A stretch of DNA of 64,000 nt from Chloranthus sessilifolius (taxonomy: Eukaryota; Streptophyta; Magnoliopsida; Chloranthales; Chloranthaceae), in contig CM037584.1 in assembly GCA_021018995.1 (NCBI GenBank), forward strand, positions 143,609,317-143,673,316, given 5' to 3'. Each line of letters opens with the position of its first letter. Positions within the stretch are counted from its first letter, which is position 1. This document shows positions 1 to 64,000 of this stretch, piece by piece. The translations under genes and the position numbers were made by a program. A model generated the notes under the pieces. The model was not told the origin of the DNA. It was given only the letters and a program-made list of their open reading frames with translations, and did not search any database.

Positions 1-3000
1 TTATCCCAACTGTGGTTATGGTTCCCCTGTGAGTGCCTCCATTGATATAATTGCACAGGCCATTACTAGAGGTTTGAAGGCCACAGGGGACTCCATCAGA
101 AGAAGAGATTTTGATCCTAAATTATACTATTCATTGATCAAGTGCTGAGGAAGAATATCTATTGCTTCGTCCATCAGCAAGAGAGGAGGACACTAATTGC
201 TGATGCTCTCTATTCCTTCTCTCTGGGCCATGGATTTAATGCTGCATGGTTGATCTTTGAGGCCATGAAGAATATGATGGTGAAGCTCAGGCTGCAAAAG
301 AAGATCCACACTCTCCCCTATGGCAGACTCATCACCAAATTACTTCTGAGGGGAGGATACAAGATACCGATGGGGAGTTATCTGTCAACCACTCCCACCA
401 CTTTTGCCAAAAGACAATGGGGGATCAACAGAAGTCTGATGGATCCACAGAAGAAGAAGAAGGCTGAAGCTCAGGTTGTTTCTGAGCAAGGAGAGGGAAC
501 TGTTGTGGCAAAGGCCACCCCTGCCCCCACAAAGAAGGTTAAAGCCCCTACTGCAAAGAAGGTGGTGCAAGCTTCTGTCACCTCTGCTTCTGCAGCAATA
601 CCTCCATCCACCACACTTACCCCTCCATCAGTTTCTTTGCCTCTTCCATCTCTCCATTTCCCTCTCTTATCTCCCTTTTCAATTCCACCACCCCCTGTGA
701 TTCGTTCTTGGGTGGAAAGTGTTGCACCCCATGATAGCACTCCCCCTTCACCCACCTTACCTCAATACACAGCCCCAGTATCTCCAACCTCATCTGAACG
801 AACCCCTGACAGCCCTCCCTTGATAACCTATCTTAAAAGGAAAACCTCTCACACAACCCCTGCCTTATCTTTTCCTACTTCCACCTCCCCTGTCATTCCC
901 ACAGACACACCACATATTGACCAACCCTTAGTCCAACCCCTCCCAACTACATCTCCACTCCAAGATCTTGACTTTAACCTAGCCACCACTTTAGGGTATC
1001 AGGCCTTCATGACTACCTTGCTTGATACCTTGCCAACCCATGACATCCCTCTCCCAGATTCTCCACTCCTTTCCCCACATCATTCACCAGACCTTTCATC
1101 TTCTCCCCCTATAACTTTCCATCATGCTCCCACTTCCCCTTTCCAACCTGTTCTCTCCTCTTCTCATACTCCACCCCACCCAACCTCAGATACCTTTACC
1201 CATATCCTTTCCCTCATACATGACATCCAGACCCAACTCTCCAACACAACCCATACCCAAGACCAAATGCAAACTGACATCACCAACATAAAATCCACCC
1301 TTCAAACATTGACAAACCCACCCATCTCTACACAACCTCCTACCACCCCCCTCATCCAACCCCTTCCACCTCTAACTCCACAGCCCACCCAATTGACTTA
1401 ACTACACTCTTCACCCTCCAAGACACCATACCCCACCACTCCTTCCCCACTCTACCTATCATTCCCCCACTAATATTACCTCCACCACAATTTACCAACA
1501 CTTCTACCCAAACAGACCCCATTCCTTTCCCATTCAACCCCACATATTTGTAACCCCACCACTTCCATTTCGACCCTTCACCATTCCATTTTTCCCTTAC
1601 CCAGAACCATCCACCTCCACTGACCATCCTTCATTTACTTTTCCACCCATGCCTTCCATTCCACCCTTATCCTACCCCCTCCTCAATTCACTGACCATTC
1701 AACACAGACTGCCCCAGCCACTTCCACCCCTCCTCTCGACTTCATCACTACAGCCCCCACTTTCCCCCCCAAGGATCAATCACCTTCTACTTCTTCCACT
1801 CTATTTCTACCAATCTTACCCAGACACTCCTATTACACCCCTCCCTACTTCACCCTCCTCCATGCCATGAGGGACAATGCCTATATCAAGCGAGATGTTC
1901 TCAATGGCATGGCCAACTTCGTCAAGCAATCGAGTACCCCTTGCTGCAGAAAATGAGTGACTTGAAGCTTGCTCACCGCGAGAAGCTGTGAGAAAGCAAG
2001 CCAGGTTGTTAGAAAGGAAACTGAACAATGCTCAGGAGATCAACAAACTCAGTAAGGAGCTTTCAGATACCAATCTCCTGTGGGCTACCAAGAAAATTGA
2101 GATTTTGGAACAGAGGGTTGCCTTCCTACTATCCCAACCAATTCAAGCCACCCCTCTCGCCACAGCACCCCTTGAGGCCCCATCTTCTTCCACCCAACCA
2201 GGCCCACCTTCTTCCACTCCCCCTGCCCCTACACCTACACAACCTGTTCCCCCACCTCCTACAGCCCCAACTCTGGTACCTCCTCCTGCTCCTACTCAAG
2301 CTCCTGCTCCTGTCTCTGTGCCTCCCCTTGTTCCATCTCCTGCCCCCAAACAAAAACGGACTCCTTCCAAGAAACCTCCCACCTCCAAAAGAGCCACTGC
2401 AACCCAAAAAGGAAAAAGGCCAGCCCCTCCATCCCCACCTCCAAAGGTCACCAGAGCTTCTGCTCAGGATGATCCCCATGGTCTCCTACTTTCCAAAGAG
2501 GAACGCAGACAGGCCTCTGCTGCCCTTGGATTGGATCCCACTGCGTTTTTTCCTTCTGACTCAAACTCTGATTCTGCCCCACCTATGGATCCCAGTGCTA
2601 AGAATCCTGCTGCTGCTCCTTCATCAAGCCCTGCCGAACAAACTTATCCTCAGCGAAGGAAGGTTACTGCTAAGAGGACTACTCACCCAACTGCCTCTTT
2701 GAAAATTGGAAAAGCCAAATCTGCCCAGTCTGAGAAGGCACCACAAATGAGCCAGCCAATGAAGGGGAAGAGCCCAGCCATTCCTGCAGCAAAGGAACAA
2801 GAAAAGTCTTCTGTGGCTCCCCCTAAGCTTGATAAAGGGAAAAGTCCTCTCCTGCCTCAGGTGAAAGAAAAAGATAAATCCCCTGTTGTCCCTCCTGAGC
2901 CAGCACAACCCCAATCCCCTCTCATTCCCCCTCAGCCTTAGCCAGGGAAAGGCCTTAAAGGGAAGAGTCTCAAAGGCAAAAGTCCTATCAAATCCCCTGA

Positions 3001-3182
3001 GCCAACCATAGATAAATCCTGGGTGACCCCTCCTCCACCAAAGACCAGAAAAATGAGGGTCAGGGCACCAACCATATCCCAAAATTGCTGCCCAAAGAAA
3101 GGAAGAGAGGGAACGAAAGAAAAAAGAGGAGGAGGCTTACCTTCAAGAGCATGCCAAGAAGATGGGTTGGGACAAGTTTTGA
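1..3182 (+). pseudogene. Broken proline-rich ORF of Athila-like element 1
   Basis: This is a decayed reading frame in the part of element 1 between pol and the 3' LTR. It starts in frame 2 (1-144) and continues in frame 1 (142-1401). The part at about 40-70 residues into the 142-1401 frame has an LPYGRLITK motif that recalls the 'putative plant transposon protein' domain common in plant retroelement ORFs; this match is from memory. A very long Pro/Ser/Thr-rich linker follows, with several frameshifts between 1402 and 1990. From 1988 there is a heptad-like segment and a Pro/Lys/Ser-rich tail (1988-2941), interrupted by a TAG at 2939-2941 but continuing in frame. At about 3075 the frame moves by one base and ends in a charged Arg/Glu/Lys helix with TGA at 3180-3182. 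It occupies the env-like position of Athila elements. I cannot assign a function. Confidence 0.6.
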
Positions 3183-5070
3183 GCCAGATTCTGATTAGAT
3201 TGTACCTAGGATTTTTTCTGTTTCTGCACTCTTTTACTTCTGTTTTCTTGTAGTTTGTACATTTTACATTTTTACTAGATTTTCTTCTTCTATCATTAAT
3301 ATTTTGCTTTGTCTGTTGTGTGTTTTGTTCCCTGTTCTTTCCTTTTCTTTTTACCATCAATGGATCTGCTGCACACACCTTTGACTCAGTGAGGACACTG
3401 CTACTCATAGGTTTGGGGGTGTGGCAGGCAGACCCTGCCCATGGAATAGTTAACCTAAGTGCAGTAGAGTCATGTGAGTAATATGGAAATGGAACTATGA
3501 TCACTTAAGAATCATGAAAAATAAAAAATTTAAAATTTCTGCAAACTTTAGACATTATAAACTTTTAATTTTTCACATTTCCATGATGAGATCACCAAGG
3601 AAACTCACTTGTATCAGCACTAAGTGAATCATTAGAGAGAGAAAAAGGTGAGGACATACTTAAAAGTTTAAAGGAAGACCATAACCAGTGAGAATTGGGC
3701 CTATAAAATTTTTTTCCATCCTTTGAGGAGTAACTAAGGCAATTTCTTCTAGTTCTAAGGACTGGCTGAGTCACTGTGCTCACTAGAAGTTAGGCAACTC
3801 CAAGTTGAAACAAATGACAGCACTCATGAGACTGAGGAAAGGATCAAGGCCTTCCCTTGGATAGTTTGAGCCTAATAAGACCAACCTAAAGCAACTGCCC
3901 TTGTCCATACACCCCTTTGAGCTTTAAATCTTAAATTTCTTCAATATGCACCCAAGTACTTGTACCTGAACCTATGAACCTGATTCAGCCTACCCTCACT
4001 CTAAGAATTCAGAAGGTAAAGGAGAAAGAGTTAAAAATGGACTAGCTATGGTCAACATTAGGTGAATGGAGAAGAAGTATCTCAAAATTCTGACAGTATG
4101 GTAACTGAGAACATGGTGGCATTTCAGAAAAGCAAAAACAAAAATAAAAAGAAGAAATTCCATCAAAAAGAAACAAAAACAATAATGAAGAGGAGCAAGA
4201 AAGGAGTCAAAGAAGAACTTTCATTGGAGAATCAAAATTAAGAAGAGAAACTGATCACTTCAAATATGAAAATCTCAAAGAAGAAGAAAGGAGCTGAATT
4301 CAAGAAGGTGAAGTCATGAACCACCTCCTTCACTTACTGATTTCTCAATTTTGAACCCCTTTTCAATCTTCCATTCTTTTAACTCCACTCCATAAGCCAC
4401 ATTCCAGCCCAGTTAAAAGCCCTTGTGATCCAAAGTTGAGTGAGCTGTCATGTGGAGATAAAGAGTGACCCAATCTATGGTGAGGATCTGTCAATGATGT
4501 CAGCACTTAAGAACTCTGCCTATGATCATGCTTACAGACCCATTTGGGGGATGTAACTGCTCTTGAGCCTGAGAGAAAATGAACCCCTCAATAAGACCCT
4601 TCTGAGAGTATGCCCTGAAAAGTTTTTGGGTCTGATCTTGAATGCATTATGGATGACCTATAACCTAATTTTTTAATCTAATGATGAGCTCAGTACTGGC
4701 ACACACTTGTGCAGTTTTCTGTGGTTGTACACTGAGTGGAAATGTTGTGCACTCATGAGAAGTTTATGCTGTTTAAATTACTGTGTAAAAAATGGATTAA
4801 ATTTCTTTTATGTTTACTGATTCAAGAGTAAACTAAGTATGCTCCTTGACTGCTCACTTGATGACATTGCATTTTTGTTAACTGTTTTATTGAGAAGTTT
4901 GTGGGTGTCTTCACTGAAAACCCTCAGGAGACTTCACTCCTCCACTAGGGATCACCTAGGGGTTTAAAAGGCTTGGTACATATGCTAAATGTATCCGTGC
5001 TTTCTACGAAAGTGGCATTTAATTTTTATAGTAAATTTAATGTAGCTTTGCTAAGGGACTAACAAAGATT
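3183..5070 (+). other. Noncoding stretch between ORF and 3' LTR of element 1
   Basis: No supported gene lies here. The 5' part is T-rich and resembles a 3' untranslated region. A strongly purine-rich tract runs from about 4085 to 4330. A similar purine-rich tract sits at the equivalent place in element D (about 13905-14210), so it is a shared architectural feature of the two elements and not host sequence. Confidence 0.6.
4889..5070 (+). other. Conserved block before the 3' LTR (copy 1)
   Basis: About 180 bp that aligns by eye with 14838-15050, just before the LTR of element D, although the two LTRs are not similar. Shared words include GTGGGTGTCTTCACTGAAAA, CTCCTCCACTAGGGATCACC and AAAGTGGC. 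The CTAGG...CCTAG pair can form a small hairpin. It encodes no protein in a shared frame. A role in RNA structure, packaging or plus-strand priming is inference. Confidence 0.7.
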
Positions 5071-5083
5071 AGGTTTGGGGGTC
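5071..5083 (+). promoter_or_regulatory. Polypurine tract of element 1
   Basis: AGGTTTGGGGGTC lies immediately before the LTR start TGTTAAGACC. This is the position and composition expected of the plus-strand primer, and it shows that the LTR at 5084 is a 3' LTR. Confidence 0.7.
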
Positions 5084-5280
5084 TGTTAAGACCTGAAAAG
5101 TACCACTTTTTACCCCTTAACTTAACCTTTGATTAGACCCTTAGCCATCTAATAAGTTCTTGTTAAGTATTTTATGTAGGTAATAATCAGCAGTGAAATA
5201 AGGCCAGGAATCCTGCTAAGGAGCCTGTTTTGGCACCAGAAGTCCCTAAGAAGGATGAACTCTAAATCCAGACCTGGAAT

Positions 5281-5860
5281 GAGTCTCGCACAGTCCAACT
5301 AAGCTTCCCCAGACTTTACAACAACTACTCGCACAGCTCTCACGAAGCTCAAGAGTAGAACACATCGCGCAGTCTCGCGCAGTTCAAAGTAGACCTCTCT
5401 CAACCTCGCGCAGTTCACTTAGAACAGCTGAGGAGAGAGAGCTTCAAGAGACTCCTCGCGCAGCTATCGCACAGTGGCCGCGGGATGCAATTATTTGAAG
5501 AGAACTCCTCGCGCAGTTCTTGCACCATTCAAGAAAAAAGCATCCTCGCGAAGATGGAACCATCCTCGCGAAGATCAGTCAAGACATGAAACCTCACACA
5601 ATTCAGAACTCATTAAAGCCTCGCGAGGAAACTCGCGAAGTCCATTGAAGAGGAGTGTTCTCAAAGTTCTCGCGCTATTCAAATCTGTCCTCGCGAAGAT
5701 CAACCCAGCGAACGCACAGCTACCTCATGACTGCTTGAACTCCAACCCCGTGACATCTGAGGCTTTGATGTCGACTCAACCTCACGACTGCCTGAAGAGC
5801 AAACCAAGACAACCTCACGACGGTTGAAGCTTCAATGTCAAACCATCCTCGCGAAGAGCA
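5281..5860 (+). repeat. Word array CTCGCGCAG / CTCGCGAAG
   Basis: About 15 copies of a short word built on the self-complementary cores CGCG or TCGCGA (CTCGCGCAG, CTCGCGAAG, CTCGCACAG) are scattered at irregular 15-60 bp spacing between unrelated filler sequence. The array lies about 250-800 bp upstream of the TATA box at 6090. Frames through it, such as 5474-5827, are not genes. Confidence 0.85.
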
Positions 5861-6088
5861 AGAGCTACCACGCGACAAGTCTGGGAAATAATGGCTACCT
5901 AGCGAAATCTGAACTTCAACTTCCATCTCTTCAGCAGAGGACCTTCTAGGAATTTTCAGCGATTAAGGCACACACTTCGAGGCTCAAATCTCTGTGCACG
6001 CACCCCAAGGCATCTAAGGATCACTATTCGGCCACGTGGCATCATTAAAATTAGGGTTTCCTAACCCTAATGCACCGCCACACCACTG

Positions 6089-6098
6089 CTATATAAAC
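6089..6098 (+). promoter_or_regulatory. TATA box of LTR 1
   Basis: CTATATAAAC is conserved at the same place in the sister LTR (34037-34046). It is the likely core promoter separating U3 from R. Confidence 0.6.
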
Positions 6099-7572
6099 TC
6101 ATACTTAGTTTAGGTTTAGGAAATCCTGGAATAGCTGGGAACACATCTCATTTCTTGGAGACTTGATCTGAGATCGTTTTTCTTTTCTTTTTATAGCGGT
6201 AAGTAGGTTTCTTTTTCTTTTTCCTTCTCTCCATAGTCCAGCACTTGCTGGCTATGTCTTTGTATGCCTTTTGAACTAGATCAATGGAAGTTTTGTAATA
6301 GGATTTGTACTCTGTAAGATTTGTGTTTGAATGTGAGATGCTCTGTGCAAGGCTGCTGCCTTGTGATCCGCCATTGCTTTGGCTGTGATTCAAAGCAATG
6401 GAGGACTGATTCTAAGGGACACTCAGGTCCAAGTGATTTGTGTGTCTGGGCTATCATGGTCATATACAGCCTTAGCCCCACCACAGGACCCACTAGATCT
6501 GAAATCCCCATGGGTGCTTGAGCTGGTAGCCTGGTGACCATGGTGGTAGCAGCAATATTCTTATTTTTTCTTAGGCTCCGTGAGAGGAGGATAGCCTCTG
6601 GGATAGTCTGTGACCATTCAAGTGGACAGGTTATAGCCTTAGGGTGATTCTAATCCACTGATCCAAGATGGATCCTTCTTCTTTGCACCTGAGCTTGTAT
6701 TAGCCTGGTGGGAGATTGTACAGAGGCAGACTCCCCTATAATTGTATAGATCCGCTATCAGATATTAGATCTGATCTGGTTATAGAGATTTTAGGCTTGT
6801 GACTGGACCATTGTATCCTCACTCAAGCAATAGACAGCTAGATCGAAGGTTGTACTCAATCTCTTGTTGGTTCTATGTGTCTAGGCTATCATGGTCCTAT
6901 ACAGCCTTAGCCCCACACATAGAGCTTTAGAGGTTGAGGTTCCCTATGAATTCTTGAGCTGGTAGCCTGGATGAAATAGTGCCTACAATGATTAACTTGT
7001 TTTGACCCATCCCTAGATTGTGGTTCCCCTATGGGATAGTCTGTGACCATTTGAGTGGATAGGTTATAACCTTAAGGGATTGAATCATGGCAGAGAGATG
7101 GGTTGGATCCTTTCTCCTCAGTGGTGATAACGTAGCCATTGGACAGGATTTCTATAACATCATATCTGAATCTGAGTTACAAAGCTCCTCTGATCTAGGC
7201 TCAATAACATACTTCTCACCCTTTTATATTTATTTTTCACACTCCATCCATCCTCTCAACCCTTTCTGTAGTTTAGACATTAGGTTACCTTAGAATACGT
7301 AGAATTAGTGACCTTAAACTCCCCTCCTTTTTAGGACTGCCAGATCTGTAGTCAGATCTGGAGGGACTACTAGAGATGGCTCCCTTGGAGCTGTAGATCG
7401 CCCTTCCCTGTGGGACAAACTCTTACTTATCAAAACTTGTCACAATGGACCCTGTATCTTGCAGGTCTAGGATTTCTTAGTTGTGCTGATTTCATCCCCT
7501 GTTTTATCTTGATTTTAAATTTCTTTTATCACAAACCAATAAAACAAGCACACACTCAGAGATCCGCCAACA

Positions 7573-8698
7573 ATGATAGCCACTAATCCCTTTTCTACTA
7601 ACAGGGGCAAAAGTACACTCAATGATTACCCCAAAGGTGTGAAGACTCGGTCATAGCGGGCTCTCCTCTGTTCTGGGGTCATTTGCATTCCTTGCCCATT
7701 CCCCATTCTTTGCATCTGCTCAAGCCTAAAGGGTGCTGGTAGGGTAGCCTGAAATTGAAACAGGATTGTATTGTTATTGGGTCGGGTATTGACTATGTTC
7801 TAAACATCGCCCCTGTTCTCTTCTCGTTCCTTTGCTCTGAAAATCTTCTAACCCCATTGGGTTCACTTGGCATATTCTTATTCAGACGCCCCTCCCTGAT
7901 GGCGTCCTCGCATCGGTTAGCATTTCTCACCAGATCAACAAAGCTGGTCTGCTGCTGATATACCAAAAAGTCTGAAATCACTAGCAGAGTCTTCTTTGAA
8001 ATCATCTCTATCTGTTCATCATCAGGTATTCTATCCCTGACCTGAGCTACCAATGCTCTCCATCGCCCCAAGTAGTCGCTAAAGGTCTCATTCTGGTTCT
8101 GCTTTAAACTAGCCAAGTCAGACTTACGCAGCTCGATGTCTATATTGTAGACATACTGTTCTTGAAAGAGATGCATCAAGTCCCTCCACGTTTTCATCAT
8201 AGACGGTTCTAAAGATGTGAACCGTCTTAAAGCCAGCCCGATCAGACTCTTTTGAAAGACTTTTATTAGCAGTCTTTCATCCTCCCCGTATTGGCACATG
8301 TCCCCACAGTAGGACTTCAGGTGAGCAATAGGATTGCCAGTGCAATTATATTTGTCAAAAGCTGACATTTTAAATTTGGGGGGCAGGGGGACCTCAGCGA
8401 ACAGACATAAGTCTGTGAAGTCCGTGGCATGGATTTCAGCACCACCCATTTTCATCAGCTACTTCTAAATTTTATCCAACTGCTCTTTCAGCTGCTCTGA
8501 CTCTTTTGATACAGGGATCGCTTTCTCGGCCGTCAGGTGGACTTCACTCTGGGCCACCAGGGGGTGGGCAATTATGGGAGGAGAGTTGAGGCTGGTCAAA
8601 GACCCAGCATAAGCCTCGCTATTCCTAATCTCGTCCTCTTCATACTGCTGGTCGGCATAGTGTGCGGCGAGGGCGGGATTCTCCTGTTGTTGTTGCAT
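7573..8698 (-). pseudogene. gag: Gag core of the Tat-like element
   Basis: One minus-strand frame carries this protein with stops at about 8456-8464 and further on. The first part ends in a Gln/Glu/Lys-rich coiled coil. Then follows the Retrotrans_gag core (8455-7793), with PPKFKMSAFDKYNCTGNP and KTWRDLMHLFQEQYVYNID-like motifs typical of Tat gag. The C-terminal part continues to 7573 with TPEQRRARYD and then is cut off by LTR 1. The nucleocapsid and protease are missing. Several stops look like CAG or CAA turned into TAG or TAA. Confidence 0.8.
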
Positions 8699-10149
8699 GG
8701 GTTAGATGGGAATGACATGAGTGGGGGTTGGGTGAGGCCATTGACGGTGAGGAAAGATTTGTTGGGTGGTGGGAATTTGGTTTCGAGGTGGGGCCTGATA
8801 GGGCCATTGGGTATGGGGGAAGGTTTGGAGATGGCCTAGGGGTGTGGGGCCATGGGAGAATTGGGTTTGAGGTATGGCATGGGTTTGATCCGGCTGTGAA
8901 GGTTAGGTTAAATGTTGGGGGTATTGTGGAAGGTATGAGTGTGGGGTTTAGGTTTGGGCCATGAACCCTTGGCCATTTTGGGCCACAGGCCACTATAGGT
9001 TTGGGCCATGGACCCTTGGTAGGTTTGGGTCACGGGCCCTTGGTGGGTGTGGGCCAGTGGGCCAGTGGGCCTGGGTAGTCTGGGCCAAGGGCCCTTGAGG
9101 GGTTTGGCCCAATGGGCCTTGATGGGTCTGGGCCATGGGCCCTTGGTGGGTCTGGCCTAATGGGCCTTGATGGGTCTATGCCATGGGCCCTTGATGGGTC
9201 TGGCCGAGTGGGCCTTGATGGGTCTGAGCCATGAGCCCTTGGTGGGTTTGGGCCATGGGCCCTTAGTGGGTCTGGGCCATGGGCCCTTGGTAGGTTTGGG
9301 TGGTGGGGTATTGGGCCATGGGCCCCTGGGATATGTGAGAAAAGGGGGTTTGGGGTAAGTGGGTAATGGGGATTTGGGTGGTGTGGATTATGGGGGGTTG
9401 ATGGGGGTCATGGGGAGTGAGGCATGGAGATTGGATAGGGTGTGAGACGGGTTTAGGAACATGGGGTGTGAAGGAGGAGGGGGGGTGTTTTGAGAAGCCT
9501 TCCACATGGAATAGGCTTGGAACATCTCCTCCATCATGGTCGTGGGGCAGGGTTGGATGGAGATGGGGGATTTAAGGGATGATGGAGTATAGATGGGATG
9601 GAGGTGGCGGAAAAATTAGGCATGGCCCCGGTATAATCGAGCATGACCATGGTAGGTGGGGGGTATGGGGTGGATGAGGGGCTGTATTGGGTATGTTTTG
9701 GGATGATGGGGGGCATGATGAGGAGAGATGAGGAAAGTTGGGCATGGCCCCGGTAAAATTGGGCATGACCCGTATGGATGGGGGATTTACTGGGGCGAAT
9801 AGGGCGAAAGTGGTGTATGTGAATGTGGGTGGATCGGGTCTATAAGGGGATGATGGGAATGGGGCATGGATGTAGATTGGGAAAATGGGTTTGGGTTTTG
9901 TGTGGATGGGAAATGGGTCGGATTTGGCATGGGCATGGTTTTGGAAAAAGATGGAGAATGGGGGGTAGGACTTTGGATATTTTGGGGGGTAATGGTTGGG
10001 AATATGGAGGCGCCGAATGGGCCGGTGACGGTAAAGGGGGGTTGGGTGAGGGGGATGGTTGAAAGAACTTCTCCCAAATGGGAGTGAGTTGGAGAATGTG
10101 GTGGGGATGACTCGGGATCGGCGTAAGCCGGGACCACTACCCACGACAT
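8699..10149 (-). pseudogene. Proline-rich N-terminal Gag region, frameshifted
   Basis: A likely ATG at 10149-10147 (MSWVVVPAYADPES...) opens a Pro/His/Ser-rich segment that passes through several frames before joining the gag core at about 8698. Tat-like elements often have long proline-rich N-terminal Gag extensions. The stretch has very strong strand asymmetry (G-rich on +, C-rich on -). It includes an 8-residue tandem repeat (see 8956-9330). Confidence 0.6.
8956..9330 (-). repeat. 24-bp minisatellite encoding an 8-residue Gag repeat
   Basis: About 13-15 imperfect copies of a 24-bp unit built around GGGCCATGGGCCCTTGG (+ strand). On the coding minus strand each unit reads roughly THQGPMAQ or THQGPLGQ. 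The unit length is a multiple of three, so copy-number change keeps the frame. The core is itself nearly palindromic (GGGCCC next to CCATGG). Confidence 0.8.
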
Positions 10150-10284
10150 TCTACGGGAACGGGTTGGGTAAGGGTGCCTTGGGTAAGGCCCAAAAGTCCT
10201 CCTCCTTCTTCCCCTGCGAGACGGTGGAGGGCAAGATGATGCCGTTGTGTCGGCACCACAAACCCCTTTTTTTTATTTTTGATT

Positions 10285-10324
<40 letters not shown>

Positions 10325-10677
10325 TTTTTGAAAGAATTTTTAGAAAACAAAGGTTCCGAGGCCTTGGAATTCCCTCTTCCGGTGGCTCTCATACCTTAAT
10401 TCAAAACCCATACCTTAATTCAAAACCCGCAGCTACGATTCCGACACACTTCGGAAGAATTGAAGGAGAACCTTCGATCTATTGAAGGCACAAAAATCGA
10501 GGCAAGCAACCCGATCCCTCGGAATGAGCCAAAAATAGGTTACCCTCTTTTGACTGGCGAGAGCGTATTGGGTGTCAGAGATGGCGGGCCCAAACAAGAT
10601 ACTAAGCACACTAATCGGGGAACTCGGGAGGTGAAGAAGGCCACAAATTTGGGCTGATAGGCTGATAAATAGACTTG

Positions 10678-10840
10678 GCGCAACTAATACCTGCGCCCAG
10701 GTTGCAGGGGACTCCTTTTACATAGGCGCAACTATTAGTTGCGCCAAGGTAAAGTTTGGAGATTTTAACGCTGATGCAACTATTAGTTGCGCCAGTTATA
10801 AACTCCCAATTTTTGTACTGGCGCAACTAATACTTGCGCC
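10678..10840. repeat. Inverted word GGCGCAACTA/TAGTTGCGCC in the leader
   Basis: Four copies of an inverted word made of arms GGCGCAACTA and TAGTTGCGCC around one central T. The copy at 10725-10745 is perfect. The same word fills part of the LTR at 12694-12942, so here it occurs outside the LTR as well. Confidence 0.85.
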
Positions 10841-11348
10841 AGACAAAAATTGAATTCCAGAATGAAATATAGCAGAGACAACAGCCCAATATGAGTCTTT
10901 TTTTCTAGTTTTTGTGGAAGCTAGGATTCCGGGAACTCAACTATTTTTTGGTGATCGATTTGCTCCGCACCGCACCTAAAGGGTTTGAGTCCGGTATAAC
11001 TCGCTAGCGCACTCCCCCAAGGGTTTTAAGCTTCGAAATGGGAACCCACCCGATATACCTCCGGCACAGCTTGCCTTCTCAGATACTAGGTGAGCTGGGA
11101 CTTTTCTGGATCATCACCACTAAGGGTTGCTGCCATACTAAGACCCGGATGTTTGTGTGTTTGCCTAATCCCAACCCTTTTTAAAATCTACCCCGTAAAA
11201 ACAAATTAATTAAGCTCCCTAACTTTGTTCAATTTTAATTTTTTCAAAGCTTTTCTCTTTTTTTAGAAGTTTTCTTTAGTTCAAAGACCGGGGGTGATTA
11301 TCTCGTGCCCCCACTACGGCTGACGTCCACTGATGGAATATGAGTGCA

Positions 11349-11560
11349 CAAGTAGGCCTGCCAATCGGCTAAGGCACTTTAAATGATGGAAATTTAAAAG
11401 AATTGAAAGACAAAGCTCAAGTAGACCCGCCAATCAGCTAAGGCACTAAAATGACGGGAAAGTAAGGAAACTAAAGGACAAATGCGCAAGTAAGCCCGCC
11501 GATCGGCTAAGGCATATAAATAACGTAAAAGTAAGGGTAAGTAAAAATGACTTAATCGGA
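11349..11560. repeat. Three-copy 69-bp tandem repeat
   Basis: Three diverged units each begin CAAGTAGGCCTGCCAATCGG (or a close variant) followed by CTAAGGCA and an A-rich part. They lie just inside the PBS of the Tat-like element. Confidence 0.8.
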
Positions 11561-11654
11561 GGGGCGAGTAAAAATAAAATGAAAAATAACAATAAAATGT
11601 TAGTAAAAATCAAAAACAAAAAAGCCAAGTTTAAGGGGAAGCTCTACAAGCAAG

Positions 11655-11672
11655 TCCCCAGCAGAGTCGCCA
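11655..11672 (-). promoter_or_regulatory. Primer binding site of the Tat-like element
   Basis: The minus strand reads TGGCGACTCTGCTGGGGA two or so bases after the LTR end. It starts with TGG, as required to pair with a tRNA 3' CCA. I recall this site from Tat/Ogre-like elements but did not verify the tRNA. Confidence 0.7.
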
Positions 11673-12400
11673 TCTGTGCAACCGTGGGAATTGAGACGAT
11701 CCCGTCGCGACGATGCGCTCTCTAACGAAAATATAGAGTCGCCACCCGGAGCTTTCGGTGTCCCGGAAAACCTAGTTTATTTTTATGAGCACTGAAGTGC
11801 TAAAAATATGACTCTGAATCCGAATCCGGTCCACACCAAAGGGTCTTGGGTAGGGGCTTCGGTTATCTATCGAGAAGGTGTTAGGGACCCGATCAACCCG
11901 CTTAACGCGGTCTCTACTAATGACCAAAATAAAATAAAGTAAAAGAAAAGAAAATAGCTTCCTCTTGCCCAAAAGGGATTAGAATCCTATTTGTGCCCCT
12001 CCGTTCCTACCGCAAAGTCGGCAGCATAACGGCACAAATGGGAGGATGGAGGGAGCTAGAAAGAGATAGGAGAAGAAAGGGGAGAGCCGGAGCCCTTGGG
12101 CCCTTGTAGCACCGTAGGAGAGCCTTGTATTGGCTTGCTTTGATGAGCTTTTGAAGGCTTGTATGATGGAAAGAGGGGTTCTAACCTCTAAGGCTTGATA
12201 ATTAAGAGGTAGAGAAGGAAGGTGAATGGGTAGCATATACCTAAACTAAGGGATCTAAGGTGAAAAATATCACTCAAAGGAAGTTTTGGAATTCTGAAAT
12301 TTGTATGGGAAGTGTGCACCAAAGGGAGAAAGATCTTCTCACTTCAAGCTCTTTCTCTCTTAGGCCAAAATTCTCCACCCTTAAACCAAGGGGAGGGGGG

Positions 12401-12413
12401 CTCTATTTATAGG
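12401..12413 (-). promoter_or_regulatory. TATA box of the Tat-like LTR
   Basis: CCTATAAATAGAG on the minus strand, about 930 bp into the LTR and about 280 bp past the word array. Confidence 0.65.
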
Positions 12414-12693
12414 AAAAGGGTAGGTTAGGAGGCTACTTATATGCTAATTAGGGTTAGCAATTAAGTAATCTCACATCTAAGGATTCCTAGGGTTTTTGGA
12501 GCCTTGAAATGTGTGGAAGGATCCTCCAATGGTGGATGATGGGGTGAGACCTTAAGCCACTTAAGGCGTTGCAAATAGGTAGTAAATGGGTGCAACAGAA
12601 CTATCAAAACACACCCCAAGGTCGAGGTGGTCAACAAGTCAAACCCCAAACACAAAATTCGGGGCAAAATCTAACAGTCACTGTTCATATGTC

Positions 12694-12942
12694 TGGCACA
12701 ACTATTAGTTGCGCCAGGCAAATGTACAGTAAAACAGTGTTTTAAATAGTGCTTGCGCCAGGCAAATGTACAGTAAAATAGTATTTTAAACAGTGTTGGA
12801 AGTTACCTCGCGAGGGTGGGCCCCACTTTTAACCCTGGATCAACTATTAGTTACACCAGGCTTAAAGTCTGAGAGAATTGGCCTAACGCAACTAATAGTT
12901 GCACCAGGCAAAGTTATAACTGGCGCAACTATTAGTTGCGCC
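12694..12942. repeat. Inverted word array in the Tat-like LTR
   Basis: At least four copies or half-copies of the GGCGCAACTA / TAGTTGCGCC inverted word. The copy at 12922-12942 is perfect. A second short repeat, GGCAAATGTACAGTAAAA, alternates with it near 12718-12780. Confidence 0.85.
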
Positions 12943-14837
12943 AAATCCCCAGGGGGCTCGCATGAATTTACATTTATGCCCTCCAAGCTCGGTTTGCTAT
13001 ATCTTTTGATGTATACCTCCGATTGGGGCGATTGTTAGACCGTCGGAAAGCTGACAATCTCTACTCTTCAATGGTATAGGACTCGATCACCGTAGAGGGC
13101 CGTAGTCAGTTCTGGTTCACCCCTCTTCATCCATTATCCGAGAAGGTTAGGTTTGGGGTTTGGAAGGGATTCTAAGGGTCGAGATTAGTTTCTAAAGGTT
13201 CGAGGTAGGTTCCTAAGGGATCTAGGGTGATTCCTAAAGATTTGGGGTGATTCCTAAGGGTTCCATACATGCTATCAAACGCTCAAAAATGTGCCTCTCT
13301 TGAAATGTGTGTCGATCAGGCCCTGGGCCAAATTTGGGTGTCTACACCATGCCATGATGAAACTGATTGTTGTTTAGGATAATTAGCTCCAATGTGAATA
13401 TTTAAGGATTGGTCTGGATTTTATGCCTAGAAATTTTCTGTACACTATTTTGTTATGTTTAGGTATGGAAATCAAAAGATTGGTTCAAATCTAGAATTTA
13501 AGGATTCTAATAATCGACTAAAACCAGTGAGCCTTAGAACCCTTGTCCGTCATTCTTGTTGAGTGATGAAAATAAATTTGGAGTATCTTTGAAATTCGTG
13601 GTACATTAATTTGTTCAAATCTCATATGTTCTACTTTGGTTTGTTGATCATGCATTCTTCATATTATTATATTGGAACTTATTGTGTTTGAGCCGAAAAC
13701 AAATAGGCATCGTTACCATTGAGAAAGGAAATGATCAAAGGCCATCTATTGGCTCGTTTGTGCCCAAAATGACCCACCTTATATTCATTTACCTTTTGTT
13801 CCCCTTTTTGAGCATGAATTGAAATTTTTTAAGTTGCCCTTATTTGTTTCTTGATAAGCCATGCTACCATACCCCACACCAGAGCTATAAATGCAAATCC
13901 TTACCCTTCAATCTCTGAGAAATTGGGAGAGAGGGATGAGAGAAAAATAGGAAGTATAGGGAATGGGGAGATATGCTTGCAAGAAGTCCATGGCAAAACT
14001 AAAAACCGAACAAGGGGAGAGGAAAAGAAAAAAAGAAAGAAAAATATGTATATGTGCAAAAGGTAGAGAAATGAGAAATATGAGGTGATATCCAAAAGAA
14101 AAAGAAAAGGAGTAGAAAGAAGAGAAAGTTGAGAGAAAGAAAAAAGAAAATTTCTGAAAAATTGGCAAAAGAAAGAGTGAAAAATGAGAAAATAGAAAGT
14201 AATTCCTTTTCCGATTTCTTAGAGAAACTTGATCCCCAACTTTCCTTCCCTTCTTAACCTTCACCCGAGCCCTATTACAACCTTTAAAAAGACCTTTTTG
14301 ATCTAATCTCGGGTGGTGAATGCCTCATGGAAGGTGATGATGCAATAACTATGGTACATAGTATAACATACATGAGAAACAAACATCATTCTTTTATGAG
14401 GTTACTATTTGATTTCTTTGATACACCGTTCTTTTTTTTTATCATGTGGGATCCTTTAAATTGTTTGAAACTCTATCCCACATGTGAGTAAAATTTAGAC
14501 CATTCATCGGAGTGACCCTGTTGAGAGTATATGCCTAAAGTGAGGATTGAGTTGAAACTTGGGACCCGACGATTCTAGGTTTGGATTGATCTAGAGATAG
14601 AAAGACTTTAACATTGGCATTTGCATACATAACACTCTGGGCATGGAGGAAAAATTGGTCCAAGGATCGGAACATTGGGCTGATTGGAATAAACAACAGT
14701 GGAACTGTCATGGTATCGGTAATTAGAATAAGAATTTACATGATAACATAACTACAGGTTTTGATTTGTAACTGTATATATATTATATGAAAACCAGTTT
14801 TGAAAATTCTTTTACCAATGGTTTTGAAACAGTTTTG

Positions 14838-15050
14838 GAAGTTTGTGGGTGTCTTCACTGAAAACCCTCAGGAGACACAACTCCTCCACTAGGGATCACC
14901 TAGGGGTTTAAAGGCTAGCTGCATATACTAAATGCAATCGTGCTCCCTACAAAAGTGGCTCGTTTAATTTCTTAGATTAGTTTGTACACTAATTTGCTTT
15001 CGAGTTATGGTTTAATATTGCCTTTGCTCAAGGACTGGCAAAGTTAAGGT
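14838..15050 (+). other. Conserved block before the 3' LTR (copy 2)
   Basis: This aligns with 4889-5070: the GTGGGTGTCTTCACTGAAAA word, the CACTAGGGATCACCTAGGGG hairpin segment and the AAAAGTGGCTC segment occur in the same order and spacing. It is noncoding. Confidence 0.7.
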
Positions 15051-15057
15051 TTGGTGG

Positions 15058-16574
15058 TGTGATCAGACTCAAATATTGTACAAATTATCCATAAATCCTG
15101 GCTTTGTTAGACCTCACTTAACCACTAATATATGCTTTTAGTTCGTGTTGTGTTGCAATAGGTACAGAAGCTGGTTAAATGTTAACCAGGTTAAAAGTAC
15201 AAAGTTATGAATATACCCAAGCAAAAGGTAAGGATCCAAAGAGGAACTGATGAAGGAATGCGTCCAAAGGTTAAATGGATCGGTCAAAATTGTAGATTCG
15301 ACCGGTCAAAATAGCACACCAGAGGAGACTTCCAACTAAAGAAAATCAAGCTTAAATGGACCTGTCGAAGCATCACTTTCGACTGGTCAAAACTCCATAA
15401 AGAGCTTCAGAAATATAAAGTGAGACCGGTCAGGACTCAACCGACCGGTCAAATTTGGAAGAGCAGAATGTTAACATACTCAAAAGAATGACTAGACCGG
15501 TCCAATCTAATTCTACCGGTTAGGAAAATAAGATATGTTGAAGCCTTTGTGGGTCGTCTTCCACCTAGAGAAGGAAACTAAAGTCGACCGGTCGGTGCTC
15601 CAAACTTGACCGATCTAAACTGAGTTTTTGGACGAAACACCAAGTGCACAGCTATGGAGATCTTCTAAACTCTGAGATCTTCTTCGATAATCTCTTGAAT
15701 AGGCTAGATAACTCAAAACCGCATAGATTACCTTCGATAATCATCATCCTTGGAGTATTTTTATGATCTAAGAGTCCTTGTCATGTGTATTTATTCTAGG
15801 GCATTGTAATCTATAAATAAGGACCCTAGGGTTTAGTTTTAGGGGACTCGCACGCCGAAATCTTTATAGAGACTCTGCCGTGAGTTTTTGTAGTTTTAGG
15901 TTAGGAATAGTTCGGGAATAAGAGCGAGACTGGATTAATCATCGATCAGAGTCTACATCAGCAATGTTGGAGCTCTCTGAATCGATGCGCGCTTAAAGAT
16001 TCGGGCTGGATCTCTTGTATTCTAGATAAGTAATTTTAATAAAGTTTTGTTTCTTCTTTCTACTTGTGAATTCTATTAATGGTATGATTGCATGTTAGAG
16101 GTTTCGACTAGATCAAGAACGAGATAGTAATGTTGCAATCTTATTTAGCTTAATTCAGTAGCCTTATAGGGATTGGGTTAACCTAGATAGGATATTCACT
16201 CACAGACTAAGCCTTGTAGGGTAGTTTTGCTAGTTCGTGCAATGGTTCTTTGACGATTGGGTCTGTCTAACTCACGATTAGATTTACCTAAGCCATATAC
16301 AAAGTGACTGAGCTTGTAGCCAGGAGTGGGGTACCAGGGGTTCATGATAGAAAAGAAATAGGAATTATTATTGTGTGAATCTGGAATCCAAGAGGGATTC
16401 TAGTCTGCTTTCTCCTTTGTTACCACCAAAACTTTGTAGATTTCTTTATTCAATTTAGGAGTCTAATGCTATAAAGTATTTCGTAAAATAGAATTAAATA
16501 AGAGATAAATAACAAATCCCTGTGGTTCAACACCCTTGTACTTGCCCTAGTACATTCGGACTTGTGCACTTACA
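15058..16574 (+). mobile_element. LTR of element D with GACCGGTC word array
   Basis: It starts TGTGATCAGACTC after a PPT-like tract. The end is less certain (CACTTACA at 16574, or a little further). About ten copies of a GACCGGTC-centred word occur at 15275-15620, often extended to CGACCGGTCAAA. A TATA box CTATAAATAA follows at 15811-15820. No PBS was recognised after it, as expected for a 3' LTR. Confidence 0.65.
15275..15620. repeat. Word array GACCGGTC
   Basis: About ten copies of the perfect 8-bp palindrome GACCGGTC or one-base variants (GACTGGTC, GATCGGTC, TACCGGTT). They are separated by unrelated filler and lie about 200-500 bp upstream of the TATA box. Confidence 0.85.
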
Positions 16575-17210
16575 AGGTCATATTTTAAGACGATCAGCAA
16601 CCCTACCAAAATAAGTCCCATAGTGATTGCTAGCCATCTATAGATGTTTATCGATGTTGTAGAACGTCATTGATCACACGGATGGAGCGGGGGGGTTGGG
16701 GATCGGACTCCTATACTAAATACCAACCTGCCGACTTTAGCAGCTAGGGTTGCCTAAAGTTTTAGCTAATTTGGGTTTTCTCTAATCCTAAATGGTCTAA
16801 CTAATGGGATGTGTTGGCCTGTTATGTGCGGGAGGATCGAACCCGTGCCCAAGTACCCTTCGTTGGCTCCCTTGGGCAAATCAATTTGAATGGCTATGAT
16901 TGGTTTTGAAAATATGATGAGAATATGGGATGTGGCCCTAATTGGATCTAAGTTAGAAATTTCGGTAGGGGTTCTCTAAGGGTCGAATCAAAGGCTAGCT
17001 TTATTCCTCTTTGGAAAACTCAAGAATCGAAGTAGAAGGGTCAGCCCCAACTAGAACGATTACTCTATGAGATTCCTAGAAGAGAGTTGAAGTTCTAAGC
17101 CCAAACACATAGAGTTCAACTCTGCTTTAATTCTGAATCTCACGCCAACCTCAAGAGTTTCAAAGAGAAAAAGTAAATAAAAGATGAGTGTAGAGAATGA
17201 GTGGGGGTGG
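16575..17210. other. Unassigned spacer
   Basis: No gene or repeat was recognised. On the minus strand, 16831-16840 reads GGTTCGATCC, a perfect Pol III box B, but no complete tRNA fold was seen around it. The last bases, GTGGGGGTGG, look like a polypurine tract next to the unit that starts at 17211. Confidence 0.4.
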
Positions 17211-18682
17211 TGTCACGCCCTCAACCCCTGGCCTCGCATGTCCTGTAGCTCTTGCACCCTGCGAGTTTCTATTCCAGAGCCAAGTCGACATGACACACCT
17301 CAATTATCATTGTTCAACATCGAAAATTTTCTCCTAAATCTAAAGTTTATTTATTGTAGAAAATCTCATTTTCTTAACCTGGTCAATTTTCAAATTCGAT
17401 CATTCACTTATTAGGAAAACACGAGTTCCTTCGAAAATTTCTACTTGTTGTGGAAAGACAAGTTAAAACAAAAGTATTCACTTTTTCAATCAAAATAAAT
17501 TCAAAGTCCAATATTTACAATGAGACTAATGGTTTTATAAAATGATAATCCAAATTGTTCTTAAACAAAACTAAATGAACTGTACAAAGTCAAAATTCAG
17601 TGTAAGTGTCTCGTGGTCCATCCACGTATGTGTTGGGTCCTTCTAAATCTTTACCCAGCCGCTCTATCTAGCTTTGACTGGGCGACGTCTATCCTATCTC
17701 TAGACATTTTTGTTATGAAATGACATAAGCGGTGAAGCTTAATAAAGTATTAGTTAGATTCATTAATGCATTTTCAGTAAATTCTCAAAATCCAGTCAGT
17801 GTTTCAGTCAAATTTCATCAGTTGTCTAGTTGATCAATATCAAAATATCCTTATATCTCAGTTCTAAATCTATCAATCTATCCATCAATGATTCATTAGG
17901 CACTAATGAGACAATGACGATAATGTTCAAGGATTCCTTCAATACAATGTGAGCAATCAATTTCCCAAATTCAAGACATGTTCAATCATAAATTCCAATT
18001 ACCAATATTAATAAAGCAATGTCAAGTTCGATTTTCAATCATCTATCCTCTCAGTACAAATTTTTCAATTATCAACAGTAACACATCATATTCATATACC
18101 AATCTACCGTTCAAACAATGTCAACAAGAAGTATCAGGTTGATTCATTGCAAGTTAATGATAGTTTATTCATTTAACTAATTGTTCTGGTGTGTTATTAC
18201 AAAATTAATATTATTAGGTAATTAATTTAATGCAGTTGGTTTTTTGATTTATTAATGTCCTTTAAATTATTTTGGTGCGATACTAGACACCAACCATGGT
18301 CTAAGATTCAAGATTCATATGTCAATGTTACGCAGACAAATGTTGACACTCTCCACTATTTAGTCAATCAAGATAAGGATTAATGACCTTGTTGGTCTAA
18401 CGAGACCCAATCCTCAGCTGACATTCCAAACGCATCTGAACATGAGTCGCTCATAATGCCAGTTCGCAAGATAGTATCATCTTTTCACTTTCAAAGTTTT
18501 AGGATTCGTTATCAAATAGTTAATGTTCAGAATTTAATTTTCAGAATTTTCATATTCAAAGTTTAATATTCAAGTATACTTCTTTTAAACGTCCAATAAT
18601 CAAATTCTAAATCAAAATCCCGTTTACTAGTTCAGATTCAATTACCCATTGCAAGTTCAAGTTCAAGTTCAAGCTCAAAATC

Positions 18683-18870
18683 CCATTTCGGGTTGAAAAT
18701 TCAAGTATACTTCTTCTTAGAAGTTCCAGTTCAAACTCCCATTTCGGGCTCAAAATGCAAGCATACTTCTTCCCAAAAGTTCAAGTTCAAACTCCCATTT
18801 CGGGCTCAAAATTCAAGTATACTTCTTAGAAGTTCAAGTTCAAAATCTCATTTCGGGTTCAAATTCAAAG
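18683..18870. repeat. About 60-bp tandem repeat in unit C
   Basis: Three to four diverged units contain CAAACTCCCATTTCGGGCTC, then a stretch like CAAGTATACTTCTT. Confidence 0.75.
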
Positions 18871-19084
18871 TTCAAATTCAGTATTTCATGTTCCATCTTC
18901 ATGATTCAATATTCAAATAACCCATATAAGGTTCATATTCAAAGTTAACATTACATCAAATCTTTAACAAATCAATCAATTTTTGAATTCAATCTCAATC
19001 TATATCAAAAATAAATAATTCAATCGGTGTCGGGTTTCCATACGAGTTCTATAAAACATCGGTTCCAAATAAAATAGAGGATTC

Positions 19085-19460
19085 AGATCAAATACTAGTT
19101 TCATCAAATATTGGTTTCCAATCAAATATCGGATTCCAATCAAATACGGATTTCGCTAGATATCAGTTTCAAATTAAATACGAGTTTTGTCAAATTTCGA
19201 TTTCAAATCAAATATGGGTTTCGTCAGGTATCCGTTTCAAATCAAATACGGGTTTCATCAAATATCGATTTCAAATCAAATACGAGTTTTGTCAAATATC
19301 TGGTTCAAATCAAATACGGATTTTGTCAGGTATTGGTTTCAAATCAAATACGGGTTTCGTCAAATATCAGTTTCAAATTAAATACGAGTTTCGTCAAATA
19401 TCGGTTTCAAATCAAATACAAGTTTCGTCAGGTATCAGTTTCAAATCAAATACGGGTTTT
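19085..19460. repeat. About 34-bp minisatellite in unit C
   Basis: Roughly eleven copies of a unit made of GTTTCGTCAAATATCG followed by GTTTCAAATCAAATACG. The 34-bp period is not a multiple of three, so the open frames through it cycle through three readings and are accidental. Confidence 0.85.
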
Positions 19461-20319
19461 AAATACTCCAATTCAGTTAAATTCCAGGTCCAATTCAATT
19501 ATTTTGAATCCTCGGATCTATCAATTACTATAAATATTTTGATCCCATACACATAATAGGATCGCTAGGCATACTGATTTTCGGAATCAGTTTACACTAA
19601 ACTTAGTGCTACTATAATCCAGAGTCAATGTCAGTTACTAGTTGCATGTAGGTAGGGTGTAACTATGTCTTCCACCAATATGGATTATTGGTGGTCTATT
19701 TAAGGTAATCTATCTTAGAATTGGTCAAGCTTTGATCGAGACTTGATATTACAACATTCATTCTCTTATCTCATATCTAGTACTTCTCAATTTAAGGAAC
19801 TAAGTTAGGCTATGTCTACTTAATTCTGATAGAGTGTCATCAATCGAGGCACACCAGTTTATAAACCAAGGGTACTAAGTCCCAACATGTCATTACTTAT
19901 ATTGAGCCTCTTGTTGGTTCCACTGGACGGGTCAAGTTGGATCTTAATCAGATTGAGTCTTTAAGATGTCTCCACATTCCTGATGTGGGTGTTTTTAGTC
20001 TTTAGTGGGTGTCATCAGTACTGTCCCACAAGGCTTTCAAATAGGGACATTAGATCCCAACAATTTCATTAATTTCATTGGACCTCTTATATCGGGTCAC
20101 TCTGATCCTACATCAGAAGGGGCTTCGGTTTCCTACAAAATTCATATTTTAAGCATAGGTGCTTCCAACTTTTGAGGGGTGCCAATAGCAGTGGCCCACT
20201 CAATTTATGAACAATGACATCAGGTCCTAAAGGTTATATTTAACTATTTGCTTAGGCTCATGGGTCAGGCCGTATTGGGTTTCTAGACCCTCATTGGTCT
20301 AATTTCAAGAATTCGGGCT

Positions 20320-21760
20320 TTGGGGCCTCTACGGGTCTAGTATCGATTGGTCAAACTAGTTGTCAACCATATGAGATTTAATCAAGGGTCATCAGTGGTT
20401 ATTGAGACCAAAACAGTGATCTCTATACCTCGGGACTCAAGGGAAAGTCAAAATTTTGACTATATCCCTTCAATACTAGTTATTTCACTGAAGGTTTCGG
20501 ACTCTTGGTCAATAATCGGGTAGCCATTTTCGGCTCCGATTGAGTTTTCCAATGATTCAAAAACTCAGTGAAAGAGGAATAGGAACCTCATCTTTAACAA
20601 GTAATGGAACTCAAAAATACAATCAGATGTGATTGTGTCCATCGATATACCGAATGGGTTTTTGACTTTTCATATATCAGGCCAGATTTTTAGGTCTCCG
20701 GTCATTCGATCGTAACTTTCATCTTCGATGTCAAAATGAAGCGAATTAGATCTTGGTGGAAAGCTCTTCAAATTATCTACGATATCTTAGTATATTTATA
20801 ATACTAGAAATGTTGGGATCATGCTGGAATCAAGGTTATCTGATCGAAAGTCTAGCAATGGTCATAGTGTGTACCACTTGACAAAGTCCCATACCCTTAT
20901 TTTCTGGGTTTTCTATCCGTTTAAACCGATTTAATTGGAGGTTGAATCTCCAGGTGAATTCAATATTTTTAAAAGTTTATTTTCCCATAATTTTATTGAA
21001 TTATTGGGGGTCACCGTGGCCCATGAAGTTCTAGCTCCAAACTGGGTCATTGCACGGCCATATCGGCCTTTGGGCCTTCTAAGAGTCAATCTTTTACTCG
21101 ATCAACTAAGATTAACCATCTTGGTTATAGGTCATCAATGACCATTTAACCTTATTTGTGATCATCAATAGTCACAACATCTCAGGATTTAAGGATAAAG
21201 TCAAGGTTTTGACTTGCTCAGTTCATTTTATAAATTTCAGGTAAGGGCATTGGACCCTTGCTGGTAATCGGGCTACTACTTTCAATCCCGATTGAATTTC
21301 AGAGTGAATCTAAAACCCAATGGAAGATGAATGATATGCCCATCTTTCACAAGTAATAACCCTCAAATTTTAGATCATACTTGATCAGGGCCATTGATTT
21401 ACTGTACATAATTTTATTTCAACTGGTCATCAGACCAGATTTTAAGGCCTCGAATCATCAGCCATAAATTTCATTGCCGATGTCCGAATCGGGCAAGTGA
21501 GAGCTCGTTGGAAAGCTTTCAAAATCCTATATGATGTTTCTATATATTAGAAATGGTAAATTTATTGGTATCATGATGGAAATAGAACCATTTGATCATT
21601 GTCCGATAGTAGTCACTTGATATGCCACATAGAACGGATTTCTTCTTTCTCGGAGTCCGAATTTTCTAACGGTCAAACAACATCAAAATAAGGTCTAAAA
21701 TTTTATATAGTGATCATACACTAATAAATCTCGATGCTAGAATTTTTACAAAATTTTTGG
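20320..21760. repeat. About 720-bp internal duplication in unit C
   Basis: The segments around 20320-21030 and 21060-21760 repeat the same order of motifs: a line about 'rest' sequence TTCAGGTAAG-like, CATCAGACCAGATTTTA-like, then GGAAAGCT, then a TATATTAGAAATG-like end. The right-hand copy of C (60080-60420) has only one such block. Confidence 0.55.
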
Positions 21761-22154
21761 GCAATTATAAAACAGGAAATCCATATGCTTAATCTCAGCC
21801 AGATTTCTGATACTCTATACCAGCCAGATATGCACAGTTCCACCTTGGAATTTGTACCGATTAAACTACAGCAAATCAGAGGCTCAAATTTGATTGGCAG
21901 ACATCTATACACGTCCATGAATTTTTATAGAATTTTCTTAATCCTAGACAATGGTCAAATCGTGACCACAAAATCAGTCAATACACATATTATATATCTA
22001 TAAAACAGAAATTAATCCATCAAAATTGCTTTTAGATCACACACCATTCAAATCAATCATGAAAGATCATCAATATTCTACGATTTACAGACTTTAAATT
22101 ATATATAATCTATACAAAATCAGGTTTCTAATCACCACTAATCATGCTATTACA

Positions 22155-22288
22155 AGAAATATTAGAGTATAGTATCTACCAATTCCTATAACATTAGATC
22201 TACCATTAAACTTGATCAAAATCAAATCTATACTAAAATTTAAAATGATAATCTGAGTCAATATTTTACCTTAACTTAGCTTGAGCAT
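22155..22288. repeat. 134-bp direct repeat, left copy
   Basis: It is almost identical (about 6 differences by eye) to 26130-26263. The two copies exactly bracket the Athila-like fragment: the left copy ends one base before the LTR start and the right copy begins where the gag is cut. It is far longer than the 5-bp duplication made by integrase. Confidence 0.9.
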
Positions 22289-24440
22289 TGTTAAGTGGTG
22301 AAAAATGCCACTTTGCACCCTTTAACCTGACCTTTCATGGACCTACAAGCACACTAATAAGCCTTTGTTGAGTGCATTTTGCAGATAGCAAGGAAATCTG
22401 GTAATAATGCAGCAAACCACTTAAGAATGCCCACAAAGAAGTCATCTCTCAACACCATGTAGACCCAACAACAAAATAAGGAGAAAGAAGTGAAGATAGG
22501 TCCAAAACATCCTATCGAGAGGATGCCGGAAGACTTCGATAGGAGCTGAGGAGAAAAAGGAAAGAATTTGTGCAATTGGAGAAGGGTTCGATAGGATCCG
22601 ATGGCAGAAGAAGGATTAAGTCGTAGGGATTGAGGAGTTCGATAGGATACCAGGACCTATCGAGCAAAGAAAGGAAAGATGAAACCATCCTGCCGAAAAC
22701 TTGCATGAAGTGTCAAAGGAACCTATCGAACGGATCTGAGAGCCTAGCGAAAGGACTAAAATACTTGATTCCAACCTGTCAAAGGCTCCCTGAACCTATC
22801 AAAATGAAGATGTTGAAACTGAACCTATCGAAGGATGCTTAAGCCTTCGATAGGAATGGGAGCCAACCTATCGAGATGACAACACACAGAGATGAACCTG
22901 TCGAAGAGGACCACTGGACCTATCGAACTACTCAGTCAACCTATAGTGGACTGAGGACCTTGAAGCTTCAAAGAGAGAACTCATCCTATCGGTACCTATC
23001 GAAGAGACCAGGGAACCTATCGAAAAGAACTACAAGCTCACTTTAAACCTGTCGAAAGCTTCTCTAACCTGTCGAAATCGTGTGCTTAACTTCTCAGAAA
23101 CTATGCTATGCACACGCTGAGACTTGGTGACCTGTCGCACTCAAATCGAGGCACTTTGGTGATCGACACGATGTTCTAGAAGATGCCCTAAAAAGCCCTA
23201 ACCGACCCATGTGCTTTAACAGAACTCTAACAAACTCTGACAACCTTCTAGAAGGGATTTTTGGCGGGAAAAATAGAGGAGAAAGCTATATATTGAGACC
23301 CCCAATTACCATTGGGGGAGATCGAAATTTTGAGCAATTTTCCAGAGATCAGAGCTTGCAGCGAGATTCCATTTCCCTCCTTTAGCCCAACTATGGTTGG
23401 CTAAATACCTAGGAGCAGCAAGGAGTGAGTTAGATCTGTGATTGGGTAAGGTTAAGAGTGTTGTTGGGGTTAATTGCTGCACAGACTACAAATCTGAGAG
23501 CATTCCATTGTAAGAGTGACCTTGTTTGCAATGTAAATATTGTTTTCAATGTTTTAATTAGATCTAAAGTTCTTTTTGATGCCTTTGGTGCTCGATCAAA
23601 TTTGTGTAGAGGAGTTGCTTGATCAGCTCACGCACTTAACTGGTAGACCTCTTGGATGTCATCTGAATTCCTTGGATCTGATATCCCTGTAATTTCCTAC
23701 ATCTGTGACCTGAAAATTGCAGCATCTGTAGTGGTTTTAATTGTTCTAATTGAGGCTCTGGCTTTGTAGGAGATCTCTAGGATGGTCTGTGACCATTAAA
23801 GTGGGTAGATCATAACCTTAAGGTGAATCTGAGCTCAGGCCTTAATTGGATTTATCTGCTGCAATCCATGGATTCGATAAAGCCTATAGGATGGTCTGTG
23901 ACCATTAAAGTGGACAGATCATAGCCTTAAGGCCAGGTGGATCCTGTGATTTGAAGTAGAATTTATACCCTGCAGCTGTGCTTGCGGACAGTGCCTGTGG
24001 TCAGCTAAAGGACTTGTGTGCTTTTGAACTCCTGTAATTTGCTTAGCTCAACCTGATTGCGGTAAAGACAATCTCCAAGTTGCTCTTCTCCATTTTCTGA
24101 GTTTTTAAACCTTCCATCTGCAAGATCTGAGGCTCCAGATTCGATCCAAATAATCTGCATTTTATTTATAGTTTAGTTTAAGTGACAACTCATTTCAACA
24201 CTCTCCCCTGTCTTTTAACTAAAGTAGAGATAGCTAGGGTGTCAAATCTCTCACAGATCTAGAGATTTATCCTATTTCTAACCAGCCTCCCTGTGGGCAT
24301 TCCCTTACTCACCATTCTTTTAAAGCTTGCTACAAAGGACCCTGTATCTTGCAGGTCTAGGATATCTCAGATGTGCTGAATCCATCTCTGTTTTCTCCTG
24401 ATTTTAACATCATAATTCAGCACACTAGAAATCCGCAATA
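22289..24440 (+). mobile_element. 5' LTR of the Athila-like fragment
   Basis: It starts TGTTAAGTGGTG and ends CCGCAATA. It shares phrases with the LTRs at 5084 and 33209 (GTCTGTGACCATT, TTGCAGGTCTAGGAT) but is a separate family. A word array is at 22503-23140, and the TATA box CTATATATTG is at 23286-23295. Confidence 0.85.
22503..23140. repeat. Word array CCTATCGA / TCGATAGG
   Basis: About 20 copies of CCTATCGA or its reverse complement TCGATAGG (with CCTGTCGA variants) in both orientations. They are the two overlapping halves of the palindrome CCTATCGATAGG. Filler between copies is unrelated. The array ends about 150 bp before the TATA box. Confidence 0.85.
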
Positions 24441-24446
24441 AGTTTT

Positions 24447-24464
24447 TGGTGTCGCTGCCGGGGA
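24447..24464 (+). promoter_or_regulatory. Primer binding site, tRNA-Asp type
   Basis: TGGTGTCGCTGCCGGGGA lies six bases after the LTR. It differs at three positions from the tRNA-Asp PBS used by Athila and many Tat-lineage elements. All three changes are C/T transitions. Confidence 0.8.
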
Positions 24465-24844
24465 GGCAATTTAGAAATTGATAGATCTAAGTTTTAATCA
24501 TAGATTTGTAGTTTTTGTTTGATTTTACTAACTGTATTTGTGAGTTTTGCTATTTTTCAGTATTTTTTGTGTCCATTTCACCAGATATGAGTACAGAATG
24601 AGAGGAGAGCTGTGCTGAAGGCTACTCTATAGTTTGCATCCCTTTCCCCCTATTTATTTTCAGATCTGCTAATTTTTTAGATTAGTTAATCAATTGTGTG
24701 TTCCTATTGGTTGTGTGAGGATTTACTCTGCATTCAGTTATGGGTGTTGTATGTTTGGTAGGAGAACTCTTCAACCTGAGATTATTCCAATAAATTCGGA
24801 AGTTGAAAGACTTCTCATAACCAGACCAACTACATCCACAACTG

Positions 24845-26129
24845 TTGAATTTGAATCTGTCGAAATGGGTGAGCAGCAGGCCTCGAACTCTCAAGGAATT
24901 CAATGCACCAGGGATCTACAATTCTCCCTTCTGCATTCAATTCCCTGTTGCTCAAGGAAATTATGAGATCAAATCGTCCATCATTCAAATGTTGCCCTCA
25001 TTTCATGGCCTGACCAAGGAGGATCCCTATAAGCATATAGATGAATTCTTAGGACTGTGCACCACCTTCAACATCACAGGTTTGGGGGAGGAGGCAACTA
25101 GGATGAGTCTCTTTCCGTTTTCATTAAAGGACAGAGCCAGGACCTGGTTATCTCTGCTTCCTCCTAATAGTATACAGTCCTTGAGTGATCTCTAATGTCA
25201 GTTTTTGGCCAAATTCTTTCCTACATCAAAGACCAGTCAGTTGAGGAAGGGTATCATCTCTTTTACCCAAGATCCAACTGAAGACTTTCATCAATCCTGG
25301 GAGAGATTTAAAGAACTCCTCAAGAAATGCCCCCACCATCAAATCCCTGAATGGAAACTGGTTCAAAGCTTTTACCAGGGAATTGATTCAAAGAGTAGGG
25401 ACATGATAGATGCCTCTTGTGGAGGCACTTATCTTCATAAAACTGCTGAGGAGGCATGGGAGCTCTTTGACATCATCAGTGAAAACTCTATGCAAAGGGA
25501 AACCTTAGCAAGAGATCTAGACCCTTCTAAATTAATGAAAGAGAACACCTCAAGAGGAAAGATATATGAAGTAAGCGTGCCAAGTGAGTTGGAAAGGAAA
25601 GTGGACAGCTTAACTCTGAAGTTTGATAGCTGCTAGAGTGGAGGAGGCATGTGTCAGTCCCCTGCTCACTCCCTAGATGAATGCCCATCAATTGCCCAAT
25701 TTCCTGATTTCGTAATAGAACATGTGGCTGCAACTCAAGCCTATGGGCAGCAGCCAACTACTGGGTATCAATGGAGAAACCACCCCAATTTGAGGTGGAG
25801 ACAAGATGGATACCCCAGTCAATAGCAGCAGCAGCCCATGCCCTACAGAAATGCTCAGCCCTATCGAGAAGGTTATGCCCCAAGACCTCAATATTAGTAA
25901 ACCATGGCCCAACCTGTAGCTCCTCCTGTGCAGCAAGCTGCACCTACTCCAGCTGTGAGAGCACCATCTTTTGAGGAACAAGTTCTATCTTCATTGCAGA
26001 ACTTGAACACCTTAACCCAAACTATGCACTCTCACAACCAAAGCATCAAAAAGATAGAGGACCAGCTTGGTCAGCTATCTGATGCTCTGAATAGGAGAGA
26101 AGGAGGAAGGTTACCTAGCCAACCACAGG
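24845..26129 (+). pseudogene. gag: Athila-type Gag, truncated
   Basis: One frame runs from about 24845 to 26129. A related N-terminal stretch sits in another frame at 24740-24890, so there is a frameshift near 24880. The Retrotrans_gag core is clear: FPFSLKDRARTWLSLLPPNS, then after a stop AKFFPTSKTSQLRKGI, WERFKELLKKCPHH and the YQGID segment. A cysteine-bearing segment (MCQSPAHSLDECP), a Gln/Pro-rich stretch and a coiled coil ending GRLPSQPQ follow. Stops at 25193-25195, 25634-25636 and others break it. The sequence after GRLPSQPQ is lost at the junction with the 134-bp repeat. Confidence 0.85.
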
Positions 26130-26263
26130 AGAAATATTAGAGCATAGTATCTACCAATTCCTATAACATGAGATCTACTATTAAACTTGATCAAAATCAA
26201 ATCTATAGTAAAATTTAAAATGATAATCTGAGTTAATATTTTACCTTAGCTTAGCTTGAGCAT
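26130..26263. repeat. 134-bp direct repeat, right copy
   Basis: The partner of 22155-22288. Unit C resumes directly after it. Confidence 0.9.
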
Positions 26264-26557
26264 CCATACTGGTCTTTGTTAATCTTTCTGGTGAAAAGGG
26301 CTGGTATTTGGACAAGCTCACACTATATGGTACTAGAGGCTAAGAGGGTTTGATCTATGGGCTTAGATTAAAATTTCAATGGCTAGAATTTTAGTTATAG
26401 AACTTTCAAGGTTTCTAATGGTGGGTGGAGCAAAGAGGAAGAAGAAGATAATGGAGAGAGGGAGAACCTTGGGCGTGTGAAATTTTAGAGGAAAGATGCC
26501 TTTGAGCTACATTTAGAGGACAAGAGCTCCATGTGTCCACATGCTTCGAACCTAAGC

Positions 26558-26559
<2 letters not shown>

Positions 26560-26600
<41 letters not shown>
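26560..26600. repeat. (CT)n microsatellite
   Basis: About 20 CT units in unit C. Confidence 0.95.
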
Positions 26601-26603
<3 letters not shown>

Positions 26604-27306
26604 ATCCCTCCATTTAGTCCTCTAGTAGACTTTTCTTATTCTTTATGCCTAGAATTTTATTCAAAAGTTAAGATTCTTTCTAAGCTTGTCGTTGCATGCA
26701 CCTAGCACAATCTAACACTTTAGATTTCCCCTAGGCAAATCCTAGGGTCTAAGATGGGGTCAAAGTTGACCAAGTGTGTGGCTAGGATTGTATAGAACTG
26801 TCTAAAATTATAATTTCTAATTAAAGAAATTAGGAAAAATAATTAGAATAACCCTTGGGCTTAATTGAAATTTACAAGAAATTTCATTACTCCATGCAAG
26901 GCACACATACATTGCTAAAGATGTTTGTGCATTAGGCTCTCTCAAATTTATGGGTCTAGGTCGAACCCAAACCATTAACTAATACTATGATCATTATCAA
27001 AATCAGATCCGTTGGCGATGATCTTCTCATCAATACCAAGGCTCAGATCCAATTCGGGTCAAATCACAAGTCAAGGTTCATCAAAAATCAGTCCAACCTT
27101 CTCATATGGAGTGAGATGTGGTGTGTATTTTAATTAATTACTAACATACCCAATTGAATAAAATGGGTGCCCTATGAGTGCCATTAGAATTGGTACTATC
27201 CCATCAATCTACATGTGGGTGCTTAATATTTTTGGATGGACCAAACCTCTGGCAGTTACTTAGTACAATTAGGTATCATCAGGCTTTAGTCAACTGGTTG
27301 ACTAAT

Positions 27307-28816
27307 TGTGATGTCCCTAAAATCCGTGCTTCAAGTTGGGGCATTGCACACAGGCTAAGTGTGCATGCATGGTACGACACATTGTGCCCGTGTGCAACTT
27401 AGAGGCAATTTGTTTTTTGAAAATAAAAAACTAATCAGTATTAATGTAAAGCTTGCTTAGGTTATGTGAGCCGACTGATTGGGCCGACTATTTGAGTCAA
27501 CCAGTTGGGCCGACTGATTGGGCCGACTATTTGAGCCGACCAGTTGATTATTTGAGCCAACTAATTGGGTCAACCAGTTGGGCCGACTAATTAGGGTCGA
27601 ATAATTAGGCCAACTATTGAGCAGACTTTGGGCCTCAACTAAAACCATTGAGTGAGTGACAAATACCCGAATTGTGTGTGCTAGTTTCACACCGGAACTA
27701 AACACTTATAAGTGGATAAGGCTAACACGTTTTTGCAGTGTTATCGCTTCGCACCGAAATCGGGCTCAAATAGAAAAAAAAAAGAGCTAAACCTTCTCAC
27801 GTAAGTTTCTTGCTTGCAAAACTTGAGAGAGAGAAAGAGAGGGAGCTAGAGAGAGAAGGAGCAACCCCCTTGGATTTTTGGTCGATTTCTCCTCATTTTT
27901 CTTCTTCTTCTTCAATCAATTGCCACAAGGGAATGTCGATCATTGACGTGGTGACAATTTAAGAGCGTGGGAACCCATTTTTCCCAAACCCTCTTTAATT
28001 TTGGTTAGAAACCCCGATTGGAACCCTCTTTTGAATGATCCACATCTCGCGAGGATCTTGTGAGTTCATCGGGCACAATCCATGGAGATTGACCCTGGGT
28101 TTCATCCCGTTACAATTGCGAGAAGATTGGGTTTCGAAATCATTGGATTCAAGAGGAGCATGGGTTTCGGCATAATCGGTGCCATCCATTGTGTGCTCCG
28201 ATTTTGCAAGTTTTAGAGGTAAGAAAACATGACCTTAGTTTGTGTAAATCAAGTGTCAGTTTATATATAAATCATGTGTGAGATATAGGAAAGATGGGTA
28301 TCAAAATCGAGACCCAAAAATGTGAATAAGTTGTGCCTTGCCTCGATTGAGATTCACGGCCGTTGGATTGTAGGGTAATGTATTCTTGGCAGTTTGCCTT
28401 ATTGTCTTTTTATTACTATTTTGTATATCGATTTACCAGAAGATCTGTTGTTGGTATTTTTTCGATCATGTGATGTGTTTAGGTTTGAAATCTTGTTTAG
28501 GGATCTGTTGATTTAATAGAACTTAGAAGAACTAGAGAGCTTTGTTGTCATTTTTGTTACTTTGTATTTGATCTTAATAACATAGTTTGGCGACATGTTC
28601 GAGTTGTCTAACACTTCACTGAGTTGGATTCAGTAGGTTAACATTCTAAAAGCAGATGTTTTGGATAAGGTGATTTCATTAGGTTTTATGAATTGGTATT
28701 TTTTTCTTTTTAGAAATTTGAGTTTCTATTTGTTGTCTACAGGAGTTAGGTATATGATTGCTTGAGTAGTTGAGCTTGATCTAGTGATTTTATTGTATTA
28801 AAGAGTTGTTCAGGCG
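27307..28816 (+). mobile_element. Chromovirus B 5' LTR, first part
   Basis: It starts TGTGATGTCCC. It contains a word-like array (27470-27620) made of GGGCCGACTGATT and (A/G)CCGACTATTTGAG, and a possible TATA (ACTTATAAGTGG, about 27700). It is interrupted at 28817 by element A. About 300 bp of this part (near 27640-27942), including the possible TATA, is absent from the 3' LTR. Confidence 0.8.
27470..27620. repeat. GGGCCGACT word array, B 5' LTR
   Basis: About ten tandem variants of a 14-16 bp word (GGGCCGACTGATT, GAGTCGACCAGTT, GAGCCAACTAATT). It is repeated in the 3' LTR at 54063-54260 with different copy number. This is the least palindromic of the words; GTCGAC and (T/C)CGAC cores occur. 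Confidence 0.75.
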
Positions 28817-29622
28817 TGTAAAGACTCGTATTTTTTAACCCGAATTAGACCGACCCTGTGTGCGTATTCGACTCAGTGACCAGTGTCGCCATTTGCCTTT
28901 GATTATTATTTAGATGTGATCGTACGGACAGATTCTTATTTAGGGCTTGATCGGACCCTTGTGTGAAAGTTGTGCACTGACCTTAGTGTGACCGCTCAAC
29001 ACCGGACCTAATTTGAAGTTATGGAATTAGAAGTTTCACACACAATAGATGTGTGCATTTGCTTAACACATTATGCCACCCATTATAAGAGAGAAGTTAC
29101 ATTCCGTATTACACTAGGTTTTGATTTCTTAAGAAAGAGGAGACGAGAGCCACCCGGTGGAAACCTTTGCCAAGTTGTGACATGCGACCCCACGCAAAAT
29201 CTGTTCGCTTGGCCACCAATCATCGTAGGAGATCGGTTTAGAAACCTTCTTTCTCTAGAACCCTCTTTTGTCTAAACCCTTGAACCTAACGCAAACTTGA
29301 ATCGGCCTTGGATTCTATTTGGACGTTGGATGAATTTGAAATTATTGGAAACAAGTAAGAGTCGTCCTTATAAACTCGTGGGAGCGATTGCGGCGCAAAT
29401 CATTGAGGAGATCCATCGATTTTGTTCCAAAGCCCCATTTGCGTGACTTGTTTCAAATCGAGGAATCTTTAGATTAAAAGGTATTATTTGATTGAGATTA
29501 ATGGTTAGAATCAATAGATTAGATATAGGTTTTATGTTTGGGAATTTGTGGAAACCGATTCGGGTGCAAAAGGGTGAAATCCTTATTTGATTTTCTAGAA
29601 CTCAGATCGTGGAGGCGCTATA

Positions 29623-29701
29623 GCTCGCTCGCGCGAGGATTATCATCACTCGCGCGAGGAGTATCATCGCTCGCGCAAGGATTATTATCGCTCGCGCAAG
29701 G
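29623..29701. repeat. CTCGCGCGAG word array, A 5' LTR
   Basis: Four words with the palindromic core CTCGCGCGAG or CTCGCGCAAG, joined by ATTATCATC-like spacers. The 3' LTR (41912-41970) has only three, so copy number changed since insertion. Confidence 0.85.
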
Positions 29702-30196
29702 ACAGAACATGGTTTGTCATCACTTTTCATTTTCTTCTCAAATATTATGCTACTAGACTTGTAACATGGTATTGGTATGGTTGCTAGGTTATAATGTGAG
29801 TTTTGACACCGTCCGATAGGCTTTGTTTGAACTCCGATTTGTGTGAAACGATTTGAGGTAGGAGAATCTCATAACTATCGTGTTTTATTTTAATTCGTAT
29901 GGATATTTTGAATTAGAATCTTGAACTTACATATGCCATTAAAATAACATCTGGAAAATGAAAAACCTGATATAGACTCTGAAATTTGAACTATGTATAA
30001 GAAACTTGCATTGAACTATATTAGTTTCTGCATCTATTTTATAGTTCACCTGAACGACCCTTCAAAATTCTTGAACAACTTCTTGGCATAAGTTACCGGC
30101 CTAAATGTAGGGGCTTGTTGCATTCTGAACGACGATGGTAGGTAGGGGTTTTCATCAGCTATATTCCTTCTCTCGAGATATAATTTACTCAGGAAG

Positions 30197-32456
30197 TGTA
30201 AAGACCCGTATTTTGAACCCGAGTTAGACTGACCCTGTGTGTGTATTCGGCTCGGCAACTGACGTCACCATTTGTTTTGGATTTTTATCTAGATGTAATT
30301 GTGCGGACAGATTTTAATTTAGAGCCCATTTGGACCCTCGTGCGAAAGTTGTGCACCGACCTCGGGGTAGCCGCTCAACACCGGACTTGAGTTTTAAAAT
30401 TAGAAGTGTATAATACATAAGATGTGTGTGTGTGTTTTACTTTGTGAGCAATCCTATTATAAGAAGGAATTGCATTCCCGTATTATATTAGGTTTTGTTA
30501 AGAGAGGATAGTTACCCAATCGTGTGAAACTCCTCTCTTCTTCAATCATCGTAGGAGATCGGTTTAGAAAACCTCCTTCTCTAGAACCCTCTTTGTTGAA
30601 AACACTTAAACCTTAGAAAGAACTTGAATCAACCTTGGATTCGTAGTTGGCTATTGGGAGAGGTTGAGATCATTGGGGGCGTGTTAGAGTTGTCTCTGTG
30701 AACTCGTGGGATCGATCGCGGCGCGAATCGTTGAGGAAACCCGTCGGTTTTTATCATCGCTCGAGCAAGGTATCACCGAACTCCGACATTGCCTTAGTAT
30801 TTTAGTCATAACTATTTATTTCGAACTCTGATTAAGACGATTCTTTTTGTGTTGGAAAGCTAATAGAAAAATCTACAACTTTAATGTTTTGACCAACTCA
30901 TGAATCAATCATCTTGATGGTTAAAAAAATATGAGAATGTTACGTCAAATCGCTCGAGCGAGCTATTATCATCGCTCGAGCGAGGTATCACCGAACTCCG
31001 GTATTGCCTTAGTATTTTAGTCATAACTTTTTATCTCGAACTCCGATTGTGACAATTCTTTTTGCGTTGGAAAGCTAATATAAAAATCTACAACTTTCAT
31101 GTTTTGACCAACACATGAATCAATCTTCTTGATAGTCAAAAAAATATAATAATGTTACGTCAAATTCTAGGATTAGCACAACTTGCCTGTTTTGACTTGT
31201 TTTTGAGGAAACGCTTAAATAGGTCTATATTATTAGTAATTAGAGTTTATCTTAATGCATGAACGTATATTGTGATGTAGATTGAGGGCGAGAGGCCATC
31301 AATAGGACCTTGCTTGACTTCGCATAACTCTGAGTTTTAGGTAGGAGAATCTTATCTTTACAGTATTTTATTTTAATTCGCATGGATATTTTGAATTAAA
31401 ATCTTTGAACTTGCATATGCCATTGAAATCACATCTGTAAATTGAAATTGATATGAATGACTAAAAATCTAAATCCGAATCCTCAAACCCTGAATCATTA
31501 AGCTCTGAAGATCTGAAATCAAGAACCTGAACTATGTATAAGAGACTTCCATCTGATTATATTAGTATCTGCATTTGTTTTATGATTGACCTGAACAACC
31601 CCTCAAAAATTCCTGAACAACCCCTCAAAAATTCCTGAACAACTTCCTGGCACAAGTTTCCCTCATTACGCAGGGGCTTGTTGCATCCTGAAAAAGGGTT
31701 CATGAACGACGATGGTAGGTAGGGGTTCCCATCGGCTATATTCCTGCTCTCAAGATATAGTTTACTCAGGAGGTATTTTAAGTTGAGGATTAAGTCATGA
31801 ATTACTGAACTTTGCATATAGAAGTTAGAGAAACTAAGACACTGAAATACTGCATCTGTTCTTGAAACTGTTTTCACACATTTAGAAATAAATCTTACAT
31901 ATGATTTCCGCACCTAAATTCAGTTTATTATCTGCTTATATGTTTGACAAGCTATATTCCGATATTTGTTTTGAAATTATGTTAGTTAAAGTAAAATGTC
32001 GTAGATGTCTTTCTTCTACTGAGCCTTGTTGGTTAGCTCACTCCGACTATACGTCACAGGTTCAGGTATTGACATGACTATTCAGGGCTGTGAGACTGAT
32101 CCTGACTACGTGCCTGAGGAAGAGCTTGAGGTTCCTCCTGAGGAGTTTTTCCCAGTATAGAACTTACTGATTTTCTTATTTGTAGTGAGAGTTAGACATG
32201 AATTTGTGGGCCCATTTTAGTTGGATACCATAGTTTTATATTTGACGTTGATTTCTGTTATGAGCCATGTTTCGATGATGGTCGGCCATCATCGGTGGTT
32301 CTTTACTTTTAATTGCTTTCGCATTTATTTTAGCTATGGATATTTATTGCGCTTTACTCTGATATGTGCCCTGTTTGTCCGGCTTCTCGTTTATTCGATA
32401 GGTTGGCGAACCGGCCTTTCCTATACCTGAGGGATTGGAAAAGTCGGGTCGTCACA
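30197..32456 (+). mobile_element. Solo LTR A', same family as A
   Basis: 2260 bp, starts TGTAAAGACCCG and ends GGTCGTCACA. It is flanked by a perfect 5-bp duplication GGAAG (30192-30196 and 32457-32461). It belongs to a diverged subfamily of the A LTR. Its word is CGCTCGAGCG, not CTCGCGCGAG. A tandem duplication of about 208 bp (30752-31165) carries the word. Confidence 0.9.
30752..31165. repeat. 208-bp tandem duplication with CGCTCGAGCG word
   Basis: Two copies, 30752-30959 and about 30966-31165. Each starts with the word TCGCTCGAGC(A/G)AGGTATC, continues through GTATTTTAGTCATAACT and GTTGGAAAGCTAAT, and ends at GTTACGTCAAAT. They differ at a small number of positions. Confidence 0.85.
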
Positions 32457-33113
32457 GGAAGTATTTTAAGTTGAGGATTAAGTCATGAATTACAAAACCT
32501 TGCATATACAAGTTAGAGACACTGAAATACTGAGATCTTGCATCTGTTTTAGAATCTGCTTTAAGAACTTGGAAACTGATTTTATCTATAAAATTCGGCA
32601 ATTAAATTTTAGCTCTTACTAGCATATCTAATTTCGATGCTCTATGTTTTGATATATACATGTTTTGAAAATTGTGTTAGTTAAGGTAAAATATTATTGA
32701 TGTCTTTCTTCTACTGAGCATTGTTGGTTAGCTCATGATTAAGGCTGCCAAGTGATCTGATCGTGCACGAGGAAGAGCCTGAGGTTCCCCCTGAGGAGTT
32801 TTTCCCATATTAGGACTTATTTTATTTTTCTTGCTTTTGGTGAGAGTTAGACTTGGAATTGTGGGCCCATCGTTGGTTGGATATTTTGGTTTAGTACTTA
32901 TTGATTTATTACTATTGTGAACCATGTTTCGATAATGATCGGCCATCATCGGTGGTTCTTTACTTAATTACTTTCGCATTTTTTTCTTAGCTTGGTTACT
33001 TATTAAGCTTTGCTCTGATATGTGCACTGTTTGTCCAGCTTATCATTTAACCGATAGATTGGTGAATCAACCTTTCCTATACCTGAGGGATTGGAAAAGT
33101 CGAGTCGTCACAA

Positions 33114-33131
33114 TTGGTATCATAGTTGTGG
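33114..33131 (+). promoter_or_regulatory. Primer binding site of chromovirus A
   Basis: TTGGTATCATAGTTGTGGC directly follows the LTR end. It resembles the initiator tRNA-Met site (TGGTATCAGAG) with a G-to-T change. Confidence 0.8.
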
Positions 33132-33208
33132 CTTTAGATTCTCCAAGGACATAGGAAACCTAATCATGACTCTGTCATAGTTCACATCCGAGTTATGTCA
33201 TTAGGTCC

Positions 33209-35467
33209 TGTTAAGACCTGAAAAGTACCACTTTTCACCCCTTAACTTAGCCTTTGATTAGACCCTTAGCCATCTAATAAAGGTTTGTTAAGTATTTTCT
33301 GTAAGCAATAAACAGTAGTACAATAAGGCCAGGTATCCTGTTAAGGAACCCATGATTGGCACCAAAAGTCCCTCAGAAGATTGAGCCATGAATCCAGACC
33401 TGAGGTAAGCCTCGCGCAGCTGACAAAGCTTCAAAATATTCAGGAATTTAGGCTTCGCGCAGTCCCCGCTACGTTCCACAAGACTTCACGAGAAGTTCTC
33501 GTGCAGTGGAGTGACAGGAGAGCTTCAGGAAAGTTGTCACGCAGCTGCCGCCCAGTTGCCGCGAGATACAAAGCATCAAAGGAGCTGTCACGTAGTTCAG
33601 AAAAGCCTCAAAGCTATCGCGAGGATCCTAGCGAAGATCTATCAAGAAATGGACTCTCGCGCAGCTCAGAAACTATTAAAGCCTCGCAAGGATCCTCGCG
33701 AAGATCCATTGGAGTGATGCTCGCGCAGTTCCTGCGCTATTCCAACCCAACCTCGCAAAGCTCAATCCAGTGAGAGCCCACCAACCTCGCGACAGCTGAA
33801 GCTTCAGAGTTAAACTTAACCACGTGAAGAACAGAGCTACCACGCGACGAGTCTGGGAAACTTTAACCTTCCATCGCTTCAGCAGAGGACTTTCTGAGAA
33901 TTTTCAAGGATTAGGGCACGCACTCCCACGCTCAAATCTCTATGCACGTGCCCCGAGGCATCAAAGGAACAGTATTCGACCATGTGGCATCATTAAAATT
34001 AGGGTTTCCTAACCCTAATGCGCCACCACACCACTGCTATATAAACCCAAACTTGGTTTAGGTTTAGGGAGCTTAGACTTTATCACTGATACAGGATCTG
34101 AGATCATTTTCTTTTCTATTCTTCTGTAGTTGTAAGTAGTTTTCCTTTTTCTTTTTCTCTCTCTCCATAGTCCAGCACTTGCTGGCTATGCCTTTGTATG
34201 TATTTTTGAACTAGTTTAATGGATGTTTTGTAATAGGATATGTACTTTTATGGGATATGTAATGAGCTGCTGTTTCGCAAGGTCATGTTCTTAGGATCCG
34301 CCATTGCTTTGGCTGTGATTCAAAGCAATGGAGGACTGATTCTAAGGATCCATTCAGATCCAAGTGACCTGTGTGTCTGGGCTATCATGGTCCGATACAG
34401 CCTTAGCCCCACCACAGGACCCACTAGATCTGAAATCCCCATGGGAGCCTGAGCTGGTAGCCTTGTGACCATGGTGGTGGCAACAATATTACTGTTCTCT
34501 ATGAGGAGGATAGCCTCTGGGATAGTCTGTGACCATTCAAGTGGACAGGCTATAGCCTTAGGGTGAAGCCAATCCGTAGGATCCAAGATGGATTCTTCTT
34601 CTCTGCACATGTGATTGTAGCCTTGTGGGAGATTGTACAGAGGCAGACTCCCCTATATTTGTATAGACCCGCCATCAGATGTTAGATCTGATCTGGTTAT
34701 GGAGATTGTAGGCTTGTGACTGGACCATTGTAGTCCCACTCAAGCAATGGACAGCTAGATCGAAGGTTGTACTCAATCCCTTGCTGGTTCTATGTGTCTG
34801 GGCTAACATGGTCCTATACAGCCCTAGCCCCACACATAGAGCTTTAGAGGTTGCGGTTCCTTATGGATTCTTGAGCTTGTAACCTAAATGAAGTAGTGCC
34901 TACAATGATTAACTTGTTTTGACCCATCTCTGGACTGTGGTTCCCCTATGGGATAGTCTGTGACCATTTGAGTGGACATGTTATAGCCTTAAAGGATTGG
35001 ATCATGGCACAGAGATGGGTTGGATTCTTTCTCCTCAGTGGTGATAATGTAGCCATTAGACAGGATTTCTATAACATCATATCTGAATCTGAGTTACAAA
35101 ACTCCTCTGATCTAGACCCAATAGCATACTTCTCACCCTTTTATATATATTTTCCCACACTCCATCCATCTTCTCAACCCTTTCTGTAGTTAATTCATTA
35201 GGCTACCTTAGGATATTTAGAATAAGTGACCTTAAACTCCCTTCCTTTTAGGACTGCCAGATCTGGAGGGACTACTAGAGATGGCTCCCTTGGAGCCGTA
35301 GATCACCTGTGGGACATACTCTTACTTATCAAAACTTGCTACAAATGGACCCTGTATCTTGCAGGTCTAAGATTTCTCAGTTGTGCTGATTCCATCCCCT
35401 GTTTTACTTTGAATTTAAATTGCTTTTACCACCAACAAATAAATTAAGCACACTGGGATTCGCAATA
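33209..35467 (+). mobile_element. Solo LTR of Athila-like family 1 in A leader
   Basis: 2259 bp, starts TGTTAAGACCTG and ends GATTCGCAATA. A perfect 5-bp duplication GGTCC flanks it (33204-33208 and 35468-35472). It is the same family as the LTR at 5084-7572. It lies between the PBS and gag of element A. The TATA box CTATATAAAC is at 34037-34046. No internal sequence remains, as expected after LTR-LTR recombination. Confidence 0.9.
33409..33850. repeat. Word array CTCGCGCAG in the solo LTR
   Basis: About a dozen copies of CTCGCGCAG, CTCGCGAAG, CTCGCAAAG and CACGCAGC in the same U3 position as in LTR 1, but with different filler and spacing. The reading frame 33381-33773 is a by-product. Confidence 0.8.
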
Positions 35468-35551
35468 GGTCCCGAATCACTAGGACCCTGTGCAGGATTG
35501 TGTTTACAATCTGATCTCTGACCGATATTGTTTTCACGATGACAGATCAAC

Positions 35552-36848
35552 ATGACCCCAAGATTCAGAGGCAGAAGTAGAGGTAGGACAGTTCCATTAG
35601 AGAGCATTCCTGAAGATGTTGGGACATCTAGGGGAGTTGAGTTTGCTACCGATTCTAATGCAGTTCCGATGGGAGTTAGAGTTGGAAGAGGTCAGGATGG
35701 AAGAATAGAGCAAGTGTTGGAAAATCTGGCCACCAATATAGCTCAGCAGACTATATCTATGGCTCAACAGATTGTTACCATCACGTAGTAAGCAGAGCTG
35801 ATTTCTGCTGGATAGCAACAACAATCCTCCGGATTTGCCGAATTCAGGAAATGAGACCTCCAAATTTTTCTGGACAGACCGATCCGATGGAGGCTGAAAG
35901 TTGGTTGGATGAGATGGAAAAGATCTTTGAAGTACTTCAGTGCACTAATGTGGAGAAGGTTCATTGGGCAACTTTCAAACTAGACAGACAGGCAGGACCA
36001 TGGTGGAAGTCTGTAGCTAGACACAGGGAGCAAGAGTTTCCCAATACTCTTTGGACATGGGCTGAGTTTATCGAGGCATTCAACGATCAGTACTTTCCCA
36101 AGATCGTCAAGCATCAGATGGAAGTCCAGTTCATCAAGCTAGAGTAGGGTATAATGTCAATGCGTGAGTATGGAGATGAGTTCACACGACTTTCGAGGTT
36201 TGCACCTCAGCATGTGGCCACCAATATGATGAAGGCCAGAAAATTTCAGCTGGGTCTGAGGTCGAATCTATAAGAGAGAGTAGCTATGTGGGAGATGGAG
36301 ACGTATATGGGAGTGATGTCAAAGGCCCTCATTGATGAAGAGGAAATTCAAAAGTTGTTTTTGAGAATGAGTCAACAGAATAAGGACAAGGGTATGCAAG
36401 GACAGTCTGGTACTTATGAGAATAAGAGGGCCAAGTTTTCAAAGCCACCGGTGAATCCTGTTCAACCTATATTTTCTAGACCAACAGTTTCTTCTGGACC
36501 GACCTCCTATCAGAGGCCAGCAGTGTCTTTACTTGTACAATTCGTACAACCAGTGGGTTCTACGACTAGTGGAGCGTCAGTGGTACAAGGAACCTCACGT
36601 GTTGCATCTTCTACCCCGGTCATTTCATGTCTAAGGTGTGAAAAATCACACAAGACCGAGGATTATAGGAGGAACACTGGAGCATGCTTTCGGTGTAGTA
36701 CAATCAGGCACATGGCTAAGGATTGTCCTCAAGAGGACAAGGGAAGAACTAATTCGGCATCTACTCAGAGATTGATCCAACCTACTATTTAAGGTCGAGC
36801 TTATGCCAATGGCTCAGGAAGCCGAAATGTCGAACGACGTGATCCAAG
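35552..36848 (+). pseudogene. gag: Gag of chromovirus A
   Basis: An N-terminal piece (35552-35788) is in frame 2, and the main body (35851-36792) in frame 1, so there is a frameshift at about 35790-35850. The gag core includes MRPPNFSGQTDPMEAESWLD and FNDQYFPKIVKHQMEVQF. Stops at 36145-36147 and 36270-36272 sit where glutamine codons are expected. The nucleocapsid has two zinc-knuckle-like motifs: the first is CLRCEKSHKTEDY, with the last cysteine changed to tyrosine; the second is CFRCSTIRHMAKDC, complete. The last codons before the intron (SNDVIQ) are in yet another frame. Confidence 0.85.
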
Positions 36849-36984
36849 GTATTATGAAAAGTTGAGATGCCTTTTATTTTATTCTATTATATATTGCCTT
36901 GTATTTAATAAATTCTCGTAATAAGTCATGCATGAACACCACATGCTTAGAAAATTTTAATTAAAACGCTTGTATAATTCTAAG
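36849..36984 (+). other. Candidate spliceosomal intron, chromovirus A
   Basis: 136 bp, AT-rich, begins CAAG|GTATTATG and ends ATTCTAAG|GT. Splicing would join Asn-Asp-Val-Ile-Gln to Gly-Thr-Leu and continue into the protease. The same boundary, codon and phase occur in element B (48767-48907), and the two introns share some internal words. Unspliced RNA meets TGA seven codons into the intron. A splicing origin is inferred from the sequence; no transcript was seen. Confidence 0.75.
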
Positions 36985-37349
36985 GTACCCTTTTTATGCA
37001 TCGTGAGGGCGACGTAAGTAAAACCGAAGCACGAGTGTTGATAAACCCAGGGTCTACCCATTCTTGTATCACTCCGTTGTTCGCTTAGAAGTTGGGCATC
37101 GTTCCAAAGGCCCTTGATTTCATCTTGGCAGTGTCAGTTCCTATGGGTAACTCAGTGACTACCGATACCGTGTGTCAATCTGTGATCGTGATGATCAAAG
37201 ATCACGAGACTGTAGCTGATTTGATTATTTTGAGCATGGAAGGGTTTGACGTGATACTAGGGATGGATTGGCTATCTTCTTACCACGCAAGCATGGATTG
37301 TCTTCAGAAAATTATATCCTTCCGCCCTCCAAAGATAAAATCCTTCTGA
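36985..37349 (+). pseudogene. Protease of chromovirus A
   Basis: Frame 3. The active-site segment reads VLINPGSTHS at about 37035-37064; asparagine stands where the catalytic aspartate is expected (37044-37046). The C-terminal signature FDVILGMDWLSSYHA follows at about 37246-37290, then RPPK. Stops occur at 37087-37089 and 37347-37349. The same frame continues through a linker to the start of RT at about 37680. Confidence 0.8.
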
Positions 37350-38427
37350 TTCTGCGGAGTCAAATCCTGCGTGACACCATTTATCTCTGCTATTCGAGCA
37401 GACCGTATGATGAGGAACGGGTGTTGTGGTTATCTAGTGTACTTATAGGATCATAAGGAGGAGAAGAAGAATATTACAGACATTACAATTGCTTGTGAGT
37501 ATCCGGATGTTTTTCCTACAGATCTGCCTCGACTACCACCTGATCAGGAGATTGAGTTTGCGATTGAACTAGCACTGGGTACTAAACATGTATCAAAAGC
37601 TTCGTATCGAATGGCACCTACAGTATTGAAAGAGTTGAAGGAGTAGCTTCAGGAACTGCTAGATAAGGGTTTTATCTGGCCGTGTGTCACCCTGGGGAGC
37701 ACCGGTTTTATTTGTGAAGAAGGAAGACGGTTCAATGCGGCTTTGCATTGATTATCATCAGCTAAATAAGTTGACAATTAAGAACCGCTATCCACTTCCG
37801 AGAATTGATGATCTATTCGATCAGTTACAAGGAGCAAGGTTCTTCTCAAAGATTGACTTGAGGTCAGGCTACCATCAATTGAAAGTCAAATCTGAAGACA
37901 TTCGGAAGACAATGTTCAGAACCCGATATGGACACTACGAGTTCTTGGTCATGCCATTTGGGTTAAAAAATGCACCTGCGTCATTTATGAACTTGATGAA
38001 CCGGATATTCAAGTCACATTTGGACAAGCTTGTAGTAGTTTTTGTAGATGGCATCCTCATCTATTCAAAGACGGGAAAAGAACATGAGCAGCACTTGCGA
38101 GTGGCTCTACAAAACCCTTAGAGACCATCAGTTATATGCAAAACTTAGCAAGTGTGAGTTTTGGCTTAAGCAGGTCAGTTTTCTAGGCCATGTTATCTCA
38201 GAGACCGATATTACGGTTGACTCGACAAAGATTGAGTCAGTGATGAATTGGGAAAAGCCAAAGAAAATTACATAGGTTCGTAGTTTCCTCGGTCTGGCAG
38301 CTTACTACAGAAGGTTTGTAGAGGGTTTCTCCAAGATATTAGGCTTGCTTACACAACTTAGGAAGAAGAATACTAAGTTTGATTAGACAGAGTAGTGTGA
38401 GCAGAGTTTTCAGGAACTCAAGAAACA
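37350..38427 (+). pseudogene. Reverse transcriptase of chromovirus A
   Basis: The linker has PDVFPTDLPRLPPDQEIEF and YRMAP in frame 3. RT then runs in frame 1 (37684-38121): [54 protein letters not shown] and [10 protein letters not shown]. The catalytic box reads [11 protein letters not shown] (about 38035-38067): the second aspartate is changed to glycine. The frame moves to 2 at about 38110. LGHVISE and [16 protein letters not shown] follow, with stops. Loss of the aspartate would abolish RT activity even if the frame were intact. Confidence 0.9.
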
Positions 38428-38830
38428 ATTGACTACTGCGCCAGTACTTGCTAGACTATCAGGCAAGGGAGGCTTTGCAGTGTATAGTGATGCATCGTAT
38501 GAGGGTCTAGGCTGTGTGCTTAACCAGAATGAGAGAGTCATTACTTATGGGTCTAGACAGCTAAAAGATCACAAGAGGAATTATCCGACACACGACCGTG
38601 AATTGGCTGCAGTGATCTTTGCCTTAAAGATCTTGAGGCATTACCTTTATGAGGAGACCTTCGATATATTCACCGATCATAAGAGTCTCAAGTATCTCTT
38701 CTCACAAAAGGAGTTGAATATGAGACAACGCCGATGGATGGAGTTCTTGAAAGATTATGATTGTGCCATCCAGTACCACCCCGGGAAAGCAAGCGTAGTG
38801 GCAGATGCATTAAGTCAGAAGTTCTCTGCT
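38428..38830 (+). pseudogene. RNase H of chromovirus A
   Basis: Frame 2, open from 38429 to 39205 without a stop. It is an RNase HI-like domain with GFAVYSDASYEGLGCVL (first Asp), GSRQLKDHKRNYPTHDRELA (Glu), [14 protein letters not shown] (Asp) and VVADALSQK. All expected acidic residues are present. The rest of the open frame is the connection and zinc-binding part of integrase. Confidence 0.9.
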
Positions 38831-39964
38831 CAGTTATCACATCTCACCGTAAGGGTGCAACGATGGTGTCTATTGGAAGATATGGCTCTAAGTAGCATGA
38901 GATTTGATGTAAAAGGTTTAGGGGCATTAATGTCCACGATGGTGATACGTTCTACTCTCTATGAGAACATTCGTAGACTTCAAATGACGGATGATGAACT
39001 TATGGCTATTAGACATGATGTGATTGGGGGAGGTAAGACAGTTTTCTCCATCAAAGATAATGGCACTTTATTGTTTAAAGATCGGGTATGCATACCAATT
39101 AGTACTAAGCTTCGGGACACCATTTTGGAAGAGGCTCATAAGTCTATATACGTTATTCACCCTGGTAGTACCAAGATGTACCAAGACTTAGAGAAAAGTT
39201 TTTGATGGAGGGGTTTAAAGAAAGATGTCGCTGAGTATGTCTTGAGATGTCTTGTGTGCCAGTAAGTAAAGGTGGATCACCAAAATCCGATAGGACTATT
39301 GCAACCACAACTGATACCCGAGTGGAAATAGGAGGCCATTTCTAGGGACTTTATTTTGGGGTTGTTAAGGACATTGAGGAAGCACAATGCCATCTGGGTC
39401 ATTATAGACCGATTGACTAAGTCTGCACACTTCCTGCCTTATAATATGTCGTATACCGCCTACAAGCTCGCAGAGTTGTACATCAAAGAGATAGTTAGGT
39501 TGCATGGTATACCGGTCAGTATCATATCCGACAGAGACCTGATGTACACATCTCAGTTTTGGCAGTGATTTCAGGAAGGGATGGGTTCTAGGCTCGATTA
39601 CAGTACGGCATTCCATCCTCAGACCGATGGGCAGACTGAGAGGGTGAATCAGATTATAAAAAATATATTATGTGCTTGCATGCTGGATTTTTAGGGGTCA
39701 TGGGACCAACATTTTCCACTGATTAAGTTCACCTACAATAACAGTTACGAGGCTAGCATCGGTATGGCACCCTATGAAGCTCTGTATGGATGACGGTACA
39801 GGTCCCCGCTTAATTGGGAAGAAGTGGGTGAGAAACTCATTTTAGGACCTGAGATTGTGGAGAGCACGACTAAGATAGTTTGATTAATCTGTGAGAGACT
39901 ACGCATTGCTCAGAGTCGTCAGAAGAGCTACGCTAATCTTAAAAGGAACCATGTTGAGTTTCAG
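38831..39964 (+). pseudogene. Integrase of chromovirus A
   Basis: The HHCC zinc finger starts in EEAHKSIYVIHPG and ends with CLVCQ (about 39130-39262). The DDE triad is still readable: Asp in RDF (39347-39349), Asp in ISDRDL (39530-39532) and Glu in DGQTERVNQ (39638-39640). Stops at 39203, 39262, 39329, 39566, 39691 and 39789, among others, mostly sit where Gln, Arg or Trp codons stand in element B. The frame continues to HVEFQ at 39964, where a 70-bp insert follows. Confidence 0.85.
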
Positions 39965-40034
39965 GTAAGCTTTGTATCATCGATTGCCTTAATATTCAGG
40001 TAAATTGTGTTTGTAGTTAATACCTGCATTTTCG
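39965..40034 (+). other. 70-bp intron-like insert in the integrase C-terminus
   Basis: Element B has uninterrupted coding sequence here. In A, TTTCAG (39959-39964) is followed by GTAAGC, a near-ideal splice donor, then 70 bp that end CATTTTCG just before the coding sequence GTGGGAGAC resumes. TTTCAG and TTTTCG also look like short direct repeats. Without splicing the insert shifts the frame by one. Confidence 0.5.
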
Positions 40035-40454
40035 GTGGGAGACAATGTGTTTGTCATGATCTTGCCTACAAAAGGCGTAATGCATTTTGGGAAGCGTGGA
40101 AAGTTGAGTCTATATTATGTTGGACCTTTTGAGGTTTTGGGCTGAGTCGGTGAGGTCGCTTACTGTGTAGCCTTGCCACTGCAGCTATCGGGCATACATA
40201 ATGTATTTCATGTGTCCATATTATGAAAGTACGTGAAAGACCCGACTCATGTACTGGACTACCAGCCCATTGAGCTCCGGGAAGACTTATATTTGGTTGA
40301 GGAGCCGGTACAAATCTTGGATCGCAAAGAATAGACCCTACAGACCAAGAGCATTCCCTTAGTCCTTGTGAAGTGGCAGAACTACTCTTCAGAGGAAGCC
40401 ACTTGGGAGCGCGAAGCGGAGATTCGTGAGCAATTTTCATAACTTTTTGAGTGA
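40035..40454 (+). pseudogene. Integrase tail and chromodomain of chromovirus A
   Basis: A GKRGKLSLYYVGPFEVLG segment (the GPY/F module) and VFHVS are followed by a chromodomain at about 40290-40454: VQILDRKE, PLVLVKWQNYSSEEATWERE, then LFE and TGA at 40452-40454. The aromatic and acidic positions (W in KWQNY, E and W in EATWE) are kept. Chromodomains of this group are thought to guide integration to heterochromatin. Stops at 40144-40146 and elsewhere break it. Confidence 0.85.
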
Positions 40455-41099
40455 AGGTAAATCGTAAACTACGTAGATGTAAGAAAATTTTAAGTACCTT
40501 TGACTTTTAAAATTCTTTCTTTTTCAAATAAAGCATTTCTCTTAAACTATAAAATTTAATTGGGTAATGATTTTGAGATTACATATATCTACTACTATCA
40601 CACAATAAAATCTTAGATATCGTTATTATTTCGTTATCAGTTAGAACTCGTGTTTTCAGTTAGAACATGTGTATATCGTGTATGTGGTTACGTTTTTATA
40701 AGTATTCGATTTTAGCCTCTGAAATTTCTGCTCGAGTAATCACCGATATAGTGTATGTGGTCTAATGAGAGAAAGGTGAGAGATGTGTTGCTACGTTTGA
40801 GTCATTGTGGGGGTTCTTTTTCCAACCAGGTAAAACTTGGAACGTAGGCATCCATGTACGGATGCAACACCTCTATGGTATTATGGGCTGTCACAAGAAG
40901 TACGTCCAGGTTACTACAGCCCCGGTTCCTTGCAAAAGCGTGATTGGTAAAACCAATCGCACTGTGACCCATTCTTTTTAGATTTCAGACTGTTTGATTT
41001 CCCCTTGAGATTAACTTGCGTTAGGATGAGAGCGTACTATAGACCTAGTTCAGCTATTTGTTTTATTTTTTAGGACGAAAATTTCCAAGGAGGGTAGAA
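40455..41099 (+). other. 3' noncoding region and PPT of chromovirus A
   Basis: No gene was seen. It ends in the purine-rich CCAAGGAGGGTAGAA right before the 3' LTR. Confidence 0.7.
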
Positions 41100-43175
41100 T
41101 GCAAAGACCCATATTTTTTAACCCAAATTAGACCGACCCTGTGTGCGTATTCGACTCGGTGACTAGTGTCGCCATTTGCCTTTGATTATTAATTAGATGT
41201 GATTGTACGGACGGATTTTTATTTAGGGCTTGATCGGACCCTTGTGTGAAAGTCGTGCACCAACCTTAGTATGACCGCTCAACATCGGGCTTAAGTTAAA
41301 GTTATGGAATTAGAAGTTTCAAACACAATAGATGTGTGCATTTGCTTAACACATTATGCAGCCCATTATAAGAGAGAAGTTACATTCCGTATTACACTAG
41401 GTTTTGATTTTTTAAGAAAGAGGAGATGAGAGCCACCCAGTGGAAACCTTTGCCAAGTTGTGCCGTGAGATCCCGCGCAAACTCCGTTCGCTTGGCCACC
41501 AATCATTGTAGGAGATCGGTTTATAAACCTTCTTTCTCTAGAACCCTCTATTGTCAAAACCATTGAACCTAACGCAAACTTGAATCGGCCTTGGATTCAT
41601 TTTGGACGTTAGATGAATTTGAAATTATTGGAAACAAATAAGAGTCATCCTTATAAACTCATGGGAGCAATCGCGGCGCGAATCTTTGAGGAGATTCGAC
41701 GATTTTGTTCCAAAACCCGGTTTGCTGACTCGTTTCAAATCAAGGAATCTTTAGATTAAAAGGTATGATTTTGATTAAGATTAATGGTTAGAATCAATAG
41801 ATTAGATTTAGGTTTTATGTTTGGGAATGTGTGGAAACCGATTTAGGTGAAAAGGGGCTAAAAATTACATCCTTATTTGAGTTTCTGAAACTTAGATCAT
41901 GGAGGCGCTGTAGCTCGCTCGCGCGAGGATTATCATCGATCGCGCGAGAAGTATCATCGCTCGCGCCAGGACAGAACATGGTTTGTCTTCATTTTTTATT
42001 TTCTTCTCAAATATTATGCTATTAGACTCGTAACATGATGTCAATATGGTTGCTAGGTTATAGTGTGAGTTTTGACACCGTCTAATAGGCTTTGTTTGGA
42101 CTCCGATTTGTGTGAAACATTTCGAGATAGGAGAATCTCATCACTACCGTATTTTATTTTAATTTGCATGGATATTTTGAATTAGAATCTTAAACTTGTA
42201 TATGCCATTGAAATCACGTCTTGAAAACGAAAAACCTGATATAGGCTCTGAAATCTGAACTATGTATAAGAAACTTGCATTGAACTATATTAGTATCTGC
42301 ATCTGTTTTATGATTCACCTGAACGACCCCTCAAAATTCCTGAACAACTTTCTGGCGCAAGTTATCCTCCTGAGTGTAGGGGCTTGTTACATTCTGAAAA
42401 AGGGTTCATGAACAACGATGGTAGGTAGGGGTTCCCATCGGCTTTATTCCTGCTCTCAAGATATAGTTTACTCAGAAGGAGGTATTTTAAGTTGCGGATT
42501 AAGTCATGAATTACTAAACCTTGCATATAGAAGTTAGAGACACTAAAATACTGAAATCTTGCATCTGTTTTAGAATCTGTTTTAAGAACTTTGAAACTAA
42601 TTTTATCTATGAAATTCTGAAATTAAATTTCAGCTCTTATTTGCATATCTGATTTCAATGCTCTATGTTTCAATTTATACATGTTTTGAAAATCATGTTA
42701 GTTAAGGTAAAATGCTATTGATGTCTTTCTTCTACTGAGCTTTATTGGTTAGCTCACTCCAACTATACGTCATAGGTCCAGGTACTGACATGGCAGTTCG
42801 GGGCTGCGAGACTGATCCTGATTACGTACCTGAGGAAGAGCCTGAGGTTCCTTCTGAGGAGTTTTTCCCAAATTAGGACTTATTTTATTTTTCTCACTTT
42901 TTGTGAAAGATAGACTTGGAATTGTGGGCCCACCGTTTGTTGGATATTTTGGTTTAGTACTTATTAATTTATTACTGTTGCGAACCATGTTTCAATGATG
43001 GTCGGCTATCATCAGTGGTTTTTTACTTTAATTGCTTCCACATTTTTTCTTAGCTTGGTTACTTATTGCGCATTACTCTAATATGTGCACTGTTTGTTCG
43101 GCTAATCGTTTAACCGATAGGTTGGCGAATCGGCCTCTCCTATACCTGAGGGATTGGAAAAGTAAGGTCGTCACA
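41100..43175 (+). mobile_element. 3' LTR of chromovirus A
   Basis: 2076 bp, starts TGCAAAGACCC (the T of TGT is changed to C) and ends GGTCGTCACA. It carries three CTCGCGCGAG-type words at 41912-41970. Unlike the 5' copy it holds no nested insertion. Confidence 0.9.
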
Positions 43176-43180
43176 AAGTG

Positions 43181-44707
43181 GCTAATGCTCTAAGAATTGA
43201 AATTTAATTTAATTTTAACCGATCAATAAAAAAATGTGAATGAGTTCTGAATCGGGAAGATTTGCGCGGGCGAATTGGTAATTCGCCCGCACGAATTGGC
43301 AAATCGCCCAAGCTGTCCAAAATCGCCCGCGTGAATTGTCCTGTTTGTCTAGAATGCATGATTTCCTTCACAAGACCATAGAGCTTTGACTTGTTTACTT
43401 TTTAGTCATTATTGGGTAGTGTAAAATGTGATGTATATACATGATATGATGTAGGTTGGTAAGGGAATCGGTCCGTGGGATCTTCGCGTGATCCGAACCG
43501 AGGTAGGGAAAACTCAACACCTTGCCATTTTGACCTGATTTTCCTGGACCATATGATATAAATGATCTGTATTATGATAAATTAGACTATTTTATGATCT
43601 TTGAACTTTGCATATGAAATTTGAACCTTGCATCTGAAAATTTGAACTTTGCTTTTGAATATTCGAACTCTGTATCCGAACTCAGTCTCTGAACTCTGAA
43701 TTCCGAACTAGCTATATGTTATGAACGATTTTGATAAAATAAGTTATGTACATTATGCACTTTGATTTAAGGTTCATCAGAACGAGTCCCCCAGTTTGCT
43801 CTTTACACCTGTGCAAAGGTTTATCTGTACACTCAGAACCGGCTAACGGTAATCTGATTCTAAATTCTGAAAAGTGTTTATTAAACAATGATGGTCAGGG
43901 ATTCCCATCGGTAAATTCCGGCTCCCAAAGCTATATTTTCTTGGGAGATTAGTTAAGTTATGATTTAAGTCACTGATAAGATAAGCATTGCATGTAAAAG
44001 TTAAGAACAAATAAGAATCTAAAACTATATGAAATCCCATTCTATTTGAATTCGATTTACGAATCTTGAAATGATGTTCTATACAAGAAATAGCATCTGA
44101 TCCTAGTATTTGAAAATCAGTTATTTAATCTATTTTGAATATTTTCTTTGAATAATGTCATTGAAACCATGTTAGAAATGATACGATGTGATAGTATTGA
44201 TCTTTTCTCTACTGAGCTTAGATTATTAGCTCACCCCGACAATACGTCACAGGTGCAGATACTGATCAGGATCAAGGGCTAGAGAACGATCTGAACTACG
44301 AGCTGAAAGAGGAAGATCACCCACCAAACGAATTCTACCCATAGATTGGAACTTTAGTTTTGACATAGTTTTGGATTTTGAGTGCTCTGGGCTTGGTACG
44401 TCCATTGAGTGTTTTTGTAAATAATAGAATCAGCATGTTTGTATAAGCTTTTTTGGAACCACTATTTAGGTGATGGTCGGCCATCACTGGTGGTTCATTA
44501 TGGTTCCTTTTGTTTATAATTATATATAGAATTGGAGATCTCTTTCCTTTGCCATATAAGATATTCTTTTGCCATATGATATTTGTTCTATAATCATATC
44601 TGCTTTGAATTCCGCGATATGTGTGGATGTACCAAGTGTTTTGTTTGAGGATCGTAAACTGCGATCCGACGGTCTGTTTTTCAGAGTAGGAAATGCAGGC
44701 TATCACA
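43181..44707 (+). mobile_element. Chromovirus B 5' LTR, second part
   Basis: It resumes after element A with GCTAATGCTC and ends GCTATCACA at 44707. It contains the GGGCGAATT words (43262-43335) and one copy of a block that is present three times in the 3' LTR (here about 43600-44030). It also shares the text GATGGTCGGCCATCA with the A LTR. Confidence 0.85.
43262..43335. repeat. GGGCGAATT / AATTCGCCC words
   Basis: About five copies of GGGCGAATT or its complement AATTCGCCC in both orientations, which are halves of the palindrome GGGCGAATTCGCCC. The equivalent in the 3' LTR is 55247-55325. Confidence 0.8.
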
Positions 44708-44712
44708 GTTGG

Positions 44713-47392
44713 TGTGATAGCCCGGATTTTTGTGCTCAAAAATCCGTGCCATCAGGATCATACTCTGGATAATCCCCAAGACAAATCACAAAGTGTCTGC
44801 TCGTATAGCGGAAATCGAGCAGACACTGTCCAGCAGTGGTAAGTTGAGTCATCAAGTAAGGCATTAAAAATAGAAAGAAGCAGTAAAACAAACATGTATC
44901 TAATATATAAAAATATACATTCCCAAAAAGGAACCAAGAAGAACCAATGATGATGGACATCCATCACCCAAAATAATGGTTCCAATAGAATGTATAGTAA
45001 TACAAAAGGAAATATCTACAAAAATACAGAAAGTGGCCACAAGGCACACAATAATCCAAAGGTCTATACAAAATCCCTAAAACATCAGACTAGTATACCC
45101 TGACTATGGATAGAAATCATCCGCCTGGACGTCCGTCTCCTCGTCCTCAGCCTCTAGATCAGGCTGATAGTCAAGGTTACTCTCGGTGCCAGGAACTCTA
45201 GCCTCCGAACCTAAAATGTTGATGAAAACAGGGTGAGCTACATCATAGCTCAATAGAAGAATTCCAACTAAAATGAATTGAATATGCAGATCATGATATC
45301 TCAAATCAAGAAATCAAATCAAAACATGCAAACAGGACAAATCAATCTAATACTGAGCTTTTAAACAGAAATTGATGTTATGCAACTACATGATTAGTGA
45401 CTTAAATTGTGTATGTTTTCTAACTTAAGAAACTCCCATGAATATATAACACGAAGTAAACAAGAATTTACCAATAGGAAACCCCAACCAGTCGTCGTTC
45501 ACATGAACAATTTTAGATTGCAACAATGCCTCATCTATGGAGTGCAATTGTGCCGAGAGATTACAAGCAGATGCACAAGTGTGCCAGGCTCGGATATACC
45601 GCCGGTTCGGTGGGGATCATCTGGTTAAATTATCAAATCACGTACACACATAAACCTCATGAATCAGATGACAGAAATCAAGAGCCAATTTCAGAATTCA
45701 AAATCAGAAAATAGGAATCAGATGTAACAGGAATTTATGATATGCTAACATGCTTGTTAAAACAGAAATCAGAACACAGGTACGCAAAAATCATGAAATC
45801 ATAGACAAAACTGTTTAAGTTGGTTTTCCCCTACCTCAGGTCAGACCTCTTTCTAAGTAAATCCAAAACCTTTTAAAGCGTCATGGTCCGATTCTAGACC
45901 ATAAACATAGTATACTACATGTCAGGTAGGTCAGAAAGTCAACTGGTATAGTGTCCAGTAGCATTCAACCCACACGAACAAAACAGGACAAAAACAAGGG
46001 TGATTAATCGATCAACACCCTCATTGATCGATCAATCCTCCTTGTTGATCGATCAATGTCTTCATTGATCGATCACAACCCTCAAACCATCTCACAAGTA
46101 ACAGAGGTAGTTGATCGATTAATAGCCTTTATTGATCGATCAACACCCTTCATTGATCGATCAATAGCTTAATTGATCGATCAATAACTCCCTTTTCTTC
46201 ACACTTTGTCATAGCCAAATTGATCGATCACCAGCTTGGTTGATCGATCAATGTGTCTTGTTGATCAATCAATGCCCTCATTGATCGATCAATGGCTTAA
46301 ATTTTCAAAATTCCCACCTTCTGTTCACATTTGTAATTTATACAGATTGATCGATCAATGCCTTCATTAATCGATCACCACACACAAGTGATCGATCAAT
46401 GCCTTCATTGATCGATCAATACCAGTCATTGATCGATCACACTCTCTGTGATCGATCAGTACTCAGGATTGATCGATCAATCTACTAATTGATCGATCAA
46501 CACCCTTCGAGCATTGAACTTCCAAGAATTTCAGTGTTTCTGTTCCCTTCTTTGTCTTATACGAATTGATCGATCAATGCCTTCATTGATCGATCAACAC
46601 CTTTCATTGATCGATCAATCTAGCATTGATCAATCAATAATGGTAGCACCTCTGTCATTAATGGAGGTCACTTCTTGACCTAATTTCCATCCTTTTCATT
46701 TATGGTTTACAACAACCATTAACACACACACCCACACAAGCTCAAAGGCTTCAACCTTGCCCATTTTAAATGCACAAACATACCTCGATTTGGGTCCTCT
46801 CGTGGTTCTGGCAAAAAGATCCGAAAGAGGGTTTCGGATCTGGAGCTCGGGCTGTATCGTTGGTGTGACTCCGATACGTAATGTATCGACTCTGATTCAG
46901 CACGCGGAGGTCTCACACACACTCGGACTACGCTTGAGTTCGCTTTATTGAACTCACCCTACTTCATCGCATACCGACGCATGATCTCTGTAGCTCTAAC
47001 CCCCCTTTCTCGCAGAACGCACTCAATCCCCACCTAACTACAGGTTTTTTTTTTATACAATAACAAGAGGAAGAAGAAGAAGAAACTTCTCCCCAGGTCT
47101 CTCCCTTCCTTTATAAGCTACCTAAACTGAAATATCTCTGATATTTCAGTTTAGACCCTAATTTGAACTCGATGTTAAGCACCTACATGATCTCTACGGC
47201 GTAACACGATCCACCGAGGTTCTACTAGTCTCGGATTCACGCGAAAATTTACACATAACTTCATCTATCTATAGGATAATATTATTTCAAATAATATCAA
47301 TTATAAAATTTCAAATCGGTCTTGATTTTCGTGCCAGGCACGCATATCGAAACAGTCAGGTTCTTGTTCTAAGTTTTTTCAGGGTCATTACA
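44713..47392 (-). mobile_element. Solo LTR E, minus strand
   Basis: 2680 bp. On the minus strand it starts TGTAATGACCCTG at 47392 and ends GGGCTATCACA at 44713. A perfect 5-bp duplication GTTGG flanks it (44708-44712 and 47393-47397). It shares chromovirus LTR phrases, in reverse, with A and B (for example the GATGG...CCATCA segment at about 44946). The TATA-like CTTATAAAGG (minus) is near 47110; the word array lies downstream of it at 46007-46640. Confidence 0.9.
46007..46640. repeat. Word array TTGATCGATCAA
   Basis: About 24 copies of the perfect 12-bp palindrome TTGATCGATCAA or one-to-two-base variants, at irregular 16-60 bp spacing. Many are followed by TG(C/T)C or CACCC. The copies are far better preserved than the filler between them. 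Confidence 0.95.
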
Positions 47393-47518
47393 GTTGGTAT
47401 CAGAGTATGGCTTTAGAATTTCTGATAGGACATAGCCTTAGACTATGGGTTTAGACTTTTGTCGGAACTTAGGGACCGTCTATTAATTGAAATTTTTATT
47501 TCATTCTGACAGATTGAA
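47393..47518 (+). promoter_or_regulatory. PBS and short leader of chromovirus B
   Basis: TTGGTATCAGAG (47394-47405) matches the initiator tRNA-Met primer site. Its first bases are part of the GTTGG duplication made by solo LTR E, which sits between this site and the B LTR end (44707). The leader before the gag ATG is only about 120 bp. Confidence 0.85.
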
Positions 47519-48766
47519 ATGGCCCCATATATCAGAGGTAGAGGCAAAACGAGGACGATCCACATGGTAGACGTCTCGAATATCGAGGGCACGTCGCATG
47601 GCATAGGAATCGCCACAAGTCCCAACACTATTCCATTGGGAAGAGGGAATGGAGGAGAAGGAAGTGACAGTGGAAGTGACAGACAATTGTTGGAGACCAT
47701 GGCCAATGCGATAGCATAGCTGACAGAGATACTTGTGACAAGAAATCAGCCATCAGGGTTTTCAGAGTTTAGGAGAATGCGTCCTCTGAGCTTTTCGGGT
47801 CAAATCGATCCACTTAAGGTTGAGAAGTGGTGGAATAAGATGGAGAAGATCTCAACTATGATTCCTTGCACTGAGGATGAGAAAGTGAGATGGATAGCCT
47901 TCAAACTGGATGGAGAGGCTGATCCCTTGTGGAAAGAAGTGCAGAGAGATATAGTATAAGAGACTCCAAATATGTCGTGGACTTGGGCCGAATTTGTTGA
48001 GAAATTCAATGATGAGCACTTCCCCAAAGTAGTGAGGAATCAGTGGGAAGTCTAGTTTATCGAATTGAAGCAAGACCAGATGTCCGTGTGCGAGTACGGG
48101 GCCGAGTTCACTTTATTCTCGAGATTTGCGCCTCAATATGGGCCACCAATTTAATGAAGGCCATGAAGTTTCAATGTGGCATGAGGCCAAACATACAGGA
48201 AAGAGCCTCACTATTTGAGCCATGAACATATGCTGAAATGATGGCCAAGGCCCTTATTGCCGAGGAAGACATCGAGAATATGTACAAGAGGAGAGATCAG
48301 CAGAATAGGAGTAGAAATAGTCAAGTGCAATCAAATGCCTATGAGCAGGCAAATAAGAAACCAAGGTATTCAAGACCACCACGCTATCTTGCTCAGATGG
48401 CCTATTCGAGACTGACCTCCTATCCGAGGCCGCCTGTACCCTTGCCCACAAGATCTTTTCGCCGTTCAGGCCCTACTACTATGACTAGAGCATTTGTGGC
48501 ACCATGACCTTCTCGAACCGCAACATCTACTCTGATGGAGACATGTGCACAGTGTGGGAAACCACACAAGATGGAAGAATGTCGACGGACCACAGGTGCT
48601 TGCTTCAGATGTGGTAAGATGGGACACATTATTAGAGATTGTCCTGAAACGAGGAAAAACGGGACGGCATCGGCATCTGTTCAAAGGCCTTCTCGACCTA
48701 CGGTCCGAGGCCGGGCATATGCTGTCACTGCTCAGGATGCTTAGACATCAAACGACGTCATACAAG
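47519..48766 (+). pseudogene. gag: Gag of chromovirus B
   Basis: It begins with ATG at 47519 (MAPYIRGRGKTRT). The gag core has MRPLSFSGQIDPLKVEKWWN and FNDEHFPKVVRNQW. Stops at 47717-47719 and 47957-47959 fall at expected glutamine codons, and a frameshift near 48140 moves the rest to frame 1. The nucleocapsid has two complete knuckles: CAQCGKPHKMEEC (CX2CX3HX4C) and CFRCGKMGHIIRDC (CX2CX4HX4C). The region ends SNDVIQ at the exon-intron border. A TAG at 48741-48743 is either a gag stop or another Gln change. Confidence 0.9.
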
Positions 48767-48907
48767 GTATAATTCATTTGAATTATCAGTCTTTACTTTA
48801 ATTTCTCCTTAGTGGATTTTATTGTAGTTTATTTTCAATAATTGCAATTCATGAGTGCCATCACACATTTTTTATGCAATTAACTGAATTGCATGTGTGA
48901 CACTTAG
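48767..48907 (+). other. Candidate spliceosomal intron, chromovirus B
   Basis: 141 bp, AT-rich, begins CAAG|GTATAATTC and ends GACACTTAG|GT. Joining the flanks gives Asn-Asp-Val-Ile-Gln-Gly-Thr-Leu and then the protease, at the same codon and phase as in element A. A YTNAY-like branch site TTAAC lies about 28 bp from the acceptor. Read without splicing, the frame meets TAA after about a dozen codons. Confidence 0.8.
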
Positions 48908-49440
48908 GTACCCTACACATGTACCAACGTAGCGATATATGTCAACACGAGGCACAGGTATTGATAGACCCAGGTTCTACGCACTCCTTCGTAACTCCAC
49001 AGTTCGAACCTTTAGATTTTATTCTAGAAGTGTTAGTTCCTATGAGAAATTCGGTGAACACAGATATGTGTTGCTAATCAACTGTCATCTCAGTTGAGGA
49101 TCGTGAAACAACAATAGATCTCATTTTATTAGGCATGCAAGGATTCAGTATAATCCTTGGCATGAATTAGCTATCCGCTTACCATGCAAGCGTTGATTAC
49201 CTACAGAAGATAGTTACCTTACGTCCTCCAAAAGGAAAGTCATTTAGATTTCATGGTGTCAAATCTAGGGCTGCACCGTTTATCTCCATTATTCCAGCCG
49301 CACGTCTGATGAGGAACGGATGTAATGGATATCTCGCATTCTTGCAAGAGCAACGGGAAGAGAAGAATAACATTGTCGATATTCTAGTTGCATGCGAGTT
49401 TTTGAATGTGTTTTCTAAAGAACTACTAGGATTATCGCCT
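48908..49440 (+). pseudogene. Protease of chromovirus B
   Basis: The catalytic segment VLIDPGSTHSFVTP is at about 48955-48996, with aspartate at 48967-48969. The signature FSIILGMN-stop-LSAYHAS follows near 49146-49190, with TGG replaced by TAG. The C-terminal linker has RPPKGKSFRFHGVKS and leads into RT. Confidence 0.85.
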
Positions 49441-50300
49441 GACTAAGAAGTTGAGTTCGCAATCGACTTAGCTCCAGGCACGAAACCTATGTCGAAAGCA
49501 GCGTATAGGATGGCTCCGGCTGAACTGAAAGAGTTGAAAGAGCAGTTACAGAAACTCTTAGATAAAGGGTTCATAAGACCAAGAGTTTCTCCTTGGGGAG
49601 ATCAATCTTATTCATCAAGAAGAAGGACGGGTCGATGAGGTTGTGCATCGACTACCGTCAGTTGAACAAGTTAACGATTAAGAACCGTTATCCACTTCCA
49701 AGGATCGATGATCTTTTTGATCAATTATAAGGAGCAAGGTTCTTTTCCAAAATTGACTTAAGATCCGGCTACCATCAGTTGAAAGTTAAAGCCGGAGATA
49801 TTCAGAAGACGACATTCAGAACCAGATATGGGCATTACAAGTTCTTAGTGATGCCTTTTGGCTCAACTAACACACCAGCTTTATTCATGGTCTCATGAAT
49901 AGGGTGTTCAAATCACATCTCGATAAATGTGTGGTCGTATTCATAGATGACATCCTCATCTACTCGAAATCAAAGGAAGAACATGATCAACACCTACAAG
50001 TTGCTCTTTAGACACTATGTCAACACTAACTTTATGCGAAGCAGAGCAAGTGTGATTTCTGGTTAAAACAAGTGAGCTTCTTAGGACATGTTTTCTCTGA
50101 AGCAGGCATCACAGTGGATCCAGCAAAGATAGAGGCTATTGTGGAATGGGAACAACCGAAGACTGTGACAGAGGTTCGCATTTTTCTGGGTTTAGCTTGA
50201 TACTATAGGAGGTTTGTTGAAGGGTTTTCTAAGATCTCAAGATCGCTCACTTAGCATATAAGAAAGAATGTTAAGTTTGAATGGACCGAAGCATGTGAGA
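49441..50300 (+). pseudogene. Reverse transcriptase of chromovirus B
   Basis: The motifs are readable in more than one frame: [16 protein letters not shown], then a small deletion near 49600, [46 protein letters not shown] and LVMPFG. A further deletion is near 49890. The catalytic box FIDDILIYS (49940-49951) is intact. [15 protein letters not shown] and FLGLA follow. Stops are frequent at expected Gln codons. Confidence 0.9.
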
Positions 50301-50775
50301 AAAACTTCCAGGAACTCAAGAGAAGACTGACCTCTGCACCAGTACGTGCTATTCCATTAGGCAGCGGAGGTTTTGTAGTTTTCAGCGACGCATCACACAG
50401 CGATTTAGGCTCTGTGTTTAATCAGAATGAGAGTCATCGCCTATGATTCTAGACAGCTCAAGGATCATGAAAAGAATTACCCAACTCATGATCTTGAACT
50501 AGCAGCGGTAATCTTTGCGTTGAAAATATGGCGGCATTATCTTTATGGGGAGACCTTTGAGATATACACCGATCATAAAAGCCTCAAGTATCTATTTACT
50601 CAGAAGGACCTGAATATGAGGCAAAGAGGGTGGATGGAGTTTCTCAAGGATTATGATTGCTCCATTCAATATCAGCCCAAAAAAGCTAACTTAGTAGCAG
50701 ATGCACTAAGTCAAAAGTCACCTGCTCAGTTGTCACATATTATAGCAAGAGTACAGAGGTGGCCTTTGCTTTAAG
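50301..50775 (+). pseudogene. RNase H of chromovirus B
   Basis: [15 protein letters not shown], then a one-base change of frame near 50425, [34 protein letters not shown] and [10 protein letters not shown]. The acidic residues are retained. The open part is 50427-50774. Confidence 0.9.
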
Positions 50776-51963
50776 ATATGGCCTTATGCGACATGAGGTT
50801 CGATGTTAAAGATTCTAAAACCTTAATGGCTAATATTGTATTCGTTCAATAGTCCTTGACAATATCCGAGATTTACAAATGACCGATGAAGACCTCATGG
50901 CCATCAGACAAGAAGTGATTAATCAGAAGAGGCTCAATTTCTCCATCAGAGAGGGCATAGCACTACTATTCAGAGGTCGAATGTGCATGCCAATTGACGT
51001 CGAGCTTTGAAGTACAATTCTAGAGGAAGCTCACAAGTCAAATTACGCCATCCACCCTGGTAGTACCAAAATGTACCAGGATCTGAGGAAAAAATTTTGG
51101 TGGAGAGGTTTGAAGAGAGGCATCGTCGAGTACGTGTCAAAGTGCTTGGTGTGTCAACAAGTAAAGGTGGACCATAGGAACCCATCAGGTTTATTACAAC
51201 CTTTACTGATACCCAAATGGAAATGGGAAGCAATATCTATGGATTTCATCCTTAGATTACCGAGGACAGTGAAAGGGCACAATGTCATATGGGTGATCAT
51301 CGATAGAATGACCAAATTGGCTCACTTCCTACCATATAGCACGAAGTATACAGCGAGCAAGTTGGTAGAGATGTATCTTAAAGAAATTGTCAAGCTACAT
51401 GGTATCCCTGCTAGCATTATTTCAGATAGAGATTCGTTATACACATCATAGTTTTGGCAGCAGTTTCAAGAAGGAATGGGTTCAAGGTTAAACTTCAACT
51501 TAGCATTTCACCCATAGATTGATGGGCAAATCGAAAGGGTGCATCAGATCATTGAAGATATGATTCGGGTCTGTATGCTAGATTTTCAAGGGTCATGGGA
51601 AAAACATCAACCCCTGATTGAGTTCGCATATAATAATAGTTATCAGACGAGTATTGGAATGGCCCCATTCGAGGCATTGTATGGGCGAAGATGCAAATCT
51701 CCGCTTAACTGGGAAGAAATCGGAGAGAAGTTCATACTGGGTCCTGCAATAGTTGAGAGCACTACTGAGGTGATACGTATGATCCGTAAAAGAATCAAGG
51801 TCACACAAAGCAGACTAAAGAGCTATGCCAACCTGAAGAGAACAAACGTCGAGTTCAAAGTTGGAGACTACATGTTCATTAAGATCTCACCTACGAAAGG
51901 TGTAATGCGCTTTGGAAAGCGTGGGAAGCTAAGCCCGTGTTATGTAGGACCGTTTGGATATTA
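50776..51963 (+). pseudogene. Integrase of chromovirus B
   Basis: HHCC: AHKSNYAIHPG and CLVCQQ (about 51029-51163). The DDE core is readable: Asp in MDFILRLP (about 51239), Asp in SDRD (about 51422-51433) and Glu in GQIERVHQ (about 51523-51548). Two long open parts are 51071-51451 and 51539-51964, separated by stops. The C-terminal GKRGKLSPCYVGPFG (GPY/F module) follows. The segment corresponding to the 70-bp insert of A is continuous here. Confidence 0.9.
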
Positions 51964-52278
51964 GGCCGAGTAGGCGAAGTTGCATATCGAATCGCTTTAT
52001 CGCCGCAACTTTCGAGTATGCACAATGTATTTCACGTATCAATGTTGACGAAGTACGTGAAAGACCCAATTCATATCTTGGACTATCAACCAATTGAACT
52101 TCAAGAGGTTCTGACCATTAGAGATGAGCCAGTGCATATTCTCAATAAGAAAGAATAGGAACTACGTACCAAGCGGATTCTACTAGTGCTCGTCAGGTGG
52201 AGGAACCACTCACCAGAGGAGGCCACCTAGGGAAGAGAGTTGGATATAAGCGATGCATATCCGCTACTCTTCGAGTGA
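51964..52278 (+). pseudogene. Integrase tail and chromodomain of chromovirus B
   Basis: VGEVAYRIALSPQL and VFHVSMLTKYVKDP are followed by a chromodomain at about 52095-52278: VHILNKKE-stop-ELRTKRI, LVLVRWRNHSPEEAT-stop, then LLFE and TGA at 52276-52278. The conserved tryptophan after EEAT is replaced by TAG. Confidence 0.85.
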
Positions 52279-53906
52279 TAGTGATATTGACTGTATATGT
52301 GTTGTAAGATATCATGATGTATAAGTGTGGCATGCCACACTCAGTTTTGTAATATATAGTTGTGATGAACGGTTTAAGATTGACTTAATGGATGCGCGTG
52401 TAAAAATTTTGATATCGTCCTAATTTGACAATCAAATGTCTTAAATATCGCTTAGATAAGCTATAAATGACCGTGCGTATGGACGTGATACAGGTGATCC
52501 TGAGATGGATGGGTGTAAGGTAAGAAAATAGTCCATAGACTATTAAACGAAGAAAGCATGTCCTAAAGCAGTCGCCCATGCGAGTTCCCATAGCATAGTA
52601 ATGTGCAGATATGTCACATCAACTCCACTTTCATGAGGCGCTACTGACGGATTTGATGCGGAACCTGCATCCAACCACGTATGTGCAACGCATAGCTATA
52701 GCCCGAACCCTTACATCGGGTTTATCTGGTTCGGGAGCACGTGGCGGTCATGATGACGATGCAGATTAGCAACTTATGGGCTTTTGGCTTCAATGATGGA
52801 TTTTAAAATTGCAACTCCTAGTGGATTCACTTTGACTTGGTTATTGTTACTTTGGTTGGTTATTAAGTTTCACTGTAGATGATACTTGTGATGGTTAATG
52901 GTTGATGGTGAATGGTTAGAATACCCAATGTAGGTTTTCATAATTGTTTAATGGTTGTTGGAATGGATACTTAGTTGTGGTTATTTATGTTGTAGATTTA
53001 TAGTTAACTAGATATGGATATTTAATTCTAATTGCAGGGTGGCATGGTTGCCATGTTTGAATGGTTTCTTGTGGCTACCATAGTTAATATGGTTGTGGGT
53101 AATTTAGTTGTGGATATGCAGGATAAATGGTTGTTGTAAACTAGTTGTGGATATCATGTTTATTTTGGGTTTATCATGTGGCAAATGCAGGTTTAGTATG
53201 AGTATTGTTGTAGTGAATACCCGCTAAATTGTCTTGAATGATTGATAAATTTATGGTGGATAACCTCGTTGTGGAATAGTGATTTGCCGGGAACATCATG
53301 AATGTATTTTGTTGCAGGATGAATGGATTTTGTAAATTCTTGTGGGTACAATAGAGTGGATTTGTATTTAAATTGTGGTTTGAATTGTGTTTTGGTGAAA
53401 AATTGATTCTAATCATTTGCACTATGGCAAATGAGAACTAATTGCAGGATCATGGGTGTAGCTCAAATGGTAATGAGCTTGCATAGTAAGGAAAGAAAAT
53501 GTGTTTTGTGCAGGGTAATGCTTTAAGTGACTTCCATATTTATGGAATGCTTTGATCCATCGTGTGGGTATTTGTGGTTATTTTATGAAATGATAAAGTA
53601 GGTATGGATATTATCGCAATTATCAATTAGTTGTAGCTAAATGTTAATCTTAGTTGTGGATATATCATGTTGAACCTGTCATTTTGGATGATTTGGTAGA
53701 TCATTGTTGAAATGTCAAAGTAGTTGTGGATATCTTGTTAGGAATTCATAAAATTTATGTGGATAAATGTGGCAGATTTTGTGTGACCATTTTGGTGCAC
53801 ACTTAGTATTATAACCGAGCCATGCACTATAGCTTGGTACTGTGTATTCGTAACCAAATGACCCATGTGAATTTTCGAGGACAAAAATTTCTTAAGGAGG
53901 AGAGGA
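52279..53906 (+). other. 3' noncoding region and PPT of chromovirus B
   Basis: About 1.6 kb without a supported gene. From about 52840 it is very TG-rich and repeats the word AGTTGTGGATAT (for example near 53108, 53145, 53653 and 53720) and a GCAGG word. It ends in GGAGGAGAGGA, the PPT, before the LTR start. Confidence 0.65.
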
Positions 53907-56900
53907 TGTGACGTCCCCAAAATCCGTGTTCCAAGTTGGGCCATTGCACACAGGCTAAGTGTGCATGCCTGATACGACACACTGTGCACATGTGCAGCAT
54001 AGAGGCAATTTTTCTTTTTTGAAATTAAAATACTAATTAGTATTAATGTAAAGCTTGCTTAGGTTATGTGGGTCGACTGATTAGGCTGACTATTTGAGTC
54101 GACCAGTTGGGCCGACCGATTGGGCCAACTATTTGAGCCGACTAATTGGGTCGACCAGTTGGGCCGACCGATTGGGCCAACTATTTGAGCCGACTAATTG
54201 GGTCGACCAGTTGGGCCAACTAATTAGGGTCGACTAAGTAGGCCAACTATTGGGCCGACTTTGAACCCAATAGTTGACGTGGTAACAATTCAAGAGCGTG
54301 GGAACCCATTTTTCCCAAACCCTCTTTCATTTTGGTTAGAAACCCTGATTAGAACCCTCTTTTGAACAATCCGCATCTCGCGAGGATCTAGGGAGTTCAT
54401 CGGGCACAATCTATGGAGATTGACCTTGGGTTTCATCCCGTTGCAATAACAAGAAGATTGAGTTTCGAAATCATTGGATTCAAGAGAAGCATGGGTTTCG
54501 GCATTATCAGTGTCATGATGTCATCCATCATGTGCTCTGATTTCGTGAGTTTTACAGGTAAGAAAACATGACCTTAGTTTGTGTAAATTAAGTGTTAGCT
54601 TATGTATAAATCATGTGTGAGATATAAGAAAGATGGGTGTCAAAATCGAGACCCAAATATGTGAATAAGTTGTGCCTTGCCTCGATTGAGATTCTCGGCC
54701 GTTGGATTGTAGGGTAGGGTAATGTAGTCTTGGCTGCTTGCCTTATTGTCATTTTATTACTGTTTTATATATCGATTTACCAGAAGATCTGCTGTTGGTT
54801 TTTTTTCAATCATGTGATGGGTTTAGGTTTGAAATTTTGTTTAGGGATCTGCTGATTTACTAGAACTTAGAACTTAGAAGAACTAGAGAGCTTTGTTGTC
54901 ATTTTTGTTACTTTGTATTTGATCTTAATAACATAGTTTGGCGACATGTTCGAGTTGTCTAACACTTCACTGAGCTGGATTCATTAGGTTAATATTCTAA
55001 AATAAAAGCAGATGTTTTGGATAAGGAGGTTTCATCAGGTTTTATGAATTGGTATTTTTTCTTTTTGGAAATTTGAGTTTCTGTTTGTTGTTTAGAGGAT
55101 TTAGGTAAATGATTGCTTGAGCAGTTGAGCTTGATCTGGTATTTTTTTGTATTAAAGAGTTGTTTGGGCGGCTAATTTTCTAAGAATAGAAATTTAATTT
55201 TATTTTAACCGATAAAAAAAAATGTGAATAAGTTCTGAATCGGGCAAATTCGGACGCGCAAATAGGGAATTCGCCAGCGCGAATTGGCAAATCGCCCAAG
55301 TTGTCCAAAATCGCCTGCATGAATTGTCCTGTTTATCTAGAATGTCTAATTTCCTTCACAAGCCCTTAGAACTTTGACTTGTTGACTTTTTAGTCATCAT
55401 TGGGCATTGTAAGATGTGACGTATATACATGATATGATGTAGGTCGGTAAGGGAATCGGTCCGTGGGATCTTCGCATGGTCTTTATGTGATCTGAACTGA
55501 GGTAGGGAAAACTCAACACCATGCCATTTTGACTTGATTTTCATGGACCATATGATATAAATGATCTTCATTATGATAAATTAAACTGTTTTATGATCTT
55601 TGAACTTTGCATATGAAATCTTAACCTTGCATCAGAAAATTTGAACTCTGTCTTTGAATATTCGAATTCTGTATCCGAACTCAGTATCTGAACTCTGAAC
55701 TAGCTATATGCTATGAAAGATTTTGATAAAATAAGTTATGCACATTTTGCACTTTGATTTAAGGTTCATCAGAACGAGTCCCCCAGTCTACTCTTTACAC
55801 CTGTGCAGAGATTTATCTATACACTCAAAACAGGCCAATGGTAATTTGATTCTAAATTCTGAAAAATGTTAATTGAATGACAATGGTCAAGGATTCCCAT
55901 CAGTAAATTCTGGCTCCCAAAGTTATATTTGCTTGGGAGATTAGTTAAGTTATGATTTAAGTCACTAATAAGATAAACATTACATGTACAAGTTAAGAAC
56001 AAATAAGAATTTGAAACTATCTGAAATCCCAATCTGTTTTGAATTCGATTTACGAATCTTGAAATGATATTCGAACTTTGCATATGAAATCTGAAGCTTG
56101 CATCTGAAAATTTGAACTCTGCCTTTGAATATTCGAACTCTATATCCGAAATTAGTCTCTGAACTTTGAACTAGCAATATGTTATAAATGACTTTGATAA
56201 ATAAGTTATGTACATTTTGCACTTTGATTTAAGGTTCATCAGAATGAGTCCCCCAGTCCACTCTTTACACTTGTGCAAAGGTTTATCTCTACACTCAGAA
56301 CCGGCCAATAGTAATTTGATTCTAAATTCTGAAAAGTGCTCATTGAATGACGATGGTCGAGAAATCCCATCGGTAAATTCCGACTCCCAAAACTATATTT
56401 TCTTGGGAGATTAGTTAAGTTATGATTTAAGTCACTGAACTCTAAACTCCGAACTAGCTATATGCTATGAATGATTTTGATAAAATAAGTTATGTACATT
56501 TTGCACTTTGATTTAAGGTTCATTAGAGTGAGTCCCCCAGTCCGCTCTTTACACCTATGCAAAAGTTTATCTGTATGCTCAGAACCGGCCAACGGTAATC
56601 TGATTCTAAATTATGAAAAGTGTTCATTGAATGACGATGGTCGAGGATTCCCATCGGTAAATTCCGGCTCCTAAAGCTATATTTGTTTGAGAGATTAGTT
56701 AAGTTATGATTTAAGTCACTGATAAGATAGACATTACATATACAAGTTAAGAACAAATAAGAATCTGAAACTATCTGAAATCCCGATCTGTTAGAATTCG
56801 ATTTACAAATCTTGAAATGATATTCTATACAAGAAACTGCATCTGATCCTAGTATTTGAAATTCAGTTTTTTAAGCTATTTTGAATATCTGCTTTGAAAA

Positions 56901-57462
56901 TAATCTGTTTTGAATTATGTCATTGAAACCATGTTAGAAATGATAAGATTGTGATAGTATTGATCTTTTCTCTACTAGACTATTAGCTCACCCAATAATA
57001 CATCACAAGTGTAGATACTGATCAGGATCAATGGCTAGAGAACTATTCAGACTACGAACCAGAAGAGTAAGATCTCTCGTCCGACGAATTCTACCCATAG
57101 ATTGGGACTTTAGTTTTGGCATAGTTTTGGATTTTGAGTGCTCTAGACTTGGTACGTCGATTGAGTGTTTTTGTAAATAATAGAATCAACATGTTTGTAT
57201 ACGATTTTTGGGAACTACTGTTTACGTGATGGTCGGCCATCACCGGTGGTTCATTTTGGTTCTATTTGTTTATAATTATGTATAGAATTGGAGATCTCTT
57301 TCCTTTGCCATATAAGATATTCTTTTGCCATATGATATTTATTCTATAGTGATATCTACTTTGAATTCTGCTATATGTGTGGATGTACCAAGTGTTCTGT
57401 TTGGGAATTGTAATCTGCGATCCGACGGTCCAAGTTTCGGAGCAGGAAATTGGGTTATGACA
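53907..57462 (+). mobile_element. 3' LTR of chromovirus B
   Basis: 3556 bp, starts TGTGACGTCCCC and ends GGGTTATGACA. It lacks about 300 bp of the 5' LTR (including its possible TATA) but has a segment in three copies that is single in the 5' LTR. The empty target of element A is at about 55160-55175 (GTTTGGGCGGCTAAT). Confidence 0.9.
55590..56770. repeat. Triplicated block in the B 3' LTR
   Basis: The block with ACTTTGATTTAAGGTTCATC and GAGTCCCCCAGTC occurs at about 55751, 56220 and 56511. Copies start near 55590, 56070 and 56438. The 5' LTR has one copy (about 43600-44030). The small frames 56208-56414 and 56492-56674 are copies of each other and not genes. Confidence 0.9.
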
Positions 57463-57491
57463 CTGATACAAAATTTGAGGGGCAAGTGTTA

Positions 57492-58462
57492 CAGTAGGCC
57501 CTATTTATAGTCTCAGCTAATTATATGTTGGGAGCCCATCGTATAATTCAAAATTATACAGTGGAAGTCTGACATATATACCTGATTATACACTGAAAGT
57601 CTAGCGTATAATGAATTATACACTATGGTTACAAAGTATAATCAGGGTTGTTATGAGGAAGTCGGTCAAGGTGATCAGTTGTGACCGGCTAAGCCTGAAG
57701 AGAGTGAGTCCCAATCCAAAATGGACTGATCATACACTAGTATTCTACTGTATAATGAATTATACACAATTATTTCAGTGTATAATCCAGGGATTTGATC
57801 GGTTCGCAGAGTATCTGGGTCCTTAATACAATATGGCCCAATTATACGCCGGGAATTCAGCGTATAATCAATTATACGTTGGGATTCCAGAGTATAAACA
57901 AAAACTCATCCTAGGCAGGGGTCGGGTCCAATTATACGCTGGGAGTCTAACATATAATCAATTATACACTGGAGCTTCAACGTATAATTCTCATAAATAA
58001 GGGTTTCAAGATTCTTGAAAGAGATTGTCCTCTCTAGAAATTAGGGCAAGGTCAGTGGTTGGCCGAACACTTTTATATACTTCGAGGGATCGAACATAGG
58101 GTATCTACAATTTTGTCTTTAAAGCTACCAGCACCTGCACACATTTGACCAGTTCACGAGTTTATTGGATCTTCGTTTTTTAGTTATTTTTGTTAAGTTC
58201 AGTTCTTTTGAAATCACAAATATACTTTTGTAATTGGACTTCTTGTAAATATTTATTTTTTAAGGGTTGAAATTTGGACTACATTTCATTTGTCTTACTT
58301 ATAATTCCTCGATAAGTATGAGTTTTACATTTTGAATTTTGAAAATCGAAGTAACCTGATCTTGTTAACGAAAATTGAAAATCTTCTGCAAAATGTTTAC
58401 GCAAATATCATAAATTCTTTCAAAAAGAAAAAGAATGATTTAATCGAAATTGAATTGGCGTA
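57492..58462 (+). other. Orphan LTR-like promoter piece with ATTATACGCTG words
   Basis: From 57520 to 57985 the words ATTATACGCTG and CAGCGTATAAT (and TATACACTG variants) alternate in inverted pairs. They are followed by CTCATAAATAAGG (about 57990) and a leader-like text. This is the same order as in the Athila-type LTRs (word array, then TATA), so I read it as a fragment of another LTR between the two C copies. Its ends are unclear and no gene was seen. Confidence 0.5.
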
Positions 58463-59490
58463 TGTCGCGTCAACCTAACTCGTGGATCAAAATGTGCAGG
58501 ATGTGAGAGTCGCGCGAACGTACAAGGGGATAAGGGCATGACATCTATAAATAAAATGACCTAAAAACTATCAGCTCATTGAACGCTTCTGGATCTCTTC
58601 TCATCTTGTTCATCTAGCTTTGATTGGGCGGCTACTGGTTTGCCTCTGAAATTTTTTTGTCATGAAAAGACCGTAAGCGGTGAAGCTTAGTAAAATCTTA
58701 GTTATTTTAAGGTTGTAGTTTTCAGTGAAGTTTACATGTAACTAAGGTTTCGCACAGTGACTAGTGAGATGTAAAGTTTATAGCATGGCATGATATCAAC
58801 AATACAAATAAAAAGAATCAACAATTTGACATAAACAAGCAAGGTTCTAATAATAATGTACATGGCACATAAAGGAAAGAACAATTATACAGTTGTTATC
58901 TACAATTGAAATATTTGATAACTACTACTATAATGGAAGCAACATACTATGTTCACGTAGATTTTTGGAAATGGTTGCTAAATTATCAATTTTAGAAAGT
59001 TTATATAATCCTTTAGTCAGTTTAATAGTTCATTGATTTATCAACTTAATAGTTTATTAAGTGTCTTTTAATTTATTTTGGTGCGATACTACCACCAACC
59101 ATGGTTTCAGTATTAATATTGATTGCCAATGTCTCGCACATGAAGGTTGACACTCTTCGCCATTTAGTCAATTATGACAAGGATCAATGACCATATTGGA
59201 CTAATATTGTGACATGTGGGTCTGGATCGTCACAACTAATGAGACCAAATCCTCCGCCGAATTAGTATTTTCAGCTCCTACTATTACCTGTGTCGTGTCA
59301 ACCCTTGACCAGAGCTCCTTCTGATATATTGAATGAGTATTTTCAACCATTACTAGTGTCGAAAGTCTTTGAGTATAATTTTTCAATGCGTGTCCCAATA
59401 GAGAGGTCCACCATTTTTTTCCTAAGGTTTCACCCTGATTTTATAGTCACTTAACTAGTTTCGATTTATTTCTTCTAAGTTCGTAAGGGA

Positions 59491-59568
59491 TTTGACCATT
59501 TACTCATAGATTATTCCTAGGTTACTATGGGTTTGACCATTTACTCATAGATTATTCCTAGGTTACTA
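59491..59568. repeat. 37-bp tandem duplication
   Basis: Two identical copies of TTTGACCATTTACTCATAGA plus following bases, ending GGTTACTA. Confidence 0.95.
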
Positions 59569-59703
59569 GGGGTGTCATCAGCAGCGGTCACTCAATTTTT
59601 AAGGAGAGGACATCGGGTCCATTCAAAGTTATTGATGGCTCTCTTACTCTGTTTAAATTTTGTTTATATGAGCCTTAGACCCGAGGGATCAAAATATTAA
59701 GGG

Positions 59704-60078
59704 TGGTTGATAGGACATGAAATTATACACAAATAATCCCTGAAACTCTTTGTTATGCCTTTGGTAATTTTAATTTTATACTCCTGGTGTATTTTAATAT
59801 TTTACAGGTTTAAATGAAGATTTGTATGAATTGATCTTTATATCAATGAAAAGTAGAGGCTTCAAGCTTTCCATTAAGCAAATAAAAGGTCAAACCGAAG
59901 TTGTATATCAAAAGTTATGAAGAAACGAAGGTGAAAATGCAGGAAAATTGTCATCTCGATCGGCAGGTCAAGATTGACTATCCAGAAGGCAGTTTTCTAT
60001 ATCCATACATCTTGATAGGTCGAGATTGGATCTCAACAGATCGAGATTGACTATCCGGAAAGCATTTTTTTTTTTTTA
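59704..60078 (+). mobile_element. LTR fragment inserted in the right C copy
   Basis: This stretch is absent from the left C copy. It starts TGATAGGACATGAAATT, like an LTR end, and carries words of the type GATCGAGATTGACTATCC (three copies, 59960-60060). It stops at a poly-T run. It is a truncated U3 of an unidentified family. Confidence 0.45.
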
Positions 60079-60620
60079 ATCTTAACTGATCATCAAACCA
60101 GATTTTATGGTATGTCTGGCCTATAACTTTCAGTGCCAATATTGATATCGGGCAAATGATAGCTCATTGGAAAGTTCAAGGGATTATCTAAATTCGTTTT
60201 ATATATTATGAGGGCCAAAATCCAACATATCATGATATAATAAGGACCATCCGATCAAGGGTGAGATTCGATCATGGGCTGTGTGCCACTTGACACAGTT
60301 CTGTGTCCAATTTTTCCAGAATTTCTTGCCAGCAATCCAAATGGGATTTTGTTGTGAAATTTTGTACAGTACTGATCACCCACTGGCTGATCAGTACACA
60401 TGAGTTTTTATAGAATTTTTGGAAATCATTTTACACATAAAATGATAGCCCGATTACAGTGCAAATTTCAGGTACATTTAATTTAGGACTGATTTGCACC
60501 TGTCTGCCCCGAATTTCGTGCAGCTCAAACTATTGAGGTTTTGTAGCTCAAATTTGACCGAGTCATTGGCGACTCATCAGGGCTCAACTAAGAACGTTTA
60601 CAAAAATTTCTGTCTTTTTT

Positions 60621-60776
60621 CACTATAACAAAAAAAAACTACTAGCGGCAGCCTTAAACTGCTGCTATTAATAAAAAAAACTGTCTCTAAGACCCTTGCT
60701 GCTAATAGTTTTTTTGTTAATAGCGGCATTTTTTTGTTGCAAAAAACTGTCGCTAATAATCTTATTTTTTGTAGTG
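60621..60776 (+). mobile_element. CACTA-type MITE 1
   Basis: 156 bp, starts CACTATAACAAAAAA and ends TTTTTTGTAGTG. It is flanked by TTT on both sides, consistent with the 3-bp duplication of CACTA elements. Internal text (TAGCGGCAG, TGTCGCTAATA) is partly inverted-repeat. No coding capacity. Confidence 0.85.
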
Positions 60777-60867
60777 TTTTAAAGTTTTTAGTCCCCACAA
60801 CAGTGGCTAAAATTTTGTTTTACCAGTCTTTTCAAATCTCAAAATTTTATAGGGTGTGTTTATCACT

Positions 60868-60938
60868 AAATCGCACACCATTAAATCACTTAATCGCACA
60901 CCATTAAATCACTTCAAATCGCACACCATTAAATCACT
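60868..60938. repeat. Three-copy repeat ATCGCACACCATTAAATCAC
   Basis: Three close copies of about 24 bp. The left C copy has a single related ATCACACACCATTCAAATC at about 22037. Confidence 0.9.
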
Positions 60939-62073
60939 AGATCTCAAGTTCTTTAACTATAGTTTCTCACCAAGACTTTGGTGTTTTTAAAATCAAATCG
61001 GCTATGTTTCTCCTATATATAGAATCCAAAACTAGCTTTCAAAATAAAAATTCAAAACCATGGGGTGCACTTTTTGATGATCACGTGTGATCATCATCAT
61101 CATCACACACACGACCATCAAGTACAAGCTCAACATCAAAGGTCACAAGGAAAAATCGATGGAAGTTCAATTTGGATAGCTAAAAAAAAAACCGAATTTT
61201 GTAAGTGTTGAACTTGGTTCAATCACTTCCCAATGATTAAAAGTCAACCACAGCTATCATTTAATGGCCATCCATGATCATTTTGATCACAGGCATAGTC
61301 ATTCTATGTCAAATTCCTAAACGAAAGTCCTTTAGAAACAAGAATCCAAACAAAATTTACAGGAGTTCAAACTTAAACTATGAACTAAACAACTATTACA
61401 ACATTATAATCAAGACTTTACCTTGAAGCTAATTTTCAAACAAGTCTTTGGAGGTGCTGTTTTTGTGCTAAAAGGGGTGTAATGGTCTTGGATTGGAGGT
61501 TTAATGGCTAGATGGGAGCTTGAAGAAGGAGGCTCTAGAGATTCAATGGAGAGAAGGGTTGGAGCAAGGGGAAGGCTTTTAGCCTTTCTTTTGGGAATGT
61601 CTAGCTTGTCTTTCCCCAAGCTCCACATGGCCTCTCTCATTGACCCAAGTCCATGTGTGCATGGTGAACTGGGTGCCACCATGGTCCCTTCTCCTCTATT
61701 CGATAAAGTCCCATCCTTTCTTTGTGTGGGTTCAATACCCTCAATTCGTGTGAAAGACCACATGTCTTTAGATCTTGTGGTGCATGGCTTTGAAGCCCAT
61801 CTCACACCATAGATTTCCCAAAGGAAAATCCAAGGGTGAGAGATGTCGTCAAGGCTTTCAATGGCCAAGATGTGTTAGAACTCTATTTTAATGTAAGTTT
61901 CTAATTTCTAAATAAAAGAAATTAATTGGAATGACCTTTTAAGTTGGGTCTTATTTACCATAAATGCCACCTTACTATGTAAAGTCCATACACTTTAACT
62001 CGAGTGTTAGTTATGTGGCTTCTATTAGATTTTAGGGTCTAAGTTTGAATCACTTTTCGATGACCCATCCATA

Positions 62074-62216
62074 CACTACAAAAAATTGAGACTATTAGCG
62101 GCAGCCAAAAACTGCTGCAATGAACAAAAAAGTGCTGCTAATAATTTTAATTTTTTATTAATAACAGTAGTTTTTTGTTAAAAAAATTACCACTAATAGT
62201 CTTATTTTTTGTAATA
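62074..62216 (+). mobile_element. CACTA-type MITE 2
   Basis: 143 bp, starts CACTACAAAAAATTG and ends TTATTTTTTGTAATA (a damaged GTAGTG). It is flanked by ATA on both sides. It is the same family as 60621-60776. Confidence 0.8.
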
Positions 62217-62550
62217 ATATTAAAACATTAGATCACTACCATAGATGATGATCTAAAGATCATCACCTTGCTTGGGGTCTAACTTTTGTGAAAATTATTA
62301 GGGCATCTTTTAAAAATCTTGAGTTGCGTGCCTGTTCAATGGCTCTAGATTGAGTGTGGGTGGGTCACCCATTGATTTAATTTATATATTCTATGGGTGT
62401 CACTAGAATTGCCTCATTTCATCAGGTCTTAAGTGGGTGCTCCATATTTTTGGAAGGACCTAGCCTCAGCCTGTCTCTTGGTGAAGTAAAATCTTGTCAG
62501 CTCTTAGTTAACTAGTTGAGTGACCCTGATTTTGAGGGATGGGTGTTACA

Positions 62551-62788
62551 TCTAACTTTCAAATGGCAAACATTTTTATGAAACTTTAGCGCTCATAAAT
62601 TCTATCATATAAAGCATTGCTAAAATACTGAAGTCCAATAAAAAAGTTTACATCTTGACTTTCAAATGAGAAAAATATTGTCATAGTTCTGACCCGACCT
62701 TTGACTATCGGTCAACAGGACTTGGGGTCTAAAATATAATAGTTAGGACCCACATATCATTTCAAAAGTCAAAAATGGGGTGTCTACA
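62551..62788 (-). mobile_element. Tat-type LTR fragment
   Basis: On the minus strand it starts TGTAGACACCCCATTTTTG at 62788, like the start of the Tat LTR at 13346. It continues for about 240 bp until the C copy begins. No PBS or internal sequence is present. Confidence 0.55.
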
Positions 62789-62818
62789 CTCATGCATTCT
62801 TTGAAACTGCCAACGTCT

Positions 62819-63158
62819 CAGACCCCTTGAAAACTATTGATTGTGTCGAATCCAATGATAGCGATCATGTTTCAGCCTGATCTTCCACGATAGACCTTGA
62901 GATCATGGCACACTTATCAGACGGTCAGTTTTTTATTGCATGGGTCATAAAATCCCAAAAAATGGCCCTTGAATCATATGACACACATCACACTCAAGCG
63001 TGACTTTAGTGTCATTTTTTAGGGATTTGTGACACATAGAATAAAAATTTGACTGTCTAATAGGTGCGCCATGATCTCAAGATCTAGTGTGGAATATCAG
63101 AGTGAAACACAACCTGTATCATTTGATCTTAAGCAATCAATGGTTTACAAGGAGTCTG
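62819..63158. mobile_element. Foldback element 1
   Basis: Nearly the whole 340 bp is one imperfect inverted repeat. The outer arms read CCTTGAAAACTATTG and CAATGGTTTACAAGG. The inner arms read CTTGAGATCATGGC and GCCATGATCTCAAG. The arms reach almost to the centre. No coding capacity; it is a hairpin MITE. Confidence 0.8.
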
Positions 63159-63329
63159 GGAGCGCTCACAGACAATGTGTCGGCGCATACAGAGGTACCC
63201 ATCGAATAAAGAGGTGTTTCTTTAAGATTTAAATAATGGGTACTGTTACTTGTAATCTAGATTCTTTCTTTACAATGTGGTTGTAAATCAAGTAACTTTA
63301 ATGATGTTATAAGATATTAAAAAATCGTG
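63159..63329. other. Spacer between foldback elements
   Basis: No feature was recognised here. Confidence 0.6.
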
Positions 63330-63690
63330 TGTTGCGGGTCTTAGTTTCACCTTTTGAACCGAAATTTCATGTGTTTACACAATTAACTTCTTCAAATTAG
63401 GCTATAGAGATCATGTTTGACCCCAATCTTCCACACATTGGATCTTGAGATCATGGTTCTAGCATTGGATTGTCGGATTTTGATTCAAATGACATACATC
63501 ACGAAAAGTGATCCAATAATAATGTTTGATGTATGTTCATGATTATATTGACTTTTTTGGGATGTGTGTCATGTGAATTCATTGTGTGAAAATTTGGGGT
63601 GAAAAATGATCTCCATCATTCGTATCAAACTAGTCAATCACTTAAACAAGTGAAATTTGGTTGAAAAGAAAGAATCTTGAGTTGTAAATC
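63330..63690. mobile_element. Foldback element 2
   Basis: A second, related inverted repeat of about 360 bp. The arms are around GAACCGAAATTTC and GAAATTTGGTT, and inside TAGAGATCATGTTTGACCCC and a matching GGGGTGAAAAATGATCTCCA. It shares the words ATCTTCCAC and ATCTTGAGATCATGG with foldback element 1. Confidence 0.75.
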
Positions 63691-63877
63691 TAGATATCCT
63701 AAGTAAAAATAAAATAAAATTTGAAAGTCATTGCATCGGCATCCTCACTCGCCCCTTAGTGTGTCCGCCTTGCCATTGTATATAGGATAATGTTCCTCTC
63801 ACTCGAGTCATAGGACATAAGTTCATAACTCAAGTTATCATTGACTGCATGTTATTCGAGTTAAGAGATCATTTCAA

Positions 63878-63923
<46 letters not shown>

Positions 63924-64000
63924 CCAGGGGATATGCGTCCGGGCGTAGAGAAATTTCTACGCCAATTGATATGAGCGTGACACGTAATGCCCTTTTTATG
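63691..64000. other. Right edge with (GT)n microsatellite
   Basis: A (TG)n run occupies about 63882-63922. The rest holds no gene or repeat that I can recognise. Confidence 0.8.

Follow-up and report, generated by a model that had tools for sequence, protein, structure and literature searches.

Arrays of family-specific short words in Ty3 retrotransposons of Chloranthus sessilifolius, present twice per element in a chromovirus-like clade

Arrays of short words in the retrotransposons of Chloranthus sessilifolius are real and genome-wide. The main new result is a two-array layout in Ty3 elements. The chromovirus-like elements L013, L044 and L019 each carry one array in the long terminal repeat (LTR) and one before a third open reading frame (ORF); the dyads in both places belong to one word class per element, the class differs between sisters, and a TATA box follows the second array in two copies. 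We consider it reasonably probable that the arrays are multi-copy sites for mostly dimeric, sequence-specific DNA-binding proteins, acting as enhancers of Ty3 promoters and used twice in one chromovirus-like clade.

Results

The window, i.e., the whole stretch of 64,000 nucleotides that was analysed, holds 15 merged octamer clusters (octamers with at least four copies per 500 bp), versus 0, 1 and 0 in three first-order resamples. Genome-wide, TCGATTAATCGA occurs 241,617 times against 55 for its mirror control, TTGATCGATCAA 65,226 times (control: 317), CTCGCGCGAG 5,967 times (control: 205) and TYGACCGGTCRA 5,303 times (control: 203). The arrays and neighbouring features of the window are as follows.

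121..1398, + strand: ORF with similarity (32% over 79 amino acids) to a portion of the third ORF in the chromovirus-like elements, left of the first CTCGCGCAG unit
5281..5870, + strand: CTCGCGCAG/CTCGCGAAG array, 12 sites at ≤1 mismatch, in an LTR-like unit starting with TGTTAAGACC at 5084
6090..6097, + strand: TATATAAA box, 220 bp past the first CTCGCGCAG array
10676..10845, unstranded: long inverted repeats GGCGCAACTA-WTAGTTGCGCC, four units by eye, some decayed
12696..12942, unstranded: more inverted units, GGCGCAACTA/TAGTTGCGCC
15298..15612, + strand: TCGACCGGTCGA (GACCGGTC) palindrome array, 9 sites at ≤1 mismatch (GACCGGTC), palindromy p = 0.007; TATA box at 15812
22511..23078, + strand: non-palindromic CCTATCGAA array, 17 sites at ≤1 mismatch in both orientations; TATA box at 23287
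29625..29702, unstranded: CTCGCGCGAG units, 4 sites, 21-bp spacing
30951..30982, unstranded: CGCTCGAGCG, weak, two exact copies 22 bp apart
33408..33797, + strand: array of the second CTCGCGCAG family copy, 6 sites at ≤1 mismatch (counted over 33390-33810); unit starting with TGTTAAGACC at 33209, TATA box at 34038
35680..40450, + strand: Ty3 internal region (Retrotrans_gag, RVP_2, RVT_1, RNase H, H2C2), right of the second CTCGCGCAG unit; 40029-40448 matches the integrase-tail ORF of L013
41915..41971, unstranded: CTCGCGCGAG units, 3 sites, 21-bp spacing
43268..43288, unstranded: single inverted pair GGGCGAATT..AATTCGCCC, no array
46004..46637, unstranded: TTGATCGATCAA palindrome array, 24 sites at ≤2 mismatches, palindromy p = 0.005; 19 of 23 spacings are 19-21 bp
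47753..52272, + strand: related Ty3 internal region (RNase H, H2C2, SH3_Tf2-1), right of the TTGATCGATCAA array
57520..57988, + strand: nine 28-bp inverted repeats ATTATACGCTGG-N4-CCAGCGTATAAT, mostly in pairs 30 bp apart

The two CTCGCGCAG copies align piecewise (5083-7553 with 33208-35453), and the array stretch is among their least alignable parts; the array at 5281..5870 has neither a palindrome nor a 21-bp spacing. A preliminary description of this DNA had named dense word arrays at these positions, and they were indeed found there, while its family count, palindrome majority, CG centring and TATA position did not hold as worded. The count of at least eight families was partly built on CTCGCGCGAG (four and three sites), CGCTCGAGCG (three sites) and the one inverted pair GGGCGAATT/AATTCGCCC; two of the listed words, with only one to three sites, were overstated, as was the palindrome share; CTCGCGCGAG is enriched genome-wide. 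The ATTATACGCTG word belongs to the 28-bp inverted repeat, for which fewer units had been listed.

A scan of the window together with 200 kb sampled from other places found palindromy at p < 0.01 in 7 of 25 arrays (about 0.25 expected) and at p < 0.05 in 8 (about 1.3 expected). Palindromy is thus above the permutation expectation, yet palindromes make up a minority of the arrays instead of most of them, with CTCGCGCAG and CCTATCGAA among the non-palindromic words. CG, said to be the centre of many words, lies within 16 of the 25, compared to 19-32% of random 10- to 18-mers drawn from the sampled stretches. The expectation that the word is better conserved than its filler was borne out for TCGATTAATCGA (commonest base per column 0.87-1.0 inside the word and 0.39-0.79 outside; 173 sites) and TTGATCGATCAA (0.79-1.0 and 0.27-0.62; 63 sites), and more poorly for TCGACCGGTCGA (0.56-1.0 and 0.33-0.89; 18 sites), with the word columns inflated by the choice of sites at up to three mismatches.

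A spacing of 19-22 bp is found for TCGATTAATCGA (61 of 80), TTGATCGATCAA (28 of 36), CTCGCGCGAG (5 of 5), GACCGGTC (4 of 8) and the L019 word (4 of 7). The 21-bp spacing is absent for CTCGCGCAG (1 of 16), CTGCGCGAG (0 of 6) and GGACGATACG (0 of 6), three words that also lack a palindrome. Such a spacing of about 21 bp could arise by tandem duplication. Phasing at 10.5 bp is weak for gaps of at least 24 bp (p = 0.005 for all families together and 0.17 once TCGATTAATCGA is left out). As for half-sites, in the window and sampled loci TCGA-N4-TCGA occurs 48 times versus 1-12 times at gaps 0-3 and 5-7, and among gaps 0-29 only gap 17, which equals the array spacing, exceeds gap 4 (54 occurrences). 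Dyad length is 28 bp in all 18 inverted-repeat units when 25-32 bp are allowed, for candidates whose choice favoured arm match.

A strict TATA box lies at most 241 bp downstream in 7 of the 15 arrays tested, and the other eight have none within that distance. The seven are four window arrays (200-241 bp), L021 (12 bp) and the pre-ORF arrays of L013 and L044, where the box starts 10 bp past the last word. None was found downstream of the LTR arrays of L013 (with only about 200 bases left), L041 and L042, nor of the pre-ORF arrays of L019 and L012. As regards the previously proposed position relative to the TATA box, the four window arrays come from three families, and the first strict TATA box after the TTGATCGATCAA array is 665 bp away. 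After the 28-bp inverted repeats, ATAAATA, which is not a strict TATA box, is seen by eye at 57993.

The elements examined are of Ty3 type by their matches to RVT_1, RVP_2, H2C2 and SH3_Tf2-1; in L013, SH3_Tf2-1 scores 81.8 bits and Chromo 21.8 bits, below the cut-off of 25.1. The integrase-tail ORF of L013 ends at 5805 and is followed by an array (6023-6686; 22 sites) and the third ORF, while the LTR runs from about 8734 and holds an array at 9327-9793 (18 sites). An array precedes the third ORF in seven of nine copies read (L013, L044, L019, the first L012 copy, and all three further copies, L046-L048); the second L012 copy has no clear array at this ORF, nor does L045, where the site falls in a deletion. 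TCGATTAATCGA arrays have 10-22 sites each, and their place in the LTR is seen in L013, L041/L042 and L044.

Both arrays of L013 and of L044 have words centred on TTAA and both of L019 on CCGG, i.e., one class per element; L019 contains 16 TCGACCGGTCGA and no TCGATTAATCGA sites at ≤2 mismatches. Among these three elements, two of them from one family, the Jensen-Shannon distance between the two arrays is 0.019 (L013), 0.039 (L044) and 0.065 (L019), versus 0.127-0.267 when the four TTAA-type arrays of L013 and L044 are compared with arrays from other word classes. What agrees is no more than the word class: the distance between the arrays of L019 (0.065) falls within the range that separates them from CCGG-type arrays in other elements (0.012-0.070), and the pre-ORF array of L013 is nearer to that of L044 (0.009) than to its own LTR array.

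Discussion

Two arrays of the same word in one element hint at a matching DNA-binding protein. We propose that the arrays serve as binding sites for sequence-specific, mostly dimeric proteins and would form the activating part, or enhancer, of Ty3 family promoters. In the chromovirus-like clade, this module would be used in the LTR and again before the third ORF, which may have its own promoter. The frame of a 12-bp dyad, TYGA-N4-TCRA, would be kept while its centre (CCGG, TCGG, TCGA, TTAA) and flanks drift between families, and the word class may be the same in both arrays because one trans-acting factor must read both. The earlier idea that families have a module in common but differ in its word is supported, and the within-element agreement strengthens it. 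Among the roles offered with it, dimeric protein sites appear to fit best, given the fixed 28-bp dyad without significant arm covariation, the TATA boxes after 7 of 15 arrays and the array at an internal promoter; RNA hairpins seem less likely, and self-recognition is compatible with the data.

Published LTR motifs of Sireviruses have nearly the same layout and are a close precedent. Their repeated motifs are palindromic, family-specific words in 8-32 copies with diverging flanks, placed in LTRs upstream of the TATA box and, where an envelope-like ORF is present, in a second cluster before it (Bousios et al. 2010, PMC2829016). The LTR palindrome arrays of at least eight copies (TCGATTAATCGA) and the cluster before the third ORF correspond to this, while CTCGCGCAG and CCTATCGAA do not; the words of Tnd-1 (ACAATCGATTGT) and Vitis (CGGTCGACCG) even resemble those found here (PMC2829016). 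Sireviruses are Ty1/copia, however, whereas the elements examined here have Ty3 domains and no copia-type reverse transcriptase. Likewise, all Sirevirus motifs but that of Tnd-1 are described with a CGG-CCG core (PMC2829016), whereas centres vary here and only the CCGG type comes near.

Agreement between the arrays of an element could alternatively be produced by copying between the LTR and the pre-ORF promoter, through template switching or gene conversion. Fast array turnover would be in line with this, as would the alignment of the two L013 arrays, words and filler together, at 67-71% across up to 392 bp; these alignments, however, are confined to the arrays and stop short of the flanks, and we regard such copying as unlikely.

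A further possibility, which we judge quite unlikely, is that the family word is bound at both arrays by a protein of the element itself, the third-ORF product or another one, which then activates or un-silences only its own family. The nearest recognition system is the anti-silencing of VANDAL elements by VANC (Hosaka et al. 2017, PMC5735166; Sasaki et al. 2023, PMC10398659), likewise described with short family-specific words in non-coding, fast-diverging tandem arrays. Yet VANDALs are Mutator-like DNA transposons rather than LTR retrotransposons with a Ty3 pol, the VANC words (YAGTATTAY, AGTTGTCC/AGTTGTAC) are not palindromes, and their binding by a matched trans-acting protein has been demonstrated, whereas protein binding of the words here is putative. 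Retand and Grande, both Ty3, also combine family-specific tandem repeats with extra ORFs between pol and the 3' LTR, for which DNA binding is considered possible, and an accessory gene of Grande with its own promoter appears in the reference list of the same article (PMC11963269). They belong to a non-chromovirus lineage with mostly antisense ORFs, and the text available from this source makes no mention of palindromic arrays or word agreement. Within the elements studied here, self-recognition would suit the single word class per element with other classes in sisters, the array before most third ORFs, the 36-52% identity of third ORFs between word classes and the short, basic N-termini in L044, L019 and L012. 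Against it, no DNA-binding domain was recognised in the third ORF, only a sub-cut-off Transposase_32 match in L045 and L044. L011, of TTAA type with an array in each LTR, yielded no match to the third ORF, and no third ORF is on record for the window's other array-bearing families. Word change does not track ORF distance either, as L048 (56% to the L019 ORF) keeps the CCGG type and L047 (59%) does not. Weakly matching Transposase_32 (PF20167) is shared with the 3' additional ORF of sunflower Athila, a partial match, whereas ORFs of sunflower Tekay, a chromovirus clade, are reported 5' of gag (PMC11728184) and not, as here, behind an array and 3' of an integrase whose tail resembles a chromodomain. 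That a Ty3 clade encodes its own regulator in the third ORF, with co-evolving targets at both promoters, as a family-private, VANC-like code independent of DNA transposons, is doubtful to at least the same degree.

It is very doubtful that the palindromes act in RNA, as hairpins or dimers for packaging or as a feed for small-RNA silencing. The LTR array of L042 is downstream of a TATA-like stretch and could be transcribed, and 7 of 10 double changes in TTGATCGATCAA are complementary (2.9 double changes of any kind expected), although this may reflect the sub-word TCGATCGATCGA. Palindromes in maize Sirevirus LTRs, situated like those here as fast-evolving arrays in a cis-regulatory region, are reported to form secondary structure and to be small-RNA hotspots (Bousios et al. 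2016, as cited in PMC10760457 and PMC5311732). Conversely, transcription from the TATA boxes 10-241 bp downstream of seven arrays would exclude these arrays, complementary double changes are only 2 of 9 in TCGATTAATCGA and 0 of 3 in TCGACCGGTCGA, arm covariation in the 28-bp units is not significant (p = 0.11), and a 4-bp stem with a 4-base loop makes a poor hairpin.

Neutral growth, in which a short unit is multiplied by replication slippage and unequal exchange while the word merely marks the youngest copy, is highly unlikely: a 20-22 bp period, common in minisatellites, and array copy numbers that differ between one LTR of L041/L042 and the other (gaps in 84 of 264 word columns) would fit, but not conservation of the word above its filler (inflated as it is by site choice), palindromes above permutation expectation and a word class common to two separate arrays of an element.

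Dimeric proteins at the arrays thus remain our preferred reading. As TCGATTAATCGA marks about 242,000 places in the 2.17-Gb genome, any reader of this word would have an enormous target set. A motif type called Sirevirus-specific relative to other Ty1/copia (PMC2829016) now extends to Ty3 elements. Were a matching factor to read the word code, the separate control of related retrotransposon families would be explained, and swapping the word between families should swap their control.

Genome-wide occurrence, conservation and symmetry of the words

The dense arrays of short words claimed in the preliminary description are real. Across the 2.17-Gb genome (32 contigs), whose retrotransposons look plant-like, four words occur far more often than the same letters read backwards, with 65,226 exact copies versus 317 for TTGATCGATCAA, 241,617 versus 55 for TCGATTAATCGA, 5,967 versus 205 for CTCGCGCGAG and 5,303 versus 203 for TYGACCGGTCRA. 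These four make up the counted set; AACCTATCGAA, GGCGCAACTAWTAGTTGCGCC, CCTATCGATAGG and TCGANNNNTCGA lie outside it. The word TCGATTAATCGA came from the sampled stretches and is absent from the first word list. Among the first 100 TCGATTAATCGA places listed, four pairs of arrays are 8.7-9.9 kb apart, as would be the two LTRs of one element, and others are solitary. In two related copies (L002 and L004, near position 1501), a lone TTGATCGATCAA stands soon after a TATCAGAGCC stretch; some genomic copies of this word therefore lie outside arrays.

The words had also been described as better conserved than the filler between them. This holds for TCGATTAATCGA, for which the commonest base reaches 0.87-1.0 within the word versus 0.39-0.79 outside (173 sites, at most three mismatches), and for TTGATCGATCAA with a similar contrast, and is less clear for TCGACCGGTCGA (18 sites); as sites were picked by their likeness to the word, the values within the word are inflated. 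Between the LTR copies L041 and L042, substitutions number 4/180 in words and 26/336 in filler, rates that are unusable because the sites were word-picked and the array columns are gappy.

A cluster search for any short word covered the window and 200 kb sampled elsewhere (twenty stretches of 10 kb) and listed 58 clusters at the looser threshold of at least four copies. Palindromy was assessed for arrays with at least five exact copies, five sites and seven conserved columns. Dyad symmetry exceeded column permutation at p<0.05 in 8 of 25 arrays (1.3 expected) and at p<0.01 in seven (0.25 expected) in the window plus 200 kb. Palindromy is thus above chance, but the statement that most words are palindromes was too strong. 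The palindromic arrays come down to four words (GACCGGTC, TTGATCGATCAA, TCGATTAATCGA and TTGATCGATCGA), some of them perhaps related, which leaves few independent cases; CTCGCGCAG and CCTATCGAA show no significant palindromy under column permutation. CG is present in 16 of the 25 array words, compared to 19-32% of random 10- to 18-mers from the sampled stretches.

Further repeats were noted. A GGGCC-ATGG-GCCC type repeat (14 copies, period of about 24) occupies 8951-9300 of the window, near a minus-strand gag-like ORF (7796-8458). Arrays of the 13-bp GCCGACTAATTGG / CGACCAATTGGGC occur in two related sequences (window 27470-27627 and 54069-54260); this short-word array is absent from the first word list. 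Elsewhere in the genome, TTGATCGATCGA / CTCGATCGATCGAC pairs about 22 bp apart are separated by long (AT)n runs (L018:8548-8822), CGATACGTATCG and GGACGATACG cluster in both orientations without 21-bp spacing (L006:1510-1690), and CTTTGCGAAAAG forms an array of similar style that is not exactly palindromic (L015:9300-9600; nine sites, 4/8 spacings of 20-21 bp).

Spacing and covariation

With region limits for spacing counts and word profiles chosen by hand, 61 of 80 neighbour spacings of TCGATTAATCGA (five arrays) and 28 of 36 of TTGATCGATCAA (two arrays) measure 19-22 bp. The same range accounts for 5/5 spacings of CTCGCGCGAG, 4/8 of GACCGGTC, 4/7 of the L019 word and 6/16 of CCTATCGAA, and is rare for CTCGCGCAG (1/16), CTGCGCGAG (0/6) and GGACGATACG (0/6). 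A spacing of about 21 bp corresponds to two helical turns, as side-by-side dimers on one face would need; tandem duplication can also be its source. For 70 spacings of 24-91 bp, the 10.5-bp signal is weak and disappears without TCGATTAATCGA (p=0.17), and p=0.0002 is reached only after post hoc removal of three unphased words. Helical phasing alone was therefore rejected as proof of protein binding, being strong only through the 21-bp spacing and weak at longer gaps.

The word ATTATACGCTG is part of a 28-bp inverted repeat. This length recurs in 18/18 units from the window and L021, a stretch from elsewhere in the genome, with 25-32 bp allowed and the choice among candidate units favouring better-matching arms. 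Its four central bases vary and its arms lack significant covariation (p=0.11). A fixed frame of this kind without clear covariation would suit a dimeric protein more than a hairpin. Complementary double changes amount to 2/9 in TCGATTAATCGA and 0/3 in TCGACCGGTCGA; for these two of the three short words, as for the 28-bp units, covariation gives no support to hairpin selection. The exception is TTGATCGATCAA, with 7/10 double changes complementary against an expected 2.9 double changes in all, complementary or not, and most of these sites look like a putative sub-word, TCGATCGATCGA.

Elements with two arrays

Lineages were assigned by Pfam. L013 is the 3' part of a Ty3 chromovirus-like element, with protease and RT pieces, H2C2, an SH3_Tf2-1 match and a below-threshold chromodomain match in an ORF ending at 5805. 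A third ORF lies 3' of the integrase, before an LTR, and is itself preceded by an array:

L013, 6023-6686: pre-ORF array, 22 TCGATTAATCGA sites
L013, from about 8734: LTR, downstream of the third ORF, with 18 more TCGATTAATCGA sites
L045 (a third-ORF copy), 1709-1810: deletion relative to L013 5060-6985; integrase end, pre-ORF array and TATA region lost

In L013 a TATA box starts 10 bp after the last pre-ORF word and is followed by a leader and the third ORF; another copy, L044, has the same layout and the same 10-bp distance. The more distant sister L019 (third ORF 38-52% identical) keeps this order and carries TCGACCGGTCGA in both arrays, with no TCGATTAATCGA site at up to two mismatches. 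The placement of its second array in an LTR rests on 70% likeness of the following DNA to the L041 LTR and on preceding letters that look similar by eye. The word has changed at both arrays in the three elements in which both can be read. The TYGA-N4-TCRA frame is constant across the sisters, while centre and flanks vary. Jensen-Shannon distances between the word profiles of the two arrays of one element are 0.019, 0.039 and 0.065 (L013, L044 and L019), versus 0.127 to 0.267 when the TTAA-type arrays in L013 and L044 are compared with arrays of other classes. Same-class arrays from different elements are equally close (0.009 to 0.07); the agreement within an element is at the level of the word class. 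The main non-functional alternative is that the array was copied from the LTR to the pre-ORF place or the reverse: the two arrays of L013 do align at 67-71%, filler included, but these alignments stop short of the flanks.

When the genome was searched with the third ORF of L019, 150 of 30,251 candidates were scored, with identity down to 55%. Three of these copies (L046-L048), picked for their open frames and to span a range of identity, were read upstream; each has an array there, with eight TCGATCGGTCGA-like, eight TCGATCGATCRA-like and six TCGACCGGTCGA-like sites, respectively. A pre-ORF array is present in 7 of the 9 third-ORF copies with upstream DNA read. In L045 the deletion spans its place and puts the integrase frame beside the third ORF; this third ORF has abundant relatives that are about 90% identical to it (of 49,627 candidates, 123 were scored). 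L012 has TTGATCGATCAA upstream of its third ORF (36-37% identical), and the 10 kb read showed no LTR array of its own; a second third-ORF copy in L012 has a few TCGAGGGTCGA-like words upstream and no clear array. L011 carries arrays in both LTRs; the cluster scan detected none in the region between, and a match to the third ORF is likewise lacking.

Arrays in LTRs and their TATA boxes

Measured from array ends set by hand, a strict TATA box follows four window arrays (three families) at 200, 209, 220 and 241 bp and the L021 array at 12 bp. No strict TATA box occurs within 700 bp after the LTR arrays of L041 and L042, whose long LTRs (293 to 2928 in L041) measure 2.64 kb by eye, nor in the roughly 200 bases left in the stretch after the L013 LTR array. 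The L042 array lies several hundred bases downstream of a TATA-like stretch that is missing from the L013 copy. As a splice-donor-like GGTAAAATTTT stretch precedes the array in both L042 and L013, these LTR arrays may be intronic.

Relation to known systems

The repeated motifs of Sireviruses (PMC2829016) resemble these arrays in palindromy, copy number and, for part of the arrays, LTR place before the TATA box, and their second motif cluster, before an envelope-like ORF, resembles the pre-ORF array. Sireviruses, however, are Ty1/copia elements, and nearly all their motifs have a CGG-CCG core, which does not hold here. In VANDAL/VANC, it is proven that a matching protein reads short words specific to each family (PMC5735166; PMC10398659). 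Ty3 elements are known in which accessory ORFs and repeats particular to the family lie between pol and the 3' LTR (PMC11963269). In sunflower, an additional ORF similar to Transposase_32 lies at the 3' side in Athila, and Tekay carries an additional ORF at the 5' side (PMC11728184). Because of these precedents, the arrays can be regarded as a variant of a known motif type. The part not found in literature listings is the two-array word agreement in Ty3 elements, which appeared neither in the titles and abstract openings of open-access listings nor in passages of PMC12844716 and PMC12859917. A full-text search for six of the words matched 32 papers; the 20 listed among them are unrelated by title, with no paper on the words recognised.

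Proposed mechanism

The simplest mechanism would be a trans-acting DNA-binding factor, with one matching word per family. The words are at least as likely to be read by a host transcription factor as by the boldest candidate, the protein of the element's own third ORF. The N-terminal stretch of the latter is basic in L044, L019 and L012, but arrays also occur in families with no third ORF shown, and ORF distance and word change do not go together (L047, L048). Against Pfam, the third ORF gives a Transposase_32 match below the cut-off only, and a large protein set holds no relative at E<=0.001 among 1,226 candidates.

Bound by such a factor, the arrays would enhance both the LTR promoter and a putative internal promoter of the third ORF. 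Our confidence is slightly lowered by the second third-ORF copy in L012, which has no clear array, by the double changes in TTGATCGATCAA and by the agreement being one of word class. Nonetheless, on balance we favour, with moderate confidence, the explanation that the arrays are sites for sequence-specific, mostly dimeric proteins and serve as enhancers of Ty3 promoters.
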